Program-made: the position numbers and the translations under genes
Assembly (NCBI RefSeq): GCF_000378225.1
Contig: NZ_KB905141.1
Location: 945,326 to 1,009,325 of the forward strand
DNA length: 64,000 bases
Origin: Methylophilus methylotrophus DSM 46235 = ATCC 53528
GTDB lineage: Bacteria; Pseudomonadota; Gammaproteobacteria; Burkholderiales; Methylophilaceae
Direction of reading: 5' to 3'
In this document: positions 1-64,000 of the stretch, in pieces
How the letters are laid out: every line of letters begins with the position of its first letter
Numbering within the stretch: the first letter of the stretch is position 1
The notes under the pieces: generated by a model
The model's input: only the letters and a program-made list of their open reading frames with translations
Databases searched by the model: none
Told to the model about the DNA's origin: nothing

Positions 1-542
1 GGTCCGGCAGGTAACAACCTGCCATTACCCAGCCCTAATGGTCGTTGTACGACAGCGATTTCGATATCACGCTGCAAAGCATAATGTTGCAGACCATCGT
101 CGCAAATCAATACATTGACCTCAGGATACACCTTTATTAACGCTGACCCGCCTGCCACCCTTGAAGCATCTACCCAAACAGGGCAGCCACTGCGCCTGGC
201 GATTAATACCGGTTCGTCGCCAAACAATTCTGGCCGACTATCTGGCATGACTTCTCCGGTATATTTTCCTCCGTAGCCTCTACTTAAAATACCAGGAGTG
301 TAGCCTACTGCTTTTAATTGCTGAGCCAGGTAAATGACCAGTGGGGTTTTACCAACACCACCTACGGAAAGGTTACCCACAACAATCACGGACACTGGCA
401 AGGCCTGGCTCGAAAGCAGGCCAGCCTTGTAGCTCCAGCGTCTCACTGCTGCCAGCAAGGCAAACAACCAGGACAAAGGGAATAATAGGCTTTGTGCCCA
501 GCCTGTTGTTTGCCACTGTCGTTCAAACCATCGCCGCAACAT
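1..542 (-). CDS. lpxK: Tetraacyldisaccharide 4'-kinase, N-terminal part (cut by window edge)
   Basis: LpxK phosphorylates the 4' position of tetraacyldisaccharide-1-phosphate at the inner membrane to give lipid IVA in lipid A synthesis. Reading from ATG at 540-542, 180 codons are visible before the edge. An N-terminal hydrophobic stretch (about 19-33) is followed by the family's P-loop segment GNLSVGGVGKTP (56-67), then SRGYGG (87-92), GDEP (108-111), CDDGLQH (147-153) and GNGRLLPAG (172-180). These are all LpxK hallmarks. The start codon overlaps the msbA stop by one base (TGATG), so the two are translationally coupled. The C-terminal half lies outside the window. Confidence 0.95.
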   Translation of the reverse strand, partial: MLRRWFERQWQTTGWAQSLLFPLSWLFALLAAVRRWSYKAGLLSSQALPVSVIVVGNLSVGGVGKTPLVIYLAQQLKAVGYTPGILSRGYGGKYTGEVMPDSRPELFGDEPVLIARRSGCPVWVDASRVAGGSALIKVYPEVNVLICDDGLQHYALQRDIEIAVVQRPLGLGNGRLLPAG

Positions 543-2296
543 CAGTCATCTTGAAACTGTTTATGATACAGCCGGCTGTAATAACCATTCTCAGCCAGCA
601 GTGCCTGGTGCGAGCCAGTTTCTATGATCTTGCCGTGGTCCATGACAAAAATCCTATCGGCGTTTTCAACCGTACTCAACCGGTGTGCAATCACAATGGT
701 TGTGCGATCCCGCATGAGGCGGTCCAGTGCCATTTGTACATGCAATTCTGATTCACTATCCAGCGCAGAGGTGGCCTCATCGAGTAACAACACAGGTGCA
801 TTTTTCAAAATGGCGCGTGCAATGGCAATACGCTGGCGCTGACCGCCAGACAAGCGCACACCGCGGTCACCAATCTCACTTTGCAATCCTTGTGGCATTT
901 GCTGGATAAACTCCCAGGCATTCGCCGCCTTGGCAGCCTCAATGACCTCCAACTCACTGGCCTCCCGCAAGGCACCATAGGCAATATTGTTGAAAATGGT
1001 ATCGTTGAACAACACGATATCCTGGCTGACCAACGCAAATTGTGACCTCAAGTTCTCGAGATCGTAATTTTTAACATCAATACCATCTAATATGACTGCA
1101 CCGTGTTGCGACTCATAAAAGCGTGGTAGCAGATTTACCAGCGTCGTTTTACCGCTGCCTGAACGGCCGACCAATGCCACTTTCTCACCCGCTTTAATTT
1201 CGAAGCTCAGTGAAGACAATGCATCTTTTTTTGCTTGAGGATAACGAACAGTGACATTTTCGAAACGAAGATTTCCCTGAACCCTGTCGCTACGATAACT
1301 GCCACGGTTATCTTCGTTTTGCATATCCAGCACATCAAATACACTTTGGGCGGCCGCTAACCCTGTCTGCAGGTCTTCATTGGCCGCAGTGATATGTTTC
1401 ACAGGCGCGATCAGCATCATCAAGGCGCCCACAAATGCTGCAAACTCCCCCACCGTGAACTGGCCCAGTGCATAGAAAACCACCAGACCCAATGCAATCG
1501 CAGATAACACTTCAATCACAAAACTGTTCAAGCCGGAGATTCTGGCAGTTCTTAACTCAAGCTGCCTATTGCGGGAGACAACCTCACCAAAGCGTTGATT
1601 CTCAAAGTTTTGCGCACCGAAAATCTTGACGATACGCTGCGCGGCAATCGCCTCTTCTGCCGTTTTGGTAATCTCACCAACGGCTTGCTGTACTTTTTTG
1701 GCATTTGCACGCAACTTGGGGGTTGTTCGCCCCAAATACATGCCCATTAATGGTGTGACGGCAGCAAACACCAGCGTCAATCGCCAATCAAGATAAAGCA
1801 TGTAGGCTATCAAGCCAATCACCGTCAACACATCACGCAATACATTGAGGGCAGAGCGAGTGACAACATTCGATAAGCGCTCAATATCATAAGTCATTTT
1901 TGAAACTAAATAGCCATTGGAGTTAGCATCAAAAAAGCTAACAGGTAACATCATCAGCTTTGCAAACACCTGCTTGCGCATGGTTTCAACCACCCGTCGA
2001 GCCACAATGCGAAGACTGTAACTTGAGAAAAAACCAGCCATTGCACGCAGAGTCATCAGCCCAAATAACATCAAGGGCAGGATATAAACCTGTTGAGCGG
2101 ACTGTTGTACAAACCCTTCATCAGTGACCTTCTTGATGAGTGCGAGAAAAGCCGTATTACTGAATGAAAGGACAGCTGTTGCAAAAATGGAAAGTGCAAA
2201 GTGCAACTTATACTGCCAAGCATAAGCAAATAGCCGCTTATACAACAGCTTGGGAGCGGTGGTAATGAGAGTGTCAGAATTGTTTTTTCGCGCCAT
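542..2296 (-). CDS. msbA: Lipid A export ABC transporter, ATP-binding/permease protein MsbA
   Basis: This is a half-size ABC exporter (TM domain plus ATPase) that flips lipid A-core across the inner membrane and works as a homodimer. The 584 residues match the usual MsbA length. The N-terminal third has the six-helix ABC exporter fold. Walker A GRSGSGKTT is near residue 375, the signature LSGGQRQR near 484 and Walker B VLLLDEATSALD near 502. A longer reading back to 2359 is open, but the ATG at 2294-2296 is preferred because GAGGAAG sits 5-6 nt upstream of it and the extension would contain a terminator-like hairpin (2325-2346). It is coupled to lpxK downstream, and exbD lies upstream on the same strand. 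Confidence 0.95.
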   Translation of the reverse strand: MARKNNSDTLITTAPKLLYKRLFAYAWQYKLHFALSIFATAVLSFSNTAFLALIKKVTDEGFVQQSAQQVYILPLMLFGLMTLRAMAGFFSSYSLRIVARRVVETMRKQVFAKLMMLPVSFFDANSNGYLVSKMTYDIERLSNVVTRSALNVLRDVLTVIGLIAYMLYLDWRLTLVFAAVTPLMGMYLGRTTPKLRANAKKVQQAVGEITKTAEEAIAAQRIVKIFGAQNFENQRFGEVVSRNRQLELRTARISGLNSFVIEVLSAIALGLVVFYALGQFTVGEFAAFVGALMMLIAPVKHITAANEDLQTGLAAAQSVFDVLDMQNEDNRGSYRSDRVQGNLRFENVTVRYPQAKKDALSSLSFEIKAGEKVALVGRSGSGKTTLVNLLPRFYESQHGAVILDGIDVKNYDLENLRSQFALVSQDIVLFNDTIFNNIAYGALREASELEVIEAAKAANAWEFIQQMPQGLQSEIGDRGVRLSGGQRQRIAIARAILKNAPVLLLDEATSALDSESELHVQMALDRLMRDRTTIVIAHRLSTVENADRIFVMDHGKIIETGSHQALLAENGYYSRLYHKQFQDD

Positions 2297-2324
2297 TGGC
2301 TTCCTCGGCCCAACTGAAACAAAC

Positions 2325-2346
2325 AGCCCGCCAAATGTGGCGGGCT
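2325..2346 (-). terminator. Hairpin between exbD and msbA
   Basis: A 7-8 bp GC-rich stem (GCCCGCC/GGCGGGC) has a 6-nt loop and, in the minus direction, is followed by GTTTGTTTC. It could be a partial terminator that reduces read-through from exbBD into msbA-lpxK. The T-run is interrupted, so it is weak. Confidence 0.5.
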
Positions 2347-2383
2347 TGGTAAGGCTCAATGCAGCCTGATTTTAAACAATGCA

Positions 2384-2812
2384 TTAGCGGGAATTCACCT
2401 GCGTTGCAAAAGTGATATGTGTGTAATTCGCCATGCGTGCAGCTTCCATGATATTGACGACCGATTGGTGTGTGGCTTTGGCATCGGCATTGATAATAAT
2501 GGTTGGCTCCTTGCCAGTTGGGCCTTCTGCACCGGCTTGTGTCAGTGCCGCTGACAAATCAGCAACCACCGCCCCATTCGCCTCTTTACCGTTAACAAGG
2601 TAACGGCCACTGGCGTCCACCTCTACTGTAATCGTCAGCGGTTTTTCTTGTGGCGCATTGGCATCTGCAGTCGGCAGATTGATCTGCAACTCGCTGGTCC
2701 GTGAAAAAGTCGCACTGACGATAAGAAAAATAATAATCACCAGCAACACGTCAATCAACGGGATAAAGTTGATTTCCAGTTCCTCGTCGTGGCTACCACG
2801 TTTAAAATTCAT
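2384..2812 (-). CDS. exbD: ExbD/TolR-family biopolymer transport protein
   Basis: This small inner-membrane protein is the energising partner of ExbB/TolQ and couples the proton gradient to an outer-membrane process. The 142 residues have a cytoplasmic N-terminus, one membrane segment (about 20-38) carrying the family's essential aspartate in FIPLIDVLLV, and a periplasmic domain. The start is ATG at 2810-2812 with GGATATAAAGG upstream. It follows exbB by 37 nt. No tonB lies nearby. In betaproteobacteria this pair often sits beside msbA-lpxK, which suggests an envelope role, but the specific partner cannot be read from the sequence. Confidence 0.9.
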   Translation of the reverse strand: MNFKRGSHDEELEINFIPLIDVLLVIIIFLIVSATFSRTSELQINLPTADANAPQEKPLTITVEVDASGRYLVNGKEANGAVVADLSAALTQAGAEGPTGKEPTIIINADAKATHQSVVNIMEAARMANYTHITFATQVNSR

Positions 2813-2849
2813 GAGACTGCCTTTATATCCTGTCGCAAATAATGATTAC

Positions 2850-3455
2850 TTATCCGCGGTCGCCGTGAATGATTTCTACCAGCTTGATGGCTTGTTGCTC
2901 CATGTCTACCAGAAAACCGTCCACCTTACTTTTGAAATAACGGTAGGCAATCATTGAGGGCACTGCAACCACAATACCAGCCGCCGTGTTGTAGAGGGCC
3001 ACCGAGATGCCGCGGGCAAATTGCGCAACATCATGGCCACTGTTGGTGAAAGAACCAAACAGTTCCACCATACCGATCACGGTACCCAGCAAACCCAACA
3101 ACGGTGAAACAGTTGCAATCGTACCCAATGTAGGCAGATATTGCTCCAGTTTGTGTGCCACGGCACGGCCGGTTTCTTCAATCGCCTCCTTGGTCACCTC
3201 ACGAGAGTTGTTCATGTTAGTCAGGGCACTGGCAAATACCTTACCCAGTAAAGAATGCGCCTCAAGACGACTCAAGGTTTCACGGGTCACACCGCCTTGC
3301 TTTAACCAGTTTTGCACTTCTGGCAGCAGTTGCTCAGGCGTCACCACTGAGGCTCTCAATGCCCAGAACCGTTCAACAATAATCGCCAAAGAAATCACGG
3401 AGGCAATAATCAGAGGCCAGATAGGCCAGCCGGCCGCTAAAATAATTTCCCACAC
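2850..3455 (-). CDS. exbB: MotA/TolQ/ExbB proton channel family protein
   Basis: This inner-membrane proton-channel subunit forms a complex with the ExbD product encoded just downstream. The 201 residues have three predicted membrane segments: about 7-28, and two in the conserved C-terminal MotA_ExbB domain near 105-130 and 145-170, where GTIATVSPLLGLLGTVIGM is typical. The start is a GTG at 3453-3455 with GGAG 8 nt upstream, and no better ATG is present. It is the first gene of exbB-exbD-msbA-lpxK. It may equally be called TolQ-like, since no tol or tonB neighbours are present to decide. Confidence 0.9.
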   Translation of the reverse strand: MWEIILAAGWPIWPLIIASVISLAIIVERFWALRASVVTPEQLLPEVQNWLKQGGVTRETLSRLEAHSLLGKVFASALTNMNNSREVTKEAIEETGRAVAHKLEQYLPTLGTIATVSPLLGLLGTVIGMVELFGSFTNSGHDVAQFARGISVALYNTAAGIVVAVPSMIAYRYFKSKVDGFLVDMEQQAIKLVEIIHGDRG

Positions 3456-3556
3456 AGCAAATACTCCAGTTGTTTTTTAAACTTCCGCTACTTTAGCGTT
3501 AACCAGCCCTTAGGGCAAGTTTTGCGCGGTATCCGTCAGGTTACAATTGCCATTGT

Positions 3557-5998
3557 TTACTGCTCCCAATAATGTGGCTCAATCGCCCGCCAGCGAGCAA
3601 CATGTGGTCGCTGGCCCTGCGTATAATCCAGCAGGACGGCACCATCCTTGTCCGAACGCAACACCTCGCTGCCCAGCGCTTCGTAACGCGCCATCACTGC
3701 TGGCTTGGGATGGCCAAATCGGTTCAGGTAACCCACCGTTGCAATCGCGATGTCAGGTTGCACGGCTTGGACAAATGCCAGACTGGATGAGGTTTTACTG
3801 CCGTGATGCGGCATAGTCATCACATCCGAGGCCAGGCCGGCAACTGAAGATGCCAGCAAGGCCTGCTCAGCAAGCTGCTCGATATCGCCAGTCAGCAACA
3901 GGCTGCCATGAGCCGATACGATCTGAATCACACAGCTTTTGTCATTATCCTTGATGCCTGCCGGTAATGACTGGCCTGGGTAAATGACGCGAAAAGTCAC
4001 GCCGTCCCATCCCCACACTTGGCCAGCCTGACAGGCCTGGCGCCGAACGGCAGCTGCATTCGGTAAAGACTGTAATTGCCCAAAAAATTTAGCCTCCGCT
4101 GTTAATGAACTCAGTATCTTGCCGGTAGTCACGCCAGCCAGCACTGAGGCCATACCCCCGACATGATCATTATCATCATGGGAGATCACGACAATATCCA
4201 GCTTCTTTAACCCCAAATGCCGCAAATAAGGCAAGACAATACGCTGGCCGGCATCGCTTTGTTCATGGTATACAGGCCCAGCATCATACAACATGGCATG
4301 TTGCGCTGTTTGCACCAGTACACTTAAACCCTGCCCAACATCAATGACGGTCACCCGCATCTGCCCCGGTTGCAAGTCGGGCAACCTGGATACACACAAT
4401 GGCAGCCACAACAGCAAACCAGCCCAACGCAACGGCCAGCCGCGGGGCATCAGCCATACCAGTGTTCCCAGCAAGGCAATCAACCATGCCCATAGAGGTG
4501 GCGTTGCCAAATAGCTGACAGCCCATGGCCATTGACGCAACCACTGCAAGGCATGTGCACAGGCTTCCCATATTCCCGCCGCCAGCTGTAACAGTAAGTC
4601 AACAGGCAACAAGGCACCCGCAATGGCCAAGGGCACCACTGCCAGGCTGACCATGGGAATCGCCAATGCATTTGCCAACGGTGAAACCAATGACAATTGA
4701 TTGAAAAACATGATGACCACTGGCACAAAAGCCAGGGTCACTGCCCATTGGGTATGCATGGCATTTTGCCATCCAGGGGCTGCCTGCAAACGGCCACCCA
4801 TGGCAAATGCCAGGATCGCCACGGCCCCAAATGACAACCAGAAGCCTGGGGCCAGTACCGCCCAGGGATCAAGCAGTAAGACTATCCACATGGCAACACT
4901 CAGTATCCATGAAAATGGGAAACGCTGCTTGAGACTCAACATCGCCAAGACCGTCAGCAACATATAAAGCGTACGCTGGGTGGGAATGGAAAAACCAGCC
5001 AATGCAGAGTAGGCAATTGCAACCATTGCCCCACCTGCACTGGCAGCCAGGGTGGAGGGCAAATATAAAGCCAGACGTGGTCGCAGACGCCATAGCCAGC
5101 CTGTACATAAATAGCCCAATGAAGCCAGCATAGTGATGTGCAAGCCAGATATCGAGACCAGGTGGTTGATGCCGGTATCTACAAACAACTGCCAGTCTGG
5201 AGGCGCAATCTGGCTGTCATCACCGATAACTAATGCGCGCAGTACTGCGCTGGATGGCGTGGTGCCCAATACATGTTGAATACGCTCACCCACCTGAGAT
5301 CGCCAGTGTGCAATGAGTGCGGCCGGCTGCCAGGCCAGTGAGCTTATTCTTTGCATGGGGGCTTTGCTGACAATAGAGCCACTTGCCCCGATCTTATTCG
5401 CCAGGCACCAGGCCGCATAATCGAACCCGTGTGGATTACGTGTCGCGTGCGGTCGCTTAAGTTTGACACTAAATTGCCAGCGCTCTCCAGCCTGCAATCG
5501 TGGCTGCGCTGAAGACTTTGCTTCAGACTCACCTTGAACTGCTTTATCTTGAGAGTGTTTTCCATGATAAGCCTGCTCATAAAGATGAAGCCGCACTCTC
5601 GCAGGGATCGGACACACTGGATTAAAACTGCGCTCAATCGCGAAATCCACATGCTGTCCGCGCGCATCGCGCTCAGGCACACTGACGATCACGCCTTGTA
5701 CAGAAATCACCTGCTGCTCACAAGCGGCGGGCAAAGCTTCTTGCAACCGCCACCAGGCTCTGGCCTGCGCCCAGGCAAACCCCAAGGCCGCAATCAACAC
5801 GATTATCCAAGCCTTGCGTAACAGGGCGTGGTAGCGGTGAGATAAAGAAAAACCAGCTATGGTGCCGATGTGTCTCAACAAGCCAAGCAGCGCCAGGGCA
5901 GCAAACCAGGCTGCCCAAATTGTCAGTGACCATAGACGTGGTTGTTGCTGAAACAGCCAAACCCCAAACAGTAATCCGACTGTGGCGCCCGGCAGCAT
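3557..5998 (-). CDS. comEC: DNA internalization competence protein ComEC/Rec2
   Basis: This is an inner-membrane channel protein for uptake of single-stranded DNA during natural transformation. The 813 residues show the full three-part architecture: an N-terminal DUF4131 region with membrane helices, the central polytopic Competence domain (about 235-500, containing LVSISGLHI), and a C-terminal metallo-beta-lactamase-like domain with HDDNDHVGG near 606 and HHGSKTSSS near 729. It starts 7 nt after the lolD stop, so it seems to be the last gene of lolC-lolD-comEC. No other competence genes are in the window, so competence itself cannot be claimed. Confidence 0.93.
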   Translation of the reverse strand: MLPGATVGLLFGVWLFQQQPRLWSLTIWAAWFAALALLGLLRHIGTIAGFSLSHRYHALLRKAWIIVLIAALGFAWAQARAWWRLQEALPAACEQQVISVQGVIVSVPERDARGQHVDFAIERSFNPVCPIPARVRLHLYEQAYHGKHSQDKAVQGESEAKSSAQPRLQAGERWQFSVKLKRPHATRNPHGFDYAAWCLANKIGASGSIVSKAPMQRISSLAWQPAALIAHWRSQVGERIQHVLGTTPSSAVLRALVIGDDSQIAPPDWQLFVDTGINHLVSISGLHITMLASLGYLCTGWLWRLRPRLALYLPSTLAASAGGAMVAIAYSALAGFSIPTQRTLYMLLTVLAMLSLKQRFPFSWILSVAMWIVLLLDPWAVLAPGFWLSFGAVAILAFAMGGRLQAAPGWQNAMHTQWAVTLAFVPVVIMFFNQLSLVSPLANALAIPMVSLAVVPLAIAGALLPVDLLLQLAAGIWEACAHALQWLRQWPWAVSYLATPPLWAWLIALLGTLVWLMPRGWPLRWAGLLLWLPLCVSRLPDLQPGQMRVTVIDVGQGLSVLVQTAQHAMLYDAGPVYHEQSDAGQRIVLPYLRHLGLKKLDIVVISHDDNDHVGGMASVLAGVTTGKILSSLTAEAKFFGQLQSLPNAAAVRRQACQAGQVWGWDGVTFRVIYPGQSLPAGIKDNDKSCVIQIVSAHGSLLLTGDIEQLAEQALLASSVAGLASDVMTMPHHGSKTSSSLAFVQAVQPDIAIATVGYLNRFGHPKPAVMARYEALGSEVLRSDKDGAVLLDYTQGQRPHVARWRAIEPHYWEQ

Positions 5999-6005
5999 AG
6001 ATTAT

Positions 6006-6713
6006 TTAACCGGCGAGTTGCCCCTGCGTTGTGGTGGACTCTATGGCCTGCAAGCTGCCATCTTTTAAGTGATACTGTCTATGCATGCGAGCAGCCAGTG
6101 ACAAGTCATGCGTGACCACCACCAATGCCGTGGCATGCTGGGACTGAATATTCAACAACAGCTCAAACACCTGCTCTGCCGTTTGCCGGTCCAAGTTACC
6201 GGTAGGCTCGTCTGCCAGCACACAGCGTGGCTGGGTCACCAAAGCTCGTGCCAAGGCTGCGCGTTGCCGTTCGCCGCCAGAGAGTTCACCCGGCGTATGC
6301 TCCAGTCGATGCGACAGGCCTACTTGCGACAAATAATGTTCAGCTTGCGCCAGCGCTTCACTACGAGGCATACGGCGTATCAATAAAGGCATGGCCACAT
6401 TTTCCAGTGCGCTAAACTCGGGCAGCAAATGGTGAAACTGGTAAACAAAACCCAAATACTGGTTGCGCATCGCACTCTTGTCCCGCTCAGACATGCTAGC
6501 CAGTGGTTTACCCAGCCACTGCACTTCGCCTCGGGTAGGCGCATCCAGCCCCCCCAGCAAGTGGAGTAAAGTACTTTTCCCACTGCCAGAAGCCCCGACA
6601 ATCGCCACATGCTCGCCCGCCGCCAACTGCAAATCTACAGCTGTTAACACCGAGGTATCCAAACCCTCATAGGTTTTTGCCAGGCCCTGGCATTGCAATA
6701 TCCAATCACTCAT
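6006..6713 (-). CDS. lolD: Lipoprotein-releasing system ATP-binding protein LolD
   Basis: This is the ATPase of the LolCDE complex, which releases outer-membrane lipoproteins from the inner membrane to LolA. The 235 residues include Walker [10 protein letters not shown] (about 40-48), the LolD-type Q-loop region, signature LSGGERQR (about 144) and Walker [12 protein letters not shown] (about 165). The start ATG lies 8 nt inside the end of lolC, as expected for coupled subunits. The MacB-type ATPases are the nearest alternative, but the partner permease is clearly LolC/E. Confidence 0.95.
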
Positions 6714-8010
6714 AACGCAAGGCCTCCGCGGGATTCATGCTGGCTGCGCGTGCACTTGGGTACAAAGTAGCCACCAAGCTTAATAAAATAGACAAACCCA
6801 CAATCGCCGTCACATCTGACCACATGAGTTTGGAAGGTAAATCGCTGATGTAATAAACATCTTTGGATAAAAACTGTACATTAAAGGTGCGCTCTATCCA
6901 CGGCACCACGGTTTCTATGTTCAAAGCCAGGATCACACCTAACACCGCGCCGGAAACGGTGCCTATGATGCCTATCATGGCGCCCTGTACCACAAACATT
7001 TTGCGGATCGCCTGCGGCGTCGCGCCCATGGTGCGTAAAATGGCAATATCCGCACGCTTGTCCGTCACCGCCATCACCAGCGTAGACACAATATTGAAAG
7101 CCGCCACGGCTACAATCAGCGCCAGGATAATAAACATCACGCGTTTTTCAAGCTGAATTGCCTTAAAGAAATTGGCATGTTGCTGGGTCCAGTCGGTAAT
7201 GTAATAGTTAGGCCCTAATGCCTCTATCAACTCACGGCTCACGCGGTCCGCCATAAACAGGTCTGCCAGTTTCAGCCGTAGACCGGACACCTGGTTACCC
7301 AGGCGATAGAGTTTGGCGGCATCATCGAGATGGATCAGTGCCAGCCCGGCATCGTATTCATACATGCCAACCTGGAAAATACCCGCCACGGTAAATTGCT
7401 TGATGCGCGGCACCAGTCCGGCGGGGGTCACTTGCCCTTGCGGAGCCATGAGTACGACTTTCTCGCCAAGGTGCACGCCGAGTGCCATAGCCAGGTCTGA
7501 TCCCAGCACGATATTGAACTGCCCGGACTGCAAATCCTTCAGCTGGCCCAGTTTCATCTGGCTGGAAAGCTCAGAGACCTTGCCCTCCTCACCAGGTAAT
7601 ACCCCCCGGATCAGCACGCCTTGTACAGCTTGGTCATGCGTCAACATGCCTTGCGCCATGATGTATGGTGCCACTCCTTCAATCGGGCTGGAAACTGCCT
7701 TGGATGGAATCGACTCAATCTGCTGTTGCAAGCCTTGCCAGTCAGCAAGCCCCATATCAAAACTGCGCACTTCGATATGTGAGGCCACGCCCAGAATACG
7801 TTTACGCAACTCATCCTGAAAACCATTCATGACCGAGAGGACGACAATCAATGCCATCACACCCAGCGCAATGCCTACCATGCTGGTCAGTGAAATAAAC
7901 GAAATAAAATGGTTGTTGCGCTTAGCGCGTGTATAGCGCCAGCCTATCCAGCATTCATACGGTAAACGTTGCACCAGCGATTTAGCCAACGCAGAAAGAG
8001 TATTTTTCAT
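6706..8010 (-). CDS. lolC: Lipoprotein-releasing ABC transporter permease LolC/LolE
   Basis: This is the permease of the lipoprotein-releasing complex. The 434 residues have the family's N-terminal sequence [20 protein letters not shown], a first membrane helix (about 40-65), a large periplasmic MacB-PCD domain, and three C-terminal helices (about 285-310, 335-360, 395-420) in the FtsX fold. Only one permease gene is present beside lolD, as is common outside the enterobacteria where LolC and LolE are separate. The single protein (LolF-like) may therefore do both jobs as a homodimer. The ribosome-binding site before the ATG is weak. Confidence 0.93.
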
Positions 8011-8201
8011 GCCGGAATCTTAACAGCTTTTAATATGAATGCGGAACCGGACCTGGGTAAATCACTTCAACAATTCCTGGTTGTCAGCCTAATCTGACCC
8101 AAAGTTAGTCCAATGGCCGACTGAATCCCCCGCCATTTCTCTTTATGATGCAACACAAGGTCAGTGACCTGATTACTTAAATCAATTGAGGAGAACTCGA
8201 C

Positions 8202-8405
8202 ATGAATAAAGACATCTTCGAAGGTAACTGGAAACAACTCAAAGGAAAAGTCCAGGAGCAATGGGGCAAGTTAACCAACGATGATCTGGATGTGATCGAA
8301 GGCAAACGAGACCAGGTTGCCGGTAAAATCCAGGAGCGCTATGGCATCACTAAAGATGAAGCCGAAAAACAAATCGACGCCTGGGAAAGCAAACACAGAC
8401 ACTAA
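8202..8405 (+). CDS. CsbD-family stress response protein (YjbJ-like)
   Basis: This small hydrophilic protein of 67 residues belongs to the CsbD/UPF0337 family. The signature is [19 protein letters not shown] near the N-terminus, followed by [15 protein letters not shown] and a charged helical tail. Members are abundant general-stress proteins in many bacteria, with an unknown molecular role. GAGGAG lies 8 nt before the ATG. It is a single-gene unit, transcribed opposite to its neighbours and closed by a strong bidirectional terminator. Confidence 0.93.
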
Positions 8406-8420
8406 TTTTGCTCTGTGAAT

Positions 8421-8452
8421 AAAAAAAGGACAAGCGCGGCTTGTCCTTTTTT
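8421..8452. terminator. Bidirectional rho-independent terminator
   Basis: An 8-bp stem (GGACAAGC/GCTTGTCC) with a 3-nt loop has an A-tract on the left and a T-tract on the right. It serves the csbD-like gene on the plus strand and the convergent ppc gene on the minus strand. Confidence 0.92.
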
Positions 8453-8480
8453 AATGAGCCTTAATAGAAAGGCATACGCA

Positions 8481-11261
8481 TTAACCGGTGTTACGCAAAC
8501 TGGTCGCAATGCCATTAATGGTTAACGGGATAGCCCATTTCAGTTTTTCATCCGTTTCGCCCTTGCGATATCGTTGAATCATTTCTACTTGCAAATGATT
8601 TAAAGGATCGAGGTAAGGCAGCCGGTCGCGGATGGATTTTGCAATCACGGGTTGGGTGGCCAAACGCTGCGTGGTGCCCAATAACAGGTTAATGGCATCC
8701 GTGGTCAATTTGTGCTCATGTTCTATGCGGCTGAAAATCTCTTCACGCAGCTCGCGGTCTTCCAGCAAATGTGCATAGTGTCGCGCCACGATCAGGTCAG
8801 TCTTGGCCAGCACCATGTCCACATTATTGATCAGCGTATTGAACAGCGGCCAGTGTGCCTGCATGTCATGCAGCATCGCCAGGCGCACGTCTTTCAAAGC
8901 AGGATCCTGCTGCAAAAAATGCTGTATTGCACTACCCAGCCCATACCAGCCCGGCAATAACAAGCGGCATTGTCCCCAGGAAAATCCCCAGGGAATCGCT
9001 CGCAAGTCCTCAATGCGCCGCGTGGATTTACGCGCAGCCGGGCGGCTGCCCAGGTTCAAGCCAGCAATTTCGTCTATCGGGGTAGTATTAAAAAAGTATT
9101 CGGCAAACCCTGGCGTTTCATATACCAGGCTGCGGTAGCTGGTCATTGCCGTGGTTGATAATGTTTCCATCACACTTTCGAAGGCTCGCCGTTTGGAGGA
9201 TTCCAACTGGTCAGACGGAAACAGGGTGGCGTCCAGCGTCGCTGCAATCAGTGTTTCCAGATGCTGGCGGCCCACCACGGGGTCAGCATACCTTGTAGAA
9301 ATGATCTCACCTTGTTCGGTCAGGCGTATCTGCCCATCGACTGTTCCCTTGGGTTGCGCCATCACAGCCTGGTAAGTAGGCCCCCCTCCCCGACCCACCG
9401 TGCCGCCGCGGCCATGAAACAGGCGCAACTTCACGTTGGCCTGATTGAATAATTCGACAAGCGAAATTTCTGCCTTATACAACTCCCAGTTCGAGGTCAG
9501 GAATCCGCCATCCTTGTTGCTGTCGGAATAGCCCAGCATGATTTCCTGCTCACTGCCCTGGTAACGGATGATATGACGGATGCCCAGCAGGCTCAGCCAT
9601 TTACCCATAATCATGGGCGCGTAACGTAAGTCAGCAATGGTTTCAAACAACGGCACGATATGCAAATCTACCTGTACATTGGCTGAACCCCACACGCCGC
9701 GCAGCAGCCCGGCCTCGCGTTGTAACAAGGCGACTTCAAGCAGGTCAGACAGCGTTTCGGTATGCGAAATAATATATTGCCGCACGGCATGCTCACCAAA
9801 GCGCTCACGCATTTCACGTACTGCAACCAGCACGCCGATTTCCTTATGCACCAGCTCAGAGTATTGCTGGAATGGCGAAAACAGCAGGCGCGGCTGTTTG
9901 AGTTCCTCGAGCAAGACGCCGATTTTTTCGTCCTCATTAAACCCGGCATAATCAAAATCATGGCCAGCTTTATGCAATAACTCAGTGATGACCGCTTCAT
10001 GCACATCCGATGATTGGCGGATATCCACTGTTGCCAGATGGAAACCAAAGCTATGGATGGCCTTGATCAGCTTGCCCAGCCGCGGGTAAATCAGGGATTC
10101 GCCCTGATGTTCGCGTAAAGACGCAGCGATAATTTCCAATGGCTCCAGCAGGTCATGTGCGCTTTCATAAGGGTCGGCAGCGATACTTTCATCCACCACC
10201 CAGCCCTCTCCCGGCAACAACTGATCTGCCGTGACCAGCACACGGTCATAGATGCCATTGAGCGCCAGGCGATAAGGTTCGTCTAGCCGATGTTGCGATT
10301 GGTCACGCGAGGTCCTGGCCATCTGCAATACAGCCTCGCTGACGCCGACCACACGGGTAGACACCGCCAGTTCGCGTTTAAGGGCTGCCAGTTCCTGCAA
10401 ATAAAACCTGAACAAAGTAGTGGCCTGCAAACGCACGCTGTCCCGCAATGTCGTGCCGTTCACAAACGGGTTACCATCGCGGTCGCCACCTATCCAGCTA
10501 CCCATGCGCAAAAAGCCCGGTAGCGTCACATCCGGCAACAGGTCAGACAGGTCGCGCTCGATGTCCTGCAATATCTCTGGGATGACATTGAGGAAAGTCG
10601 ATTCATAATAAGTCAGCGAATTTTCAATCTCGTTTTGCACACTGAGCTTGGAATAACGCATCATGCGTGTTTGCCATAGTGCCGAGACTGCCCCTTGCAG
10701 TAACAAGGTGTTGCGCGCCAATTGACGCTCGGACACCAGATGTGACCTTTCGGCCAGCAGTTCGGCAATCTGGCGCTCAATATCCAGCACACTTTTGCGT
10801 TGCACCTCGGTAGGATGTGCTGTCAGCACGGGCGAGATCAGTGCACTTTCTAACAACGCTTTAATCGTTTCGGCTGGGATAAAAGCCGTCTTGATTTTCG
10901 CCAGGGTATACGACAGCATGCCGGGCGCCGGGGTATTCTGCTGGCAATGCCCCAATTGCTGACCATATAAATCTTCGGCCAAGTTGGCCAGATGCTTGAA
11001 ATAAGCCAGTGCCCGCACGACACGCACCGTATGCTCCAGACTCAGATTGGCCAGTAATTGTTCGAGATCCAAAGAAGCCTGCTGATCATGCGTCTGGTGA
11101 AAACGCAACGCCGCCTGGCGGATAGCGGCAATTTTTTGTGCGACCTCTTCGCCTTCCACATCCAAGACTGCTTTATCCAGCAGTGCACCCAATAACTGTA
11201 TATTTTCGGCCAGTTGCGCCTCTGCTGAAACCATCGCGCTGGCAGCCAGTTTTTTTATCAT
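8481..11261 (-). CDS. ppc: Phosphoenolpyruvate carboxylase
   Basis: This cytoplasmic enzyme converts PEP and bicarbonate to oxaloacetate, the main anaplerotic CO2 fixation step and important in methylotrophs. The 926 residues match the bacterial family length. Catalytic motifs visible include LTAHPTEVQRKS (active-site His and Arg), GYSDSNKDGGF and the glycine-rich FHGRGGTVGRGGGP loop. The C-terminus ends LRNTG, the conserved family end that contacts the active site. The start is ATG at 11259-11261 with AGGAGAGG just upstream. A TTG 15 nt further up lies inside that ribosome-binding site and is unlikely. Confidence 0.96.
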   Translation of the reverse strand: MIKKLAASAMVSAEAQLAENIQLLGALLDKAVLDVEGEEVAQKIAAIRQAALRFHQTHDQQASLDLEQLLANLSLEHTVRVVRALAYFKHLANLAEDLYGQQLGHCQQNTPAPGMLSYTLAKIKTAFIPAETIKALLESALISPVLTAHPTEVQRKSVLDIERQIAELLAERSHLVSERQLARNTLLLQGAVSALWQTRMMRYSKLSVQNEIENSLTYYESTFLNVIPEILQDIERDLSDLLPDVTLPGFLRMGSWIGGDRDGNPFVNGTTLRDSVRLQATTLFRFYLQELAALKRELAVSTRVVGVSEAVLQMARTSRDQSQHRLDEPYRLALNGIYDRVLVTADQLLPGEGWVVDESIAADPYESAHDLLEPLEIIAASLREHQGESLIYPRLGKLIKAIHSFGFHLATVDIRQSSDVHEAVITELLHKAGHDFDYAGFNEDEKIGVLLEELKQPRLLFSPFQQYSELVHKEIGVLVAVREMRERFGEHAVRQYIISHTETLSDLLEVALLQREAGLLRGVWGSANVQVDLHIVPLFETIADLRYAPMIMGKWLSLLGIRHIIRYQGSEQEIMLGYSDSNKDGGFLTSNWELYKAEISLVELFNQANVKLRLFHGRGGTVGRGGGPTYQAVMAQPKGTVDGQIRLTEQGEIISTRYADPVVGRQHLETLIAATLDATLFPSDQLESSKRRAFESVMETLSTTAMTSYRSLVYETPGFAEYFFNTTPIDEIAGLNLGSRPAARKSTRRIEDLRAIPWGFSWGQCRLLLPGWYGLGSAIQHFLQQDPALKDVRLAMLHDMQAHWPLFNTLINNVDMVLAKTDLIVARHYAHLLEDRELREEIFSRIEHEHKLTTDAINLLLGTTQRLATQPVIAKSIRDRLPYLDPLNHLQVEMIQRYRKGETDEKLKWAIPLTINGIATSLRNTG

Positions 11262-11579
11262 GATGCCTCTCCTCAAGCTCAGCCTTACTCTAGCAACAAG
11301 CAGGCCATCTTTAAGCAGGATTTTTTTACTTTAAAATCATGATGTTGAGAAAAGCAATCGGTCACTCATATCGATAGCGGTGCACTCACTGCACTGATTT
11401 GGCCCAGCTTGCAACATACTGGCGTGTGCGTGAAGAAAACTGCATTCCTCTCATGCTAGACGCATTTAGGGTGACTTAATTCAAATGATTATTTTGGAAA
11501 TTCGACATGACTTCTGACAGTAGAAATCGTGAATGGCACAGTCTGACTCAGAATGCCTTTACTCAGGCATAATAAGCGG

Positions 11580-11795
11580 ATGATTCTCATTAACCTTGAT
11601 CATTGGCTACAGCAAGTCCTCACAGTCTGGCAGTCGTTGTCAGCGCATGTGTGGCAGCAGGATGCTTTCCTGCTGCTGATATGCAGCATTGCCTGCCTGC
11701 TGCTGTTTTTTACCGGTACCGTGATCGGACTCTTTATTCAATCGCTATGGGGGATTTTTATCTCTAGCCGTCATTCTGACGAGGAGCAGAAATAG
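11580..11795 (+). CDS. Small hypothetical membrane protein
   Basis: Not recognised. From ATG 11580 it encodes 71 residues, with an amphipathic N-terminus, a strongly hydrophobic segment (about 28-55) and a charged C-terminus, consistent with a single-span inner-membrane protein. An upstream ATG at 11553 is in frame but lies in a small hairpin (ATGCCT/AGGCAT), and neither start has a strong ribosome-binding site. It lies between divergent ppc and a convergent gene. It could be a chance reading frame, so confidence is low. Confidence 0.4.
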   Translation: MILINLDHWLQQVLTVWQSLSAHVWQQDAFLLLICSIACLLLFFTGTVIGLFIQSLWGIFISSRHSDEEQK

Positions 11796-11808
11796 TCGTT
11801 GCTTCGTG

Positions 11809-12072
11809 TTATCTGGCATCTGCCGCGATCAGCTGCTGCTGAATGGCCGCCAGTTCAACAGTGACGTCCGCACCATAATCTTCATACTGGTGACCACCTG
11901 TCCGGGCATACCAGTACTGACTGTTCCAGGTATCGCCTTCAATTTTGTGCAGCACGGCATGAATCCAGTTCGCCGTGGTATCACTATAATCCTGGGCGAT
12001 GTTGTGGGCAGCATCCCAATCACCAGCTTGCGCCAGTGTGACCGCTTGCAACAAATGGCTGGCGTTAGACAT
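11809..12072 (-). CDS. Conserved hypothetical protein, 87 aa
   Basis: This small soluble protein has no domain I can name. It starts with an alpha-helical, TPR-like segment ([23 protein letters not shown]), and later has a Trp/Tyr-rich stretch [12 protein letters not shown]. Its ATG overlaps the end of the glyoxalase gene by 8 nt, which indicates translational coupling and a real gene. Function is unknown. Confidence 0.75.
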
Positions 12073-12472
12073 TCACCGGGTACTCGATAGTCCCCTTCTG
12101 GATAAACTCGATTTTATAACCATCAGGGTCTTCAATAAATGCGATGACAATGGTGCCATGCTTCATCGGTCCCGCTTCGCGCACCACTTTACCTCCTTTG
12201 GCTTTCACCAGTTCACAAGCCTTATAGGCATCATCCACCTCTATCGCCATGTGGCCATAGGCCGTGCCCATGTCATAAGCGGTTTTGCCGTAGTTATAAG
12301 TCAGTTCCAACACGGTATTGTCATACTCATTGCCATAACCAACGAAGGCCAGCGTAAATTCGCCATCCGGGTAATCCTGGGTACGGATGAGTTTCATGCC
12401 AAGCACACCGGTATAAAAGTCAATCGATCGTTGCAAATCTCCTACGCGCAACATGGTATGTAACACTCGCAT
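12065..12472 (-). CDS. gloA: Lactoylglutathione lyase (glyoxalase I)
   Basis: This enzyme converts the hemithioacetal of methylglyoxal and glutathione to S-lactoylglutathione, a cytosolic detoxification step. The 135 residues form two glyoxalase/VOC beta-alpha modules. The metal ligands are in place: H5 in [10 protein letters not shown], a glutamate in TVLELTYN, a histidine in [10 protein letters not shown] and a glutamate in DGYKIEFIQ. This matches the short, nickel-type bacterial enzyme. AAGGAG lies 6 nt before the ATG. It is co-transcribed with the 87-aa gene downstream. Confidence 0.95.
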
Positions 12473-12518
12473 TATTCACTCCTTGATGATCTGAATTATT
12501 TTTTAATGATTGTTTTAA

Positions 12519-13297
<779 letters not shown>

Positions 13298-13318
13298 GCA
13301 CCTTTACCCCGATATTTT

Positions 13319-13891
13319 TTAAGGTGTGTCTATCATTGCTTGCGCTGTTATGTTTGCTTGCTCTGGCCGCAACAGATGATAGAACACCTGCCCTGCCTTG
13401 CCGGACTTGACCACTTGCCAGTCCGGATCAGATTTTAACGCATATTCCGCTTCCACATACAGCACACCATCTTCTGCCAAGTGAGCCGACAGCAGTGGCA
13501 GCAATTTATCCAGCCATTGTTTATGGTAAGGCGGGTCGCAGAAAATCACATCATAACGCTGCCTGTTTTGTGCCAGGAACTGCAAGGCATCAGCCTGGCG
13601 GATATCAGCTTGCGCTGCCCCCAGCAGACGCTGATTTTGCAATAATGCCTGGAAAGGCGCTTTGGCCAGTTCCAGCATAGTCACTTGCCTGGCATTGCGT
13701 GACAAGGCCTCAAACCCCAGCGCCCCAGTACCGGCAAACAAATCCAGGCATATCTTGCCGGTCATATCCTGCCCTAGCCAGTTGAACAGCGTCTGGCGGA
13801 CCCGGTCAGCCGTCGGACGCAAGCCTTCTGCATCTGGAAACTTGAGTACCCGGCTACGCCAAATGCCGGCATTGAGGCGAACTTGATTCAT
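13319..13891 (-). CDS. rsmD: 16S rRNA (guanine(966)-N(2))-methyltransferase RsmD
   Basis: This enzyme methylates G966 of 16S rRNA using S-adenosylmethionine. The 190 residues include the N-terminal RPTADRVRQTLFNWL helix typical of RsmD, the SAM-binding motif DLFAGTGALGFEALSR (about 49-64) and the catalytic CDPPYH motif (about 119-124). It is the first gene of rsmD-coaD-ferredoxin. Confidence 0.95.
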   Translation of the reverse strand: MNQVRLNAGIWRSRVLKFPDAEGLRPTADRVRQTLFNWLGQDMTGKICLDLFAGTGALGFEALSRNARQVTMLELAKAPFQALLQNQRLLGAAQADIRQADALQFLAQNRQRYDVIFCDPPYHKQWLDKLLPLLSAHLAEDGVLYVEAEYALKSDPDWQVVKSGKAGQVFYHLLRPEQANITAQAMIDTP

Positions 13892-14023
13892 GAATGGCGT
13901 TCAATCCAATTGCGATGACAAAGCATGATTATAAATGGCTTAGACGCGAGAGCCATAGCGGCATGACAATATGTCCCATCGTATCGTGCTATGATTCAGG
14001 GCGATTTAAGAAAGGAAAACAGC

Positions 14024-14230
14024 ATGGAATTTTTATTTGGGTTTGGCATACTGGGTAGCCTGATTGCACTGGCACTAGGATTATTTTGGGTTTGGATGCT
14101 GGTTGATTGCCTGGCTAACCAAAGCGAAGACAAACTGGTCTGGTTCCTGGTGATTTTCTTCCTTAACCTGTTGGGTGCGTTTTTATACTACCTGCTGGCA
14201 CGCAAAAAACGCATCTCACCCTTGGCTTAA
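14024..14230 (+). CDS. PLDc_N domain small membrane protein
   Basis: This 68-residue protein has two hydrophobic segments (about 4-24 and 38-58) separated by the short polar stretch DCLANQSEDKL. That is the pattern of the phospholipase D N-terminal-type (PLDc_N) small membrane proteins, whose function is unknown. The ATG at 14024 is chosen because AGAAAGGA lies just upstream; an in-frame ATG at 13991 has no such site. It stands alone, opposite to its neighbours, and ends in a perfect bidirectional terminator. Confidence 0.8.
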   Translation: MEFLFGFGILGSLIALALGLFWVWMLVDCLANQSEDKLVWFLVIFFLNLLGAFLYYLLARKKRISPLA

Positions 14231-14246
14231 AATTAACACAACTGCC

Positions 14247-14279
14247 AAATAAAAGCCGACATTTTGTCGGCTTTTATTT
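14247..14279. terminator. Bidirectional rho-independent terminator
   Basis: This is a perfect 15-bp inverted repeat (AAATAAAAGCCGACA and its complement) around a 3-nt loop. It has A and T tracts on the two sides and lies between the convergent PLDc_N gene and the M16 peptidase gene. Confidence 0.93.
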
Positions 14280-14287
14280 CATTGCTA

Positions 14288-15598
14288 TTACTCTGCACCC
14301 ACAATCACGGTGGCAAAACGGTCAGGGTGTATGCGCCGCTTAAATGCATCATTGATCTGTGAGACAGTCACCTGTCCTACATGCTGGTTAAAATTATCCA
14401 GGTAGTCCAAAGGCAGCTTGTAAAAGCCAATCATATTCAGGTACTCAAGAATTTTGCTGTTGCTGTCTATACGCAGCGGGAAACCACCTATCAGGTTATC
14501 CTTGGCAGCCGCCAGCTCTTTCTCGGTGACGCCTTTTTCGACAAATGACTGCACTGTTTCCATGACCAGCTTCAGTGCCTCATCCGCCTGTTCTTTCTTG
14601 GTTTGCAAGCCAATCTGAAACGGGCCTAACTGGCTCATCGGCATAAAGTAACTGTATACGCTATAAGCCAGGCCGCGTTTCTCGCGAACCTCTTCAGTCA
14701 GGCGCGACACAAAACCACCACCGCCCAGAATATAATTGCCTACATACAAGGGGAAGAAATCGGGATCACCGCGCATATTGCCTGGCTGACCCAGCAAAAT
14801 ATGTGCTTGCATGGCAGGATGGGGAAATTTCTTGACACTGGACGCCTTTAGTTCTGTGACCGGTGGAATAGCCGCGACTGCAGGCCCTTGCGGCAAGCCT
14901 GCGCTCAATCGCTCGGCAATCTGTTTGGCCTGGTCTGTGGTCAAATCCCCCATTAAGGCAATCACGGCTGACTTTGCCGTGTAATGCGTCTGGTAAAACT
15001 GTTGCAACTGGCCCACGGTGAGTGATTGCACGGTGGAGATTTCACCATTCTGGTCCATGCTATACGGATGCATGCCATACACAGACTGCATAAAGGCCTT
15101 TTGGGCAATGCTGTCCGGTTCGGTTTCAGCCTCTTGCAGAGCAGCAATAATACGTGCCTGTTCGCGTGCCAGCACACTTTGTGGAAAATCAGGCTTGTGC
15201 AATACCAGCATAAAACTATCCAGGGCGGCCTGTTGTTCACTGGTTAATGTGCGTAATTTAAAGCTGGCCCGGTCAGCATCAAAACTGCCTCCCAGCACAG
15301 CACCAATATCGGCAAATCGGTTGGTGAGGGTTTCCTCGTCCAGGCCACCTGCGCCCATCGTCATCAAGTGATGCGTCACCGCCGCAGTACCACTGGTTGC
15401 CAGCGTGTCATAAGCGCTACCGGCGCGGAAGTTGATACTGACATCCATCATGGGCAGTGAATGGTTTTCTACGAAATAGACTTCACTGCCTTCTGCTGTG
15501 GTCCAATGCTGGATATTGAGCGCAGCAAACACGCTGATGGCATACACTTGCAAGGCCAGTGTCAGCAAAACTGTTCTAACTAATACAAATACGTTCAT
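14288..15598 (-). CDS. M16-family peptidase-like protein lacking the zinc motif
   Basis: This 436-residue secreted protein has an N-terminal signal-like hydrophobic segment (about 1-26). It has the two-domain M16 (pitrilysin/processing peptidase) fold, with GGGGFVSRLTEEVREKRGLAYSVYS in the C-terminal half. At the place of the zinc-binding HxxEH motif it reads THHLMTMG, so both the catalytic glutamate and the second histidine are missing. It is therefore predicted to be the non-catalytic partner of the active M16 protein encoded 62 nt upstream, as in other alpha/beta-type M16 pairs. The heterodimer is an inference. Confidence 0.9.
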   Translation of the reverse strand: MNVFVLVRTVLLTLALQVYAISVFAALNIQHWTTAEGSEVYFVENHSLPMMDVSINFRAGSAYDTLATSGTAAVTHHLMTMGAGGLDEETLTNRFADIGAVLGGSFDADRASFKLRTLTSEQQAALDSFMLVLHKPDFPQSVLAREQARIIAALQEAETEPDSIAQKAFMQSVYGMHPYSMDQNGEISTVQSLTVGQLQQFYQTHYTAKSAVIALMGDLTTDQAKQIAERLSAGLPQGPAVAAIPPVTELKASSVKKFPHPAMQAHILLGQPGNMRGDPDFFPLYVGNYILGGGGFVSRLTEEVREKRGLAYSVYSYFMPMSQLGPFQIGLQTKKEQADEALKLVMETVQSFVEKGVTEKELAAAKDNLIGGFPLRIDSNSKILEYLNMIGFYKLPLDYLDNFNQHVGQVTVSQINDAFKRRIHPDRFATVIVGAE

Positions 15599-15660
15599 GT
15601 GATTCCTTGATTCACCTGCCTGTCAGATGACAGCAAATAGTGATAACTGCAAAAACAATA

Positions 15661-17052
15661 TCAGTGTTGATGCGGACGGCCAGCCGGTTTCTGGTTGGGG
15701 TCTATCGGTTGCGGATCCAGGCTGACCAAGGTCATCTGGTCCGGCACCAAGTACTTCTTCGCCACGGCCTGCACTTGCTCAGAGGTCACAGCCTGCACCC
15801 TGGCGGCGTTATTCTGCAACAGGGACAACGGGTAACGCATGGTTTCCAATTGACCGATCTGCATGCCCTGATAAAACATCGAATCACGTTTATACACATC
15901 GGCCGCAATCACCGCTGCTTTCACTCTATGTAATTCGGCAGCAGTCACGCCTTTGTTTTTAACGTCTTCAATCTGGGTCCAGATCGCTTTGACCAGATCC
16001 TCTTGCGAAACACCTTCACTCGGAGAGGCCGCCACTTCAAAGGTGGAAGCCTGTCCACGGTTGGTGCTGTCATAGCCTGTATCAATTTCGAGGGCAATCG
16101 CCTGCTCACGCACTAGTTTCTGGTTCAGGCGAGAAGCATCATTGCCACTGAGGATGCTCGATAAGACTTCCAGCGCATAAGGCTCCCAGTCCTGCTCACT
16201 ATAAGCCTCTCCATTTTTCAATGCTGGCGTATGAAAGCCCATGACAAAATAAGGCAACTTGGCAGGCGCCTTGACGATGGCGCGGCGTTCACCAATTTGT
16301 GCTGGCTCAACTTGCGGTTTACGCGCGGGCAAGGGCTTGGCTTTCAACTGACCAAAGGTTTTTTCGGCCAGGGCAAAGACGTCTTGTGCTTTGACGTCAC
16401 CTACCACAACCACGGTGGCATTGTTGGGGGCGTACCAGGTTCGGTACCATTCACGCGCATCCTCTGCGGTCATGTTTTCGAGGTCATTCATAAATCCCAC
16501 TACAGGGCGGCCATAGGGGTGTGCACGATATACCGAGGATTCAAACTGTTCATTGACGCGCGATTGCGGTTTGTCTTCCGTGCGCCAGCGCCGCTCTTCT
16601 TTGACCACCTCAATTTCCTTGGCAAACTCGGCATCTGTAATCTGTAAGTTGGCCATGCGGTCAGCCTCCAGTTTAAAAGACAACGGCAACCTGGATTTTT
16701 CCAGTTGCTGGAAATAGCATGTGTAGTCTTTGCTTGTGAAGGCATTTTCCTTGCCACCTGCAGCAGCAATCTGCCGTGAGAACATGCCAGCGGGGACCTT
16801 CTTGGTGCCTTTGAACATCATATGTTCAAGGACGTGTGCAACGCCTGTTTTACCATTCACTTCATCCAGCGAACCGGCACGATACCAGACCTGGGAAACG
16901 ACCACAGGTGCACGGTGATCTTCCTGCACAATGACCTTCAGGCCATTTTTTAACGTTTTTTGTTCAATGTCAGCCTGCGCCAGCACCGCATGCGTGCTCA
17001 TGTAAAGCGTGAGCAATCCAGCCAGGGAAACCGTTTTTTTCATGGGATACAT
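15661..17052 (-). CDS. M16-family zinc peptidase, secreted
   Basis: This periplasmic metallopeptidase of 463 residues has a signal peptide (about 1-26, ending near VLAQA). The intact zinc motif HVLEHMMFKGT (HxxEH) is near residue 70, with the distal glutamate region EIEVVKEERRWR about 75 residues later. The C-terminal M16_C domain carries the substrate-binding R/Y region. It is the catalytic member of a pair with the downstream gene. Initiation at 17052 or at the second ATG (17043) are both possible; AGAGAGA lies just upstream. It is divergent from ftsY, a common arrangement in betaproteobacteria. Confidence 0.92.
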   Translation of the reverse strand: MYPMKKTVSLAGLLTLYMSTHAVLAQADIEQKTLKNGLKVIVQEDHRAPVVVSQVWYRAGSLDEVNGKTGVAHVLEHMMFKGTKKVPAGMFSRQIAAAGGKENAFTSKDYTCYFQQLEKSRLPLSFKLEADRMANLQITDAEFAKEIEVVKEERRWRTEDKPQSRVNEQFESSVYRAHPYGRPVVGFMNDLENMTAEDAREWYRTWYAPNNATVVVVGDVKAQDVFALAEKTFGQLKAKPLPARKPQVEPAQIGERRAIVKAPAKLPYFVMGFHTPALKNGEAYSEQDWEPYALEVLSSILSGNDASRLNQKLVREQAIALEIDTGYDSTNRGQASTFEVAASPSEGVSQEDLVKAIWTQIEDVKNKGVTAAELHRVKAAVIAADVYKRDSMFYQGMQIGQLETMRYPLSLLQNNAARVQAVTSEQVQAVAKKYLVPDQMTLVSLDPQPIDPNQKPAGRPHQH

Positions 17053-17231
17053 TATCTCTCTGAGATCAATTAAAGAGTTGGGATTTGAAACCTTGTATGT
17101 GACTGATGCATCAATGACTAAGTTCGCGATTGCTTGAATGGACGGCGTCCGCGCACTGTAAGCAAAAGCTTGCCGTGGCGGGAATCGTCGATTCGGCTTA
17201 AAATAACCATATTACCGAGTTTTCAGCCGCC

Positions 17232-18218
17232 ATGTTTAATCCTTTTGCTAAAAAGTCAGATCCCGTCACACCAGCCCCCGCAGAGTCTGCCAGCCTGAGC
17301 TGGACGCAACGCCTTAAAAATGGCTTGTCCAAAACCCGCCAACAATTGGGCGGGCAACTGAGCGCCTTGTTTGGGGGCGGGAAAATTAATGAAGAGATTT
17401 ATGAAGAGCTGGAAACCATCTTGCTTACTTCAGATGTTGGTGTAAATGCCACCCAGTATCTACTCGAACAATTGCGTAACCGTGTCAAAAAGCAGGATTT
17501 GCAAGACACCATCGCGCTCAAACAGGCCCTCAAAGACACCTTGCTGGAACTGCTGAGCCCACTCGAATCACCGTTGGATGTCAGCCCACATCATCCATAT
17601 GTGATGATGATGGTGGGCGTGAATGGTGCAGGCAAAACCACCACCATAGGCAAACTGGCAAAATACCTGCAGGCACAAGGCCATAGTGTGCTGATTGCCG
17701 CAGGTGATACTTTCCGTGCGGCCGCCCGTGAACAGTTACAAGTCTGGGGCGAGCGTAACGATGTGCATGTGATTGCCTCTGAAAGCGGTGATCCTGCCGC
17801 CGTGATTTACGATGCCGTGAACTCAGCCATTGCCAGGAAAATTGATGTGGTGATTGCAGATACCGCTGGCCGCCTGCCTACGCAGTTACACTTGATGGAT
17901 GAAATCAAGAAAGTACAACGCGTGATTGACAAGGCCTTGCCAGGAGCACCGCATGAAATCCTGCTTGTACTGGATGCCAACACGGGCCAGAACGCCGTCA
18001 ACCAGCTCAAGGCCTTTCATGAAGCCCTGGGCGTCACCGGATTGGCACTTACCAAACTGGATGGCACGGCCAAAGGTGGCGTCATCGCCGCGATTGCCCA
18101 CCTGAGCCAACAATCTGCAAGCAAAACGCCGGTACGTTTTGTTGGGGTAGGTGAAACCATAGACGATTTACGTCCATTTAACGCCAATGATTTTGTTGAT
18201 GCTTTAATTGACGACTAG
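17232..18218 (+). CDS. ftsY: Signal recognition particle receptor FtsY
   Basis: This is the SRP receptor GTPase, which docks ribosome-SRP complexes at the inner membrane. The 328 residues have a short N-terminal segment instead of the long acidic A-domain of E. coli. They continue with the NG domain: P-loop [15 protein letters not shown] (about 130-145), DTAGRLPTQ (about 213) and [10 protein letters not shown] (about 273). It is followed by ftsE after 18 nt, giving the classic ftsY-ftsE-ftsX operon; rpoH is not next in line here but lies 36 kb away. Confidence 0.96.
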
Positions 18219-18236
18219 CATGGCTCTCGCTAAACG

Positions 18237-18914
18237 ATGATCACTTTTAAAAATGTCAGCATGCGCTATCCCAATAGCGCGCATTTATTCCGCCAGGTCA
18301 GCTTTCATATAGACAAAGGCGATTTTGTACTGGTCACCGGCCATTCGGGGGCAGGTAAAAGTACCCTGCTCAAACTCATGGCCGGCATAGAGCCGCCATC
18401 CAGTGGTCATATCCTGATCAACGAACAAGACATCAGCCAGCTACACCCTAATGCTGTGCCCTATCTACGCCGCCGTTTTGGCTTGGTATTCCAGGACCAC
18501 AAACTGCTGTATGACCGTAACAGCTTTGAAAATGTGGCGTTACCGCTGAGCATACAGGGCATTACTGGTGAAGAGGCCGCGCGCCGCGTGCGTGCTGCAT
18601 TGGATAAAGTAGGTCTACTCAATAAAGAAAAAGCCATGCCGATCACTTTATCTGGTGGCGAACAACAGAGATTGGCGATTGCACGTGCCGTGGTCAGCCG
18701 TCCTTCGATTGTGATTGCTGACGAACCGACGGCTGGCCTGGACCAGGCTGCGTCACTGGAAATCATGCAGCTACTCAAAGCGTTTAATGATGTCGGCGTG
18801 ACAGTCGTCATTGCCATGCATGATGTCGCCCAGGTCAGCACCATTGCCTATCGCACTTTGCATATCGACCAGCAAACCATCAGCGCCATGCCGGCACAAA
18901 CGGCCATGTTATGA
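18237..18914 (+). CDS. ftsE: Cell division ATP-binding protein FtsE
   Basis: This is the ATPase of the FtsEX complex, which activates peptidoglycan hydrolases at the division septum. The 225 residues include Walker A GHSGAGKST (about 36-44), signature LSGGEQQR (about 139) and Walker B VIADEPTAGLD (about 160). It lies between ftsY and ftsX on the same strand. Confidence 0.95.
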   Translation: MITFKNVSMRYPNSAHLFRQVSFHIDKGDFVLVTGHSGAGKSTLLKLMAGIEPPSSGHILINEQDISQLHPNAVPYLRRRFGLVFQDHKLLYDRNSFENVALPLSIQGITGEEAARRVRAALDKVGLLNKEKAMPITLSGGEQQRLAIARAVVSRPSIVIADEPTAGLDQAASLEIMQLLKAFNDVGVTVVIAMHDVAQVSTIAYRTLHIDQQTISAMPAQTAML

Positions 18915-18939
18915 CAGCCAGATTGAGGAGAATAGCTGC

Positions 18940-19830
18940 ATGAAAAACTGGCTCAACCAACACGCACTGGCCATAGACCTGGTCTTGCAACGCCTGAAGT
19001 CGCACTGGCTGAATACGCTCACCATCTGTATGGTGATTGGCATCACTGTCACTCTGCCCGGTCTGCTCTTTGTCGCGCTAGATAACTTGCAGGATATGTC
19101 CCGTTCAATTAAACAGGGTGCGCAAATCAGCGCTTTCCTCAAGCCGTCCGTGAACGCCAACCTGATCCAGCGCCTGATTAATGACGTCGAAGCCTTGCCA
19201 CAGGTTAAAGAAGTACGTTACGTACCGAAAGAGGAAGCCATTAAACAGCTGAGCGCACAGTTCGTACAAAAAGACCTGCTGGCAGACTTGCCGCAAAACC
19301 CGCTGCCGGATGCCTTGTTCATTACATTGACCGATACCCAGCCAGCCTCAGTCAAACCGGTGCAGGCGTTACTGCAAAAACGTGGCGAGGTCGAAGAACT
19401 GGTCATCGACAGCGTCTGGATAGAGCGCCTGCATTCCATGCTGGTACTCGGCAAACGCATTGCCATCATCTTTGCCAGCCTGCTAGGCATTGCCATGATT
19501 ACGGTAATCAGCAATACCGTACGCATGCAGGTGCTCACGCACGAGGCCGAAATTGAGGTCAGCCGACTGATAGGCGCCACGCACAGCTTTATCCGCCGTC
19601 CGTTTTTATATATGGGTGGAGCCTACGGACTGGGTGGGGGCCTGATTGCAGTGGCCCTGCTGTTTTTGATTGTGTGGAATTTAAGGCAACCTGTGCAGTT
19701 ACTGGCGAATAACTACCAAAGTAATTTTCAGCTGGTATTTCACCTGTTTAATGTGGGCGGGCTCATGCTGGTGGCAACCACTGCCATCGGGTGGATTGCG
19801 GCGTTTATTGCATTGACGCAGAAGCGATAG
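18940..19830 (+). CDS. ftsX: Cell division permease-like protein FtsX
   Basis: This inner-membrane partner of FtsE has four membrane helices and a periplasmic loop that contacts amidase activators such as EnvC. The 296 residues have a first helix (about 22-45), a periplasmic domain (about 50-165), and three C-terminal helices. The segment MQVLTHEAEIEVSRLIGATHSFIRRPF (about 198-224) is typical. The start is ATG 18940 with TTGAGGAG 9 nt upstream. A longer reading frame from 18811 overlaps ftsE extensively and is rejected. Confidence 0.95.
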   Translation: MKNWLNQHALAIDLVLQRLKSHWLNTLTICMVIGITVTLPGLLFVALDNLQDMSRSIKQGAQISAFLKPSVNANLIQRLINDVEALPQVKEVRYVPKEEAIKQLSAQFVQKDLLADLPQNPLPDALFITLTDTQPASVKPVQALLQKRGEVEELVIDSVWIERLHSMLVLGKRIAIIFASLLGIAMITVISNTVRMQVLTHEAEIEVSRLIGATHSFIRRPFLYMGGAYGLGGGLIAVALLFLIVWNLRQPVQLLANNYQSNFQLVFHLFNVGGLMLVATTAIGWIAAFIALTQKR

Positions 19831-19870
19831 CAATCTCACTCTCTTCTATTGCGATGTGAACAACGTATCT

Positions 19871-20096
19871 TTTCGCCTTTAGGCGACCGTTCTTTCTTAT
19901 GCTTGTCCATAAGAAAGAAGGCAAAGAACAAGACACCCTAGCTTCCGCTTGTTTCCTGCGTTGCTCATCATCGTGGGCGTCCAGCGAAACTCGCCCTAGC
20001 GGCTTGCACACTACGAAAGCCACCGTGGAACTCGGACAGCCGCTGCCCGACATCTCCCACGCTGATTGCGCTATTCGGCGCGGCAGATAGGGGCCC
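19871..20096. repeat. Left arm of a 620-bp inverted-repeat element
   Basis: The arm begins TTTCGCCTTTAGGCGA and ends GGCAGATAGGGGCCC. It matches the reverse complement of 20272-20493 in many blocks (CACCCTAGCTTCCGCTTG, TGCGTTGCTC, GCGAAACTC, TCGGACAGCCGCT, TCGGCGCGGCAGATAG). It contains a perfect 11-bp hairpin with loop GCTTGTCC at 19890-19919. No credible gene lies here. Reading frames in it give Arg/Ser-rich peptides of a kind that recur as spurious annotations. Confidence 0.85.
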
Positions 20097-20271
20097 ATAA
20101 AACCACACGCTTTCCCTTTGGTTAGATTTTTTTGCATTGCGTCCCGCTCGATCACCGTGAAAAAAGAAAATAGTTTTTAGTTTTCAGGTTTGAAGTACTT
20201 TTGAAGGAAAAAGTTATCTAGCGCCCTGAATTTAACATACCCAACGAACGTTTCATCGTGATGGTTTAACC

Positions 20272-20493
20272 GGGCCCCTATCTGCCGCGCCGAGTAGCGC
20301 AGGCAAAATAAGATCAAGCGAGCGGCTGTCCGAATCCCGCAGCGGACTGCGAATTGTGCAGTTCGCTAGGATGAGTTTCGCGAGCGCTTATTTTGGCGAG
20401 CAACGCATGAATCAAGCGGAAGCTAGGGTGCACTTTCTTTTGGTTACTTTATCTTTGGGCAAGCAAAGAAAAGTAACTCGCCTAGGGGCGAAA
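20272..20493. repeat. Right arm of the 620-bp inverted-repeat element
   Basis: This is an inverted, diverged copy of 19871-20096, separated from it by a 175-bp AT-rich spacer (20097-20271) in which nothing is recognised. It has its own 13-bp hairpin (20443-20477, one bulged base) whose loop, GCTTGCCC on the reverse strand, matches that of the left arm, although the stem sequence is different. It resembles non-coding mobile or palindromic intergenic elements, but no transposase is present. Confidence 0.85.
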
Positions 20494-20585
20494 TAGAAAG
20501 CCAGAGTTCAAAGAAATATCTACGAAGACTTGCATTAGGTTCAATATTCGCTCTTTGATTGTAACCAAGTTGACTATCAACCTCG

Positions 20586-20613
20586 CCTGGATTCCACCTT
20601 CGCCGGAATGACG
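20586..20613. repeat. REP-like short palindrome
   Basis: CTGGATTCC followed by accttcgcc and GGAATGACG forms a short imperfect palindrome of a type found dispersed between genes in many proteobacteria. It lies between the large inverted-repeat element and the 3' end of the ETF-QO gene. Confidence 0.6.
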
Positions 20614-20723
20614 ACTTGTTGTAGAGCGCTTAATTTTGCAAAAGCAAGCCACTCCGCAGGCACCCAGTTCGTGTGTCGGATACTTCTAACCCTCATTGGA
20701 AACAATTAGCCAATTTCACTTCA

Positions 20724-22370
20724 TCACTGCGAAACATAATTCGGCCCACTGCCCCCCTCTGGTGGCACCCAGGTAATATTCTGAGTAGGATCTTTAATAT
20801 CACAGGTTTTGCAGTGAATGCAGTTTTGAGCATTGATTTGCAACACTTCCTTGCCCGCCTGGTCAACAAACTCATACACCCCTGCCGGGCAATACCGCTG
20901 CTCAGGCCCGGCATATTTCGGCAAGTTCACGCGCTCCGGGATATCAGCCACAGCCAGTTTCAAGTGGCAGGGCTGCTGGTCATCATGACCAATATTGCAC
21001 AGGCTGACCGAACTGAGTTTATCAAACGTGAGCACGCCATCCGGCTTGGCATAGCTGGGCTGGCGGCTTTGCTTGGCTTCTGTCAGCGTCGCATGGTCAG
21101 CGCTGGTATGCTTCAATGTCCACGGCAGGTTCAGTCCCCAACTGGACAACCACATTTCAATGCCACCGAAGACAGTGCCCACCCAAGTGCCCCAGCGTGA
21201 CAAATAGGGTTTTACATTGCGTACGGCAGATAACTCTTGCCAGATCCAGGAAGCACGCAGTTTTTGCGGATAACTGGTCAACAGTTCGGGCGCGCCCTGC
21301 TGGATCGTCTCGAACACAGATTCTGCGGCCAGCATGCCGGACTTCATAGCGTAATGGGTGCCCTTGATTTTAGGCACATTCACCAGGCCTGCACTGCAGC
21401 CAAGTAATGCGCCTCCAGGGAAAGCCATTTCAGGCAGGGACTGTATGCCGCCTTCGGAAATCGCGCGCGCGCCGTAACTGATGCGCTGGCCGCCTTCCAG
21501 CAAGGCTTTTAGTTTAGGGTGTGTTTTATAGGTCTGGAAGGTATCAAACAGGGAAAGATAAGGATTGCTGTAATCCAGGTGCACGACATAGCCGACAGAG
21601 ACCAGGTTTTCGCCGTGGTGATAAATAAAGCCACCGCCACCAGTATTGGCATCCAGTGGCCAGCCAAGGGTATGCTCAATCAAGCCTTTCTGGTGATTTT
21701 CCGGTTTGATGCGCCAGATTTCCTTGAAGCCCAAGCCATACTTGGCAGGGCTCGAAGTGGCACGCAGGCCATACCTGGCCTCCAGCTGTTTGGTCAACGA
21801 ACCGCGGGTACCCTCGGCCACCAGCGTATACTTGGCACGGATTTCAATGCCTGGCGTGAAATTGGCGGTGGGGTTGCCCTGTTTATCCAGGCCCATGTCG
21901 CCGGTGATCACCCCTATCATGCGGCCCTGCTCATCATAACTGGGGGATTGCGCGGCAAAGCCGGTATAGATCTCTACGCCCAGCTCTTCAGCCTTGCCAG
22001 CCAGCCAGCGGCAGACCTCGCCCAGGCTGATGATGTAATTGCCATGGTTGCGCATGAGCGGGGGCAATGACCATTCCGGCATGGTCCAGTTTTTTTCTTC
22101 GCCCAACACCACAAACGTATCTTTGTTGACGGGGGTATTCAGTGGTGCACCCAAGGCCTGCCAGTCAGGAAACAGCTCCTGCAAGGCTTTGGGATCCAGC
22201 ACTGCTCCCGAAAAAATATGGCTGCCGACTTCGGCGCCTTTTTCCAGGACGCAGACATTGAGCTCCTGTCCTTGCGTCTGCGCCAGTTGTTTCAAACGGA
22301 TGGCTGCGGACAAGCCCGCCGGGCCCGCTCCTACTACCAACACATCATATTCCATGACATCTCTGTCCAT
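20724..22370 (-). CDS. Electron transfer flavoprotein-ubiquinone oxidoreductase
   Basis: ETF-QO passes electrons from reduced ETF to ubiquinone at the inner membrane through FAD and one [4Fe-4S] cluster. The 548 residues match the family. The FAD-binding motif VVGAGPAGLSAAIRL is near the N-terminus, and a C-terminal ferredoxin-type motif NCIHCKTCDIKDP precedes ITWVPPEGGSGP, the typical ETF-QO end. The ATG at 22370 is chosen because GAAGGAG lies 6 nt upstream; the reading frame is open to 22391. A LysR gene lies 13 nt upstream on the same strand, and etfBA diverge beyond it, so the complete ETF to quinone route is clustered. Confidence 0.95.
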   Translation of the reverse strand: MDRDVMEYDVLVVGAGPAGLSAAIRLKQLAQTQGQELNVCVLEKGAEVGSHIFSGAVLDPKALQELFPDWQALGAPLNTPVNKDTFVVLGEEKNWTMPEWSLPPLMRNHGNYIISLGEVCRWLAGKAEELGVEIYTGFAAQSPSYDEQGRMIGVITGDMGLDKQGNPTANFTPGIEIRAKYTLVAEGTRGSLTKQLEARYGLRATSSPAKYGLGFKEIWRIKPENHQKGLIEHTLGWPLDANTGGGGFIYHHGENLVSVGYVVHLDYSNPYLSLFDTFQTYKTHPKLKALLEGGQRISYGARAISEGGIQSLPEMAFPGGALLGCSAGLVNVPKIKGTHYAMKSGMLAAESVFETIQQGAPELLTSYPQKLRASWIWQELSAVRNVKPYLSRWGTWVGTVFGGIEMWLSSWGLNLPWTLKHTSADHATLTEAKQSRQPSYAKPDGVLTFDKLSSVSLCNIGHDDQQPCHLKLAVADIPERVNLPKYAGPEQRYCPAGVYEFVDQAGKEVLQINAQNCIHCKTCDIKDPTQNITWVPPEGGSGPNYVSQ

Positions 22371-22383
22371 ACTTGCTCCTTCG

Positions 22384-23322
22384 TCAGGCAATTGCCGGGA
22401 TATCGATCAGGTCACTACGCGTCGCCCCTTGGGTGAACGCCTGGCAAAACGCCAGGAACTGCCGAATGCCACCGGTCTGATATTTTTGCCTGTGCCATAA
22501 AAAATAAAAATTGCGGTGAAACTGCAAACTGTGGTTTTCAATCGGCACCAGGCTGCCGCGCCTGAACGCATCCTTAAGCGCCAGCCGTGAAATACAACCG
22601 ATGCCGAGTCCGGACTCTACCGCCCGCTTGATTGCCTCGGTATGCTCCAGTTCCAGCGTAATATTGAGTCGCGAATAATCCTGCTTAAACGCACGGTCAA
22701 ATGTCTCGCGTGTGCCTGAACCTTTCTCGCGGACGATCCAGGGTTGCAGTAATAAATCTGACTTATGGATGGTTTTACCGGTGTTTGCCAGCAGCGCCAG
22801 CGGATGCGTGGGCGCGGCAAAAATCACCAGCTCGTCTGCAATCCAGGGCGCAACAGCGATCTCTGGATGGTTACACTCGCCCTCTATCATACCCAAATCC
22901 AGCGTATGGTTCGCAATTTGCTCGACGATGGTCCGCGTGTTTTGTACCTGTAGCTGGATATGGCTTTGCGGATACTGCTGCAAAAATTTGGCCACCAGCA
23001 AGGTCACCAGGTAATTACCCACGGTGAGTGTCGCGCCGATTTTTAGGTTGCCGTAGCCTTGCTGGCCTTGCAACATACGCTCAATTTCACGGGCGCGGTC
23101 CAATAATTCCACCGCTTTGGGTAGCAGTTGCTGACCGCTTTCATTAATACGCAAAGACTTGCCGACGCGGTCAAACAACTGGATATCGAATTGCTTTTCA
23201 AGCTCGATAAGCGCGGTACTGGCAGCGGATTGTGACAAGGCTAGCTGGTCACAGGCCCGGGATACACTGCCCGTGCGACTGATTGCAACAAAAATTTCCA
23301 GCTGCCTGAGCGTGTATTTCAT
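22384..23322 (-). CDS. LysR-family transcriptional regulator
   Basis: This 312-residue LysR-type regulator starts at MKYTLRQLEIFVAIS, with the winged helix-turn-helix in the first 60 residues (TGSVSRACDQLALSQSAAS). A substrate-binding domain of the CbbR/CysB-like class follows, with PHPLAL-type and GSGTRETFDRAF segments. An in-frame extension to 23367 is open but lacks LysR homology. It shares a 152-bp AT-rich intergenic region with divergent etfB and lies directly upstream of the ETF-QO gene. It therefore probably controls the ETF genes, which is an inference from position only. Confidence 0.9.
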   Translation of the reverse strand: MKYTLRQLEIFVAISRTGSVSRACDQLALSQSAASTALIELEKQFDIQLFDRVGKSLRINESGQQLLPKAVELLDRAREIERMLQGQQGYGNLKIGATLTVGNYLVTLLVAKFLQQYPQSHIQLQVQNTRTIVEQIANHTLDLGMIEGECNHPEIAVAPWIADELVIFAAPTHPLALLANTGKTIHKSDLLLQPWIVREKGSGTRETFDRAFKQDYSRLNITLELEHTEAIKRAVESGLGIGCISRLALKDAFRRGSLVPIENHSLQFHRNFYFLWHRQKYQTGGIRQFLAFCQAFTQGATRSDLIDIPAIA

Positions 23323-23385
23323 GGAAGGTAGTGTGATTGCACGGCATTTGAGCCGCATCAAAATCAATCTAAAAAATAGATATAT

Positions 23386-23399
23386 ATTATTATAATAAT
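23386..23399. promoter_or_regulatory. AT-rich palindrome between lysR and etfB
   Basis: ATTATTATAATAAT is a perfect 14-bp palindrome containing a T-N11-A arrangement, as in LysR-type operators. It lies midway in the divergent intergenic region of the LysR and etfB genes. It is a candidate operator only; AT-rich palindromes also arise by chance. Confidence 0.45.
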
Positions 23400-23474
23400 C
23401 AATTTAATAAATATTACAAACTGGCTTAAAATGCTCGGTTACGAATAAAACCCCTAACAAAGGCAAAACGTTTT

Positions 23475-24227
23475 ATGAAAGCACTGGTAGCGATCAAACG
23501 GGTCGTTGATTATAACATTCAAGTCCGCGTGAAAGCGGATGGTTCAGATGTGGATATTGAGGGCGTGAAAATGGGCGTGAATCCATTTGACGAAAACGCG
23601 ATTGAAGAAGCAATCCGCCTCAAGGAAAAAGGCATTGTCAGTGAAATTGTGGCTGTCACTATAGGCAGTGCAGCCAACCAGGATATCCTGCGTCATGCAC
23701 TGGCCATGGGTGCAGACCGCGCCATGCTGGTAGAAACCCAGGAAACCTTGCACTCCCTGGGCGTGGCCAAGGTACTCAAAGCCGTGGTCGAGCGCGAGCA
23801 ACCCACCCTGATTTTGCTGGGCAAGCAGGCCATTGATGATGATGCCGGCCAAACTGGCCAGATGCTGGCAGCCTTGCTGAAACTGCCACAAGCGACTTAC
23901 GCTTCCCAAATCACCATTGAAGGCAGCCAGGCCACCGTGGTCCGCGAAATTGATGGCGGGACAGAAACACTGGCAATCAGCCTGCCCGCCGTGATTACTG
24001 CCGATTTGCGCTTGAACGAGCCACGTTATGTCAAACTGCCCAACCTCATGATGGCGAGAAAGAAACCACTGGAAAACGTGCCACTGGACTCGCTGAATGT
24101 CTCCCTGACACACAATGTGCAACAGCTCAACGTCGCCACCCCGCCCGCCCGCCCTGCCGGCGTCATGGTGAAAGATGTGAATGAGTTATTGAGCAAATTG
24201 CGTACGCACGAGGGGATCATTGCATGA
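23475..24227 (+). CDS. etfB: Electron transfer flavoprotein subunit beta
   Basis: This is the beta subunit of ETF, which binds AMP and forms part of the FAD site and the dehydrogenase docking surface. The 250 residues begin MKALVAIKRVVDYNIQVRVK, typical of the group I (housekeeping) EtfB. They contain NPFDENAIEEAIRLKE and the recognition-loop/adenine region GKQAIDDDAGQTGQMLA. It overlaps etfA by 4 nt (ATGA). In methylotrophs ETF can take electrons from trimethylamine or dimethylamine dehydrogenase, but no such dehydrogenase is in this window. Confidence 0.95.
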   Translation: MKALVAIKRVVDYNIQVRVKADGSDVDIEGVKMGVNPFDENAIEEAIRLKEKGIVSEIVAVTIGSAANQDILRHALAMGADRAMLVETQETLHSLGVAKVLKAVVEREQPTLILLGKQAIDDDAGQTGQMLAALLKLPQATYASQITIEGSQATVVREIDGGTETLAISLPAVITADLRLNEPRYVKLPNLMMARKKPLENVPLDSLNVSLTHNVQQLNVATPPARPAGVMVKDVNELLSKLRTHEGIIA

Positions 24228-25156
24228 GAACACTGATTATTGCCGAACACGACGGCCAACACTTGAACGAACAGGTCGCGCGCGCCGTCACGGCTGCGCA
24301 GCAATGGCAACAGCCTGTGGATATCCTGGTGGCAGCCGCACAGCCAGACACATTAGCCGCACAAGCCGCAGCTATTCAGGGGGTAAGCAACGTACTGGTC
24401 GCCAGCGATGCCGCCTTGCAACACCCAACCGCAGAGCACCTGGCCGAAATCATTGTGCCGCTGGCTGCGAACTACACAGTCGTACTGGCCGCGCATAGCG
24501 CTTTCAGCAAAAACGTATTGCCACGCGTGGCTGCCCTGCTGGATGTCAACATGATTTCTGACGTGTTGCAGATCGTTAGCGCCAACACCTATGTCCGTGG
24601 CATCTATGCGGGCAACGTGCTGGCGACTGTACAAAGCAGCGACAGCAAACAGGTACTGACCGTCCGTGGCAGCAAATTTGCGGCGGCAGCCAAAGACGGC
24701 GCAGCCGCCGAAATTAAATCGGTTGCAACGCCTGCTGCGCCAGCCGGTAGCCGCTGGGTGACCGAAGCCTTTAACAAATCTAAGCGCCCACCCTTGGCTG
24801 CCGCCAAGGTAGTGGTTTCCGGTGGCCGTGCCCTGGGGAGCGCCGAAGCGTTTGCCGAAGTCTTGGCGCCATTGGCCGACAAACTGCATGCCGCGATTGG
24901 CGCCAGCCGTGCCGCGGTGGATGCCGGTTATGCACCGAATGACCTGCAGGTTGGCCAGACCGGTGTCGTGGTGGCCCCCGAACTGTATATCGCTGTCGGC
25001 ATTTCTGGCGCGATCCAGCATGCGTATGGCATGAAGGACAGCAAGGTGGTGGTGGCGATCAACCAGGATCCTGAAGCACAGATTTTCAAGATTGCAGACT
25101 ACGGGCTGGTGGCTGACTTGTTTGAAGCCGTGCCGCAATTGACCGCTGCGCTATAA
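24224..25156 (+). CDS. etfA: Electron transfer flavoprotein subunit alpha
   Basis: This is the alpha subunit of ETF and carries most of the FAD-binding domain. The 310 residues have an N-terminal Rossmann-like domain and the C-terminal FAD motif, with VVVSGGRALGS (about 195-205) and GQTGVVVAPELYIAVGISGA (about 245-265). It is translationally coupled to etfB. The ferredoxin-NADP reductase gene follows after 42 nt on the same strand and may belong to the same transcript. Confidence 0.95.
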   Translation: MRTLIIAEHDGQHLNEQVARAVTAAQQWQQPVDILVAAAQPDTLAAQAAAIQGVSNVLVASDAALQHPTAEHLAEIIVPLAANYTVVLAAHSAFSKNVLPRVAALLDVNMISDVLQIVSANTYVRGIYAGNVLATVQSSDSKQVLTVRGSKFAAAAKDGAAAEIKSVATPAAPAGSRWVTEAFNKSKRPPLAAAKVVVSGGRALGSAEAFAEVLAPLADKLHAAIGASRAAVDAGYAPNDLQVGQTGVVVAPELYIAVGISGAIQHAYGMKDSKVVVAINQDPEAQIFKIADYGLVADLFEAVPQLTAAL

Positions 25157-25198
25157 TCAACCCTTTAAATTAAACCTTTCAGAAACCTACTTCATCTC

Positions 25199-25978
25199 AT
25201 GAGTAAAAAATATTCTACCGAAACGGTGTTGAGCGTTCATCACTGGAATGACACGCTGTTCAGCTTCAAAACCACACGCGACCCAGGCTTGCGCTTTGAA
25301 AACGGCCAGTTTGTGATGATAGGCCTCGAAGTGGACGGCCTGCCATTGACCCGTGCTTACAGTATTGCCAGCCCAAACTATGAGGAACACCTGGAGTTTT
25401 TCAGCATTAAGGTGCCTAACGGCCCGCTGACTTCCCGCCTGCAACACCTGAAAGTGGGCGACCCTCTACTGGTCAGCCGTAAGCCGACTGGCACACTGAT
25501 TACCTCTGACCTCAAGCCAGGCAAAAACCTGTACTTCTTCTCTACCGGCACTGGCCTGGCGCCGTTCATGAGCCTGATCCAGGACATCGAAGTGTATGAC
25601 CGCTTTGAAAAAGTCATCCTGATTCACGGCGTGCGTTATGTCAATGAACTGGCCTACGAAGACTTCATCACCAAAGAATTACCGAATAACGAATTTTTTG
25701 GCGAAGAAGTACGCAATAAACTCATTTACTACCCCACCGTCACACGCGAACCCTTCAAAAACATGGGCCGCCTGACTGACCTGGTAGAAAGTGGCAAACT
25801 GTTTACCGATATCGGCCTGCCACCACTGAATCCGGAAACAGACCGCGCGATGATTTGCGGCAGCCCGGCTATGTTGGTCGATACAGCCGCCATGCTGGAC
25901 AAACGTGGTTTCAAAGTTTCACCACGCATTGGCGAACTGGGTGACTATGTGATTGAAAAAGCGTTTGTCGAGAAATAA
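25199..25978 (+). CDS. fpr: Ferredoxin--NADP(+) reductase
   Basis: This FAD enzyme exchanges electrons between NADPH and ferredoxin or flavodoxin. The 259 residues match the bacterial FPR subclass. The FAD motif RAYSIASPNYEEHLEFFSI is near 50-70, the NADP pyrophosphate motif FFSTGTGLAPFMS near 112-125, ICGSPAML near 217, and the C-terminal VEK end is typical of subclass I FPRs. It follows etfA closely. A hairpin with an 8-bp stem (26003-26031, GGCTGTCA/TGACAGCC) just downstream may end the transcript, although it lacks a T-run. Confidence 0.95.
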   Translation: MSKKYSTETVLSVHHWNDTLFSFKTTRDPGLRFENGQFVMIGLEVDGLPLTRAYSIASPNYEEHLEFFSIKVPNGPLTSRLQHLKVGDPLLVSRKPTGTLITSDLKPGKNLYFFSTGTGLAPFMSLIQDIEVYDRFEKVILIHGVRYVNELAYEDFITKELPNNEFFGEEVRNKLIYYPTVTREPFKNMGRLTDLVESGKLFTDIGLPPLNPETDRAMICGSPAMLVDTAAMLDKRGFKVSPRIGELGDYVIEKAFVEK

Positions 25979-26191
25979 TTAATTCATCACCTCTTTCGCT
26001 GGCTGTCATGATGAAACTATCGCCGTGACAGCCATCGCCCAACTCACCTTCCAACGGCAAACCTACCTGATTTGCCTGCCTTAGCCGTTCTACTTGCTGC
26101 ATTATTTCTCAGGAATACGATTCACAGAAAATCATGCCGCGCCTGCTTTACCAACCATCAAGTATGCAAGCGTGGCGGTTATTGATCTAGT

Positions 26192-27610
26192 TTAACGTTT
26201 GGCATCCTTCATACCGATGGCCACCAGTATCGCCAGCACAAACACCACCGACAGCAATAAAAAGCCTTGTGCATAGGCCTGGAATACTCCTGGGGCAACC
26301 GCACCCCATACCTGCTCACGCCATTCCATAAACACGGCCATCAAGGTTACGCCGACGACACCACCCAATTGCCGCGCATAGCTGACCACCACGGATGACT
26401 GCCCAAGGTGTTGTGGTTCCATTTCGTGCAAGGTCGCAAGGTTCAACGCAGGCAAGATGAGGCCCAACCCAATGCGGCCAACCACTGTCGCCGCAACAAT
26501 TTCCCAGTACTGCACTCGCGTTGCCACCACGACAAAGACTAAAAACGAGGCACCGAATATGGCCAGGCCCGCCAGGGTAATGCGTCGGGGAGAGAATTTG
26601 TCTGCCATGCGGCCTGCCAGCGGAATGGTCAGCACCAACGCGATACCAGAAGGCAACAGCAGCAAACCGGCATCGGTCGCGCTAAAAGCCATGGCATTTT
26701 GTAAAAATACAGGGATCAGGTATGTGGAGGCAAACAGGCCAAACCCATAGGCAAAAGCGACAAACGTGCCCCGGCTGAACGTGGGCCTGGAAAACAGGTG
26801 CAATTGAATAATCGCATGCGGCAACCGATGCGCATGACGGATATAACAGATCAGCGAAACAATCGTGAGGATGCCGTAACCCCAAGTCCAGATGGCGACC
26901 ACGCCACTATGATGCAAGCTGGAAACGAATTCGATCAGCCCTATCGTTGCCGCAGACAACCAGCCTAATCCAGGCCAGTCAAACAGCGGCACCTGTTTGG
27001 GACGTGGGGCTGGCAACCAGACCTGCGCACTGACCAGCGCCAGCAAGGCAAATGGCACACCCAGTAAAAAAATCGCATGCCAGCCAAACTGGTCAAGCAA
27101 CCAACCACTGATGGAAGGTGCGATGGCAGGCGTAAACGCAATACCAACAATCAGGATGCCGGAGGCGCGCCCCTGGATATGAGGCGGAAATAAACGCATC
27201 AAGGCCATGATACCCAATGGCTGTAACACCCCTGCAGCCACGCCCTGCAACAATCTCGCAATCACTACCTGTACAAAAGTCTGCGCATAAAATCCGGCCA
27301 CGCTGGCGGCAATCAACAACCACAGCGCTGCCATAAATATGCGACGCAAGCCAAAGCGCTCAAGCCACCACGCGGCTGGCAACATGCCTATGGTCATCGC
27401 TGCCAAAAAGGCCGTCATCGCCCATTGCACATGGTCTTGTCCCAGATGAAAAGCATGTGTCAACGCAGGTACGGCCACATTAAAGCAAGACGTACAAAGC
27501 ACCCCCGCAATCGTTCCCAAACCGACAATCAGCAACACCATCCATTTATAGCGTTCGCCATAACGCTGATTCAGGACTTCAAAAGTGAGTGCTTGTGTTC
27601 GCAGGAGCAT
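26192..27610 (-). CDS. MFS transporter, DHA2 (EmrB/QacA) drug-exporter type
   Basis: This polytopic inner-membrane transporter of 472 residues has about 14 hydrophobic segments. The DHA2-type motif C region GVLQPLGIMALMRLFPP and the early sequence FNVAVPALTHAF point to the EmrB/QacA proton antiporters that export drugs or hydrophobic compounds. There is no membrane-fusion partner (EmrA) next to it. Two hairpins lie upstream. The ATG at 27610 lacks a clear ribosome-binding site, so the real start could be somewhat further in. The substrate is unknown. Confidence 0.85.
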   Translation of the reverse strand: MLLRTQALTFEVLNQRYGERYKWMVLLIVGLGTIAGVLCTSCFNVAVPALTHAFHLGQDHVQWAMTAFLAAMTIGMLPAAWWLERFGLRRIFMAALWLLIAASVAGFYAQTFVQVVIARLLQGVAAGVLQPLGIMALMRLFPPHIQGRASGILIVGIAFTPAIAPSISGWLLDQFGWHAIFLLGVPFALLALVSAQVWLPAPRPKQVPLFDWPGLGWLSAATIGLIEFVSSLHHSGVVAIWTWGYGILTIVSLICYIRHAHRLPHAIIQLHLFSRPTFSRGTFVAFAYGFGLFASTYLIPVFLQNAMAFSATDAGLLLLPSGIALVLTIPLAGRMADKFSPRRITLAGLAIFGASFLVFVVVATRVQYWEIVAATVVGRIGLGLILPALNLATLHEMEPQHLGQSSVVVSYARQLGGVVGVTLMAVFMEWREQVWGAVAPGVFQAYAQGFLLLSVVFVLAILVAIGMKDAKR

Positions 27611-27638
27611 ATATTCAAAAAGTTTTTATATCAGGAGA

Positions 27639-27703
27639 CTAGGGCCTGCATCTTTTGCAGGGTCACTAGCTGAGACCCCGCAAAAAAAGCAGGGTTCTAG
27701 TCC
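27639..27703. promoter_or_regulatory. Two consecutive hairpins upstream of the MFS gene
   Basis: The first is CCTGCA-tcttt-TGCAGG, flanked by CTAG boxes. The second is ACCCcGC-(A7)-GCaGGGT and ends at another CTAG. In the minus direction the second loop is a T7 tract. They may form a leader structure or operator for the MFS gene, or a terminator-like pair. No known riboswitch class is recognised. Confidence 0.45.
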
Positions 27704-27845
27704 AATCATTTTTGCCTGACAATTAAAACAGAACAAACATCCAATCTCAACCAATTGATTTTTATAAACAATCTTCCATGTGCATCTGGCTTTGAAAACT
27801 GGCATTGTTATTGCAGAAAGTCATTTATTTAAAAGAGGAGCGAAT

Positions 27846-28496
27846 GTGAAACGTTGGATGTTATATACCTGCCTGACTTTGCTGACTCAAGGTGCATTGG
27901 CAGATGAGGCTCTGGATAATGAACTGGCCAGCCTGCAACATGCCTGGGCAAAAGCCACCTACCAAACCCCTAAAGACCAGCAGGAACCTGCCTTTAAAGC
28001 ACTCACCGAGCAAGCCCATCAGCTGTCAGCAAAAAATCCCGAAGCCAATGAGGCCATGATTTGGGAGGCGATTGTACTGAGTGGATATGCAAAAAGCATG
28101 GGGCCATTACACCCGATGAATGCCCTTAAAGCCGCAGAACAAGCGCGCGACTTGTTGCTAGCAAGTATAAAAACCAATCCGCAAGCATTAAATGGGTCGG
28201 CTTATACCACACTGGGCTCGCTCTATTTCCGCGTGCCTGGTTGGCCCATAGGCTTTGGCGACAAGAAAAAAGGCCGAGAATATCTTGAGAAAGCGCTACA
28301 ACTGAACCCGACCGGCATAGACAGCAATTACTTCTATGCCGACTTTTTGCGCGCACAGGGGGATTACAGCCAGGCCGTGACCTACTACCAGAAAGCGTTG
28401 CAGGCACCCGCACGACCAGGCCGTGAAGATGCAGATGCCGGACGTAAACAGGAAGCAGAAGAAGGGTTAAAACTGGCTCAAAGCAAGTTGAAATAA
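27846..28496 (+). CDS. Periplasmic TPR-repeat protein
   Basis: This 216-residue secreted protein begins at a GTG (27846) with AGGAG 5 nt upstream; the ATG 2 nt earlier is out of frame. The first 20 residues form a signal peptide (KRWMLYTCLTLLTQGALA). The rest is helical and includes at least one clear tetratricopeptide motif near the C-terminus (GIDSNYFYADFLRAQGDYSQ, about 160-180). A similar fold is annotated in many betaproteobacteria without a function. It is monocistronic. Confidence 0.8.
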   Translation: MKRWMLYTCLTLLTQGALADEALDNELASLQHAWAKATYQTPKDQQEPAFKALTEQAHQLSAKNPEANEAMIWEAIVLSGYAKSMGPLHPMNALKAAEQARDLLLASIKTNPQALNGSAYTTLGSLYFRVPGWPIGFGDKKKGREYLEKALQLNPTGIDSNYFYADFLRAQGDYSQAVTYYQKALQAPARPGREDADAGRKQEAEEGLKLAQSKLK

Positions 28497-28602
28497 ATGA
28501 AAGTCAGTTTGCGGCATATCCTGATTCCCGATGAGGATTCCAAGTACCCACACTGGATATTGGATGAATTCCTCATATCAAATCATTTATTCAGGAATGC
28601 CG

Positions 28603-29538
28603 CTAAAACTTGATTTTAGACGCCACTAGCGAGGCGGCAGCGGTTCTGGTTTCTACGCCCAGCTTCTGGAACACATGCTCCAGGTGCTTGTTGATGGTCC
28701 GAGGGCTGGTGCCCAGAATTTCGCCCACGTCCTTGTTGGTTTTGCCTTTGACAGTCCAGTACAACACCTCTGACTCACGCTTGGTCAGCTGGAACAATTT
28801 CCCCAGCGACTCAATCTGCGCCTCGTCAGAGTATTCACGCAAGACCACCACCCATTGCTCCTCGCTGGTATTGGCCACGGTCAGGCTGAGGCGTGCATTG
28901 CCCTGATTGACGTTAAGCGTTTGCATGGACTGGCCACTGGAAAACTGCTGGATGCAGCTTTCCAGCCACAGGTAAATCATGGGCGGCAAGGTTTGTACCG
29001 CGCTATAAGCCTCCTTGGCGGCCCATTCGGCAAAATACTGTTCCAGGTATTGTTTTGCCAGCGGGGTTTGCCACACCAGGCGTTTGTCGGTAGGCAGAAT
29101 TGCAATTGTTGCCTGGCCGAATGCATCCAGCGCTGAAGTCGCCTGGTGCATTTTCGTCGCGTTCTGGACGTGGACTTTGAGGCGGGCCAGGACTTCTGCC
29201 GGACGTACAGGTTTGGTCACGTAGTCCACACCACCCGCATCAAAGGCCATGGTCACGTGCTCCACCTCTGTCAGGCCGGTCATGAAAATCACCGGGATAT
29301 GCTGGGTTTCTGCTGCCGCCTTGATACGCCTGCAGGTGGCAAAACCATCCAGCCCAGGCATCATGGCATCCATTAAAATCACGTGCGGCTGCATGAGGTG
29401 CGCGACCTGCAATGCCATCTCGCCCGAATTCGCCACATAGACCTGATAGCCGGACTCATCCAGTGCATCATGCAGATAAGCCAGGTTTTCCGGCACATCA
29501 TCCACAATTAACACGGTATGGTTTGGACTGGTAGTCAT
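28603..29538 (-). CDS. Response regulator, LuxR/NarL family
   Basis: This is a DNA-binding response regulator of 311 residues. The receiver domain (about 7-125) has the acidic pair in IVDDVPE, the phospho-acceptor D57 in VILMDAMMPGLDG and the switch lysine in VTKPVRP. A linker of about 100 residues follows. The C-terminal GerE/LuxR helix-turn-helix (about 245-305) has LTKRESEVLYWTVKGKTNKDV and SPRTINKHLEHVFQKLGV. Its ATG overlaps the stop of the permease-kinase gene by 4 nt, so the two form one two-component system. Its likely binding site is discussed under the shared CTACGY-N6-ACGTA box. Confidence 0.93.
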   Translation of the reverse strand: MTTSPNHTVLIVDDVPENLAYLHDALDESGYQVYVANSGEMALQVAHLMQPHVILMDAMMPGLDGFATCRRIKAAAETQHIPVIFMTGLTEVEHVTMAFDAGGVDYVTKPVRPAEVLARLKVHVQNATKMHQATSALDAFGQATIAILPTDKRLVWQTPLAKQYLEQYFAEWAAKEAYSAVQTLPPMIYLWLESCIQQFSSGQSMQTLNVNQGNARLSLTVANTSEEQWVVVLREYSDEAQIESLGKLFQLTKRESEVLYWTVKGKTNKDVGEILGTSPRTINKHLEHVFQKLGVETRTAAASLVASKIKF

Positions 29539-32500
29539 TTGGCGTGCTCCTCAAGCAAGCTTTGCAGTTTAGCAAAATCGAAACGTTCCATGGCCTGTTG
29601 TAATGCATTAATCAAGGTTTGATGCTGTGAATGTTCACGGTTGAGGGTAGCCAGCACCTCACGGACACCCTTCACATACCCCATGCGGGCAAACTGTGCC
29701 AGGTTCTCCAACAACACATCAGGAATCGGCGGCAATGATACCCCATCGGCTGAAGATTCAGCTGCGTTGGACGCTGGCGGCAGTTTATTGTCTGCACTAT
29801 CGGCATAACGCCAGGTCAGACCCAATTGATTGCCTATCCAGTCCAGGACTTCTTCCAAGTTAACTGGTTTGACAAAAAAGTCCTGCGCCGGAATTTTGGC
29901 CTGATTATCCAGGCTGCGGTCATAGGCATTGGCCGAAATAATCGCTATCGGCAATTTGGCGTGATGTACCTGGCGGATAATATAGGCCGCCTCCCAGCCA
30001 TCCATGACCGGCATGGCCAGATCCATGAGGATCAGGTCGGCATGGATCATCTGGTACTGGTTGACGCATGCCTGACCGTTACCGGCTTCATGCACAATAA
30101 AGCCGAGCGGCTGCAAGGTATTGCGTAACAACTCACGGTCAACCTCTTCATTATCCACCACCAATATGGTGCGTATCGGACCTCCATAACCAATACGCTG
30201 ACGCACCGCTTTTTTGGATAGATGCGCTGTCTCCCGGATTTGCGGCAAGAACAGGCGAATTTCAAAGCGGGTGCCGCGGCCCAGTACGCTGTCAAAATGC
30301 ATTTCACCACCCATGAGCTGGGTCAGTAGTTTACTGATCGTCAACCCAAGACCAGTACCACCAATGCCAACCACATCCGCAGCACTGCCACGCTCAAACG
30401 GTTCAAAAATCTTTTCCACCTCATTAGGCGCAATGCCTGGGCCGGTATCTTCAATATCAATTTGTGCAATCTCGCGTGCATAGCTCACGCGGAAAGTCAC
30501 ACTACCCTTGGTTGTAAATTTGACGGCATTACCCAGGATATTCACCAGAATCTGCATCAACCGTTTATGATCTGCCCGTACATATTCAGGCAAATGACCT
30601 TGCTGCTCAAAATAGAACGCCAGCCCCTTGTTTTGCGCCTGAATTTCAAACATGCTGACGATCTGGCCAATAAATTCAGGGAAATGCAACGGCTTGACAT
30701 CAAACGCCATCTTGCCACTTTCAATGCGGGCAATATCCAGCGTACTTTCAATCAATGACAGCAAATGTTCGCCGCCGCGGCTGATGGTCCTGATCGCCTG
30801 CCTGCGATGCTCCGGGATGCTGTCATCATTGGTCAGCAATTGCGCATAGCCCAGAATACTATTCAACGGTGTCCGCAACTCGTGGCTGATGCCGGTAATG
30901 TAACGGCTCTTGGCCTGGTTGGCCTCCTCTGCCAAGCGGCGCGCCTTTTGTAACTGCGCATCGGTTTTCTTGTGTGACTCAATTTCCTCAAGCAACAAAC
31001 CCGTCTGCCGGTTAGATTCTTCCTGGGCCACACGCCGGCTGGCTGAGGTTAAGACCAGCCACCAGGCGACAATTCCGCCCAAAAACAGCATGGCTACAAA
31101 TACCTTCAGGTAACCCAGCCTGAAATGATGCATCAGGTCTGGGTATTCTCGGCCTATGGTCAAGGCATCATGCAGGTAAATCAGGCTGATCGTGGCCCCA
31201 AATAAAAGTACCGCAATCACCATCAATAACAAAAAGTGCGCCACCCCGCCATTGAGATGCGGCCATAGTTGTTTGGGTAAAATCCTTTTGTTTAATGCCT
31301 CCCATTGCGCGCTCAGGCGGCCATGTGGCTTGCAGGCATCATGGCAGCGGGCGTCCAGGCAGCAGCATAGCGAACAAATCTCGCCGCCATAGGCCGGACA
31401 ATGCGCCATGTCGCTGACCTCATATTCACGCTCGCAAATGACGCACTGCTTGGTTGCATTGGGCTGCAAGTACTTGGGGCGATGCCTGGCCAGGTAATAC
31501 TTACCCTTGGTAGCCCATGCAATCAACGGTGACAGCAGCAAGGCCGTAAACAGGGAAATAAAGGTTGAAAAAGACTGTGCCAACGGACCCATGGCTCCGG
31601 TATAAGCCACAATTGACACGGCCGAGGCCATAAACATGGCGCCTACTCCCACCGGGTTGATGTCATACAAATAAGCACGCCGGAACTCAATCCCTTTGGG
31701 GCTCAAGCCCAAAGGCTTATTGATCACCAGGTCAGCGACGACTGCCGCAATCCAGGCAATGGCAATATTGGCATATAAGCCTAGTATTTCTTCCAGCGCC
31801 TGAAAAACATTGAGCTCCATGAGCACAATTGCAATCATCACGTTGAACGCCACCCAGACAATCCGGCCTGGATGGCTATGCGTGAGGCGAGCAAAAAAGT
31901 TAGACCAAGCCAGAGAACCGGCATAGGCATTGGTCATATTCACCTTGATTTGCGATACGCACACAAATAGCGCAGTCACGGCCAAAGCCACTTCGGGGTT
32001 ACTGAACACATGCCCAAATCCAACCCAATACATATGCGTCGGATTGATCGCAGAAGAGAGCGGCATATCGCGATTAAATACCATATAAGCCAGCAATGCC
32101 CCGGCAAACATTTTGAGCATGCCCAGAATCACCCATCCTGGCCCCGCCATCAATACCCCCAGGTTCCAGCGCCAGTAATTTTCCTTGTTGCGCTCCGGCA
32201 TAAAACGCAGAAAATCGACCTGCTCACCAATTTGTGGAATCAGGGCTACACCCACCGCCGTCGCCGCGCCAAACAACATCCAATTGAAATCTCCGCCATT
32301 GGCAGAAATACCGGCAAAATGACTCAGTCTGTCGAAGATTCCGGGGTCCATCTTGAGAATCGCCAGAAAAGGCAAAAACATCAAGGCAATCCAGATCGGT
32401 TGCGTAATCATCTGTATCCGGCTAATCAGCGTCACCCCATGCGTGACCAGCGGAATCACAATCAGCGCACTGACCAGGTAACCCAGGTAAAGCGGTAAAT

Positions 32501-32978
32501 GGAAATACAGCTCAAGCGCATACCCCATAATCGCCGCTTCAAGCGAAAGCAAAATAAAGGTAAACGAGGCATACACAAACGAGGAAATGGTCGAGCCTAT
32601 ATAGCCAAACCCGGCCCCTCGCGTCAGCAGGTCCATATCCAGGCCATACTTGGCTGCGTAATAACTAATGGGTAAGCCCGTTAAGAAAATCATCAGGCCA
32701 ACGGCCAGAATCGCCCACATGGCATTCGGAAAACCATAATTGATGGTGATCGTGCCGCCAATCGCCTCCAGCACCAAAAACGAAATCGCCCCCAGCGCTG
32801 TATTAGAAACGCGCAAAATAGACCACTTGCGGAACGCCCGTGGCGTGTAGCGCAAGGCATAATCCTCTATCGTTTCATTCGCTACCCAATTGTTATAGTC
32901 GCGACGAATCTTGACGATACGCTGTATCGGCTCAGCACGTATTTCGGTGGATAATCCAGAAGTGGACGGGGTAGACAA
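29535..32978 (-). CDS. NCS1-type permease fused to hybrid sensor histidine kinase
   Basis: This 1147-residue membrane sensor has the following order. An NCS1 (cytosine/purine/uracil/allantoin-type) transporter domain with about 12 helices spans about 25-490. A cysteine-rich segment with nine cysteines, including CVIC and CSLCCC, lies at about 510-555 and looks like a zinc-binding module. Two more membrane helices (about 578-600, 625-650) lead to a coiled coil. HisKA with the H-box ISHELRTPLNS has its His near 697. The HATPase_c domain has GNAVKF near 814 and GGTGLGLTISK near 876. A receiver domain has its phospho-Asp in LILMDLAMP near 984, and the C-terminal helical tail lacks an obvious Hpt histidine. 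It is coupled to the downstream response regulator. The ligand is not shown by sequence; its place beside the amide/urea cluster suggests a small nitrogen compound. Confidence 0.92.
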   Translation of the reverse strand: MSTPSTSGLSTEIRAEPIQRIVKIRRDYNNWVANETIEDYALRYTPRAFRKWSILRVSNTALGAISFLVLEAIGGTITINYGFPNAMWAILAVGLMIFLTGLPISYYAAKYGLDMDLLTRGAGFGYIGSTISSFVYASFTFILLSLEAAIMGYALELYFHLPLYLGYLVSALIVIPLVTHGVTLISRIQMITQPIWIALMFLPFLAILKMDPGIFDRLSHFAGISANGGDFNWMLFGAATAVGVALIPQIGEQVDFLRFMPERNKENYWRWNLGVLMAGPGWVILGMLKMFAGALLAYMVFNRDMPLSSAINPTHMYWVGFGHVFSNPEVALAVTALFVCVSQIKVNMTNAYAGSLAWSNFFARLTHSHPGRIVWVAFNVMIAIVLMELNVFQALEEILGLYANIAIAWIAAVVADLVINKPLGLSPKGIEFRRAYLYDINPVGVGAMFMASAVSIVAYTGAMGPLAQSFSTFISLFTALLLSPLIAWATKGKYYLARHRPKYLQPNATKQCVICEREYEVSDMAHCPAYGGEICSLCCCLDARCHDACKPHGRLSAQWEALNKRILPKQLWPHLNGGVAHFLLLMVIAVLLFGATISLIYLHDALTIGREYPDLMHHFRLGYLKVFVAMLFLGGIVAWWLVLTSASRRVAQEESNRQTGLLLEEIESHKKTDAQLQKARRLAEEANQAKSRYITGISHELRTPLNSILGYAQLLTNDDSIPEHRRQAIRTISRGGEHLLSLIESTLDIARIESGKMAFDVKPLHFPEFIGQIVSMFEIQAQNKGLAFYFEQQGHLPEYVRADHKRLMQILVNILGNAVKFTTKGSVTFRVSYAREIAQIDIEDTGPGIAPNEVEKIFEPFERGSAADVVGIGGTGLGLTISKLLTQLMGGEMHFDSVLGRGTRFEIRLFLPQIRETAHLSKKAVRQRIGYGGPIRTILVVDNEEVDRELLRNTLQPLGFIVHEAGNGQACVNQYQMIHADLILMDLAMPVMDGWEAAYIIRQVHHAKLPIAIISANAYDRSLDNQAKIPAQDFFVKPVNLEEVLDWIGNQLGLTWRYADSADNKLPPASNAAESSADGVSLPPIPDVLLENLAQFARMGYVKGVREVLATLNREHSQHQTLINALQQAMERFDFAKLQSLLEEHAK

Positions 32979-33038
32979 TCAACAATCCTTAAGTATCAAT
33001 AGCCAGGTTGGGAACAAGGCCAGCTTTTTCCCCAGCAT

Positions 33039-33084
33039 ATACTAGGAGAGTTCGCTCATGCAATCACTACGTTAATTGACGTAG
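33039..33084 (-). promoter_or_regulatory. Activator box and -10 element of the permease-kinase operon
   Basis: The inverted repeat CTACGTTAATTGACGTAG (33067-33084) has perfect 6-bp half-sites CTACGT/ACGTAG around 6 bp. Exactly 22 nt further in the minus direction is TAGTAT (33044-33039), a plausible -10 hexamer, and the kinase ATG follows 60 nt later. There is no good -35 hexamer, as expected for an activator bound near -43. The same box and spacing recur before the porin gene and urtC. The binding protein is inferred to be the response regulator of this operon. Confidence 0.65.
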
Positions 33085-33154
33085 GGGATGTGCCACAAAA
33101 GCACAGCGCCACAATGATTAAAATTCGACACAACGCTATCCCTGTATTCCCTCA

Positions 33155-34384
33155 TCACCGCTCACTCACAACCGCTGCCAACTCTTCAGCCAACACCTCT
33201 AATGCCCTAGCCTCCAGTTTAAGTATTTTTTGCATAAGTGCTGGGTTATCTACAGGTAAAAATGAGGCACCGCCCAAATCGCTTAGCACCACTTTTTCAG
33301 CGCCCCACAAAATATTATGCGCATATAAATCGCCGTGCATGAGGCCATGAGCATGCAGGTGTTCTGCAGCCTGGGTGATGCCGTTTAAAATAAATTCGGC
33401 TTGTTGTGGTGTAAGTCTTAAGTCATCCGCATAGACATCGCGCGTGCAGCTTTCATAGCTGGGTGGCTTGGCCAGCACTTTTAAATCGGCGTCCAGCAGG
33501 GGCATGACCAAGCCGTCAACGCCTTGCGGGTGATTGTCTATCACGCCTTTAACTCCGACCAGATTAGGGTTCACGCCCGCCAGCATATTGGCATGCATTT
33601 CACACCGAGGCAGGCCATCGCTGGTGAGGCCACTCTTGAAGAGTTTTACTGCCACAGACTCTTGCATGTTTTTGTCTCGCATCAATGCCTGGTAGGTGAC
33701 ACCAGAGGCACCCTCGCCTAAGACCTGTTGCAGCGTGAGGGTTTGCCAGTCGATGTGCTGCATGGGATGTTGGCTGATTAACGCTTGCTCAATAGCGTTG
33801 CAAAACGGGTTGCCGGCATAGGCCAGCCAGGTAAGTTGGGGTAAGTCGAATAAAAAATCGGGCAAGGTCTCAAACTGGTTGGCAGAAATCCGCAATAACT
33901 CTAAGGCGTGGCAATTTGCCAGGCTGGCGGGCAAGCTGCTGAGCTGGTTACCTGCCAGCATGAGTTTTTGTAGTTTGCTGCACTCACCTAAGGCATGCGG
34001 CACTTTACTCAGCGCATTATCGGTGACGATAAACCAGCGTAAGGTTTGGGTGGGGATGGCGTTTTCAGCGATGTGTTTGATCTGGTTGGCTTTAAAGCCA
34101 ATCATGCTTAAGTTTTCGCATTGGCCCAGCACTTCTGGCAGGTGGGTAAACTGGTTGTTTGAGCAAAACAGAATGCGCAGTTTTTTCAGGCGATATAAAT
34201 CAGCAGGCAACTCAGTCAGTGCATTGCCGGATAAGTCCAGAATTTCGAGGCTATCGGCTAAGTCAAAAATCTCAGCGGGGAACTGTGTTAACTGCGCACT
34301 TAATTTGAGCTGTTTGGCCCCTTGAAGTTTGCCTGCCTTGAGTTGGGCGAGTCTATCGTCTGGCGCTGGGGTAAGTGTCATCAC
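33155..34384 (-). CDS. Leucine-rich-repeat protein kinase-like protein
   Basis: This 409-residue soluble protein has two parts. Residues about 30-190 are six to seven leucine-rich repeats of the LxxLxLSGNxLTxLP type. Residues about 215-409 resemble a eukaryotic-type protein kinase: glycine loop GEGASGVTY (about 226), invariant lysine in VAVKLFK (about 246), catalytic loop HGDLYAHN (about 348, HGD in place of HRD) and DLGG (about 368, in place of DFG). The kinase part is short and ends soon after the DLG motif, so the C-lobe is reduced. Similar LRR-kinase proteins occur sporadically in proteobacteria. It seems monocistronic, and activity is uncertain. Confidence 0.85.
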   Translation of the reverse strand: MMTLTPAPDDRLAQLKAGKLQGAKQLKLSAQLTQFPAEIFDLADSLEILDLSGNALTELPADLYRLKKLRILFCSNNQFTHLPEVLGQCENLSMIGFKANQIKHIAENAIPTQTLRWFIVTDNALSKVPHALGECSKLQKLMLAGNQLSSLPASLANCHALELLRISANQFETLPDFLFDLPQLTWLAYAGNPFCNAIEQALISQHPMQHIDWQTLTLQQVLGEGASGVTYQALMRDKNMQESVAVKLFKSGLTSDGLPRCEMHANMLAGVNPNLVGVKGVIDNHPQGVDGLVMPLLDADLKVLAKPPSYESCTRDVYADDLRLTPQQAEFILNGITQAAEHLHAHGLMHGDLYAHNILWGAEKVVLSDLGGASFLPVDNPALMQKILKLEARALEVLAEELAAVVSER

Positions 34385-34570
34385 AATGCATGTATTTTAT
34401 GGATGCGCTATGTTACTTGAATTACTCTGCAGATTTTCATCTCGGGCAGGAGATTCGGCTGATGCACAAAACTTGGCAAGCCTCTCACAACTAGAGATTC
34501 CATTATCACCACCCGAGCCTAAAATGCATACAATCTCTTGCACCCAGTTAAATTAACGAAGGGAAAGTTT

Positions 34571-34791
34571 ATACAACCCTTAAAAGCACGTGTTTTAATA
34601 ATGGGAATAGCCAAGCGGTGTGGATTCCACAAGCTTTCCAACTGGATATTCAACAAGTTGAAATAAGTCGTGCAGACAATGGTGATCTGGTAATCCATCC
34701 GATCAAACTTAACTGCGGGGATATGCTCATGGAAGCGCTAAATCAATTTGACGATGATTTTATTCGCGCAGTTGAGGATGAAATTTCATAG
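34571..34791 (+). pseudogene. VapB/AbrB-type antitoxin remnant, frameshifted and without its toxin
   Basis: In the plus direction the reading KAR-V then, after a one-base shift, FNNGNSQAVWIP is the typical N-terminus of VapB (AbrB/MazE-fold) antitoxins. It continues to a charged tail ending EDEIS at a TAG (34789-34791). The shift is at 34593-34596, where four T's stand where five would restore the frame. The expected ATG is an ATA (34571-34573). No VapC-like toxin gene follows; the next 180 bp hold nothing recognisable. I read this as a decayed, orphan antitoxin gene in an AT-rich accessory stretch. Confidence 0.8.
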
Positions 34792-34976
34792 AGCAAAAGG
34801 TCAATATATCCTCTAAAACAAAATAAAAAGCCAGCAACTAATGGAAGCTGTTCAGTAAGGGCGTTGAAAATATTAGGATGGGAGTGTTGTTACTTTCACA
34901 ATAATTTGTTTTTAAATTTTAGGATTATCGCGAAAAATTGAAAATTCTATCGAAACCAATCCTATCGCGCAGCTGG

Positions 34977-35516
34977 CTATCCTTGTTGGTTGTGATCAAG
35001 CCAACCAGTACCTTCAAGATATTCCCTGGATTGAGAATTCGTGAAGTCAATCATCTTGGCAATGATTGTCACTGGGTCGGTGCCTTTGGCTTTTTCAGTG
35101 TTGTATATTTCTAAACGTTTAGCATCAATGTCTGCGGCTTCTTTATAAAACTTTTCTTTGAAAGCATCATCAATTTTTCTACCTGTTGACGATAGTTTTA
35201 TATCGTCATAATTTTGAGACTTAAGGGAGTCCGAAATATCATAAGCAATGGCGCTAGGGATGGTTGCCATTTCATAGGCGTACTTTTCAGCAAACTGAGG
35301 ATCTTCGCTCGCAGACTTCAAAACGCCATTTTGAATTCCTGTTCTGGATTGTGTAGTACCATTGTCGGGAGTGGAGAGCGCCTTGGCTGCATCAGAAATC
35401 TTAACTGTATCGGCAGATGTTTCCGTTGAGTTTAGCAACGCTTGTTGCCGCTGAACACTTGATTTGCTGAGAAAGTTATACACTGAAGTAGCACTTCCAA
35501 TATCCTGAATAATCAT
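34977..35516 (-). CDS. Hypothetical protein, 179 aa
   Basis: Not recognised. This is a hydrophilic, helical protein with a Ser/Thr-rich N-terminal third, the phrase DTVKISDAAKAL (about 36-47), which resembles short motifs in flagellar and other exported proteins, and a C-terminal charged helix. It has no signal peptide, membrane segment or cysteine. The codon and base composition are visibly more AT-rich than in neighbouring genes, and it sits beside the antitoxin remnant, so it may be acquired DNA. An inverted repeat (CTACACcTTAA ... TTAAGTGTAG, 35519-35556) precedes its start and could be an operator. Confidence 0.65.
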   Translation of the reverse strand: MIIQDIGSATSVYNFLSKSSVQRQQALLNSTETSADTVKISDAAKALSTPDNGTTQSRTGIQNGVLKSASEDPQFAEKYAYEMATIPSAIAYDISDSLKSQNYDDIKLSSTGRKIDDAFKEKFYKEAADIDAKRLEIYNTEKAKGTDPVTIIAKMIDFTNSQSREYLEGTGWLDHNQQG

Positions 35517-35518
35517 TT

Positions 35519-35556
35519 TCTACACCTTAAGAAATAAAATGTTAATTAAGTGTAGT
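35519..35556. promoter_or_regulatory. Inverted repeat upstream of the 179-aa gene
   Basis: CTACACcTTAA and TTAAGTGTAG form an imperfect inverted repeat 3 nt upstream of the start codon on the minus strand, within the region where the ribosome would bind. It is a candidate operator or leader hairpin. The evidence is only the symmetry. Confidence 0.35.
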
Positions 35557-35677
35557 AAATTAAAAACAAGAACCATGCCAAGAAAAAAACCTTATTTCCA
35601 CCGCTTTTAATCTCTTGAGGAGCGACGTGAGACACGAAAAACGCTGAATATTTGCAGCACATTTATCGGCACTTCAC

Positions 35678-36241
35678 TCAAGCCAACATCCACACAGCAC
35701 CCAACCCCAGCATCACACCGCCCAGCAATTGCGTAGCTTTTTGCAATTGCGGATGGCTTTGGCGACCCAACACCCAGCCCAAACCATGCAGCAGAGCCGT
35801 TGCCAGCACCATGCCTGCCAAGCCAGACCATTGGTTGCCGATTTCCATGCCATGCAAATAACCATGGGCCGCAGCAGCGATGCTGACGACGCCGATTTGT
35901 AAGGCGCGGTTCACTGTTAAATTGCTCACCAGCAATAAGCCCATGACCAGCACACTGGCTGTCACCAGGGTTTCAGCCAAGGAGACCGGCACCCAAGCCT
36001 TGGCGAATGACGCTGAGACGGCCATCACAGTCACAAACAGCACAGGCAACTGCCAGCCTTGCGCAGCTGGCCGACGTGCTGCCCAGATTCCCAGCGCGAA
36101 CATCACCAGCAGATGATCCCAGCCACTGAATGGATGCATGAAGCCGGCGGCAAAGCCAGACTCCAGGCCATGGCCGGGGTGAGCAACCGCGCTGGTCGAA
36201 GCTGCGAGCGCACCTAAAAATAATAGAATACTTTTTTTCAT
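35678..36241 (-). CDS. ureJ: HupE/UreJ family protein (probable nickel permease)
   Basis: This 187-residue membrane protein has a signal-like N-terminus (1-20, ending AVA) followed by HPGHG, and six or so further hydrophobic segments. The hallmark of HupE/UreJ proteins, HPFSGWDHLLVMFALGIW (about 36-53), is present. These proteins take up nickel for urease or hydrogenase maturation. As the last gene after ureG on the same strand, it most likely supplies the urease encoded here. CGGAGAAG lies 4-6 nt before the ATG. Confidence 0.88.
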   Translation of the reverse strand: MKKSILLFLGALAASTSAVAHPGHGLESGFAAGFMHPFSGWDHLLVMFALGIWAARRPAAQGWQLPVLFVTVMAVSASFAKAWVPVSLAETLVTASVLVMGLLLVSNLTVNRALQIGVVSIAAAAHGYLHGMEIGNQWSGLAGMVLATALLHGLGWVLGRQSHPQLQKATQLLGGVMLGLGAVWMLA

Positions 36242-36297
36242 TGAATCTTCTCCGTTTTAATTTCGGGATACTTGTGGTCTTAACCTAGTCTGTATTT

Positions 36298-36328
36298 GGT
36301 ATTTCATCCCTATTCAAGATGAAATACC
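36298..36328. promoter_or_regulatory. Perfect 11-bp hairpin between ureG and ureJ
   Basis: GGTATTTCATC and GATGAAATACC pair perfectly around a 9-nt loop. There is no T-run in the minus direction, so it may be an RNA-stabilising or processing hairpin rather than a terminator. It lies just after the ureG palindromic repeat. Confidence 0.5.
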
Positions 36329-36337
36329 TCCAAATGA

Positions 36338-36442
36338 TCAAGCGAATGATATGCGTTTGTGGCAAGGCGTGCGGGCGCAGACAGTACAAACCAGTACGGC
36401 AAGCCCGCGCAACACCGCCACGGACGCATAGCATTTGCTTGA
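36338..36442. repeat. Palindromic intergenic repeat, copy 1 (after ureG)
   Basis: This is a 105-bp imperfect palindrome. The outer arms TCAAGCGAATG...ATGCGT and ACGCATAGCATTTGCTTGA surround a core with CAGTACAAACCAGTACGGCAAG. It ends directly at the ureG stop codon. The core is shared with copy 3 and partly with copy 2, while the arms differ between copies but pair within each copy. Confidence 0.8.
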
Positions 36443-37096
36443 TTAAAGCATGAGGCCTTGTTTTTCGATGAATCTGACAATCTCCTCCAACCCCTGGCCA
36501 CTCTTCAGGTTGCTGAAAATAAAAGGCTTCTCGCCGCGCATGCGCTTGGCATCCTGGTCCATCACTTCCAGCGAGGCACCCACCATGGGCGCAAGGTCTA
36601 TCTTGTTGATCACAAGCAAATCAGACTTGGTAATACCAGGACCACCTTTACGCGGGATTTTTTCACCGGCAGCGACGTCAATCACATAAATGGTTAAATC
36701 AGACAACTCCGGACTGAAGGTTGCCGCGAGGTTATCGCCACCACTTTCCACAAACACAATATCTAGCGTCTGGAAGCGCTTGCTGAGCTGATCCACGGCT
36801 TCCAGGTTCATCGAGGCATCTTCACGGATGGCCGTATGCGGACAACCACCGGTTTCCACACCAATAATGCGCTCAGGCACCAGTGCTTCGTTACGGGTTA
36901 AAAACTCCGCATCTTCTTTGGTGTAAATATCGTTGGTCACCACGGCAATGTTGTAGACCTCGCGCAAACGCTGGCACAACGCTAACGTAAGTGCGGTTTT
37001 GCCTGAACCGACTGGGCCACCGATGCCAACACGCAATGGCTCTTTATAGTCAGTGACTTCTGGGGTGGGTGATGCAAATTGGGTATGTATTTTCAT
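36443..37096 (-). CDS. ureG: Urease accessory protein UreG
   Basis: This GTPase drives nickel insertion into urease in the UreDFG complex. The 217 residues have P-loop [12 protein letters not shown] (about 26-37), the nickel-binding CPH motif in [12 protein letters not shown] (about 82-93), [11 protein letters not shown] (about 117) and the NKIDLAP GTP-specificity motif (about 164). The start overlaps the ureF stop by 4 nt (ATGA). Confidence 0.96.
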
Positions 37097-37776
37097 GATC
37101 TGAATAACCTGCTGTATTGTGTTTCATGTTGGCATCCGGCGATACTGAGTAACGGGTTAAAGTTGCTCATGTGTTCTTCCGGAAGCGTCATGGCGCTCGC
37201 AACGACTTGCGGCAATCGCTCGCCCAAGGCAAGCAAAATGGTTTGCCCGGCCACTTGGCCGAGCGGGACCGCTTTCATGGCAGCGCTGGCCTGATTTTCC
37301 AGCCAACCCCAGACATAGCCCTGAAGTGCCTGCTCTGGTGGAATCTGCCAATGCTGTGCAATGGCCGCAAACAAGGTTGGAAAAGCCGGTGATTGCAAGG
37401 TGTTGATCTGTGCTACTAATGTTTCTGAAATCGGCTTTAAGTCGTTTAATAACCGACGCAGAGAATACCCCATTTGCCGCGTTTCAGCCCAGCCTTCAGC
37501 TGTATCGCGCCCGGCCTGGTAAAAGCTGTCCCATTCCTGAACCTGGACCAAATCACCCACCTGCCAGGCCTGATATAACTTGTATAGCACTGGCAACTCA
37601 AAGCGCGCCTGGTACACCTGCAAACTATCACCTATCCAGGCTTGTGCGGAGGTCACGTCTTTGACCTCACCAGACTCAATCGCCCATTCCAACCCTTGTG
37701 AATAGCAATAAGCCCCCACGGGCAGCAATGGGCTGGCCAGCTGCAACAAGCGGCTGAGTGCGAGTGTGGTTGTCAT
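37093..37776 (-). CDS. ureF: Urease accessory protein UreF
   Basis: This urease maturation factor binds UreD and the UreG GTPase. The all-helical 227-residue protein has the family pattern [25 protein letters not shown] near the N-terminus and SHLLQLA-type repeats. It overlaps ureE by one base upstream (TAATG) and ureG by four downstream, giving a tightly coupled ureEFG block. Confidence 0.95.
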
Positions 37777-38270
37777 TAACGACCCTGCCCTTTCAGCCGT
37801 GGCCGTAAGGTCTGCAAAGCATCGTCATCATGCCCATGCCGGTGACCGCCGCCATAAGCGCCGGCCTCGGGCTCAAACGGGGCTTGCACTTCACTGACCT
37901 GCATGCCCAAGCCAAGCAACATGTCACGCAGCACATAGTCCTGCTCCAGGCGTAACCAGCCATCACCAATCTGCAAAGGTACATGACGATTGCCCAAATG
38001 GTACGCTGCACGCATCAAGTCACGCGGGGTAGGCGCAATCACGTTATAAACAGGTTCCTGCGCGGCCACGATCTGCACCACCACACTGCCATCCTCAGAC
38101 TGTATCAAATCGCCGCCACGCAAAATAATGCCGCGGCTTAAGAATAATGCAGCCTCTTTTCCAGAAGCCAGCGTGACGCGCAAACGGCTTTTCTGGCGCT
38201 GATCAAAAGGCAGCTCCAATTGATCGTCGATATGGCCGCTGACAGTGATACGTTCGGTTAAATGGATCAT
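37776..38270 (-). CDS. ureE: Urease accessory protein UreE (nickel chaperone)
   Basis: This nickel-binding metallochaperone delivers Ni2+ to urease. The 164 residues have an N-terminal beta domain ([29 protein letters not shown]) and a C-terminal metal-binding domain. [16 protein letters not shown] (about 97-112) carries the conserved histidines, and the C-terminus has a His-rich [12 protein letters not shown] stretch, which is common in UreE. Confidence 0.95.
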
Positions 38271-38289
38271 GGTTAAATTTCAATCGCCA

Positions 38290-38407
38290 TCAATGAGCGA
38301 GCGGGATAAAGTGCAAGGCGAGCGGAACGCAGAAACCGGAATGTACATGTAGTACATGAGGATTTTGAGTACCGCGCAACGCTGCAATTTGCCCGCATAG
38401 CCATTGA
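38290..38407. repeat. Palindromic intergenic repeat, copy 2 (after ureC)
   Basis: This is a 118-bp imperfect palindrome between ureC and ureE. Outer arms TCAATGagcgaGCGGG and GCCCGCatagccATTGA pair. The core has GTACATGTAGTACATGAGG and GAGTACCGCGCAACGC. It ends exactly at the ureC stop codon. It belongs to the same family as copies 1 and 3 but has a different core variant. Confidence 0.78.
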
Positions 38408-40111
38408 TTAAAATAAGAAGTAACGTTGCGCCATCGGCAGTACTTCAGCTGGCTCGCAAACTAAAGGCATGCCATCTGCCAGCACTTCGTAGGTTTCCGG
38501 ATCTACATCGATCTTTGGCATCCAGGTATTGTGTACCATATCTGACTTCTGTACATCACGTGTGCCTTTCACGGCTACTAATGGTTTTTGCAGACCTAAT
38601 GCCTTGATTTCAGGGTTTTCCAATGCGGCTTGCGAGACAAAAGTAACTGCAGTCTTAAGTCCACCGCCATAAGCACCAAACATGGGGCGGTAATGTACCG
38701 GTTGCGGCGTCGGAATAGACGCATTTGGGTCACCCATCGCAGCTGCAGCAATCATGCCGCCTTTGATAATGGTGAATGGCTTGACGCCAAAGAATGCGGG
38801 TTTCCACACCACCAAATCCGCCAGCTTGCCAACTTCAACCGAACCTACCACATGTGAAATACCATGTGTCAGGGCCGGATTAATGGTGTATTTGGCGATA
38901 TAGCGTTTGACGCGGAAGTTATCGTTACCCGCAGCATCTTCAGCCAATGGCCCGCGCTGGATTTTCATTTTGTGCGCAGTTTGCCAGGTACGGATAATCA
39001 CTTCACCTACACGACCCATGGCTTGTGAGTCGGAAGACATCATGGAAAACGCGCCAAGGTCATGGAAAATATCTTCAGCGGCGATGGTCTCACGACGAAT
39101 GCGGCTTTCGGCAAAGGCAATATCCTCGGCAATCGCCGGATCCAGGTGATGGCACACCATCAGCATATCGAGATGCTCATCTATGGTATTGACGGTGAAT
39201 GGCCGCGTCGGGTTGGTCGATGAAGGTAATACATTCGGGTGGCTAGCCGCCTTGATAATATCTGGTGCGTGACCGCCTCCCGCGCCTTCGGTATGGAAAG
39301 TGTGAATGGTGCGGCCCTTGAATGCGCCTATCGTCGTCTCGACAAAGCCGGATTCGTTCAGCGTATCGGAGTGGATGGCGACCTGGATATCCATTTCGTC
39401 GGCGACGCTCAGGCAATTATCTATCGCCGCGGGCGTCGTGCCCCAGTCTTCGTGCAGTTTGAGGCCGATCACCCCTGCTTTGACCTGCTCACGTAGCGGC
39501 TCTGGCAAGCTGGCGTTGCCTTTACCCAAAAAGCCCAGGTTCATGGGGAATGCATCGGCAGATTGCAACATGCGATGGATATGCCATGGCCCCGGCGTAC
39601 AGGTTGTTGCGAATGTCCCCGTGGCTGGCCCCGTGCCGCCACCGACCATGGTGGTCACGCCAGACATCAGCGCCTCTTCAATTTGTTGCGGACAAATAAA
39701 ATGGATATGCGTATCAATGCCGCCCGCAGTGATGATCATGCCTTCACCGGCAATCACTTCGGTACCCGCACCAATGGCAATGGTCACACCGGGCTGGATA
39801 TCCGGGTTACCGGCTTTGCCGATGGCAGAAATATAACCGCCCTTGATGCCGATATCGGCTTTAACAATGCCCCAGTGGTCTATGATCAATGCATTGGTAA
39901 TGACGGTATCTGCGACTTCAGCTGCCAGGCCCTGCCCCTGCCCCATGCCATCACGGATGACCTTGCCGCCACCAAATTTCACTTCTTCACCGTAGATGGT
40001 GAAGTCTTTTTCGACCTCTACCCATAAATCGGTATCGGCCAGCCGTACTTTGTCACCCACCGTCGGGCCAAACATTTCCGCGTAAGCGCGTTTATCCATT
40101 TTAATCGTCAT
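38408..40111 (-). CDS. ureC: Urease subunit alpha
   Basis: This is the catalytic subunit of urease, which hydrolyses urea to ammonia and carbamate at a dinuclear nickel centre. The 567 residues match the family. Visible ligands are the HIH motif in [12 protein letters not shown] (about 132-143), the lysine that is carbamylated in GLKLHEDWG (about residue 219), the histidines in [12 protein letters not shown] (flap region, about 321), and [12 protein letters not shown] with the aspartate ligand (about 363). The start [20 protein letters not shown] is typical. It lies 10 nt after ureB. Confidence 0.97.
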
Positions 40112-40121
40112 TGCATCTCCC

Positions 40122-40436
40122 CTACTTGAGGGCTCCCATCACTCGGCCGGCAAAGCCATACACTTTGCGCTCCCCTGCCAGCTTGACCAGCTGTACAGTA
40201 CGCGTCTGCCCTGGTTCAAAACGCACTGCCGTGCCGGCCGCAATATTCAATCGACAGCCATACGCTAATGCCCGGTCAAACGACAAGGCATCATTGGTTT
40301 CGTAAAAATGGTAATGCGACCCCACCTGAATCGGACGGTCGCCTTTGTTTGCGACATCCAAAGTGACCGTCTCACGACCTGTATTGAGTTCGATGTCGCC
40401 TGCTGCGACCTGCATTTCGCCGGGAATCATTGACAT
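40122..40436 (-). CDS. ureB: Urease subunit beta
   Basis: This is a small structural subunit of urease. The 104 residues start MIPGEMQ after a one-residue extension and contain the family motif [18 protein letters not shown] (about 36-53), [17 protein letters not shown] (about 60-76) and a conserved C-terminal [10 protein letters not shown]. It is separated from ureA by a 156-bp gap that holds a palindromic repeat. Confidence 0.96.
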
Positions 40437-40486
40437 CTCCAGTGAATATGATTGTGTTTATTAAATCGGTTCAAACCGACACTCTC

Positions 40487-40592
40487 AAGCATATTGACGC
40501 AGGCGTGGAGGGCAAGGCGCAGAACCGAAGACAGTACAATGAGTACGGCAAGGTTGTGCAACACCGCCATCTGCGTCTGCATCAGTATGCTC
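40487..40592. repeat. Palindromic intergenic repeat, copy 3 (after ureA)
   Basis: This is an imperfect palindrome of about 106 bp. Arms AAGCATAttGACGCAG and CTGCGTCtgcatcagTATGCTctt pair around a core with GACAGTACAATGAGTACGGC. It ends directly at the ureA stop codon. The core matches copy 1 almost exactly, and the arms are unrelated to those of copy 1. Confidence 0.8.
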
Positions 40593-40895
40593 TTATGGGA
40601 TTGGGTGATGGACGGTAACTAACTTCGTCCCATCCGGAAAAGTCGCTTCGATTTGTATATCCGGAATCATTTCCGGCACGCCTTCCATCACCTCATCGCG
40701 GTTCAGTAGCGTGGTACCGTAGCTCATGAGTTCGGCCACGGTTTTACCGTCACGTGCCCCCTCCATAATGGCTGCGGAAATAAATGCCACAGCTTCAGGG
40801 TAATTCAGTTTTAAACCACGCGCTTTGCGCCTTTCAGCTAACAATGCCGCAGTAAATATGAGTAACTTGTCTTTTTCTCTTGGGGTGAGTTCCAT
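40593..40895 (-). CDS. ureA: Urease subunit gamma
   Basis: This is a structural subunit of urease, 100 residues, which is the family's standard length. It begins [20 protein letters not shown] and contains [20 protein letters not shown] (about 22-41) and the C-terminal [20 protein letters not shown]. It follows ureD by 36 nt on the same strand. Confidence 0.96.
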
Positions 40896-40931
40896 AGATG
40901 AATTCTCTGTTGATCTTTTTGTTTGCTCAAA

Positions 40932-41798
40932 TCAGGTATTCCAAATCCGCGGCCTGACAGCGTCTTTTTGATAATACCATGGCCGCAGAATCTGCCAGCA
41001 CTGTTCAAAATACTGCCTGGCTTGCTGCGAGGCATGGCCGACATAACGAATACACAATACTTCGGGCAATGCTGTGATACCCGTTTTAGCATCCGACACT
41101 GGAATATCGCGGCAGGCTTGCAAGATTTCTGCTGGCACGGTTCCGGCACATACAACAAAGGTCCCGAATACAACCGCACCACCCAAGCCTACGCGACTTA
41201 TTTTGACCAAGTCTTCTGCCTGCATGTGGGCACGTTCATTCCAGATCAGGCGACCATTGCGTGAGATGCGTTGATTTAACTTGTACACACCGCGCTCCCA
41301 GACCTCCTGCTGCGCCTGGCGACCCAGGCAGACGATATCCCATGCGGCCAGTGTGGCATCAGCGGCCAAATCAATCTCGGCACTAAAACCTACCTCAGCC
41401 GCATCGAACAAGATATTTTCCTGCGGCAACCATTCCAGGCCGCTCCCGGATGCCAGCTGAAATGACAGCTTTTGCGTGGCAATGGTGCCATTGGCTTTAT
41501 ACCACTTACCCGCGCCCGGCGTGGTCAATAAGGCTTTAGCACCCTCATCCACGGTGACCTGCAAATGCAGGTCATCTCCACCAGCGACACCTCCCGGGGG
41601 ATGTACGACGACAGCATGGCAAACATCGCCCCCTTCAGGGTGCAGGCTTTTTTGTACGACCAATGGCCCCTTGTGTAACCGGTGCGCCAGATAAGAGCGA
41701 TCATCACGTCTGGCAAAACCAAGCTCAAGTTTGGCTTGCCAGTGTTTGACCGTCATACATTGAGGTGGCGATGAAATCGCAGGCTTTAAATCATCCAT
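40932..41798 (-). CDS. ureD: Urease accessory protein UreD
   Basis: This scaffold protein carries UreF and UreG onto the urease apoprotein. It contains the UreD signatures HKGPLVVQKSLHPEG, VVHPPGGVAGGD and TTPGAGKWYKANG in the first half, with GRLIWNERAHMQAED in the middle. The open frame begins at 41843 and overlaps the urtE stop by one base (303 aa). I place the start at the next in-frame ATG (41798, 288 aa) because the longer N-terminus is not UreD-like and contains a 7-bp hairpin (41819-41836). Neither start has a strong ribosome-binding site, so this remains open. Confidence 0.9.
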   Translation of the reverse strand: MDDLKPAISSPPQCMTVKHWQAKLELGFARRDDRSYLAHRLHKGPLVVQKSLHPEGGDVCHAVVVHPPGGVAGGDDLHLQVTVDEGAKALLTTPGAGKWYKANGTIATQKLSFQLASGSGLEWLPQENILFDAAEVGFSAEIDLAADATLAAWDIVCLGRQAQQEVWERGVYKLNQRISRNGRLIWNERAHMQAEDLVKISRVGLGGAVVFGTFVVCAGTVPAEILQACRDIPVSDAKTGITALPEVLCIRYVGHASQQARQYFEQCWQILRPWYYQKDAVRPRIWNT

Positions 41799-41818
41799 AC
41801 CGGCATCATGCCACAAGC

Positions 41819-41836
41819 GCTGCCCTGATGGGCAGC
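41819..41836. promoter_or_regulatory. Hairpin at the urtE-ureD junction
   Basis: GCTGCCC and GGGCAGC pair around a 4-nt loop, 7 nt beyond the urtE stop codon in the direction of transcription. No T-run follows. It may separate transporter and urease segments of the mRNA. Confidence 0.5.
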
Positions 41837-41842
41837 AGACCA

Positions 41843-42532
41843 TTACACAGACAGATAACTTTTCACCTTGGCGGCATCCACGTTGTCGCGGGTATCCTCA
41901 TGGATAAAGCGGCCTTTATCAATGACGATAATGCGGTCTGCCACTTCCATGGTGAAACTCAACACCTGCTCGGAGACGATGATGGTGATTTCGCGCATTT
42001 TGCGGATTTCATTGAGCACTTTGGCAATATCTTTGATGATGGACGGCTGAATCCCTTCAGTCGGCTCATCCAGCAACAACACTTTTGGGTTCGTCACCAG
42101 CGCACGGGCAATCGCCAACTGCTGCTGCTGACCACCTGAAAGGTTACCGCCCTTGCGTTTGCGCATCTCATGCAACACCGGGAACAAGGCAAAAATATCA
42201 TCCGGGATTTCACGGCTCGCAGATTTTTCCAAACCGGTTTCAATGTTTTCTTGCACGGTCATGTTAGGAAAAATCCAGCGGCCTTGCGGCACATAGGCCA
42301 ACCCCTTCATCACACGATCATGCGTAGCCGACCCTTGCAGGTCTACGCCATCCACAGTGGCTTTAGTGGCCTTGCTGGGCAAAATGCCCATCAGGGATTT
42401 AAACAGAGTGGTCTTACCCATGCCGTTACGGCCCATAATGGCCAGTGTTTCGTTCTTGTTGGCTTTGAAATTCAGGCCATGAATCACCTGGCTCTGGCCA
42501 TAACTTACCTGCAAATTCTCAATTTCAAACAT
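41843..42532 (-). CDS. urtE: Urea/amide ABC transporter ATP-binding protein UrtE
   Basis: This is the second ATPase of a high-affinity branched-chain-type transporter for urea and short amides. The 229 residues have Walker A GRNGMGKTT (about 34-42), signature LSGGQQQQLA (about 135), Walker B VLLLDEPTEGIQPS (about 156), and KATVDGVDLQG. LivF is the closest general family; the urea assignment rests on the neighbouring urease and formamidase genes. It ends one base inside the open frame of ureD. Confidence 0.93.
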   Translation of the reverse strand: MFEIENLQVSYGQSQVIHGLNFKANKNETLAIMGRNGMGKTTLFKSLMGILPSKATKATVDGVDLQGSATHDRVMKGLAYVPQGRWIFPNMTVQENIETGLEKSASREIPDDIFALFPVLHEMRKRKGGNLSGGQQQQLAIARALVTNPKVLLLDEPTEGIQPSIIKDIAKVLNEIRKMREITIIVSEQVLSFTMEVADRIIVIDKGRFIHEDTRDNVDAAKVKSYLSV

Positions 42533-42561
42533 GCGATACTCCTCAAGTAATGGCGCTTAAG

Positions 42562-43305
42562 TTAATGGCCCAAATAGACTTCAATCACTTTTTCGTCTGC
42601 CTGCACTTTTTCCATCGGCCCTTCGGCCAGGATCTTGCCCTGATGCAGCACGGTGACTTTGTGCGCAATTTTCTTCACAAATTCCATGTCGTGTTCAATC
42701 ACAATCACCGAGCGGTTCTGGCAGATACGGTTCAGCAGATCGGCCGTCTGGTCGCGCTCTTTCGCACTCATGCCGGCAACGGGTTCGTCTAACATCAGCA
42801 GCTCAGGCTCCTGCATCAGTAACATGCCGATTTCCAGCCATTGCTTCTGGCCGTGGCTCAGCAAGGCAGATTCCATATCGAGAAACTCGGTCAACATGAT
42901 GTCTGCCGCCACTTTGCGTACACGGTCTTCCACCTCTTGCGTGCGTTTGAAGGTCAGACTGCCAAACACACCGCGACCTTTTGGATAAGACACCTCCAGG
43001 TTTTGGTACACAGTCAGGTTTTCATAAATCGAGGGGTTCTGAAATTTACGGCCCACGCCTGAACGCACAATCTCGTGCTCAGACAGCTTGGTCAATTCCG
43101 TGTTATTAAACTTGATGGACCCGGCCGTGGATTTGGTTTTGCCGCAAATCAGGTCCAGCACCGTGGTCTTGCCAGCCCCGTTGGGGCCCACCAGCACACG
43201 CAGTTCGTTTTTGTCGATATACATGGTGAGGCTATCCACCGCTTTAAAGCCATCGAAGGAGACGGTCAAATCTTCTACAGCCAAGACGAAGTCGGTATTA
43301 CTCAT
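42562..43305 (-). CDS. urtD: Urea/amide ABC transporter ATP-binding protein UrtD
   Basis: This is the first ATPase of the transporter, LivG-like, 247 residues. Walker A GPNGAGKTT (about 38-46) is followed by GKTKSTAGSIKF and VGRKFQNPSIYENLTVYQNLE. The signature region LLSHGQKQWLEIGM carries an H in the LSGGQ position (LSHGQ), as in known UrtD proteins. Walker B LLMLDEPVAGM is at about 168. The start overlaps the urtC stop by 4 nt (ATGA). Confidence 0.93.
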   Translation of the reverse strand: MSNTDFVLAVEDLTVSFDGFKAVDSLTMYIDKNELRVLVGPNGAGKTTVLDLICGKTKSTAGSIKFNNTELTKLSEHEIVRSGVGRKFQNPSIYENLTVYQNLEVSYPKGRGVFGSLTFKRTQEVEDRVRKVAADIMLTEFLDMESALLSHGQKQWLEIGMLLMQEPELLMLDEPVAGMSAKERDQTADLLNRICQNRSVIVIEHDMEFVKKIAHKVTVLHQGKILAEGPMEKVQADEKVIEVYLGH

Positions 43306-44588
43306 GCTTCTGCTCCTCTCATTTTGCTACTTTCGAGCCCAGTGTCTTTTTTACTGGCTCTCTTGCGTGGTGCTTTGGTGGCTGTATTGGTAGAGTCAGC
43401 AGCCAACATGGTTTCTGTGGTTTCGGTAAGTACAACTTGTGCTTCTACCCCGGAAGTACTTACCTCAGGCTTTTTTGCAACCTCGGCTTTGTCTTTGAAC
43501 CAGCCGTATTTGGTTGCCAGTTTGTCCCAGATACCGGCCAGACCGTTAGGGAAGAACATCACCACAGAGATAAACAACCCGCCCATCAGGAACAGCCACA
43601 ATTCTGGATAGGTTTCTGAGAACACGGTTTTGCCGTAGTTGACCAGCAAGGTGCCATAGACAGCGCCGATCAGTGAGGCTCTGCCACCCACGGCACAGAA
43701 GATCACCATTTCAATCGACGGGACGATACCGACAAAAGAAGGCGACATAAAACCAACCTGCAAGGTGAACATGGCGCCGCCCACGGCAGACATCATGGCA
43801 GCAAGGCAGAAGATAAAGATCTTGAAGTTGGATACATCGTAACCAGAGAAACGCACACGCTCTTCTTTATCGCGCATCGCCAGCAACAGCATGCCGAACT
43901 TGCTGCTCATGATGTATTTTGACAAGAAAATCGCGCCAAACAACAACAAGCCGTTCACAAAGTATAGAATATATTTGGCAGAATCACTGCGAATATCCCA
44001 ACCCAGCATGGTGCGCAAATCTGTCATACCGTTCACACCACCAGTGTAGCCTTGCTGCCCGACAATCAGGATACTCAGAATCAGCGCAATCGCCTGGGTA
44101 ATGATGGAGAAATACACCCCACCGACACGACGTTTAAACATGGCGTAGCCGATGATATAGGCAAACAGGGCTGGAATCGTCAGAACCGCAATCAGCGTAA
44201 ACGGCAAGCTCTTGAACGGCTCCCAGAACCATGGCAAGGCGGTCAGCTGGTTCCAGTCCATAAAGTCAGGGATGCCTGGCGTAGACTGGATTTTAGTACT
44301 TTCCGGATCAGAGGCTTCCAGTTTGAGGAACATGGCCATGGCGTACCCACCCAGACCGAAGAAAATGCCCTGCCCTAAACTTAGAATACCGCCGTGTCCC
44401 CACAACATGACCAGGCCGACTGCGACGAACGCATAGGTCAGGTATTTACCGATCAGGTTCAGGCGGAAAATATCTACACTTAACGGCAAGATCACGAAGA
44501 TCACCGCGGCAAGCACTGCCAGGCCGATCACTCCTTCCTTACCACCCAGTACAGGACTGGCTTTCATTTTTTCCCATAAAGTCATCAA
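43302..44588 (-). CDS. urtC: Urea/amide ABC transporter permease UrtC (FmdF-like)
   Basis: This is a LivM-type permease, 428 residues, with eight to ten membrane segments and the typical GRASLIGAVYGTLLVNYGKT region. The order of genes matches fmdF of Methylophilus methylotrophus. The last 60 residues or so form a polar, Ala/Thr/Lys-rich tail (APRKRASKKDTG) outside the permease domain, which is unusual. GAGGAGAAA lies 6-7 nt before the ATG. A separate promoter with the shared activator box lies just upstream. Confidence 0.93.
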   Translation of the reverse strand: MMTLWEKMKASPVLGGKEGVIGLAVLAAVIFVILPLSVDIFRLNLIGKYLTYAFVAVGLVMLWGHGGILSLGQGIFFGLGGYAMAMFLKLEASDPESTKIQSTPGIPDFMDWNQLTALPWFWEPFKSLPFTLIAVLTIPALFAYIIGYAMFKRRVGGVYFSIITQAIALILSILIVGQQGYTGGVNGMTDLRTMLGWDIRSDSAKYILYFVNGLLLFGAIFLSKYIMSSKFGMLLLAMRDKEERVRFSGYDVSNFKIFIFCLAAMMSAVGGAMFTLQVGFMSPSFVGIVPSIEMVIFCAVGGRASLIGAVYGTLLVNYGKTVFSETYPELWLFLMGGLFISVVMFFPNGLAGIWDKLATKYGWFKDKAEVAKKPEVSTSGVEAQVVLTETTETMLAADSTNTATKAPRKRASKKDTGLESSKMRGAEA

Positions 44589-44612
44589 GATTTCTCCTCT
44601 GTTGATGCGTTA

Positions 44613-44658
44613 ATTCTATTGCGACAGATATAAAGTACTAATACGTCTATTTACTTAT
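44613..44658 (-). promoter_or_regulatory. Activator box and -10 element upstream of urtC
   Basis: On the minus strand ATAAGTAAATAGACGTAT (44658-44641) matches the porin-operon box at 15 of 19 positions, counting the next T, although its left half-site is degraded. Exactly 22 nt further is TAGAAT (44618-44613), a good -10 hexamer, then 24 nt to the urtC ATG. The box-to-hexamer distance equals that at the other two promoters. This suggests an internal promoter for urtCDE-ure, with a weaker site. Confidence 0.55.
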
Positions 44659-44691
44659 GGCAACGTGCGAGAAACCTGCTCACACGTTGCC
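44659..44691 (-). terminator. Hairpin after urtB, before the internal promoter
   Basis: GGCAACGTG and CACGTTGCC, extended by GAG/CTC after one mismatch, form a stable hairpin 7 nt beyond the urtB stop. It lies immediately before the activator box of urtC. There is no T-run, so it may be a processing or attenuation site rather than a full terminator. Confidence 0.55.
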
Positions 44692-44698
44692 GCATCTG

Positions 44699-45616
44699 TT
44701 ATTTACGCAGTTTGGAGGCAAACAGACCTTCCGGTTTCATCATCAGGATGGTGACGATGACGAGCAAGGTGGAGACCTTACCCATAGAGCTGGTCATAAA
44801 GAATTGCAGTATCGATTGCGCCTGGGCAATCCCGAAGGCGGAAGCAATCGTCCCGACAATGCTGGCTGCGCCACCAAATACCACGACCATAAAGCTGTCC
44901 ACGATATACAAGGTCCCTGTGGTCGGGCCAGTAGAGGCAATGGTGGTAAATGCAGCACCGGCAATCCCGGCAATGCCGCAGCCCAGGGCAAAAGTGACGC
45001 GGTCAACTTTGGCTGTATTAATCCCTACTGCGCCAGCCATGGTACGGTTCTGCACCGTGGCACGTACACGCAAGCCCCAGCGGGATTTGTACATAAACAT
45101 GTAGACACCGAAAGTCACTAGCGCCGCCAGCACCATCACGAATACCCCGTTAATCGGGATATCAATATCAGGGGTTGGCTTGAAAGAGCCCAGCATCCAC
45201 TCAGGCAGTTCGGCACTCACTTCTTTGGCGCCGAATGAAGAGCGGAAAATTTGTTGCATGACCAGACTCAAGCCCCAGGTGGCCAGTAGCGTATCCAGCG
45301 GCCGCTTATACAAGTGCCTGATCATAATGAATTCAACAAAGTAACCGACCGCGAAGGCCAGCAAGAAGGCAATCGCAATGGCAAACACGAAGTAGTAATC
45401 CGTGAAGCCGTAACTGGCTGCTACTTTTGAAATGAGTACGGTGGTGTAGGCGCCTATGGTCATAAACTCGCCATGTGCCATGTTAATCACACCCATCTGC
45501 CCGAAAATAATCGCGAGACCAAGTGCCATCAGCAGCAACACTGTAAACATGCTCAGGCCGGAAAAGCCCTGCATCACCACAATATTGCCTATATCTGCCA
45601 TCGAATAACCAAACAT
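44699..45616 (-). CDS. urtB: Urea/amide ABC transporter permease UrtB (FmdE-like)
   Basis: This is a LivH-type permease of 305 residues with eight or so membrane segments. The conserved LivH motifs are present: GLAIIFGQMGVINMAHGEFMTIGAY near the N-terminus, RPLDTLLATWGLSLVMQQ, and RVRATVQNRTMAGAVGIN. It follows the binding-protein gene after 137 nt that contain a strong hairpin. The gene corresponds in position to fmdE of Methylophilus methylotrophus. Confidence 0.93.
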   Translation of the reverse strand: MFGYSMADIGNIVVMQGFSGLSMFTVLLLMALGLAIIFGQMGVINMAHGEFMTIGAYTTVLISKVAASYGFTDYYFVFAIAIAFLLAFAVGYFVEFIMIRHLYKRPLDTLLATWGLSLVMQQIFRSSFGAKEVSAELPEWMLGSFKPTPDIDIPINGVFVMVLAALVTFGVYMFMYKSRWGLRVRATVQNRTMAGAVGINTAKVDRVTFALGCGIAGIAGAAFTTIASTGPTTGTLYIVDSFMVVVFGGAASIVGTIASAFGIAQAQSILQFFMTSSMGKVSTLLVIVTILMMKPEGLFASKLRK

Positions 45617-45702
45617 ATCGGTCTCCTTAAAACATCACTTCTCTATGAAATTTTTACTACAGGGAATCTTTAGTACAAAGAACCTTTACTGCTTGCGCCA
45701 AA

Positions 45703-45727
45703 CGGTAGCCGGTTAAACCGGCTACCG
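45703..45727. promoter_or_regulatory. Strong hairpin between urtA and urtB
   Basis: This is a perfect 12-bp inverted repeat (CGGTAGCCGGTT) with a single central base, 26 nt beyond the urtA stop. It has no T-run. Such hairpins between a binding-protein gene and the permease gene commonly stabilise the upstream mRNA so that more binding protein is made. That role is an inference here. Confidence 0.65.
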
Positions 45728-45753
45728 CTCTAGCATTTCAAGACACTACGATC

Positions 45754-46992
45754 TTATTGATAGCCTTTTGGAAATGGATCAGGTTTGATGTAGTCAGAGG
45801 TGTAAACCACTTTAGCTTGACCATCTTTACCCCATTGACCAATACGCAGCTTGGTGGTCAGGTGGTGGTTAGCTTCTACAGTCACAGGACCTTCTGGTGC
45901 ATCCTTGAAGGTGTAACCTGGCAATGCCGCTTGTACTTTATCTACGTCGAAGCTACCTGCACGTTCAACTGCAGCTTTGTACAACCAGGGGCCCAGGTAA
46001 GCCGCTTGGGTCACGTCGCCAATCACAGCATCTTTACCCCAGCGTTTTTTGAAAGCCTCTACAAATTTCTTGTTCTCAGGATTGTCCTGGGATTGGAAAT
46101 ATTTCATGGCTGAGTAGAAACCTGCCAGGTTTTCACCACCGATACCCAATACTTCATCTTCAGTCACGGAGATGGTCAACATGGTTTGTTTGCTGGAGTT
46201 GAGGCCAGCCGCGTTCAATTGTTTGAACCATGCCACGTTACTGCCGCCTACCACCGCTGCGTAGATCACGTCAGGTTTTTTCAGTTTGATTTTGTTGATC
46301 ACGGAACCGAACTGAGTGTCGCCCAAAGCGATGTACTCTTCACCCACCACAGTGCCATGCAAGTGTTGCTCGATGTGTTTACGGGCAATCTTCATGGAAG
46401 TACGTGGCCAGATGTAGTCAGAACCAATCAGGTAGAAAGTTTTCGCTTTTTTCTCTTTAGCGATCCAGTCCAGACCTGCCAGAATTTGCTGTGTCGCTTC
46501 CTGACCTGTATAAAACACGTTTTTAGATTGTTCCAGGCCTTCATAGAAGGTTGGGTAGAACAGCAAGCCATTGTCTTTTTCAAACACTGGCAAAGCCGCT
46601 TTACGTGAAGCAGAAGTCCAGCAACCCATCACTGCAGCCACTTTGTCTTTCTCAAGCAATTTCTTCGCTTTTTCTGCGAAAGTCGGCCAGTCAGACGCAC
46701 CGTCTTCCTGGATGATTTCGATCTTGCGGCCCAAAATGCCGCCCATGGCATTGATCTGCTCAATCGCCAGTTTTTCAGCCTGGATGGAACCAGTTTCACT
46801 GATCGCCATGGTGCCAGTGGCTGAGTGCAGAATACCTACTTTTACTGTGGAATCAGTCACTGCCAAGCCAGTCGTATTCACTTTTGCTGTCGGATAATCC
46901 GCTGCAAAAGCATGACCGCTGATAAGGCCTGCGGCCATCATGGCACCGACCAGTGCGCCTTTCATAAAACCGCGTCTGTTTGAGGTACTCAT
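45754..46992 (-). CDS. urtA: Urea/short-chain amide-binding protein UrtA (FmdD-like)
   Basis: This periplasmic substrate-binding protein of an ABC transporter has 412 residues. The N-terminus has a twin-arginine-type signal (SNRRGFMKGALVGAMMAAG, cleavage after GHAFA near 30). The mature part is a Peripla_BP_5/6 domain with VKVGILHSATGTMAISE and the UrtA-like EDGASDWPTFAEKA. In Methylophilus methylotrophus the equivalent FmdD binds urea and short amides. A ribosome-binding site GGAGAAG lies 6-7 nt upstream. Confidence 0.95.
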   Translation of the reverse strand: MSTSNRRGFMKGALVGAMMAAGLISGHAFAADYPTAKVNTTGLAVTDSTVKVGILHSATGTMAISETGSIQAEKLAIEQINAMGGILGRKIEIIQEDGASDWPTFAEKAKKLLEKDKVAAVMGCWTSASRKAALPVFEKDNGLLFYPTFYEGLEQSKNVFYTGQEATQQILAGLDWIAKEKKAKTFYLIGSDYIWPRTSMKIARKHIEQHLHGTVVGEEYIALGDTQFGSVINKIKLKKPDVIYAAVVGGSNVAWFKQLNAAGLNSSKQTMLTISVTEDEVLGIGGENLAGFYSAMKYFQSQDNPENKKFVEAFKKRWGKDAVIGDVTQAAYLGPWLYKAAVERAGSFDVDKVQAALPGYTFKDAPEGPVTVEANHHLTTKLRIGQWGKDGQAKVVYTSDYIKPDPFPKGYQ

Positions 46993-47053
46993 TACTTCTT
47001 CTCCTTTATGGATAAATCAATAAAATCAATAATTAAGGGATTGATGTCGCTGA

Positions 47054-47392
47054 TTAATGCCCGACCATCCACGGCCTGGCCGTTTTCTTGGTCTGCATTT
47101 GCAAGCCTGGTTTCCCTGTATCCTGGTTCACCGGCGGCTTGGTTTTACAAGTATGTGATCCGGTACAGCCACAGCTGGAACGTCTGGCTGTACGCGGCTC
47201 GTTCGCAGATTTCTCGTTACGTTCATGCGCGGACCGTTGCAGTTTGTCCATGATGGCCAGCTTGGGCACCGACAGGATGCGTGGGCTCACGGCACCACAG
47301 CAGTCACATTCGGCAGGCAAGCTGGACTCACTCATTTTGCGTAGCGCAGTAAACACGCCACAACTGTCACACTCATATTCATACAAAGGCAT
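47054..47392 (-). CDS. fmdB: FmdB-family zinc ribbon protein
   Basis: This 112-residue protein has an N-terminal zinc-ribbon (MPLYEYECDSCG ... LPAECDCCG, two CxxC pairs) typical of the FmdB family. A basic linker and a CGCTGSHTC stretch with further cysteines follow. FmdB of Methylophilus methylotrophus was proposed to be a regulator of formamidase expression. Its ATG lies 12 nt after the formamidase stop. Confidence 0.93.
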   Translation of the reverse strand: MPLYEYECDSCGVFTALRKMSESSLPAECDCCGAVSPRILSVPKLAIMDKLQRSAHERNEKSANEPRTARRSSCGCTGSHTCKTKPPVNQDTGKPGLQMQTKKTARPWMVGH

Positions 47393-47404
47393 CTGCGCAA
47401 CTCC

Positions 47405-48628
47405 TTATGAGGTAAATGAAACATCTACACCCGGCGGCACCATGATCTTCGGACCATCTGCATTCGGACGGATATCAAACTCAAAAATCTCGGTCGGAAT
47501 CCACAAGGTGGCGCAAGCGTTAGGGATATCGACGATACCGCTGATATGCCCTTCTACCGGTGCAGTCCCGAGAATCGAGACAGCCTGCTCGCCGCTGTAA
47601 CCAAATTTCTTCAGGTACTCGATGGCGTTCAAGCAAGCCTGGCGGTAAGCAATATGCACATCCAGGTAATGTTGCTTGCCTGCTTCGTCTACCGAAATCC
47701 CTTCAAAAATCATGTAATCACGGTAGGTCGGAGTGATTGGACTGGGTTGGAATACTGGGTTTTTAATCCCGTATTTCTTCACGCCATCCTTGATCAGGCC
47801 CACTTTGATATCCAGGTAACCGGCCATTTCAATCGCGCCACAGAATGTGATTTCACCGTCGCCTTGTGAGAAGTGCAGGTCACCCATGGAGAGACCGCCA
47901 TCTTTGACGTAGACCGGGAAGTACACACGTGAGCCTTTGGTCAGGTTTTTGATATCGCAGTTACCACCGTGATCGCGTGGTGGCACGGTACGCGCCCCCT
48001 CTGCGGCTGCTTTTTTGGCAGCATCCCCGCTCAAGCGGCCCATGACGGCAGATTGTGAAGTCGGTGGGCAAGCCAGTGGCGGTACGCGGTCAGGATCCGT
48101 CGCAATCAAGTCACCTTCACGCTTGTTCCAGGTATCGAGCAGCTCTTTGGATGGCAGACAGCCAATCAGGCCTGGGTGCATGATGCCGGCATAACGCACC
48201 TTAGGCACATGACGGGAGGTGGTGTACACGCCATGGAAATCCCAGATGGTTTTGCTAGCTTCAGGGAAATGGTCGGTCAGGAAGCCGCCCCCATTTTCCT
48301 TGGCAAACAAGCCATTGAACCCCCATTGTGAGTCATCAAATGTGCCCACATCCAGAATGTCCACGACCATCAAGTCACCCGGCTCGGCACCTTCCACGCC
48401 AATAGGGCCACTCAGGTAGTGCACCTGGGTCAGGTCTACGTCACGCACGTCATTGGCGCTATCGTTGTTACCGATCTGACCACCTGTCCAGTCCATGCAC
48501 TCGACACGGAACTCGTCCCCTGGCTTCACCATGGCAATCATGGGCAGGTCGGGGTGCCAGCGGTTATGAATCTGGCCGTCCTGCTCCCATGGTTTTTTAT
48601 CCAAATCCAACTTCACTATTGTTTTCAT
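47405..48628 (-). CDS. fmdA: Formamidase FmdA
   Basis: This enzyme hydrolyses formamide (and more slowly other short amides) to ammonia and formate. From the ATG at 48628 it has 407 residues, the length known for the Methylophilus methylotrophus formamidase. The protein begins MKTIVKLDLDKKPWEQDG, contains DWTGGQIGNNDSA, the acidic H-rich HFSQGDGEITFCGAIE region, and PPRDHGGNCDIKNL. The start is set by GGAG 9 nt upstream; an in-frame ATG at 48637 overlaps that site. It follows the porin gene by 41 nt. Confidence 0.96.
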   Translation of the reverse strand: MKTIVKLDLDKKPWEQDGQIHNRWHPDLPMIAMVKPGDEFRVECMDWTGGQIGNNDSANDVRDVDLTQVHYLSGPIGVEGAEPGDLMVVDILDVGTFDDSQWGFNGLFAKENGGGFLTDHFPEASKTIWDFHGVYTTSRHVPKVRYAGIMHPGLIGCLPSKELLDTWNKREGDLIATDPDRVPPLACPPTSQSAVMGRLSGDAAKKAAAEGARTVPPRDHGGNCDIKNLTKGSRVYFPVYVKDGGLSMGDLHFSQGDGEITFCGAIEMAGYLDIKVGLIKDGVKKYGIKNPVFQPSPITPTYRDYMIFEGISVDEAGKQHYLDVHIAYRQACLNAIEYLKKFGYSGEQAVSILGTAPVEGHISGIVDIPNACATLWIPTEIFEFDIRPNADGPKIMVPPGVDVSFTS

Positions 48629-48669
48629 TACGCTCATCTCCTTTGTGGGAAAGGGTTATAAGGTGTTGA

Positions 48670-49842
48670 TTAAAATTGCATCTGCAAGGCAAGTCTGAAA
48701 AAGTTATCACTTGAGGCAGCAGGCGTATCTGTTTTGCCGTAAGTGGCGGTGATCACAGAGTTGTATGGGGCGATCACGTAGTTGGCACCTATTTCGAAAC
48801 GCTTGGTATCAGCACTGGTACGAGTGTTGACGCTGGCAGCTGTGGTCAGGCCGTCGGCGTCAAACTTCTGGTAGCGGACGATAGGCATGATCTTGCCCCA
48901 GCCCACGGGATCATTGAACAGATAACCTAAACCAGCGGAGTAAGCTTTACCTTGTTCTCCGAGGAAGACATCATCAGTGTCGTAGTAGTAGTACGCCGCT
49001 TCAGCAGAGAACGTACCTGGACCCACGTCTTTTTTCTCCAAAAGGAAATCCACACTGTATGATTTGTAGTCACCTACAACGCCAGGAATAGTACTTACCA
49101 CACCATCTTTCTTCATGCGCCCGGCAATACCGATGGCCAGAATATCTTTGGCGCCGAAATAATTACCAGTACCGTAGTAGCCTGGCTCTGCATCCCAGAA
49201 ATCAATTTGTACGCGACCGGCATACATCAATTTGTCTTTAGTACCGTTAGCTTCAGATTGCGCACCTACGCCGCTGAAGCGGAAAATATTGTCGCCTTCG
49301 AACGCGCCAAAAGAAACCGCCACGTGGTCCTCCATAAAACTGGTCACTACTGCCACACCATCGTCACGACCAATCACGCCGCCGTTCCAGCCGTAGCGGG
49401 AAGCGATGTTTGCCCAATAACCACCACCCATGGAGTAGTAAGGGCCTGCCATATTGGCGCGGTCACTTGGAGAGAGGAAACGACCTGCCCAGATTGCCAC
49501 TTCAGGGGTCAGCTGAAACTGCACATTGGCATCGATCACTTCAAAGTTACTGTTGGCAGAACCGCCGCCAGATTTTTCCGTGTTCAACATCCCCTTGATG
49601 TATTTGTTAAATGAGCCTGACAAATACAAACGTGCACTGTCGAGTGTAAAATCGTTTGAGCGGTCACTGCCATTGGCAGCAGCATCTTCAACAGAGTTAT
49701 AACTCGTGATAAAACCGAAGCCGGCACTGATATACTTATCTTCGCCAAAGCTGATCGTGGCCCCCGCATTTGCCAATTGGGCACCCAAGCCACAAGCCAT
49801 TGCTACTGCAGTATGCAAGGCACATTTTTTCAAGTTCATCAT
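48670..49842 (-). CDS. fmdC: Outer-membrane porin (FmdC-like)
   Basis: This is an outer-membrane beta-barrel protein of 390 residues with a signal peptide (1-26, ending QLANA), alternating hydrophobic/aromatic strands and a terminal phenylalanine (RLALQMQF), the signal for outer-membrane insertion. Its place upstream of formamidase matches fmdC, proposed in Methylophilus methylotrophus as a porin for amides and urea. The first of two adjacent ATGs has GGGAG 6 nt upstream. It is the first gene of the amide operon. Confidence 0.9.
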   Translation of the reverse strand: MMNLKKCALHTAVAMACGLGAQLANAGATISFGEDKYISAGFGFITSYNSVEDAAANGSDRSNDFTLDSARLYLSGSFNKYIKGMLNTEKSGGGSANSNFEVIDANVQFQLTPEVAIWAGRFLSPSDRANMAGPYYSMGGGYWANIASRYGWNGGVIGRDDGVAVVTSFMEDHVAVSFGAFEGDNIFRFSGVGAQSEANGTKDKLMYAGRVQIDFWDAEPGYYGTGNYFGAKDILAIGIAGRMKKDGVVSTIPGVVGDYKSYSVDFLLEKKDVGPGTFSAEAAYYYYDTDDVFLGEQGKAYSAGLGYLFNDPVGWGKIMPIVRYQKFDADGLTTAASVNTRTSADTKRFEIGANYVIAPYNSVITATYGKTDTPAASSDNFFRLALQMQF

Positions 49843-49899
49843 CTAAAACTCCCTTTCTCGTTAAATTCAAACAATCACAGTTGATCAAAACTTGCGCTC

Positions 49900-49945
49900 A
49901 GCTTAACGAGAGGGGTGTGTAGGACAAATACGTCAATTTGCGTAG
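49900..49945 (-). promoter_or_regulatory. Activator box and -10 element of the porin-formamidase operon
   Basis: The minus-strand sequence CTACGCAAATTGACGTAT (49945-49928) is the same 6+6+6 inverted repeat seen before the permease-kinase gene, with one base changed in each half-site. TAAGCT (49905-49900) follows after 22 nt as a weak -10 hexamer, and the porin ATG 57 nt later. The spacing is identical to that at the other two sites. There is no sigma-54 promoter here. Confidence 0.68.
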
Positions 49946-50004
49946 TGGCGATGTCAGTCAAAGCCCGCTAGACTGCGCATAACAAATCATGAACAGGACT
50001 CGCA

Positions 50005-50613
50005 ATGCGTCTTTTAACTTACGTAGGTTTAATCGCTTTATTAACTGGTTGTGGAGAGCTTTCTTACAAGCAAGGCGGTAGCCAGCAAGAGATAGACCGC
50101 GCGCACCAAGCTTGCCGCGGCAGTGGGGACCAGCTTTCAGCTTGCCTTGCTGAGCATGGCTGGAAAAAACCAAAGGTAGATGCGTTTGACCCCTTGTTTG
50201 CGACCATAGAAGCTACTGATAATCGCGAAGCGACGCAGACTAAACCTAGCCCTTTTATTGAATTATCAAAAGACTCAACCGCAAAAGGAGAGTCAGCGGC
50301 CGTTGCAAAAAAACCACAAGCTACTGCCGCTGCGACTGCGCCAACGTCAGTACAAGCAATCCCGGCAAAAGAGCCTGCGACAGTGGCAGCGCCACATAGC
50401 ACGATTAATGACGGCCCCGATGTGGAGTATTCAATTAATTCGTGGTGGAAAATGGGGGCGTTTCCTGACCAGTTAAAACGGGATCAGGTCACCTGCGAGA
50501 AGAAACTGGGGCAGGCATATTTGCCAGATTACAAGACACAAACCTATAAACGCACCTTCGTGGCCTGTATGCATGAATCAGGTTGGATGGCGATCAGGAA
50601 TATCAATAAGTAA
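50005..50613 (+). CDS. Hypothetical lipoprotein, 202 aa
   Basis: This is a predicted lipoprotein: MRLLTYVGLIALLTGC has a lipobox LTGC with Cys16 as the modified residue. The middle (about 85-135) is Ala/Pro/Lys-rich and probably disordered. The N- and C-terminal parts carry paired cysteines in similar settings (CRGSGDQLSACLAEHGWK and CEKK...FVACMHESGW), suggesting two related disulfide-bonded modules. The function is unknown. It diverges from the porin gene. Confidence 0.8.
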   Translation: MRLLTYVGLIALLTGCGELSYKQGGSQQEIDRAHQACRGSGDQLSACLAEHGWKKPKVDAFDPLFATIEATDNREATQTKPSPFIELSKDSTAKGESAAVAKKPQATAAATAPTSVQAIPAKEPATVAAPHSTINDGPDVEYSINSWWKMGAFPDQLKRDQVTCEKKLGQAYLPDYKTQTYKRTFVACMHESGWMAIRNINK

Positions 50614-50634
50614 AGCAAGTGGGCACACTTTTCA

Positions 50635-52683
50635 TTACTGGATGAGAGTGGGTGGGGAGGCGGTTTTGGCCAGGCAGCGCAATACCTCGCCCACACTCCA
50701 GGCTTGCGCAATGCAGCCGCCAGGTGTGTAAGGGGACTCAGCATCAAACACTTCACTGATGGTGCCTATGCCGGCTTCATTCAGGTGCTGGTCAAACCCC
50801 ATGAGTAATTGCTGCGCTTGTGGCCCGGCATCAGGTTGTACTTTGAGCCAGGAGTCAATGTAAATGCCGATGAGCCAGCCCCAGACGGTACCTTGATGGT
50901 AAGCGGCATCCCTGGCCATAAGGTCGCCCACATAAGCTAATTTATAGTCTGGATGGTCCTTGGACAAGGAACGCAAACCATAAGGCGTCAGCAATTCTCT
51001 TTTCGCGGTTTCAAACACCGGCTGCCATTTATCTTTGTGCAGCACTTCGTGATCTAGCGAGATCGCTAACAGTTGGTTGGGGCGGCAAGCCGTATCGTCT
51101 CCAGTTTCGCCATCTACCACATCGTATAAATAACCGCCTTTGGCATACCAGAACCGTGTATTGAATGAGTCATAGGCCTGCTCGGCGATTTCCTGCAGCC
51201 AAGTGGTGGAATGTTCGCCATCTTCCTGGCGGATCCATGTGGCCAGCAGGCGCACCGCGTTATACCACAATGCATTGAGCTCAACCGCCTTGCCACGACG
51301 CGGCGTCACCACCCATCCATTGACCTTGGCGTCCATCCAGGTCAATTGATATCCTTCGGCACCCTGCTTTAATAATCCATCGGCAGGATCAATGCCAATA
51401 TTAAATTGCGTGCCGCGTAAATGGTGTTCCACGATATCAATCAATTTCGGCAAGATGGCACGCAAAGTGTCTCTATCTTGCGTGGCGGAAACATAGCGAT
51501 GCAAGGCATGAAAAAACCACAACGTGGCATCAGCCGTATGATACACGCCGGTTTTATCGTGTTCGGGAAACATATTGGGGATAAGGCCATCACGCACATG
51601 ATTGGCAAACGTGCGCAAAATATACCCTGCCTCTTGCTGGCGGCCTGTGGCCAGGGTCAAGCCCTCCAGGCTGATCATTGTGTCGCGTCCCCAATCGGTA
51701 AACCAGTGATAGCCGGCGATAATGGTCCTGGCGTCACTGCCGGAGGCTTTCGCGCTCACAGACTCATCTGGCCTGCCAGCAGGCGTGATAATAAACTGGT
51801 CTGCGGCCAAGACTAGTTCCGCCCCCATGCCGTTTTGCAACACTGGCGAAGCAGATTGCAATAACACCTGTCTGCGCCGGATTTCCACCTCCTTGGCTTC
51901 TTGCGGCAGTTTTGAACGAATCACTTCCAGTGACTCAGTAGAAGCGATTAGGGTAGATGGCTTGCCCTTGACCATGGTCAACGCAAACGCGCCTGGACTC
52001 CAGTGATGACCAGTATGCGGATAGCCACGCGCCTCTTCAACACGGAAATGAATATCCGAATGCTTGCGCCTGTCCATGATAAAAATGGCATGCTCGCCAC
52101 AAATACAGAGCCGGAGCGGAGGATAAGGGTCGCCACCATGAATTTCAAACAGGTCGTCTTTGACGACCAGCGTGTAATCCTTGGCAAACTCACGCTCTAC
52201 CGTGGCCTCCTGAGGACGGAAGTGGATGGAAGGCCGCAATTCGAGTTGCAGTAAATCACCTTCAATCAGTTCATATGTAATGTGGGCAGTATTCTGGCCG
52301 TATGGCATTAGTACCCGTTTCTCGAGAATCACGCCATCAATATCGTAGCGCCAGATGGGCAAGCCCATTTCAAGGCGGAACTCCTTTAAATATTGAGAGC
52401 CGGGCATATGTAGCCGACGGCCGCTATATTCTTCTGCGGTGAGGTCTATGCGCATGCCATCCGAACGGATCACCTGCTCGGAAAGATGATTAAGCATGAC
52501 AATGCGGCCAAGCGGTGCGGGTAAAGATGCAGTCAAAAACCCATGGTAGCGCCGGGTGACGGCCCCAGAAATAGTTCCTGAAGCGTACCCACCCAAGCCA
52601 TTGGTCACCAGCCACTCCTGGCTCAGCAATGCGTAAGGATCATCCTGGATTTGCAACACTCGGTTTATTTGTAAAGACGACAT
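50635..52683 (-). CDS. Amylo-alpha-1,6-glucosidase (glycogen debranching enzyme type)
   Basis: This 682-residue glycosidase consists of an N-terminal GDE_N-type beta domain (LVTNGLGGYASGTISG, RRYHGFLTASLP) and a C-terminal (alpha/alpha) barrel. The conserved WFTDWGRDTMISLEGL is near 331, HTADATLWFFHAL near 385, and RDAAYHQGTVWGWLIG near 600. It trims alpha-1,6 branches of glycogen-like polymers. The start is ATG 52683 with GGAGGG 6 nt upstream, 2 nt after the trehalohydrolase stop; a TTG six bases up is an unlikely start. Confidence 0.9.
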   Translation of the reverse strand: MSSLQINRVLQIQDDPYALLSQEWLVTNGLGGYASGTISGAVTRRYHGFLTASLPAPLGRIVMLNHLSEQVIRSDGMRIDLTAEEYSGRRLHMPGSQYLKEFRLEMGLPIWRYDIDGVILEKRVLMPYGQNTAHITYELIEGDLLQLELRPSIHFRPQEATVEREFAKDYTLVVKDDLFEIHGGDPYPPLRLCICGEHAIFIMDRRKHSDIHFRVEEARGYPHTGHHWSPGAFALTMVKGKPSTLIASTESLEVIRSKLPQEAKEVEIRRRQVLLQSASPVLQNGMGAELVLAADQFIITPAGRPDESVSAKASGSDARTIIAGYHWFTDWGRDTMISLEGLTLATGRQQEAGYILRTFANHVRDGLIPNMFPEHDKTGVYHTADATLWFFHALHRYVSATQDRDTLRAILPKLIDIVEHHLRGTQFNIGIDPADGLLKQGAEGYQLTWMDAKVNGWVVTPRRGKAVELNALWYNAVRLLATWIRQEDGEHSTTWLQEIAEQAYDSFNTRFWYAKGGYLYDVVDGETGDDTACRPNQLLAISLDHEVLHKDKWQPVFETAKRELLTPYGLRSLSKDHPDYKLAYVGDLMARDAAYHQGTVWGWLIGIYIDSWLKVQPDAGPQAQQLLMGFDQHLNEAGIGTISEVFDAESPYTPGGCIAQAWSVGEVLRCLAKTASPPTLIQ

Positions 52684-52685
52684 GC

Positions 52686-54557
52686 TCAACCCTCCATAGC
52701 ACTCGTGACAGCGATAAACACCTGCGCCGAGTGCCCCGAAATCACAAAAGACTGGCTCAAATCAATGCCATGAATCCCCTCCCCGCCATATTTGGGATGC
52801 TCGCTAGACCAAATAAGTTGCCACTGACAGCCAGCCGGGGGAGCCAGCAAAGGTTCAGCGAGTGACTCGCACCATAGATCAACGCCAAGATTAATGATGA
52901 ACAAGCGGTCCATCTCGGCACTCGTGGCAAAAAAGCGCAGCAAAAAAGCACACTCGGAAATGATTGCGCCATCCACATTGTATGGATCAGAAAACACCGG
53001 ATCTTCACGGCGCAATGCCAGCAATTCGTGATGCAACTGGTAAATGGCCGCATGGTGTTCGCGCTCCGAGAAATCGAGTTTACAGCGCTCAAAGGTTTTG
53101 CGCGTTTCTGGCCTGTGAATATAGGCAAGACTGAGCGGGCTTTGCAAACTTGGAAACTGCGAGAGGAACTCTGTCCGACCGATCTCCACACTGGCAGCCA
53201 ATGTTGGTTCATGATCAGCAAAAAATAAAAAAGGGGCAGAAGCTCCAAATTCCTGTCCTTGAAACAGTAACGGTGTTTGTGGTGCTAACAACAACAGCGC
53301 CGTCATGGCACGCATGTCGCCCGGATGGACATGCTGGTGAAGACGTTTGCCAAAGCCTGAATTAGCCACTTGGTCATGATTCTGCAAAAAGCTGATAAAA
53401 CAGCTGGCGGCTTTCCCTAACACCGGGGTGCCACGCACTTTCTCCTGCCAGGCGTAATATTGCCCCTGATACAGGTAACCCCATTTGGTTAAAGAAATGA
53501 GTTCCTGGACAGTCCCCTTGTAATCGTGAAAATAAGCTTCACGCTTGCCACGTATGGCCACGTTCGTCGAGTGGTGAAAGTCATCATTCCACACGGCATC
53601 CAGGCCATAACCTCCTTGGTCAACAGGCGCTGTCGCATAGGCTTGTTGTGATTCATTTTCACCTATAAAGTAAAGGGTCCTGTGTGCCGCCACTTTTCTG
53701 GCAGCGCTGATCATCTCGGCAATAATATGCATGGGGGAATCGTCGTAGATAAAATGTGTCGCATCAAAACGCAAACCATCCAGGTGGAACGTTTCAATCC
53801 AATTACAGACATTGGCAATGAAATACTCCCTCACTGCAACAGATTCTGGTCCATCAAAATTGATCGCCGCCCCCCAGTCACTGCTATAGCGCTCCGAGTA
53901 ATAGTGATCACTGAATACACTGAAATAAGCCCCACTTGGGCCAACATGGTTGTAAATCACATCCAGGATTACAGCGATGCCCTGGGCATGTGCTTCATTG
54001 ACAAAAGCACGGAAATCATCCGGTGTGCCATAGCCATGATATGGCGCAAAAAAGCCCACCACGTCATAACCCCAGCCAAATGCACCATCAAACTCTGCCA
54101 CGGGCATCAGTTCTATTGTAGTGACGCCTAATCTCGCCAATTCTTTTAACTCACAAGCTGCCGCCTCATAAGTGCCTGCCTGGGTAAAAGTGCCGATATG
54201 CATTTCATACAACACGTGACGCCCTGAAGGAATGCCAGACCAAGCACTGTCTGTCCATGCAAACAAATCAGGCTTCACAATACAGGAAGCGGCATGGGGC
54301 CCTTCGGGCTGGTAATGCGACGCGGGATCTGGATACAACCGTGTATCGTCGTTGATTTGGAACTGGTACCGGTCACCCGCCTGCGCAGCTGGATGGAATA
54401 GCGACCAGTATCCGTTTGCTTCAGGTTGTAGCGGAATGGCTGAACCCGAATGATGGTTAAGTATGAGTGAAAGTTGTCGGGCATTAGGCGCCCAGATGCG
54501 AAAGTGGGCCCCACCTTCTGGTTGACATTCTGCACCAATGGGGAACCGTCTAGTCAT
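52686..54557 (-). CDS. treZ: Malto-oligosyltrehalose trehalohydrolase
   Basis: This GH13 enzyme releases trehalose from malto-oligosyltrehalose. The 623 residues have an N-terminal E-set domain (about 1-100) and the GH13 barrel. The nucleophile Asp is in GLRFDATHF (about 262), the acid/base Glu in FIGENESQ (about 297) and the third acid in LQNHDQVANSG (about 393). The length and FGWGYDVVGFFAPYHGYGTPDD also fit TreZ. The usual partner TreY is not in the window; it pairs instead with the debranching enzyme gene 2 nt downstream. Confidence 0.92.
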   Translation of the reverse strand: MTRRFPIGAECQPEGGAHFRIWAPNARQLSLILNHHSGSAIPLQPEANGYWSLFHPAAQAGDRYQFQINDDTRLYPDPASHYQPEGPHAASCIVKPDLFAWTDSAWSGIPSGRHVLYEMHIGTFTQAGTYEAAACELKELARLGVTTIELMPVAEFDGAFGWGYDVVGFFAPYHGYGTPDDFRAFVNEAHAQGIAVILDVIYNHVGPSGAYFSVFSDHYYSERYSSDWGAAINFDGPESVAVREYFIANVCNWIETFHLDGLRFDATHFIYDDSPMHIIAEMISAARKVAAHRTLYFIGENESQQAYATAPVDQGGYGLDAVWNDDFHHSTNVAIRGKREAYFHDYKGTVQELISLTKWGYLYQGQYYAWQEKVRGTPVLGKAASCFISFLQNHDQVANSGFGKRLHQHVHPGDMRAMTALLLLAPQTPLLFQGQEFGASAPFLFFADHEPTLAASVEIGRTEFLSQFPSLQSPLSLAYIHRPETRKTFERCKLDFSEREHHAAIYQLHHELLALRREDPVFSDPYNVDGAIISECAFLLRFFATSAEMDRLFIINLGVDLWCESLAEPLLAPPAGCQWQLIWSSEHPKYGGEGIHGIDLSQSFVISGHSAQVFIAVTSAMEG

Positions 54558-54651
54558 GAAAAATCACCGTGTTCTGCGATACAACGCATTTTGATGCTCA
54601 CAAACATCTGTGGCGATCAATAAATAAAATGCCATGAGGCACAAAAAATAA

Positions 54652-54675
54652 CCCGGCGAAGGTTACTTCGCCGGG
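54652..54675 (-). terminator. Rho-independent terminator of the 54-aa repeat gene
   Basis: This is a perfect 10-bp GC-rich stem (CCCGGCGAAG/CTTCGCCGGG) with a 4-nt loop, followed in the minus direction by TTATTTTTTG. It ends transcription from the small gene before treZ. Confidence 0.9.
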
Positions 54676-54687
54676 CATCGTCATCAA

Positions 54688-54852
54688 TTAATTATTTTTA
54701 TGACTTTGGCTTCCAGCCTTGGCGTGCTGTTGACTGGAACCACCGCGGGTGGAAGACCCTTGGTTACTGCCCTGGTTCTTGTGGCTTTGGCTACCAGCTT
54801 TTGCATGTTGTTCACTAGAGCCTCCACGGGTACTGTTTTGATTTGAAGCCAT
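54688..54852 (-). CDS. Small KGG/GGSS-repeat protein, 54 aa
   Basis: This is a short, very hydrophilic protein made almost wholly of two tandem copies of a 22-24-residue unit STRGGSS-(E/Q)QHAKAGSQSHKN. It resembles general stress proteins with Gly-Gly repeats (YciG-like), which lack a known function. AAGGAG lies 6 nt before the ATG and a textbook terminator follows, so it is a real transcription unit despite its size. It is probably strongly expressed, possibly under stress; that is inferred from its type. Confidence 0.82.
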   Translation of the reverse strand: MASNQNSTRGGSSEQHAKAGSQSHKNQGSNQGSSTRGGSSQQHAKAGSQSHKNN

Positions 54853-55228
54853 AACTATCTCCTTTTCGCTTCCGGATGATCGTCACATTGCACCGATATC
54901 CAGAAATTTAAAGTGAATTAAGCAATGTGTGAGGCCATGTTAAAACTCCATAAGTCGTAAAATTATCCGCTCATGGCTGATTGCCTTGTCAGAAATTCAT
55001 TAGAAACCGGAAAGCAGAACGCTTCTAAAATGGACTTAGATTTGTATCTTAGTGGTTGAAATTCATGCCAAAATCTACCGGAAAAAGTCTCTCACTTGCG
55101 TCAGAAAATTCTGACATCGCTATCAGAATGATGAGACTGCCCTCTACACAACCCGCTTTTTAGAATGTCAACGCGTAAAACTTTTATGCGTTTTAAAACG
55201 TGTTCATTTAAATAAGGACGAACAAATC
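54853..55228. other. 376-bp intergenic region with palindromes
   Basis: No gene is seen. It holds a palindrome GTCAGAAaaTTCTGAC (55100-55115), followed 7 nt later by another TCAGAAT. A second hairpin with arms AACGCgTAAAA and TTTTAtGCGTT lies just before the next ribosome-binding site. These may be regulatory sites for the secreted protein gene at 55229. Confidence 0.5.
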
Positions 55229-55684
55229 ATGAAAAAATTATTGGTGGGTGCATTACTGATGGCTGGCTCAATGACTGCCAGTGCAGGCGTGGCCGTGACA
55301 GTCGGCCAGCCTGGCTTTTATGGGCAAATCGTTCTCGGGGATGCCTACCCCACCCCTCAAGTCATTTATCCCCAGCCAGTGATCATCCAACCGCCACCCG
55401 TCGCCGTCGTACAACCGCCTTTGTATTTACATGTACCACCCGGCCATATGAAAAAATGGGGCCGTTATTGTGGAAACTATGGCGCATGCGGTAGACAAGT
55501 ATATTTTGTGCAAGACAGCTGGTACCAAAATGTCTACGTCCCTCGCTACAATGCGCATGCAGGTAGACCTGGTGGCGGTCCTGACAGATGGGATCATCAT
55601 GACGATCACAGACACGGAGGCGGGCCGGGTAAAAAAGGTGGCGGCCCTGGCAATGGTCGTGGTCACGGCCATGGTAAAGATTAA
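55229..55684 (+). CDS. Secreted Pro/Gly/His-rich protein
   Basis: This 151-residue exported protein has a signal peptide (1-19, ending ASAG). A Pro-rich tract (PQVIYPQPVIIQPPPVAVV) follows, then a short conserved core with LHVPPGHMKKWGRYCGNYGACG, where two cysteines may form a disulfide. The tail (about 110-151) is rich in Gly, His, Asp and Lys, and may bind metal. Similar YXXVPPGHxKxW proteins are known in proteobacteria, but the function is not known. AAGGACG lies 9 nt before the ATG. Confidence 0.8.
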   Translation: MKKLLVGALLMAGSMTASAGVAVTVGQPGFYGQIVLGDAYPTPQVIYPQPVIIQPPPVAVVQPPLYLHVPPGHMKKWGRYCGNYGACGRQVYFVQDSWYQNVYVPRYNAHAGRPGGGPDRWDHHDDHRHGGGPGKKGGGPGNGRGHGHGKD

Positions 55685-56014
55685 TGCCCTTTGTAAGGAA
55701 GAAGTCAGCCAAGATTGCTATCGTATGCTTTGCTGGCTTCATTAGTTTTAACCGTAACAACCGATTGATAAGCGATTGCTTTCATCACGCGTCTTATAAA
55801 TGATGCGCCTGGAATGCCCCTTGTTCAGAACGTTGTTTTATCAGGGCAAGGATTTTGCACTCTTTTTTATTACATTCCTTACTCACCTCTGCTCAAAGTG
55901 CAGTCTCCTGTCCGCCTTACGAGTATCCGCCTATTTTTCCGCAACCGCTTCCACTTCCAAACTGACAGGAAAATTAAGTCTTCTTATCGAAATTCCCTGG
56001 AACTTTCAAATGGG
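55685..56014. other. 330-bp intergenic region, nothing recognised
   Basis: This is the stretch between the secreted protein gene and the CIRCE element of rpoH. Short reading frames in it (for example 55814-56041) have no ribosome-binding site and no recognisable sequence. It probably contains the 3' UTR of the upstream gene and the distal rpoH promoter. Confidence 0.5.
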
Positions 56015-56041
56015 CTAGCACTCTCATGCTTTGAGTGCTAA
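56015..56041. promoter_or_regulatory. CIRCE operator (HrcA-binding) upstream of rpoH
   Basis: TAGCACTC-N9-GAGTGCTAA matches the CIRCE consensus TTAGCACTC-N9-GAGTGCTAA except for the first base (C for T). It lies 39 bp before the likely start codon of rpoH and overlaps a possible -10 hexamer TAAAAT (56039-56044). HrcA should therefore repress rpoH. This is a direct sequence match; the repression is inferred. Confidence 0.92.
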
Positions 56042-56079
56042 AATCATTTTAAACCATCTTCTTTTTTAAGGAGTTTATT

Positions 56080-56934
56080 ATTAACGCTTTGACATTACCT
56101 GTTGTTTCATCGGCTGACAGCCTGGATAAATACCTGCAGACCATCAAGCAGTTTCCAGTGCTCACGGCAGAGGAAGAGTATGGTTACGCTACCCGCCTGA
56201 AAGAAAGCGGTGACCTGGAATCTGCGCGCGCACTGATTGTGTCGCATTTGCGTCTGGTCGCCAGTATTGCGCGTGGTTACAGCGGTTATGGCTTGCCACA
56301 GTCCGACCTGATTCAGGAAGGCAATATTGGCCTGATGAAAGCGGTTAAACGCTTTGACCCGGATCGTGGCGTGCGCCTGGTTTCATTTGCCATGCACTGG
56401 ATCAAAGCCGAGATTCACGAATACATTGTGCGCAACTGGCGCCTGGTGAAAACAGCCACGACCAAGGCACAGCGCAAACTGTTCTTCAACCTGCGTAGCA
56501 TGAAGCAAGGGTTTGAAACCTTGAGCCAGGATGATGTGCATCGCATCGCGACCGAGCTCAATGTGAAACCGGAAGAAGTGACTGAAATGGAATATCGCCT
56601 CAATGGTCAGGAGATTTCACTGGATGCGCAGGTAGATGAAGATGGCGAAGAAGTATATAGCCCTATTTCCTTCCTGGAGGATGAAGGCCCTGAGCCTTCT
56701 ACGCTGCTGGAAAATCTGCAGAATGAGCACATGCAGACTGAAGGCTTAAGCAACGCATTGCAGCAACTTGATGAGCGTAGCCGCCGCGTATTGCAGGCAC
56801 GCTGGCTGACCGAAGGTGATTCAGCCACCTTGCATGAGCTGGCTGCAGAATTCAATGTGTCGGCTGAGCGTATCCGCCAGATTGAGCAAAAAGCGATGCA
56901 AAAAATTAAAACCTATATGCTGGAAAGCAAATAA
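56080..56934 (+). CDS. rpoH: RNA polymerase sigma-32 factor RpoH, probable AUU start
   Basis: This is the heat-shock sigma factor, 284 residues from ATT 56080. Region 2 (RFDPDRGVRLVSFAMHWIKAEIHEYI, about 104-130), the RpoH box QRKLFFNLR (about 146-154) and region 4 with the helix-turn-helix LHELAAEFNVSAERIRQIEQ (about 250-270) are clear. The N-terminus NALTLPVVSS is the usual one, but the codon before NAL is ATT, with GGAG 6 nt upstream. The first conventional candidate, TTG 56089, lies 15 nt from the ribosome-binding site and would remove the conserved NA. I therefore take AUU as the start. It is monocistronic and controlled by CIRCE. Confidence 0.93.
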   Translation: MNALTLPVVSSADSLDKYLQTIKQFPVLTAEEEYGYATRLKESGDLESARALIVSHLRLVASIARGYSGYGLPQSDLIQEGNIGLMKAVKRFDPDRGVRLVSFAMHWIKAEIHEYIVRNWRLVKTATTKAQRKLFFNLRSMKQGFETLSQDDVHRIATELNVKPEEVTEMEYRLNGQEISLDAQVDEDGEEVYSPISFLEDEGPEPSTLLENLQNEHMQTEGLSNALQQLDERSRRVLQARWLTEGDSATLHELAAEFNVSAERIRQIEQKAMQKIKTYMLESK

Positions 56935-56935
56935 C

Positions 56936-56963
56936 AAAAACGGGTGCTTAGGCACCCGTTTTT
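56936..56963 (+). terminator. Rho-independent terminator of rpoH
   Basis: A 7-bp stem CGGGTGC/GCACCCG with a TTAG loop is flanked by A5 and T5, starting directly after the rpoH stop codon. It could also work for the convergent gene on the other strand. Confidence 0.92.
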
Positions 56964-57016
56964 GTTTCATGGCTTTATTTTTATTGGCGACGGAAGTTGA
57001 ATTGATACAAGTGCCC

Positions 57017-58972
57017 TTAGGCCGCTTGTATGATCACTTCTTCATGCGCTAACGCAAACATGGCTTTGCCATTGAGCTGATCCAGTTCAGCCAGTTGCTG
57101 GCGAATCGATAGCTCCACTTGCTCTAGATCGGCAATCCGTTCCTCTAGCGTATCCGTCGCCTGGTAAATACGCTTGATACTTTCTACACGCCGCTTAAGC
57201 TGCACATGATGTTCACGCATCTGGCTTTCCATAGGCGCAATCACTGCCTTAAGCCAGCTCTCAGTATCGCGGTTTGCCGCCTCATATTCCAGGATCACAT
57301 GACTCGCCAGCGTTTCAAAAAACTTGCTGGTCAACGTCAGTTTTTCGTGGGCAATCATATTGAAGGTAGTATTAAACTGGTCACGGTAAATCGTTTCCAG
57401 TTTATTGAGGGCTTTCAAATAGCGTGAAGTAGAGAATGGTGGTGGCGTCTTTTGCAGCAAACCATGTTCTTTGGAGAATTTTTCATACATGGCCTCCATC
57501 ATTTTCTTGATTTCAAGCACATGCACATCGGCATCCATCATGCGGCGCTTGAGATCACTGAAAAAGTCATCCATGGCCTGACGCATGGTTTTGGTAAACG
57601 CCGCTTTCATCATGGTATCGCGGGTTTCACGGACCTTGGTTTTGAGGGCCGGCATCCCCAGATGGTGGAATAACTGGTTGGACTGCACAGAAAATACACT
57701 ACGCAAAGCCTGGTAGCGCTGCAAACCCACTTCAAAATTCACCTTATCCTGCTTGACCTTGCGCATCATTTGCGCAATCACATCTTCGTTTTTGCCTTGC
57801 AGGCAGCGCAGCTCGTCCGTTTGGTCAAGCACACTTTGCAAACGCGTTTCCAGCGTAATATGCGTTTGCTGCATCATGTCTTCAATTTCGCCCTGTATGC
57901 TTTCACGCACGATTTCCTGCTTGGCAGGGATCAGCTCGTCAGACAGGTTTCGCTCCAGTTGCAGCAAGCGGCTCTTTTGCAGCAGTACCTGATCACCTTT
58001 CACCTTGGCCAGCAGGCCTTTCTGGGCAGAGGTCGGCAAAATCTGGTCGCGTGGCAAGCCGAGTAATTCGGCTGTATTTTGCAACTGGCGATAGAGTTCG
58101 GTTTCGACTTCATCGTCAGTTTTCAATGGGTCCCATAAACCATCGATTTTATTGAGCACCGCCATGCGGCCTTTTTGCTTCCAGCGTGCGCCACTGATAT
58201 AACGGCGCCAGACTTCCATTTCAGATTTGGTGACGCCGGTGTCGGCGCCCAGGATAAACAATACGGCATGCGCATTGGGCAACATGCTCATGGTCAACTC
58301 AGGTTCTGCGCCAATCGCATTCAAGCCTGGCGTATCGAGAATCACCAGACCCTGTTTGAGCAAAGGATGTGGAAAATTAATCACGGCGTAGCGCCAGCAA
58401 GGGATTTCCAGCAAGCCATCTTGACCGATGAGCATGGCATCATCCGGCTGTTCCGGATGGTATAAACCTAAAGACTGGGCCTCTTCTACGGTGACACGGC
58501 GTGTGCGGCTCACCTCTTTAAAGGCCTCCACCATGCTTTCACGTGAGTGCGCATCAAATTCAACCACAGACCATGCTTGTGGCGTACGACGGTATTCAGT
58601 GATGGAAATCTGGTGGGTGCTGGTTTCAATTGGCAGTAATGACAAACTCACCGGTTTGCCATTGTCATAGCGTAATTCGGTGGGACACATGGTGGTGCGC
58701 CCGGCGCCGGATGGCAGCAAACGGTGGCCGTAACCGGAAAAGAAAATCGCGTTAATAAGCTCGGATTTGCCGCGCGAGAATTCGGCGACAAATGCCACGT
58801 TCAGCTTATCCTCACGCAGGCGGTTTAGTTGCTGCTGTATGCGCTCTTCTATCTGCACATCGCTGAGCTGTTTATCGGCCAACCAGCGCCGATACTCCCC
58901 TAAGACATCAGCAATCGATTGACGCCAGCGTGTGTACAAATCAAATTGTTGTGCCAGTCTGTTGTTTTCCAT
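57017..58972 (-). CDS. Dynamin-family GTPase
   Basis: This is a large GTPase of 651 residues. The GTP-binding domain has P-loop AEFSRGKSELINA (about 62-74), switch I RTTMCPTE (about 91-98), DTPGLNAIG (about 217) and the specificity motif LNKIDG (about 271). The remaining 350 residues are long helices and coiled coils typical of the bacterial dynamin-like stalk. Such proteins act in membrane remodelling, repair or stress. No second dynamin gene lies next to it. It is convergent with rpoH and alone in its transcription unit. Confidence 0.88.
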   Translation of the reverse strand: MENNRLAQQFDLYTRWRQSIADVLGEYRRWLADKQLSDVQIEERIQQQLNRLREDKLNVAFVAEFSRGKSELINAIFFSGYGHRLLPSGAGRTTMCPTELRYDNGKPVSLSLLPIETSTHQISITEYRRTPQAWSVVEFDAHSRESMVEAFKEVSRTRRVTVEEAQSLGLYHPEQPDDAMLIGQDGLLEIPCWRYAVINFPHPLLKQGLVILDTPGLNAIGAEPELTMSMLPNAHAVLFILGADTGVTKSEMEVWRRYISGARWKQKGRMAVLNKIDGLWDPLKTDDEVETELYRQLQNTAELLGLPRDQILPTSAQKGLLAKVKGDQVLLQKSRLLQLERNLSDELIPAKQEIVRESIQGEIEDMMQQTHITLETRLQSVLDQTDELRCLQGKNEDVIAQMMRKVKQDKVNFEVGLQRYQALRSVFSVQSNQLFHHLGMPALKTKVRETRDTMMKAAFTKTMRQAMDDFFSDLKRRMMDADVHVLEIKKMMEAMYEKFSKEHGLLQKTPPPFSTSRYLKALNKLETIYRDQFNTTFNMIAHEKLTLTSKFFETLASHVILEYEAANRDTESWLKAVIAPMESQMREHHVQLKRRVESIKRIYQATDTLEERIADLEQVELSIRQQLAELDQLNGKAMFALAHEEVIIQAA

Positions 58973-59205
58973 AGGACCTGCTTAATTGTTATAAGGTAAC
59001 CTATTCATGATTGTCTGTTTTCCAGTAATCTATCACGAAATAATAAAAGTTCAAATAAATCATGTAGGTATAGCTATTAATTCACAAATAAAATGAATTA
59101 TCAACCATAAGATACAACAACCTAGCCTCATGCGTTGCATGCCTGCATCTGCTATCATGCGCATAATCAAAGTTATCGACTCAACCCACGACTTTCTTCA
59201 ATGCT

Positions 59206-59601
59206 ATGAGCGGTCTTCACCCCGATTGTCCTACCCCTACCCTGATCCAATTGCATCAGGGATCACACCTGCTGGAAATACACTTCGACAACCATACCGA
59301 GTGCATGTTGTCTTGCGAGTTTTTGCGTGTTTACTCTCCGTCAGCCGAAGTCCGCGGGCATGGCGCAGGCCAGGAAGTACTACAACTGGATAAAGAAAAT
59401 GTGAACATCACCGGGATTGAACCCGTTGGCCGCTATGCTATCAAACTGATCTTTGATGACGGTCATGATACTGGCCTGTATTCATGGGATTATTTGTACT
59501 ACCTGGCACAACATTATGAAAGTTTGTGGCAAGACTACGTGACTAAACTGACCATCGCTGGCCATACCCGTAAGGAACCGATACATGCAGCAAAACACTG
59601 A
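59206..59601 (+). CDS. DUF971 domain protein (gamma-butyrobetaine hydroxylase-like N-terminal)
   Basis: This 131-residue soluble protein belongs to the DUF971 family, with [34 protein letters not shown] (about 68-102) as its signature and [17 protein letters not shown] before it. Members usually sit beside ubiE in betaproteobacteria, as here. The molecular role is not settled, and links to iron-sulfur or ubiquinone metabolism have been suggested by context. It overlaps ubiE by 17 nt. Confidence 0.9.
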
Positions 59602-60352
59602 TCAGGAAAAAACCACCCATTTTGGCTTTGACACGGTAGCGGAGTCAGACAAACAGAAAAAAGTCGGTGAGGTGTTTCATTCGGTCGCGCAAAAATACGA
59701 CATCATGAATGATGTCATGTCCGCTGGCATGCACCGTTTGTGGAAGCGATTTGCGGTCGATATCAGCGGTGTCGGGCCCGGCGACAAGGTGCTGGATATC
59801 GCCGGCGGTAGCGGCGACCTATCCCGCCTGTTTGCAAAAAAGGTAGGCACGCAATCAGCGGCCAATCCAGGGACCGTGATCCTGACTGACATCAATGCCT
59901 CCATGCTGGGCGTGGGCCGCGACCGCATGATAGATGCCGGGCTCAATATCCCGGCCGCACAGTGTAATGCCGAAATCCTGCCATTTGCAGATGAGACTTT
60001 TCATTGCGTGATCGTCGCCTTTGGCCTGCGTAATATGACCCATAAAGACGTTGCGTTACGTGAAATGCAACGTGTGCTAAAGCCTGGTGGTCGTTTGCTC
60101 GTGCTTGAGTTCTCAAAGGTCTGGCAGCCATTGGAAAAACTGTACGACACCTATTCATTCAAGTTACTGCCAAAATTTGGTAAATGGATCGCCAACGATG
60201 AGCCCAGCTACCGCTACCTGGCGGAAAGCATACGCATGCACCCTGACCAGGAAACGCTCAAACACATGATGCATGAAGCTGGCTTTGGCAAAGTGGATTA
60301 TTACAATCTGACTGCCGGCGTTGTTGCCCTGCACAAAGGCATCAAGCACTAA
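59585..60352 (+). CDS. ubiE: Ubiquinone/menaquinone C-methyltransferase UbiE
   Basis: This SAM-dependent methyltransferase methylates the ring of demethylmenaquinol and 2-polyprenyl-6-methoxy-benzoquinol. The 255 residues include [22 protein letters not shown] (about 35-56), SAM-binding [14 protein letters not shown] (about 69-82) and the family's [16 protein letters not shown] (about 146-161). It is coupled to the DUF971 gene and followed by ubiJ after 3 nt. Confidence 0.96.
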
Positions 60353-60355
60353 GCC

Positions 60356-60949
60356 ATGTTTAAACCATTGATTCAATTTGTGCTGCAACACCTGATGCAG
60401 CAAAACAGCTGGACGGCGCCATTGTTACAGCCGTACGCATACAAAACCCTGCGCATTGACTTCAAGGTCGCCCAGGTGATGCTGACAATTCTCAATAGCG
60501 GCGAACTGGCTATTGCAGCCGACTCGGCCACCGCTGACGCTACCATACATCTGCCACCTAGTTTGGCGATGCGCCTATTGCGGCAAGACCCGCTGGCATA
60601 CAGCCTGATTAAAATTGAAGGCGATGCCACTCTCGGCATGGAAGTTGGCAAGATACTCTCTGCTATCCGCTGGGACGTTGAAGACGACCTGAGCAAAATC
60701 GTAGGTGACATTGCAGCTTATCAGGTCGTGCAATTAGGACAGGAAAAACTACAACACTGGCACGGCCAAGCCAAAAACCTGGGTGAAATGCTGGTGGAAT
60801 ACTGGCAGGAAGAACGCCCGATCATTGCCAAAAAAATCCATATCGAGCAATTTAACCGCTCTGTTGACCGACTGCGTGAAGACACTGACAGACTGGAACA
60901 GCGCGTTGAGAAACTGCTTGCTGCCGCCACGCCTCCTGAAAGTCAGTAA
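60356..60949 (+). CDS. ubiJ: Ubiquinone biosynthesis accessory factor UbiJ (SCP2 domain)
   Basis: This 197-residue protein has an SCP2 lipid-binding domain (about 20-125, including PLAYSLIKIEGDATLGMEVGK) and a C-terminal coiled coil (about 165-190, VDRLREDTDRLEQRVEKLL). UbiJ forms the soluble scaffold for the ubiquinone pathway together with UbiK. The gene order ubiE-ubiJ-ubiB is the standard one. Confidence 0.93.
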   Translation: MFKPLIQFVLQHLMQQNSWTAPLLQPYAYKTLRIDFKVAQVMLTILNSGELAIAADSATADATIHLPPSLAMRLLRQDPLAYSLIKIEGDATLGMEVGKILSAIRWDVEDDLSKIVGDIAAYQVVQLGQEKLQHWHGQAKNLGEMLVEYWQEERPIIAKKIHIEQFNRSVDRLREDTDRLEQRVEKLLAAATPPESQ

Positions 60950-60951
60950 GC

Positions 60952-62499
60952 ATGCATTGGTTACGTTTTTTTCATATTATCGGTGTACTGATCTGGTACC
61001 GCCTTGATGTTTTCTTTATCCGTGATGAACAGCCGGGAATCGTCTCCCGTCTGCTCAATTTACTCCTTTTCTGGCGGCATGCGCCAGAAAAGCGCGCAGT
61101 ACGCCTGCGGCTGGCACTGGAAAAATTAGGACCCATTTTCGTCAAGTTCGGCCAGATGCTCTCCACGCGCCGTGACCTGCTGCCGCCAGATGTCGCTGAC
61201 GAACTCACCAAGCTGCAGGACCAGGTCCCCCCGTTTAGCTATACACAGGTTGAAGCTATCATCAATCAGGCATTTGGTGCACCTCTGGCAACCGTCTATG
61301 CCGAGTTTAATACGACGCCTGTCGCCAGCGCCTCAGTCGCACAAGTGCATTTTGCCAGGCTGCACAGTGGCGAGCAGGTCGCTGTTAAAGTACTGCGTCC
61401 CGGCATTGCGGCCATTATTCACCGCGATATTGCCCTGTTACGTACCTTGGCCTGGTGGGTTAAAAAGGTTTCCAGCGAAGGCCGTCGCCTCAAGCCCGAA
61501 GAAATGGTGGATGAATTTGCCCGCCATACCGAGCATGAACTCGATTTGACGCTGGAAGCTGCACACTGCGCCCAATTAGGCCGCAACTTCAGTGACCGCC
61601 GCCTGCTGGTTCCCGCAGTGTATTGGGATTACTCGCACAAGCAAGTCATGACCATGCAGCGCATGCATGGTACGCCAGTGCGGGATACGGCCTCGCTGGC
61701 GGCTTACGGCATTAATCTGACCCAACTGGCACACGAAGGCGTAGAAATCTTTTTCACACAGGTGTTCCGCGACGGCTTCTTCCATGCCGACATGCATCCC
61801 GGCAACATCCAGGTGGTCACCGAAGGACCGGATAAAGGCAAATTCATTGCGCTGGACTTTGGCATCATGGGCAGCCTGACGCCTACGGACCAGTATTACC
61901 TGGCGCGTAATTTCTTGGCCTTCTTCAACCGCGATTACCGTGATGTGGCCGTGGCCCACATTGAATCTGGCTGGGTTCCGGCAGACACCAATGTGGAAGC
62001 CCTCGAAACCGCCGTACGTGCTATTTGTGAACCGATCTTTGAAAAACCGCTTAAGGATATTTCTTTTGGCCGTACGCTGCTGAGCTTGTTCCAGATGTCA
62101 CGCCGCTTTGGTGTCAATATCCAGCCACAGCTCATCATGTTGCAAAAAACCCTGCTCAACATTGAAGGGCTAGGCCGTGAACTTGACCCGAACATTGACC
62201 TTTGGCAAAGTGCGAAGCCTTTCCTCAAACGATGGATGAGCGAACAGATCGGCTGGCGCAGCCTGCTCAAGTCTGCCAAACGCGAACTTCCTTATATGCT
62301 GGCCCATGCAGCCGAAATGCCGCGCTTGTTTGAACAATATTTGCGCAACCAAACCGAGCTTGGCAAACAACAAAACCGCATTGACGCCCTGCTCGTGTCA
62401 CAGCACCGACAGGCGACCTGGCAAAAATGGGCCACCACCGCCATCATCGTGCTGGTATTACTACAATTTGCAAGTTTGTTCCTGCTGTTTAACCACTAA
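60952..62499 (+). CDS. ubiB: Ubiquinone biosynthesis protein kinase-like UbiB
   Basis: This ABC1/ADCK-type atypical kinase is required for ubiquinone synthesis. The 515 residues have the KxGQ motif FVKFGQMLSTRRDLLPPD (about 62-79), the Ala-rich loop TPVASASVAQVHFA (about 123-136), the catalytic region FFHADMHPGNIQV (about 279-291) with ALDFGIMG, and two hydrophobic helices at the very C-terminus (VLVLLQFASLFLLF) that anchor it in the inner membrane. It lies 2 nt after ubiJ. Confidence 0.95.
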   Translation: MHWLRFFHIIGVLIWYRLDVFFIRDEQPGIVSRLLNLLLFWRHAPEKRAVRLRLALEKLGPIFVKFGQMLSTRRDLLPPDVADELTKLQDQVPPFSYTQVEAIINQAFGAPLATVYAEFNTTPVASASVAQVHFARLHSGEQVAVKVLRPGIAAIIHRDIALLRTLAWWVKKVSSEGRRLKPEEMVDEFARHTEHELDLTLEAAHCAQLGRNFSDRRLLVPAVYWDYSHKQVMTMQRMHGTPVRDTASLAAYGINLTQLAHEGVEIFFTQVFRDGFFHADMHPGNIQVVTEGPDKGKFIALDFGIMGSLTPTDQYYLARNFLAFFNRDYRDVAVAHIESGWVPADTNVEALETAVRAICEPIFEKPLKDISFGRTLLSLFQMSRRFGVNIQPQLIMLQKTLLNIEGLGRELDPNIDLWQSAKPFLKRWMSEQIGWRSLLKSAKRELPYMLAHAAEMPRLFEQYLRNQTELGKQQNRIDALLVSQHRQATWQKWATTAIIVLVLLQFASLFLLFNH

Positions 62500-62511
62500 G
62501 GGAGATCAACC

Positions 62512-62955
62512 ATGCGCCACATCAAACCACTGCTGGCAATCGTTTCCTTCTTGCTCTCTTATTCCGTACATGCGGCAGACCTGGTCGGCCTTTGGCAAAC
62601 CACGGATGACCGTACCGGCAAACCGCGATCACTGATACGTATGACAGAGAATGCCGGTGAATACAATGCTGTTGTTGAAAAAGGTTTACTCGCGACTGAC
62701 ACTGGCGATGCAGTCTGCGACAAGTGTACTGACGAACGTAAAGGCCAGAAAATTGTGGGCATGACGATAGCCAAACACTTGAAATCATCAAGCAAAAGTA
62801 ATGTATATGAGGGCGGTGAAATCCTGGACCCTGAAAATGGCAAAACCTACAAATGCAAAATGACCCTGAGCCCCAACGGAAACGAGCTGGAAGTGCGCGG
62901 CTTTATCGGCTTTTCATTGCTGGGACGCTCTCAGACCTGGAAGCGGATTGAGTAA
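62512..62955 (+). CDS. DUF2147 family secreted protein
   Basis: This small exported protein has 147 residues and a signal peptide (1-20, ending SVHA). The mature part is a DUF2147 domain: DLVGLWQTTDDRTGKPRSLIRM, a CDKC pair with KGQKIVGMTI, LDPENGKTYKCKMTLSPNGNEL and VRGFIGFSLLGRSQTWKR. The function is unknown; members are often near quinone or envelope genes. It follows ubiB by 12 nt and is closed by a terminator. Confidence 0.9.
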   Translation: MRHIKPLLAIVSFLLSYSVHAADLVGLWQTTDDRTGKPRSLIRMTENAGEYNAVVEKGLLATDTGDAVCDKCTDERKGQKIVGMTIAKHLKSSSKSNVYEGGEILDPENGKTYKCKMTLSPNGNELEVRGFIGFSLLGRSQTWKRIE

Positions 62956-62970
62956 ATTGTGCATAATTGT

Positions 62971-62998
62971 AAAAAGGCCTGATTTTCAGGCCTTTTTA
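62971..62998 (+). terminator. Rho-independent terminator after the DUF2147 gene
   Basis: A 7-bp stem GGCCTGA/TCAGGCC with a 3-nt loop is flanked by A5 and T5. It ends the ubiE-ubiJ-ubiB-DUF2147 transcript. Confidence 0.92.
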
Positions 62999-63015
62999 GT
63001 CTCCATTCCTGCAAG

Positions 63016-63044
63016 AAAACCATGCTTAGGCATGGTTTTGTTTT
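63016..63044 (+). terminator. Second terminator-like hairpin
   Basis: A 10-bp stem AAAACCATGC/GCATGGTTTT with a TTAG loop is followed by GTTTT, 17 nt after the first terminator. It may act as a back-up terminator ahead of the symporter gene. Confidence 0.75.
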
Positions 63045-63078
63045 AAAATCGGCCTTTTGCAATCAAAGGAAACTGGCT

Positions 63079-64000
63079 GTGCTGATCTGGTTTGTTGTGG
63101 CGTATTTACTGGTCTCAATAGGCATAGGCCTGATTGCCGCCATAAACGTGCACAACACTAAAGATTATGCCGTCGCAGGCCGCCATTTGCCACTGCCTGT
63201 GGTCATGGCCACGGTTTTTGCCACCTGGTTTGGCGCAGAAGCGGTTTTTGGTGTCTCTGCCACCTTTGTGCGTGAAGGCCTGACCGGGGTGGCGGCTGAC
63301 CCTTTTGGATCCAGTATGTGCCTGATACTGGCCGGCATTTTCTTTTCCAGCCGCCTGTACAAACTCAACATCCTGACCCTGGGCGATTTCTACCGCATGC
63401 GTTATAACCGTTCGGTAGAAGTCCTCACCACCATTGCCATGGTGATCTCCTACATGGGCTGGGTCGCCGCCCAAATCAAGGCACTGGGGCTGATTTTCAA
63501 CCTGATCAGTCATGGGGCTATTTCCGAGCAGACAGGCATGATTGTTGGTACAGCCATTGTGCTGACTTACACGACATTAGGCGGCATGCTGTCCGTAGCG
63601 ATTCTGGACTTTGTACAAATGATCGTGGTCATCGGTGGCTTGTTGTATATCGCGAGTATTGTCTCTGACCAGACAGGCGGTATCGCCCCTGTGATCGAGC
63701 ATGCACGTCATGCTGGCAAACTGCACTTTTTCCCGCAATCCACAAACTGGAGCGTCTGGCTGACCTTTCTCGGTGGTTGGCTGACAATGATGCTGGGTTC
63801 TATCCCGCAACAGGATGTGTTCCAGCGCATCACCTCGGCCAAAACTGCCAGAATTGCCTTGTGGGGCTCTATTTTTGGCGCAAGCATTTATTTCTGTTTT
63901 ACCTTTGTGCCCATGTTTATTGCCTATGCGGCCACCCTGATCGATCCGGCCACCCTGATCGATCCGGCCACTTTTGGCACATTAGTCAACACAGACTCCC
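63079..64000 (+). CDS. Sodium/solute symporter family protein (cut by window edge)
   Basis: This is a polytopic SSS-family transporter, 307 codons visible from a GTG at 63079 with AAAGGA 8 nt upstream. Motifs of the family are AVAGRHLPLP (about 33-42), FATWFGAEAVFGVSA (about 47-61), YTTLGGMLSVAILDFVQMIVV (about 165-186) and GSIPQQDVFQRITSAKT (about 246-262), with about seven membrane helices so far. It contains an exact in-frame duplication of 18 bp (63931-63966). The substrate cannot be deduced. Confidence 0.88.
   Translation, partial: MLIWFVVAYLLVSIGIGLIAAINVHNTKDYAVAGRHLPLPVVMATVFATWFGAEAVFGVSATFVREGLTGVAADPFGSSMCLILAGIFFSSRLYKLNILTLGDFYRMRYNRSVEVLTTIAMVISYMGWVAAQIKALGLIFNLISHGAISEQTGMIVGTAIVLTYTTLGGMLSVAILDFVQMIVVIGGLLYIASIVSDQTGGIAPVIEHARHAGKLHFFPQSTNWSVWLTFLGGWLTMMLGSIPQQDVFQRITSAKTARIALWGSIFGASIYFCFTFVPMFIAYAATLIDPATLIDPATFGTLVNTDS
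63931..63966 (+). repeat. Exact 18-bp tandem duplication in the symporter gene
   Basis: GCCACCCTGATCGATCCG occurs twice in a row, giving ATLIDP-ATLIDP followed by AT. It is in frame and lies in a loop after a membrane helix. The two copies are identical, so the event looks recent. Confidence 0.9.

Follow-up and report, generated by a model that had tools for sequence, protein, structure and literature searches.

Among described systems, CrbS/CrbR (MxtR/ErdR) of Pseudomonas and Vibrio and the fmd cluster of Methylophilus methylotrophus are among the closest to the locus analysed here. The sections of PMC5715377 that describe CrbS/CrbR present its ACTU motif as an inverted repeat of imperfect symmetry spanning -52 to -36. 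It is likewise already in print that the M. methylotrophus fmdCABDEF cluster is induced by formamide and urea and repressed by ammonia (PMC10781810), in a passage that has no two-component regulator and names only a putative positive regulator; the term 'two-component' is absent from the main text of that article. Our findings add a specific candidate regulator, a candidate operator and a promoter geometry for the porin-formamidase-transporter operon. In the window, by which we mean the whole 64,000-nucleotide stretch of M. methylotrophus DNA under analysis, three short boxes very probably serve as operators of a LuxR/NarL-type response regulator (28603-29538, minus strand), which, judging from the sequence, would activate a urea/amide regulon from about -43.5.

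Gene order and promoter geometry in the window

All of the window features described here lie on the minus strand. The run opens with fmdC (48670-49842), an outer-membrane porin gene that matches the NCBIfam model porin_ExtI below its cut-off and takes its name from gene order, and continues with fmdA (47405-48637; formamidase, NCBIfam FormamaseFmdA), fmdB (47054-47392; zinc-ribbon protein, TIGR02605), urtA (45754-46992; urea/amide-binding protein, TIGR03407), urtB (44699-45616; TIGR03409), urtC (43302-44588; TIGR03408), urtD (42562-43305; TIGR03411) and urtE (41843-42532; TIGR03410). The urease genes follow, namely ureD (40932-41843), ureA (40593-40895; urease gamma), ureB (40122-40436; urease beta), ureC (38408-40111; urease alpha), ureE (37776-38270), ureF (37093-37776) and ureG (36443-37096), of which ureD and ureF are named from position only, neither having an NCBIfam match at 1e-20. 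Beyond them are a HupE/UreJ family gene (35678-36241; PF04955), whose product is presumably a nickel permease, and the gene for a permease-like hybrid sensor histidine kinase (29535-32978), with an uncertain start codon (TTG is listed).

Read along the minus strand, box 1 of the kinase promoter (33084-33067, CTACGTCAATTAACGTAG) is followed after 22 nt by the -10 hexamer TAGTAT (33044-33039), box 2 of the fmdC promoter (49945-49928, CTACGCAAATTGACGTAT) after 22 nt by TAAGCT (49905-49900), and box 3, internal to the run in the urtB-urtC gap (44658-44641, ATAAGTAAATAGACGTAT), after 22 nt by TAGAAT of the urtC promoter (44618-44613). The coordinates of boxes and hexamers and the 22-nt spacing, first reported in an earlier note on this DNA, all proved correct on re-reading. 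The description of the boxes in that note as an inverted repeat applies strongly to box 1, in which 16 of 18 positions are self-complementary, but is imperfect for boxes 2 and 3 (12/18 each), and the left half of box 3 is degenerate. A sigma-70 scan of positions 32900-50100 reported no -35/-10 pair at any of the three box promoters, in agreement with the earlier reading that a clear -35 is lacking, and returned 7 matches elsewhere against 17.6 expected from shuffles. A -10 hexamer without a recognisable -35 is a feature of activator-dependent sigma-70 promoters, and all three sites show it. If transcription is assumed to start 7 nt past the hexamer, sequence spacing alone places the box at about -52 to -35.

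This position also admits the opposite sign of control, in which the regulator would repress: a box at about -43 overlaps the -35 region, and protein bound there could stand in the way of polymerase. The box does abut -35, and a conserved TT that opens the fmdC spacer could be part of a weak -35. Set against this are the three promoters without a -35/-10 pair, the rigid 22-nt phasing, the report that the operon is substrate-induced (the fmd passage of PMC10781810) and the activation by CrbR, described in PMC5715377, from what would be the same position, and we regard repression as quite unlikely. Activation is the reading we carry forward.

Rarity and conservation of the box-hexamer module

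Within the 2.86-Mb genome, the core TACGNNNATTGACGTA occurs with zero mismatches at two places, both among the three box sites of the window. Once 1 or 2 mismatches are allowed, the core yields a total of 52 reads and its reversed pattern 117; being this common, it is not specific by itself. The composite of box, 22 nt and TANNNT behaves differently: with up to 3 mismatches it is read 8 times across 6 places and its reversed pattern twice, and with up to 2 mismatches it is found at four places, upstream of the kinase gene, fmdC, urtC and an aliphatic amidase gene (amiE) on another contig, all of them urea/amide or kinase genes. The composite is thus rare in the genome, whereas a box frequent away from promoters is what the earlier note had named as fatal to its proposal; the regulon of kinase and amide/urea genes it had put forward is larger than claimed, taking in amiE and, beyond the family, urtA sites. 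A fifth composite, with 3 mismatches, lies upstream of a TonB receptor gene adjoining nikR, a locus that probably joins the regulon. Two other candidates were judged to be chance: a site with 3 mismatches upstream of pilin-like ORFs (C3:320620), and a core with one mismatch (C1:858001) for which neither strand shows TANNNT at the 22-nt distance. One site at a proteasome-like gene is possibly also due to chance.

Among Methylophilus loci, the module is present upstream of the kinase gene in 20/20, of fmdC in 21/21 and of amiE in 7/7. Conservation upstream of urtC, predicted alongside that of fmdC, is partial: the module is present in 13 of 19 Methylophilus relatives and missing in six, and box 3 stands as a weak, degenerate and lineage-restricted site. 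Fifteen close orthologues of the TonB receptor carry xATNNT at 22 nt in 13 cases and at 23 nt in one, and in three paralogues of 43-45% identity the module was not found. In other genera of the family, all 23 fmdC loci score as boxes; the automatic pick placed 22 of them at 22 nt and missed the 22-nt site of the last, which was recovered in the family scan. The kinase gene has a box in 15/28 loci of these genera, 14 of them at 22 nt, and the remaining 13 kinase genes have none of their own. The box-scoring counts, here and below, leave out one fragment without the fmdC 5' end, the three TonB receptor paralogues and seven Methylophilaceae or near-same records already counted as other loci.

The spacing is rigid. 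Across 132 non-redundant boxes, TANNNT lies exactly 22 nt away in 109, the next-best offset (27 nt) accounting for 23, and at these sites the hexamer has T1 in 86%, A2 in 92% and T6 in 93%. In 42 fmdC promoters, in windows partly chosen by pattern, the box holds 1.74 bits per base and the hexamer 1.73, compared with 0.71 for the spacer, which begins with the conserved TT noted above, and 0.34 and 0.39 for the flanks. The shuffle controls for box scoring and for this footprint keep base composition only, not dinucleotides. The expectation that the box would be conserved upstream of fmdC orthologues is therefore borne out, with the 22-nt spacing kept while the surrounding DNA has diverged, and the same pattern is seen at kinase orthologues. 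Upstream regions of orthologues are related by descent, and the resemblance of the boxes could in principle reflect shared ancestry or chance without function. We consider this scarcely credible, because the kinase gene, fmdC, amiE, the TonB receptor gene and urtA share the module at the same spacing, because spacer and flanks have diverged where box and hexamer have not, and because the reversed-pattern controls are low, at 2 against 8 in the genome, 7 against 109 in the family-genome scan and 6 against 32 in the order sample.

The response regulator and its co-occurrence with the module

The gene at 28603-29538 encodes a protein with a receiver domain (PF00072), a middle domain that gave no Pfam identification and a GerE helix-turn-helix (PF00196), and so belongs to the LuxR/NarL type. 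Among 107 homologues, in which some genomes are counted twice, the phospho-accepting D57 of the receiver and K109 are invariant, D13 and D14 are kept in 102, and the helix-turn-helix is the best conserved domain. In a fold search the regulator model matched chiefly receiver domains and complete regulators, StyR, FixJ and LiaR among them.

Across 150 Methylophilaceae genomes, the module occurs in 47/50 that bear the regulator and in 1/100 that do not, which supports the earlier nomination of this protein. The regulator also co-occurs almost perfectly with urt, urtA being present in 48 of the 150, and with the two linked nearly one to one, co-occurrence cannot separate a module bound by the regulator from one that merely belongs to urea genes. 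This confounding leaves room for a different reading, in which box and promoters are functional, another factor (for example a general nitrogen regulator, or FmdB, which has been labelled a putative positive regulator in the literature) binds the box, and the two-component system simply lies nearby; the putative positive regulator that the review PMC10781810 mentions in the fmd cluster would suit it. We nevertheless hold it to be improbable. The box also lies upstream of the kinase gene, the unlinked amiE and the TonB receptor genes, FmdB matches a small zinc-ribbon family, and the dyad suits a LuxR-type dimer, the CrbR motif occupying what would be the same position in the account given in PMC5715377. 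In the order sample, moreover, none of the five strict-pattern sites in kinase-less genomes precedes a urea gene.

The same sample extends the comparison beyond the family. The strict pattern is found in 21/65 kinase-bearing genomes, 14/58 outside the family, and in kinase-bearing genomes outside the family 14/14 module matches lie upstream of urtA, fmdC, amiE or the kinase gene, as against 0/5 in kinase-less genomes. Two kinase-less genomes have similar sites before unrelated genes, which perhaps belong to another LuxR-type regulator. Self-regulation, a further element of the earlier note, fits the 20 kinase loci of Methylophilus, but outside the family 7/72 kinase upstream regions score as boxes, only one with TANNNT at 22 nt, and autoregulation is therefore not general. 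Urease, urt or fmd genes adjoin the kinase gene in 28/30 family loci and 65/80 other loci, these 80 having been taken from at least 594 confirmed relatives; in the other 15, no urea gene was found near the kinase within the stretch examined.

With the LuxR/NarL-type regulator as the favoured candidate, the following mechanism can be proposed. The signal would be urea, formamide or related small amides, perceived at the permease-like N-terminus of the kinase; given its intact catalytic domains and the invariant phospho-Asp of its partner, the kinase would phosphorylate the regulator. The regulator would then bind the dyad, roughly TACGYNANNTNRCGTA, centred at about -43.5 so that it adjoins or overlaps the -35 region, and would recruit RNA polymerase where a promoter has a -10 (T1, A2, T6) but lacks a good -35. 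Predicted targets in the Methylophilus genome are the porin-formamidase-urea transporter-urease run, the internal urtC promoter, the kinase-regulator genes and the aliphatic amidase gene, with the TonB receptor beside nikR, which may supply nickel to urease, as a probable addition. Nickel uptake may thus be linked to the use of urea via the same operator, and the switch is predicted to operate in many further urea-importing bacteria.

The sensor kinase and comparable described systems

The catalytic part of the kinase comprises HisKA (PF00512), HATPase_c (PF02518) and a C-terminal receiver (PF00072), the architecture of a hybrid sensor histidine kinase. Its residues 1-659 match no Pfam family at E<=5, and the sensor halves of 18 orthologues gave only two stray DUF matches in Pfam, one member each, so that the locus points to a permease-like sensor kinase family whose sensor half is without a Pfam match. 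Comparison of the sensor with PDB sequences, including a profile search, returned nothing useful. A model of the N-terminus, of modest confidence (pLDDT 64.6, pTM 0.67), had CodB and Mhp1 as its five best Foldseek matches (best E 1.1e-6; TM-score by target 0.60-0.68), with the SLC5 members NIS, CHT1, SMCT1 and DUR3 ranked below NCS1. No SLC5 (SSF) transporter domain, as carried by SLC5/STAC histidine kinases such as CrbS and CbrA, was found by Pfam, the fold being closer to NCS1, and no NCS1 family sequence model was matched in Pfam or the PDB profile search. On this modest model, the 'permease' half named in the earlier note is structurally closest to NCS1 transporters and may have an NCS1-like fold. 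The linker contains an invariant cysteine cluster (residues 512-549) and had no match, STAC or other, in Pfam, where the presence of a STAC model is itself uncertain. A metformin paper that mentions a nucleobase cation symporter was set aside, its main text containing neither 'histidine kinase' nor 'two-component'.

We tentatively suggest, as a possibility on the weaker side of even, that the kinase represents a new class of transceptor in which an NCS1-like permease acts as urea/amide sensor and is joined to a hybrid kinase by an invariant Cys-rich linker that possibly binds metal. Such a protein might read substrate, and perhaps metal sufficiency, and in many Betaproteobacteria and some Gammaproteobacteria might jointly switch on nickel uptake, urease, amidases and transport.

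The comparison with known systems can be drawn as follows. As in the published fmdCABDEF cluster, the genes here specify a porin, a formamidase, FmdB and a binding-protein-dependent transporter, whereas the passage in PMC10781810 links that cluster only to a putative positive regulator and we propose a two-component candidate. CodB and Mhp1 are the closest structural matches of the modestly modelled N-terminus, but here the fold is fused to a kinase and lacks a sequence-family match. RpuS/RpuR, which serves pyruvate in Sinorhizobium fredii, resembles the present system in being a transporter-fused kinase (SLC5/STAC) with a regulator that depends on a repeat within the promoter it controls, and differs in that the repeat is an imperfect direct one and the target a pyruvate symporter, according to the relevant part of PMC9100948. 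CrbS/CrbR, as portrayed in PMC5715377, likewise pairs a LuxR-type regulator with a hybrid kinase that carries a transporter domain, and it controls the use of a small nutrient; its inverted repeat lies just upstream of the promoter, about where the box would lie here. CrbS, however, carries an SLC5 domain and a STAC linker in place of the possibly NCS1-like fold and the Cys-rich linker, its targets are acetate genes rather than urea/amide genes, and the half-site found here, TACGY..RCGTA, is, compared by eye, unlike the ACTU sequences in Table 4 of that article.

Boxes in the window and across the home genome

Three minus-strand boxes, upstream of the kinase (33067-33084), fmdC (49928-49945) and urtC (44641-44658), lie where the earlier note had placed them, each exactly 22 nt before a TANNNT hexamer, and the claim that no clear -35 accompanies them agrees with a sigma-70 scan, which gives no -35/-10 pair at any of the three promoters. 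The description of the box as an inverted repeat fits the kinase promoter best, with self-complementarity of 16/18, and holds less well for fmdC and urtC, with 12/18 each. The kinase gene (29535-32978) encodes HisKA, HATPase_c and REC domains, and the regulator gene (28603-29538) encodes REC and GerE domains. Upstream of the kinase, on the same strand, runs the series fmdC-fmdA-fmdB-urtABCDE-ureDABCEFG-HupE/UreJ, which we infer to be one operon from gene order and spacing. Family models supply the names of FmdA, FmdB, UrtA, UrtB, UrtC, UrtD, UrtE, UreA, UreB, UreC, UreE, UreG and HupE/UreJ; UreD and UreF gave no match at 1e-20 in the family search and are named from position only. Just upstream of the kinase promoter there is also an ORF (33155-34384, minus strand) with leucine-rich repeats and a protein-kinase-like domain.

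In the 2.86-Mb genome the core TACGNNNATTGACGTA occurs without mismatch at two places only, both inside the window, and at up to two mismatches it is unspecific genome-wide, with 52 reads versus 117 for the reversed pattern. The composite of box and hexamer is rare across the genome, giving 8 reads at 6 places at up to three mismatches versus 2 reversed-pattern reads, and four places at up to two mismatches, namely the kinase, fmdC and urtC promoters plus one site on a different contig. This last site (C2:155385-155429; ATACGCCAATTAACGTAT, 22 nt, TAAATT) precedes a gene that matches the NCBIfam aliphatic amidase model well over the cut-off. The fifth place, on contig C7 with three mismatches (CTTCGTCAATTTACGTAT, 22 nt, GATAAT), precedes a TonB-dependent receptor gene followed by nikR (PF08753); the pairing of NikR with urease suggests a link to nickel supply, with nickel as the putative substrate of the receptor. 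The remaining place, C3:320620, is followed by pilin-like ORFs and is probably a chance match.

The spacing is constrained. When boxes were picked on box score alone, TANNNT stood at offset 22 in 109 of 132 non-redundant boxes; the runner-up was offset 27 with 23, and every other offset had at most 6. A box of that score was found in 16 of 235 shuffled upstream regions. Mean information across 42 fmdC promoters reaches 1.74 bits for the box and 1.73 for the hexamer, compared with 0.71 for the spacer and 0.34 and 0.39 for the flanks, a contrast somewhat inflated by the selection of these windows with a pattern that fixes part of both box and hexamer.

Conservation across the Methylophilaceae

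Of 22 Methylophilus genomes, 20 carry the kinase gene, 21 fmdC, 7 amiE and 17 the TonB receptor gene. The module, its TANNNT 22 nt away, stands before the kinase at 20/20 loci, before fmdC at 21/21 (one fragment left out) and before amiE at 7/7. Conservation upstream of orthologues, proposed as a check for fmdC and urtC, was complete in the genus for fmdC and only partial for urtC, whose box 13 of 19 relatives have and 6 lack. The TonB receptor box is weaker: xATNNT lies at 22 nt in 13 of 15 close orthologues, at 23 in one and is absent at that place in one, and three paralogue rows are without the module.

The regulator is present in 50 of 150 family genomes and urtA in 48; in other genera, 28 of 30 stretches around the regulator contain urease, urt or fmd genes. 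All 23 fmdC loci of these genera carry the box; the automatic pick puts the hexamer at 22 nt in 22, and in the remaining locus (L167, G090:C1:1504233) a hexamer at 22 nt is present. The kinase is preceded by a box at 15 of 28 loci (14 at 22 nt), and the 13 boxless loci include all six g11 loci and five of g7, in which transcription of the kinase may come from the urease operon. A second box-22-hexamer occurs between fmdC and fmdA where these genes lie about 0.7-0.8 kb apart (G027:C10:750163, G029:C1:1041068, G090:C1:1506115, G096:C18:20062, G102:C11:90754 and G107:C35:102673). In fifteen genomes (G010, G017, G022, G030, G035, G043, G047, G048, G050, G053, G057, G066, G071, G130 and G133) the fmdC box also has an opposite-strand TANNNT 22 nt away, hinting at a putative divergent promoter.

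The strict family pattern TACGYNAWWTNRCGTA-N23-TANNNT, in which palindromic sites may count twice, matches 109 sites, spread over 48 of 150 genomes, versus 7 for the reversed pattern, and is found in 47 of 50 genomes with the regulator versus 1 of 100 without it (Fisher 4e-34); that single genome, G133, has a completeness of 88% and contains fmdC and urtA. The regulator lies within 30 kb of 92 of the 109 sites. Twelve of the other 17 match kinase, fmdC or amiE upstream regions at other or remote contig positions, four stand before a MOSC-domain gene and one before a proteasome-like gene. The MOSC-domain gene (box, 22 nt, TAATAT; L236, L237, L238 and L242, four genomes in two genera, the domain called by Pfam on L236 alone of the four) is a possible extra regulon member; the proteasome-family site (L239, G010:C15:117677; box-22-TAGTAT, one genome) may be due to chance.

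Occurrence beyond the family

When GTDB genomes were scanned with the kinase N-terminus, at least 594 relatives came up. Of the 80 kept for analysis, 75 have the regulator directly 3' of the kinase, and 65 have a urease, urt or fmd gene inside the stretch. A box precedes urtA in 19 of 26 outside-family regions, with TANNNT at 22 in 17 (for example CTACGCAATCTGACGTAT-22-TAATCT and ATACGCCACCCGGCGTAC-22-TAGCAT). In the order Burkholderiales the kinase is present in 65 of 399 genomes (E <= 1e-80), and a second strict pattern matches 32 sites, spread over 24 genomes, versus 6 for its reverse; 21 of these 24 have the kinase (Fisher 1.8e-15). With the home family removed, the pattern occurs in 14 of 58 kinase-bearing versus 3 of 328 kinase-less genomes (Fisher 3.3e-10). 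All 14 outside-family sites in kinase-bearing genomes precede urtA-like, fmdC, amiE or kinase genes; of the 5 sites in the three kinase-less genomes of the order sample, none does. The kinase-less G297 and G333 carry TACGCAATTTTGCGTA-22-TATAGT before unrelated genes (L330, L331, L345 and L346), sites that perhaps belong to another LuxR-type regulator with matching geometry.

Two results count against a general rule: the second strict pattern is absent from 44 of the 65 kinase-bearing genomes of the order, and outside the family no box is scored in 65 of the 72 regions upstream of the kinase. A G+C-rich version of the box occurs in 10 of 37 divergent ureA-kinase gaps, where shuffles would give 1.05; judged by eye, its ureA-facing hexamers lie at about 21-23 nt, not constantly at 22. 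The pattern first described at three promoters is real, conserved and wider than that description.

Sensor, regulator and known systems

No Pfam family matches the kinase N-terminus, none is common to 18 orthologues, and a profile search found no PDB sequence match. Its AlphaFold model is modest (pLDDT 64.6, pTM 0.67), and the best five structural matches of this predicted fold are CodB and Mhp1, both NCS1 transporters, which rank ahead of SLC5 and other LeuT-fold proteins. A Cys-rich cluster at residues 512-549 (31332-31445, minus strand), between the permease-like and kinase parts, is invariant in 18 orthologues and is a possible metal site. The phospho-Asp of the regulator is kept in all 107 homologues (some genomes counted twice), and mean identity falls from 75% in the HTH to 67% in REC and 39% in the middle.

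With a transcription start 7 nt past the hexamer, the box would extend from about -52 to -35. Site, spacing, conservation, gene content and domain content are established. On the most likely interpretation the regulator, once phosphorylated, would bind the box and activate from this position, with phosphotransfer from the kinase, its ligand and the transcription starts likewise inferred.

The earlier note called the regulon previously undescribed, and among the literature matches listed, which mostly exclude subscription papers, none describes the two-component system or its box, so an earlier account is possible; the available part of a 2026 CbrA preprint contains neither 'NCS1' nor 'urea'. 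A review (PMC10781810) reports that formamide and urea induce the fmdCABDEF cluster of M. methylotrophus. The system, in which a kinase fused to a transporter-like part is paired with a putative activator of LuxR type, is of a known kind and not categorically new. In Pseudomonas fluorescens (PMC5715377) the CrbR motif lies at -52 to -36 and is required for activation, which is nearly the same promoter position as that predicted for the box described here.
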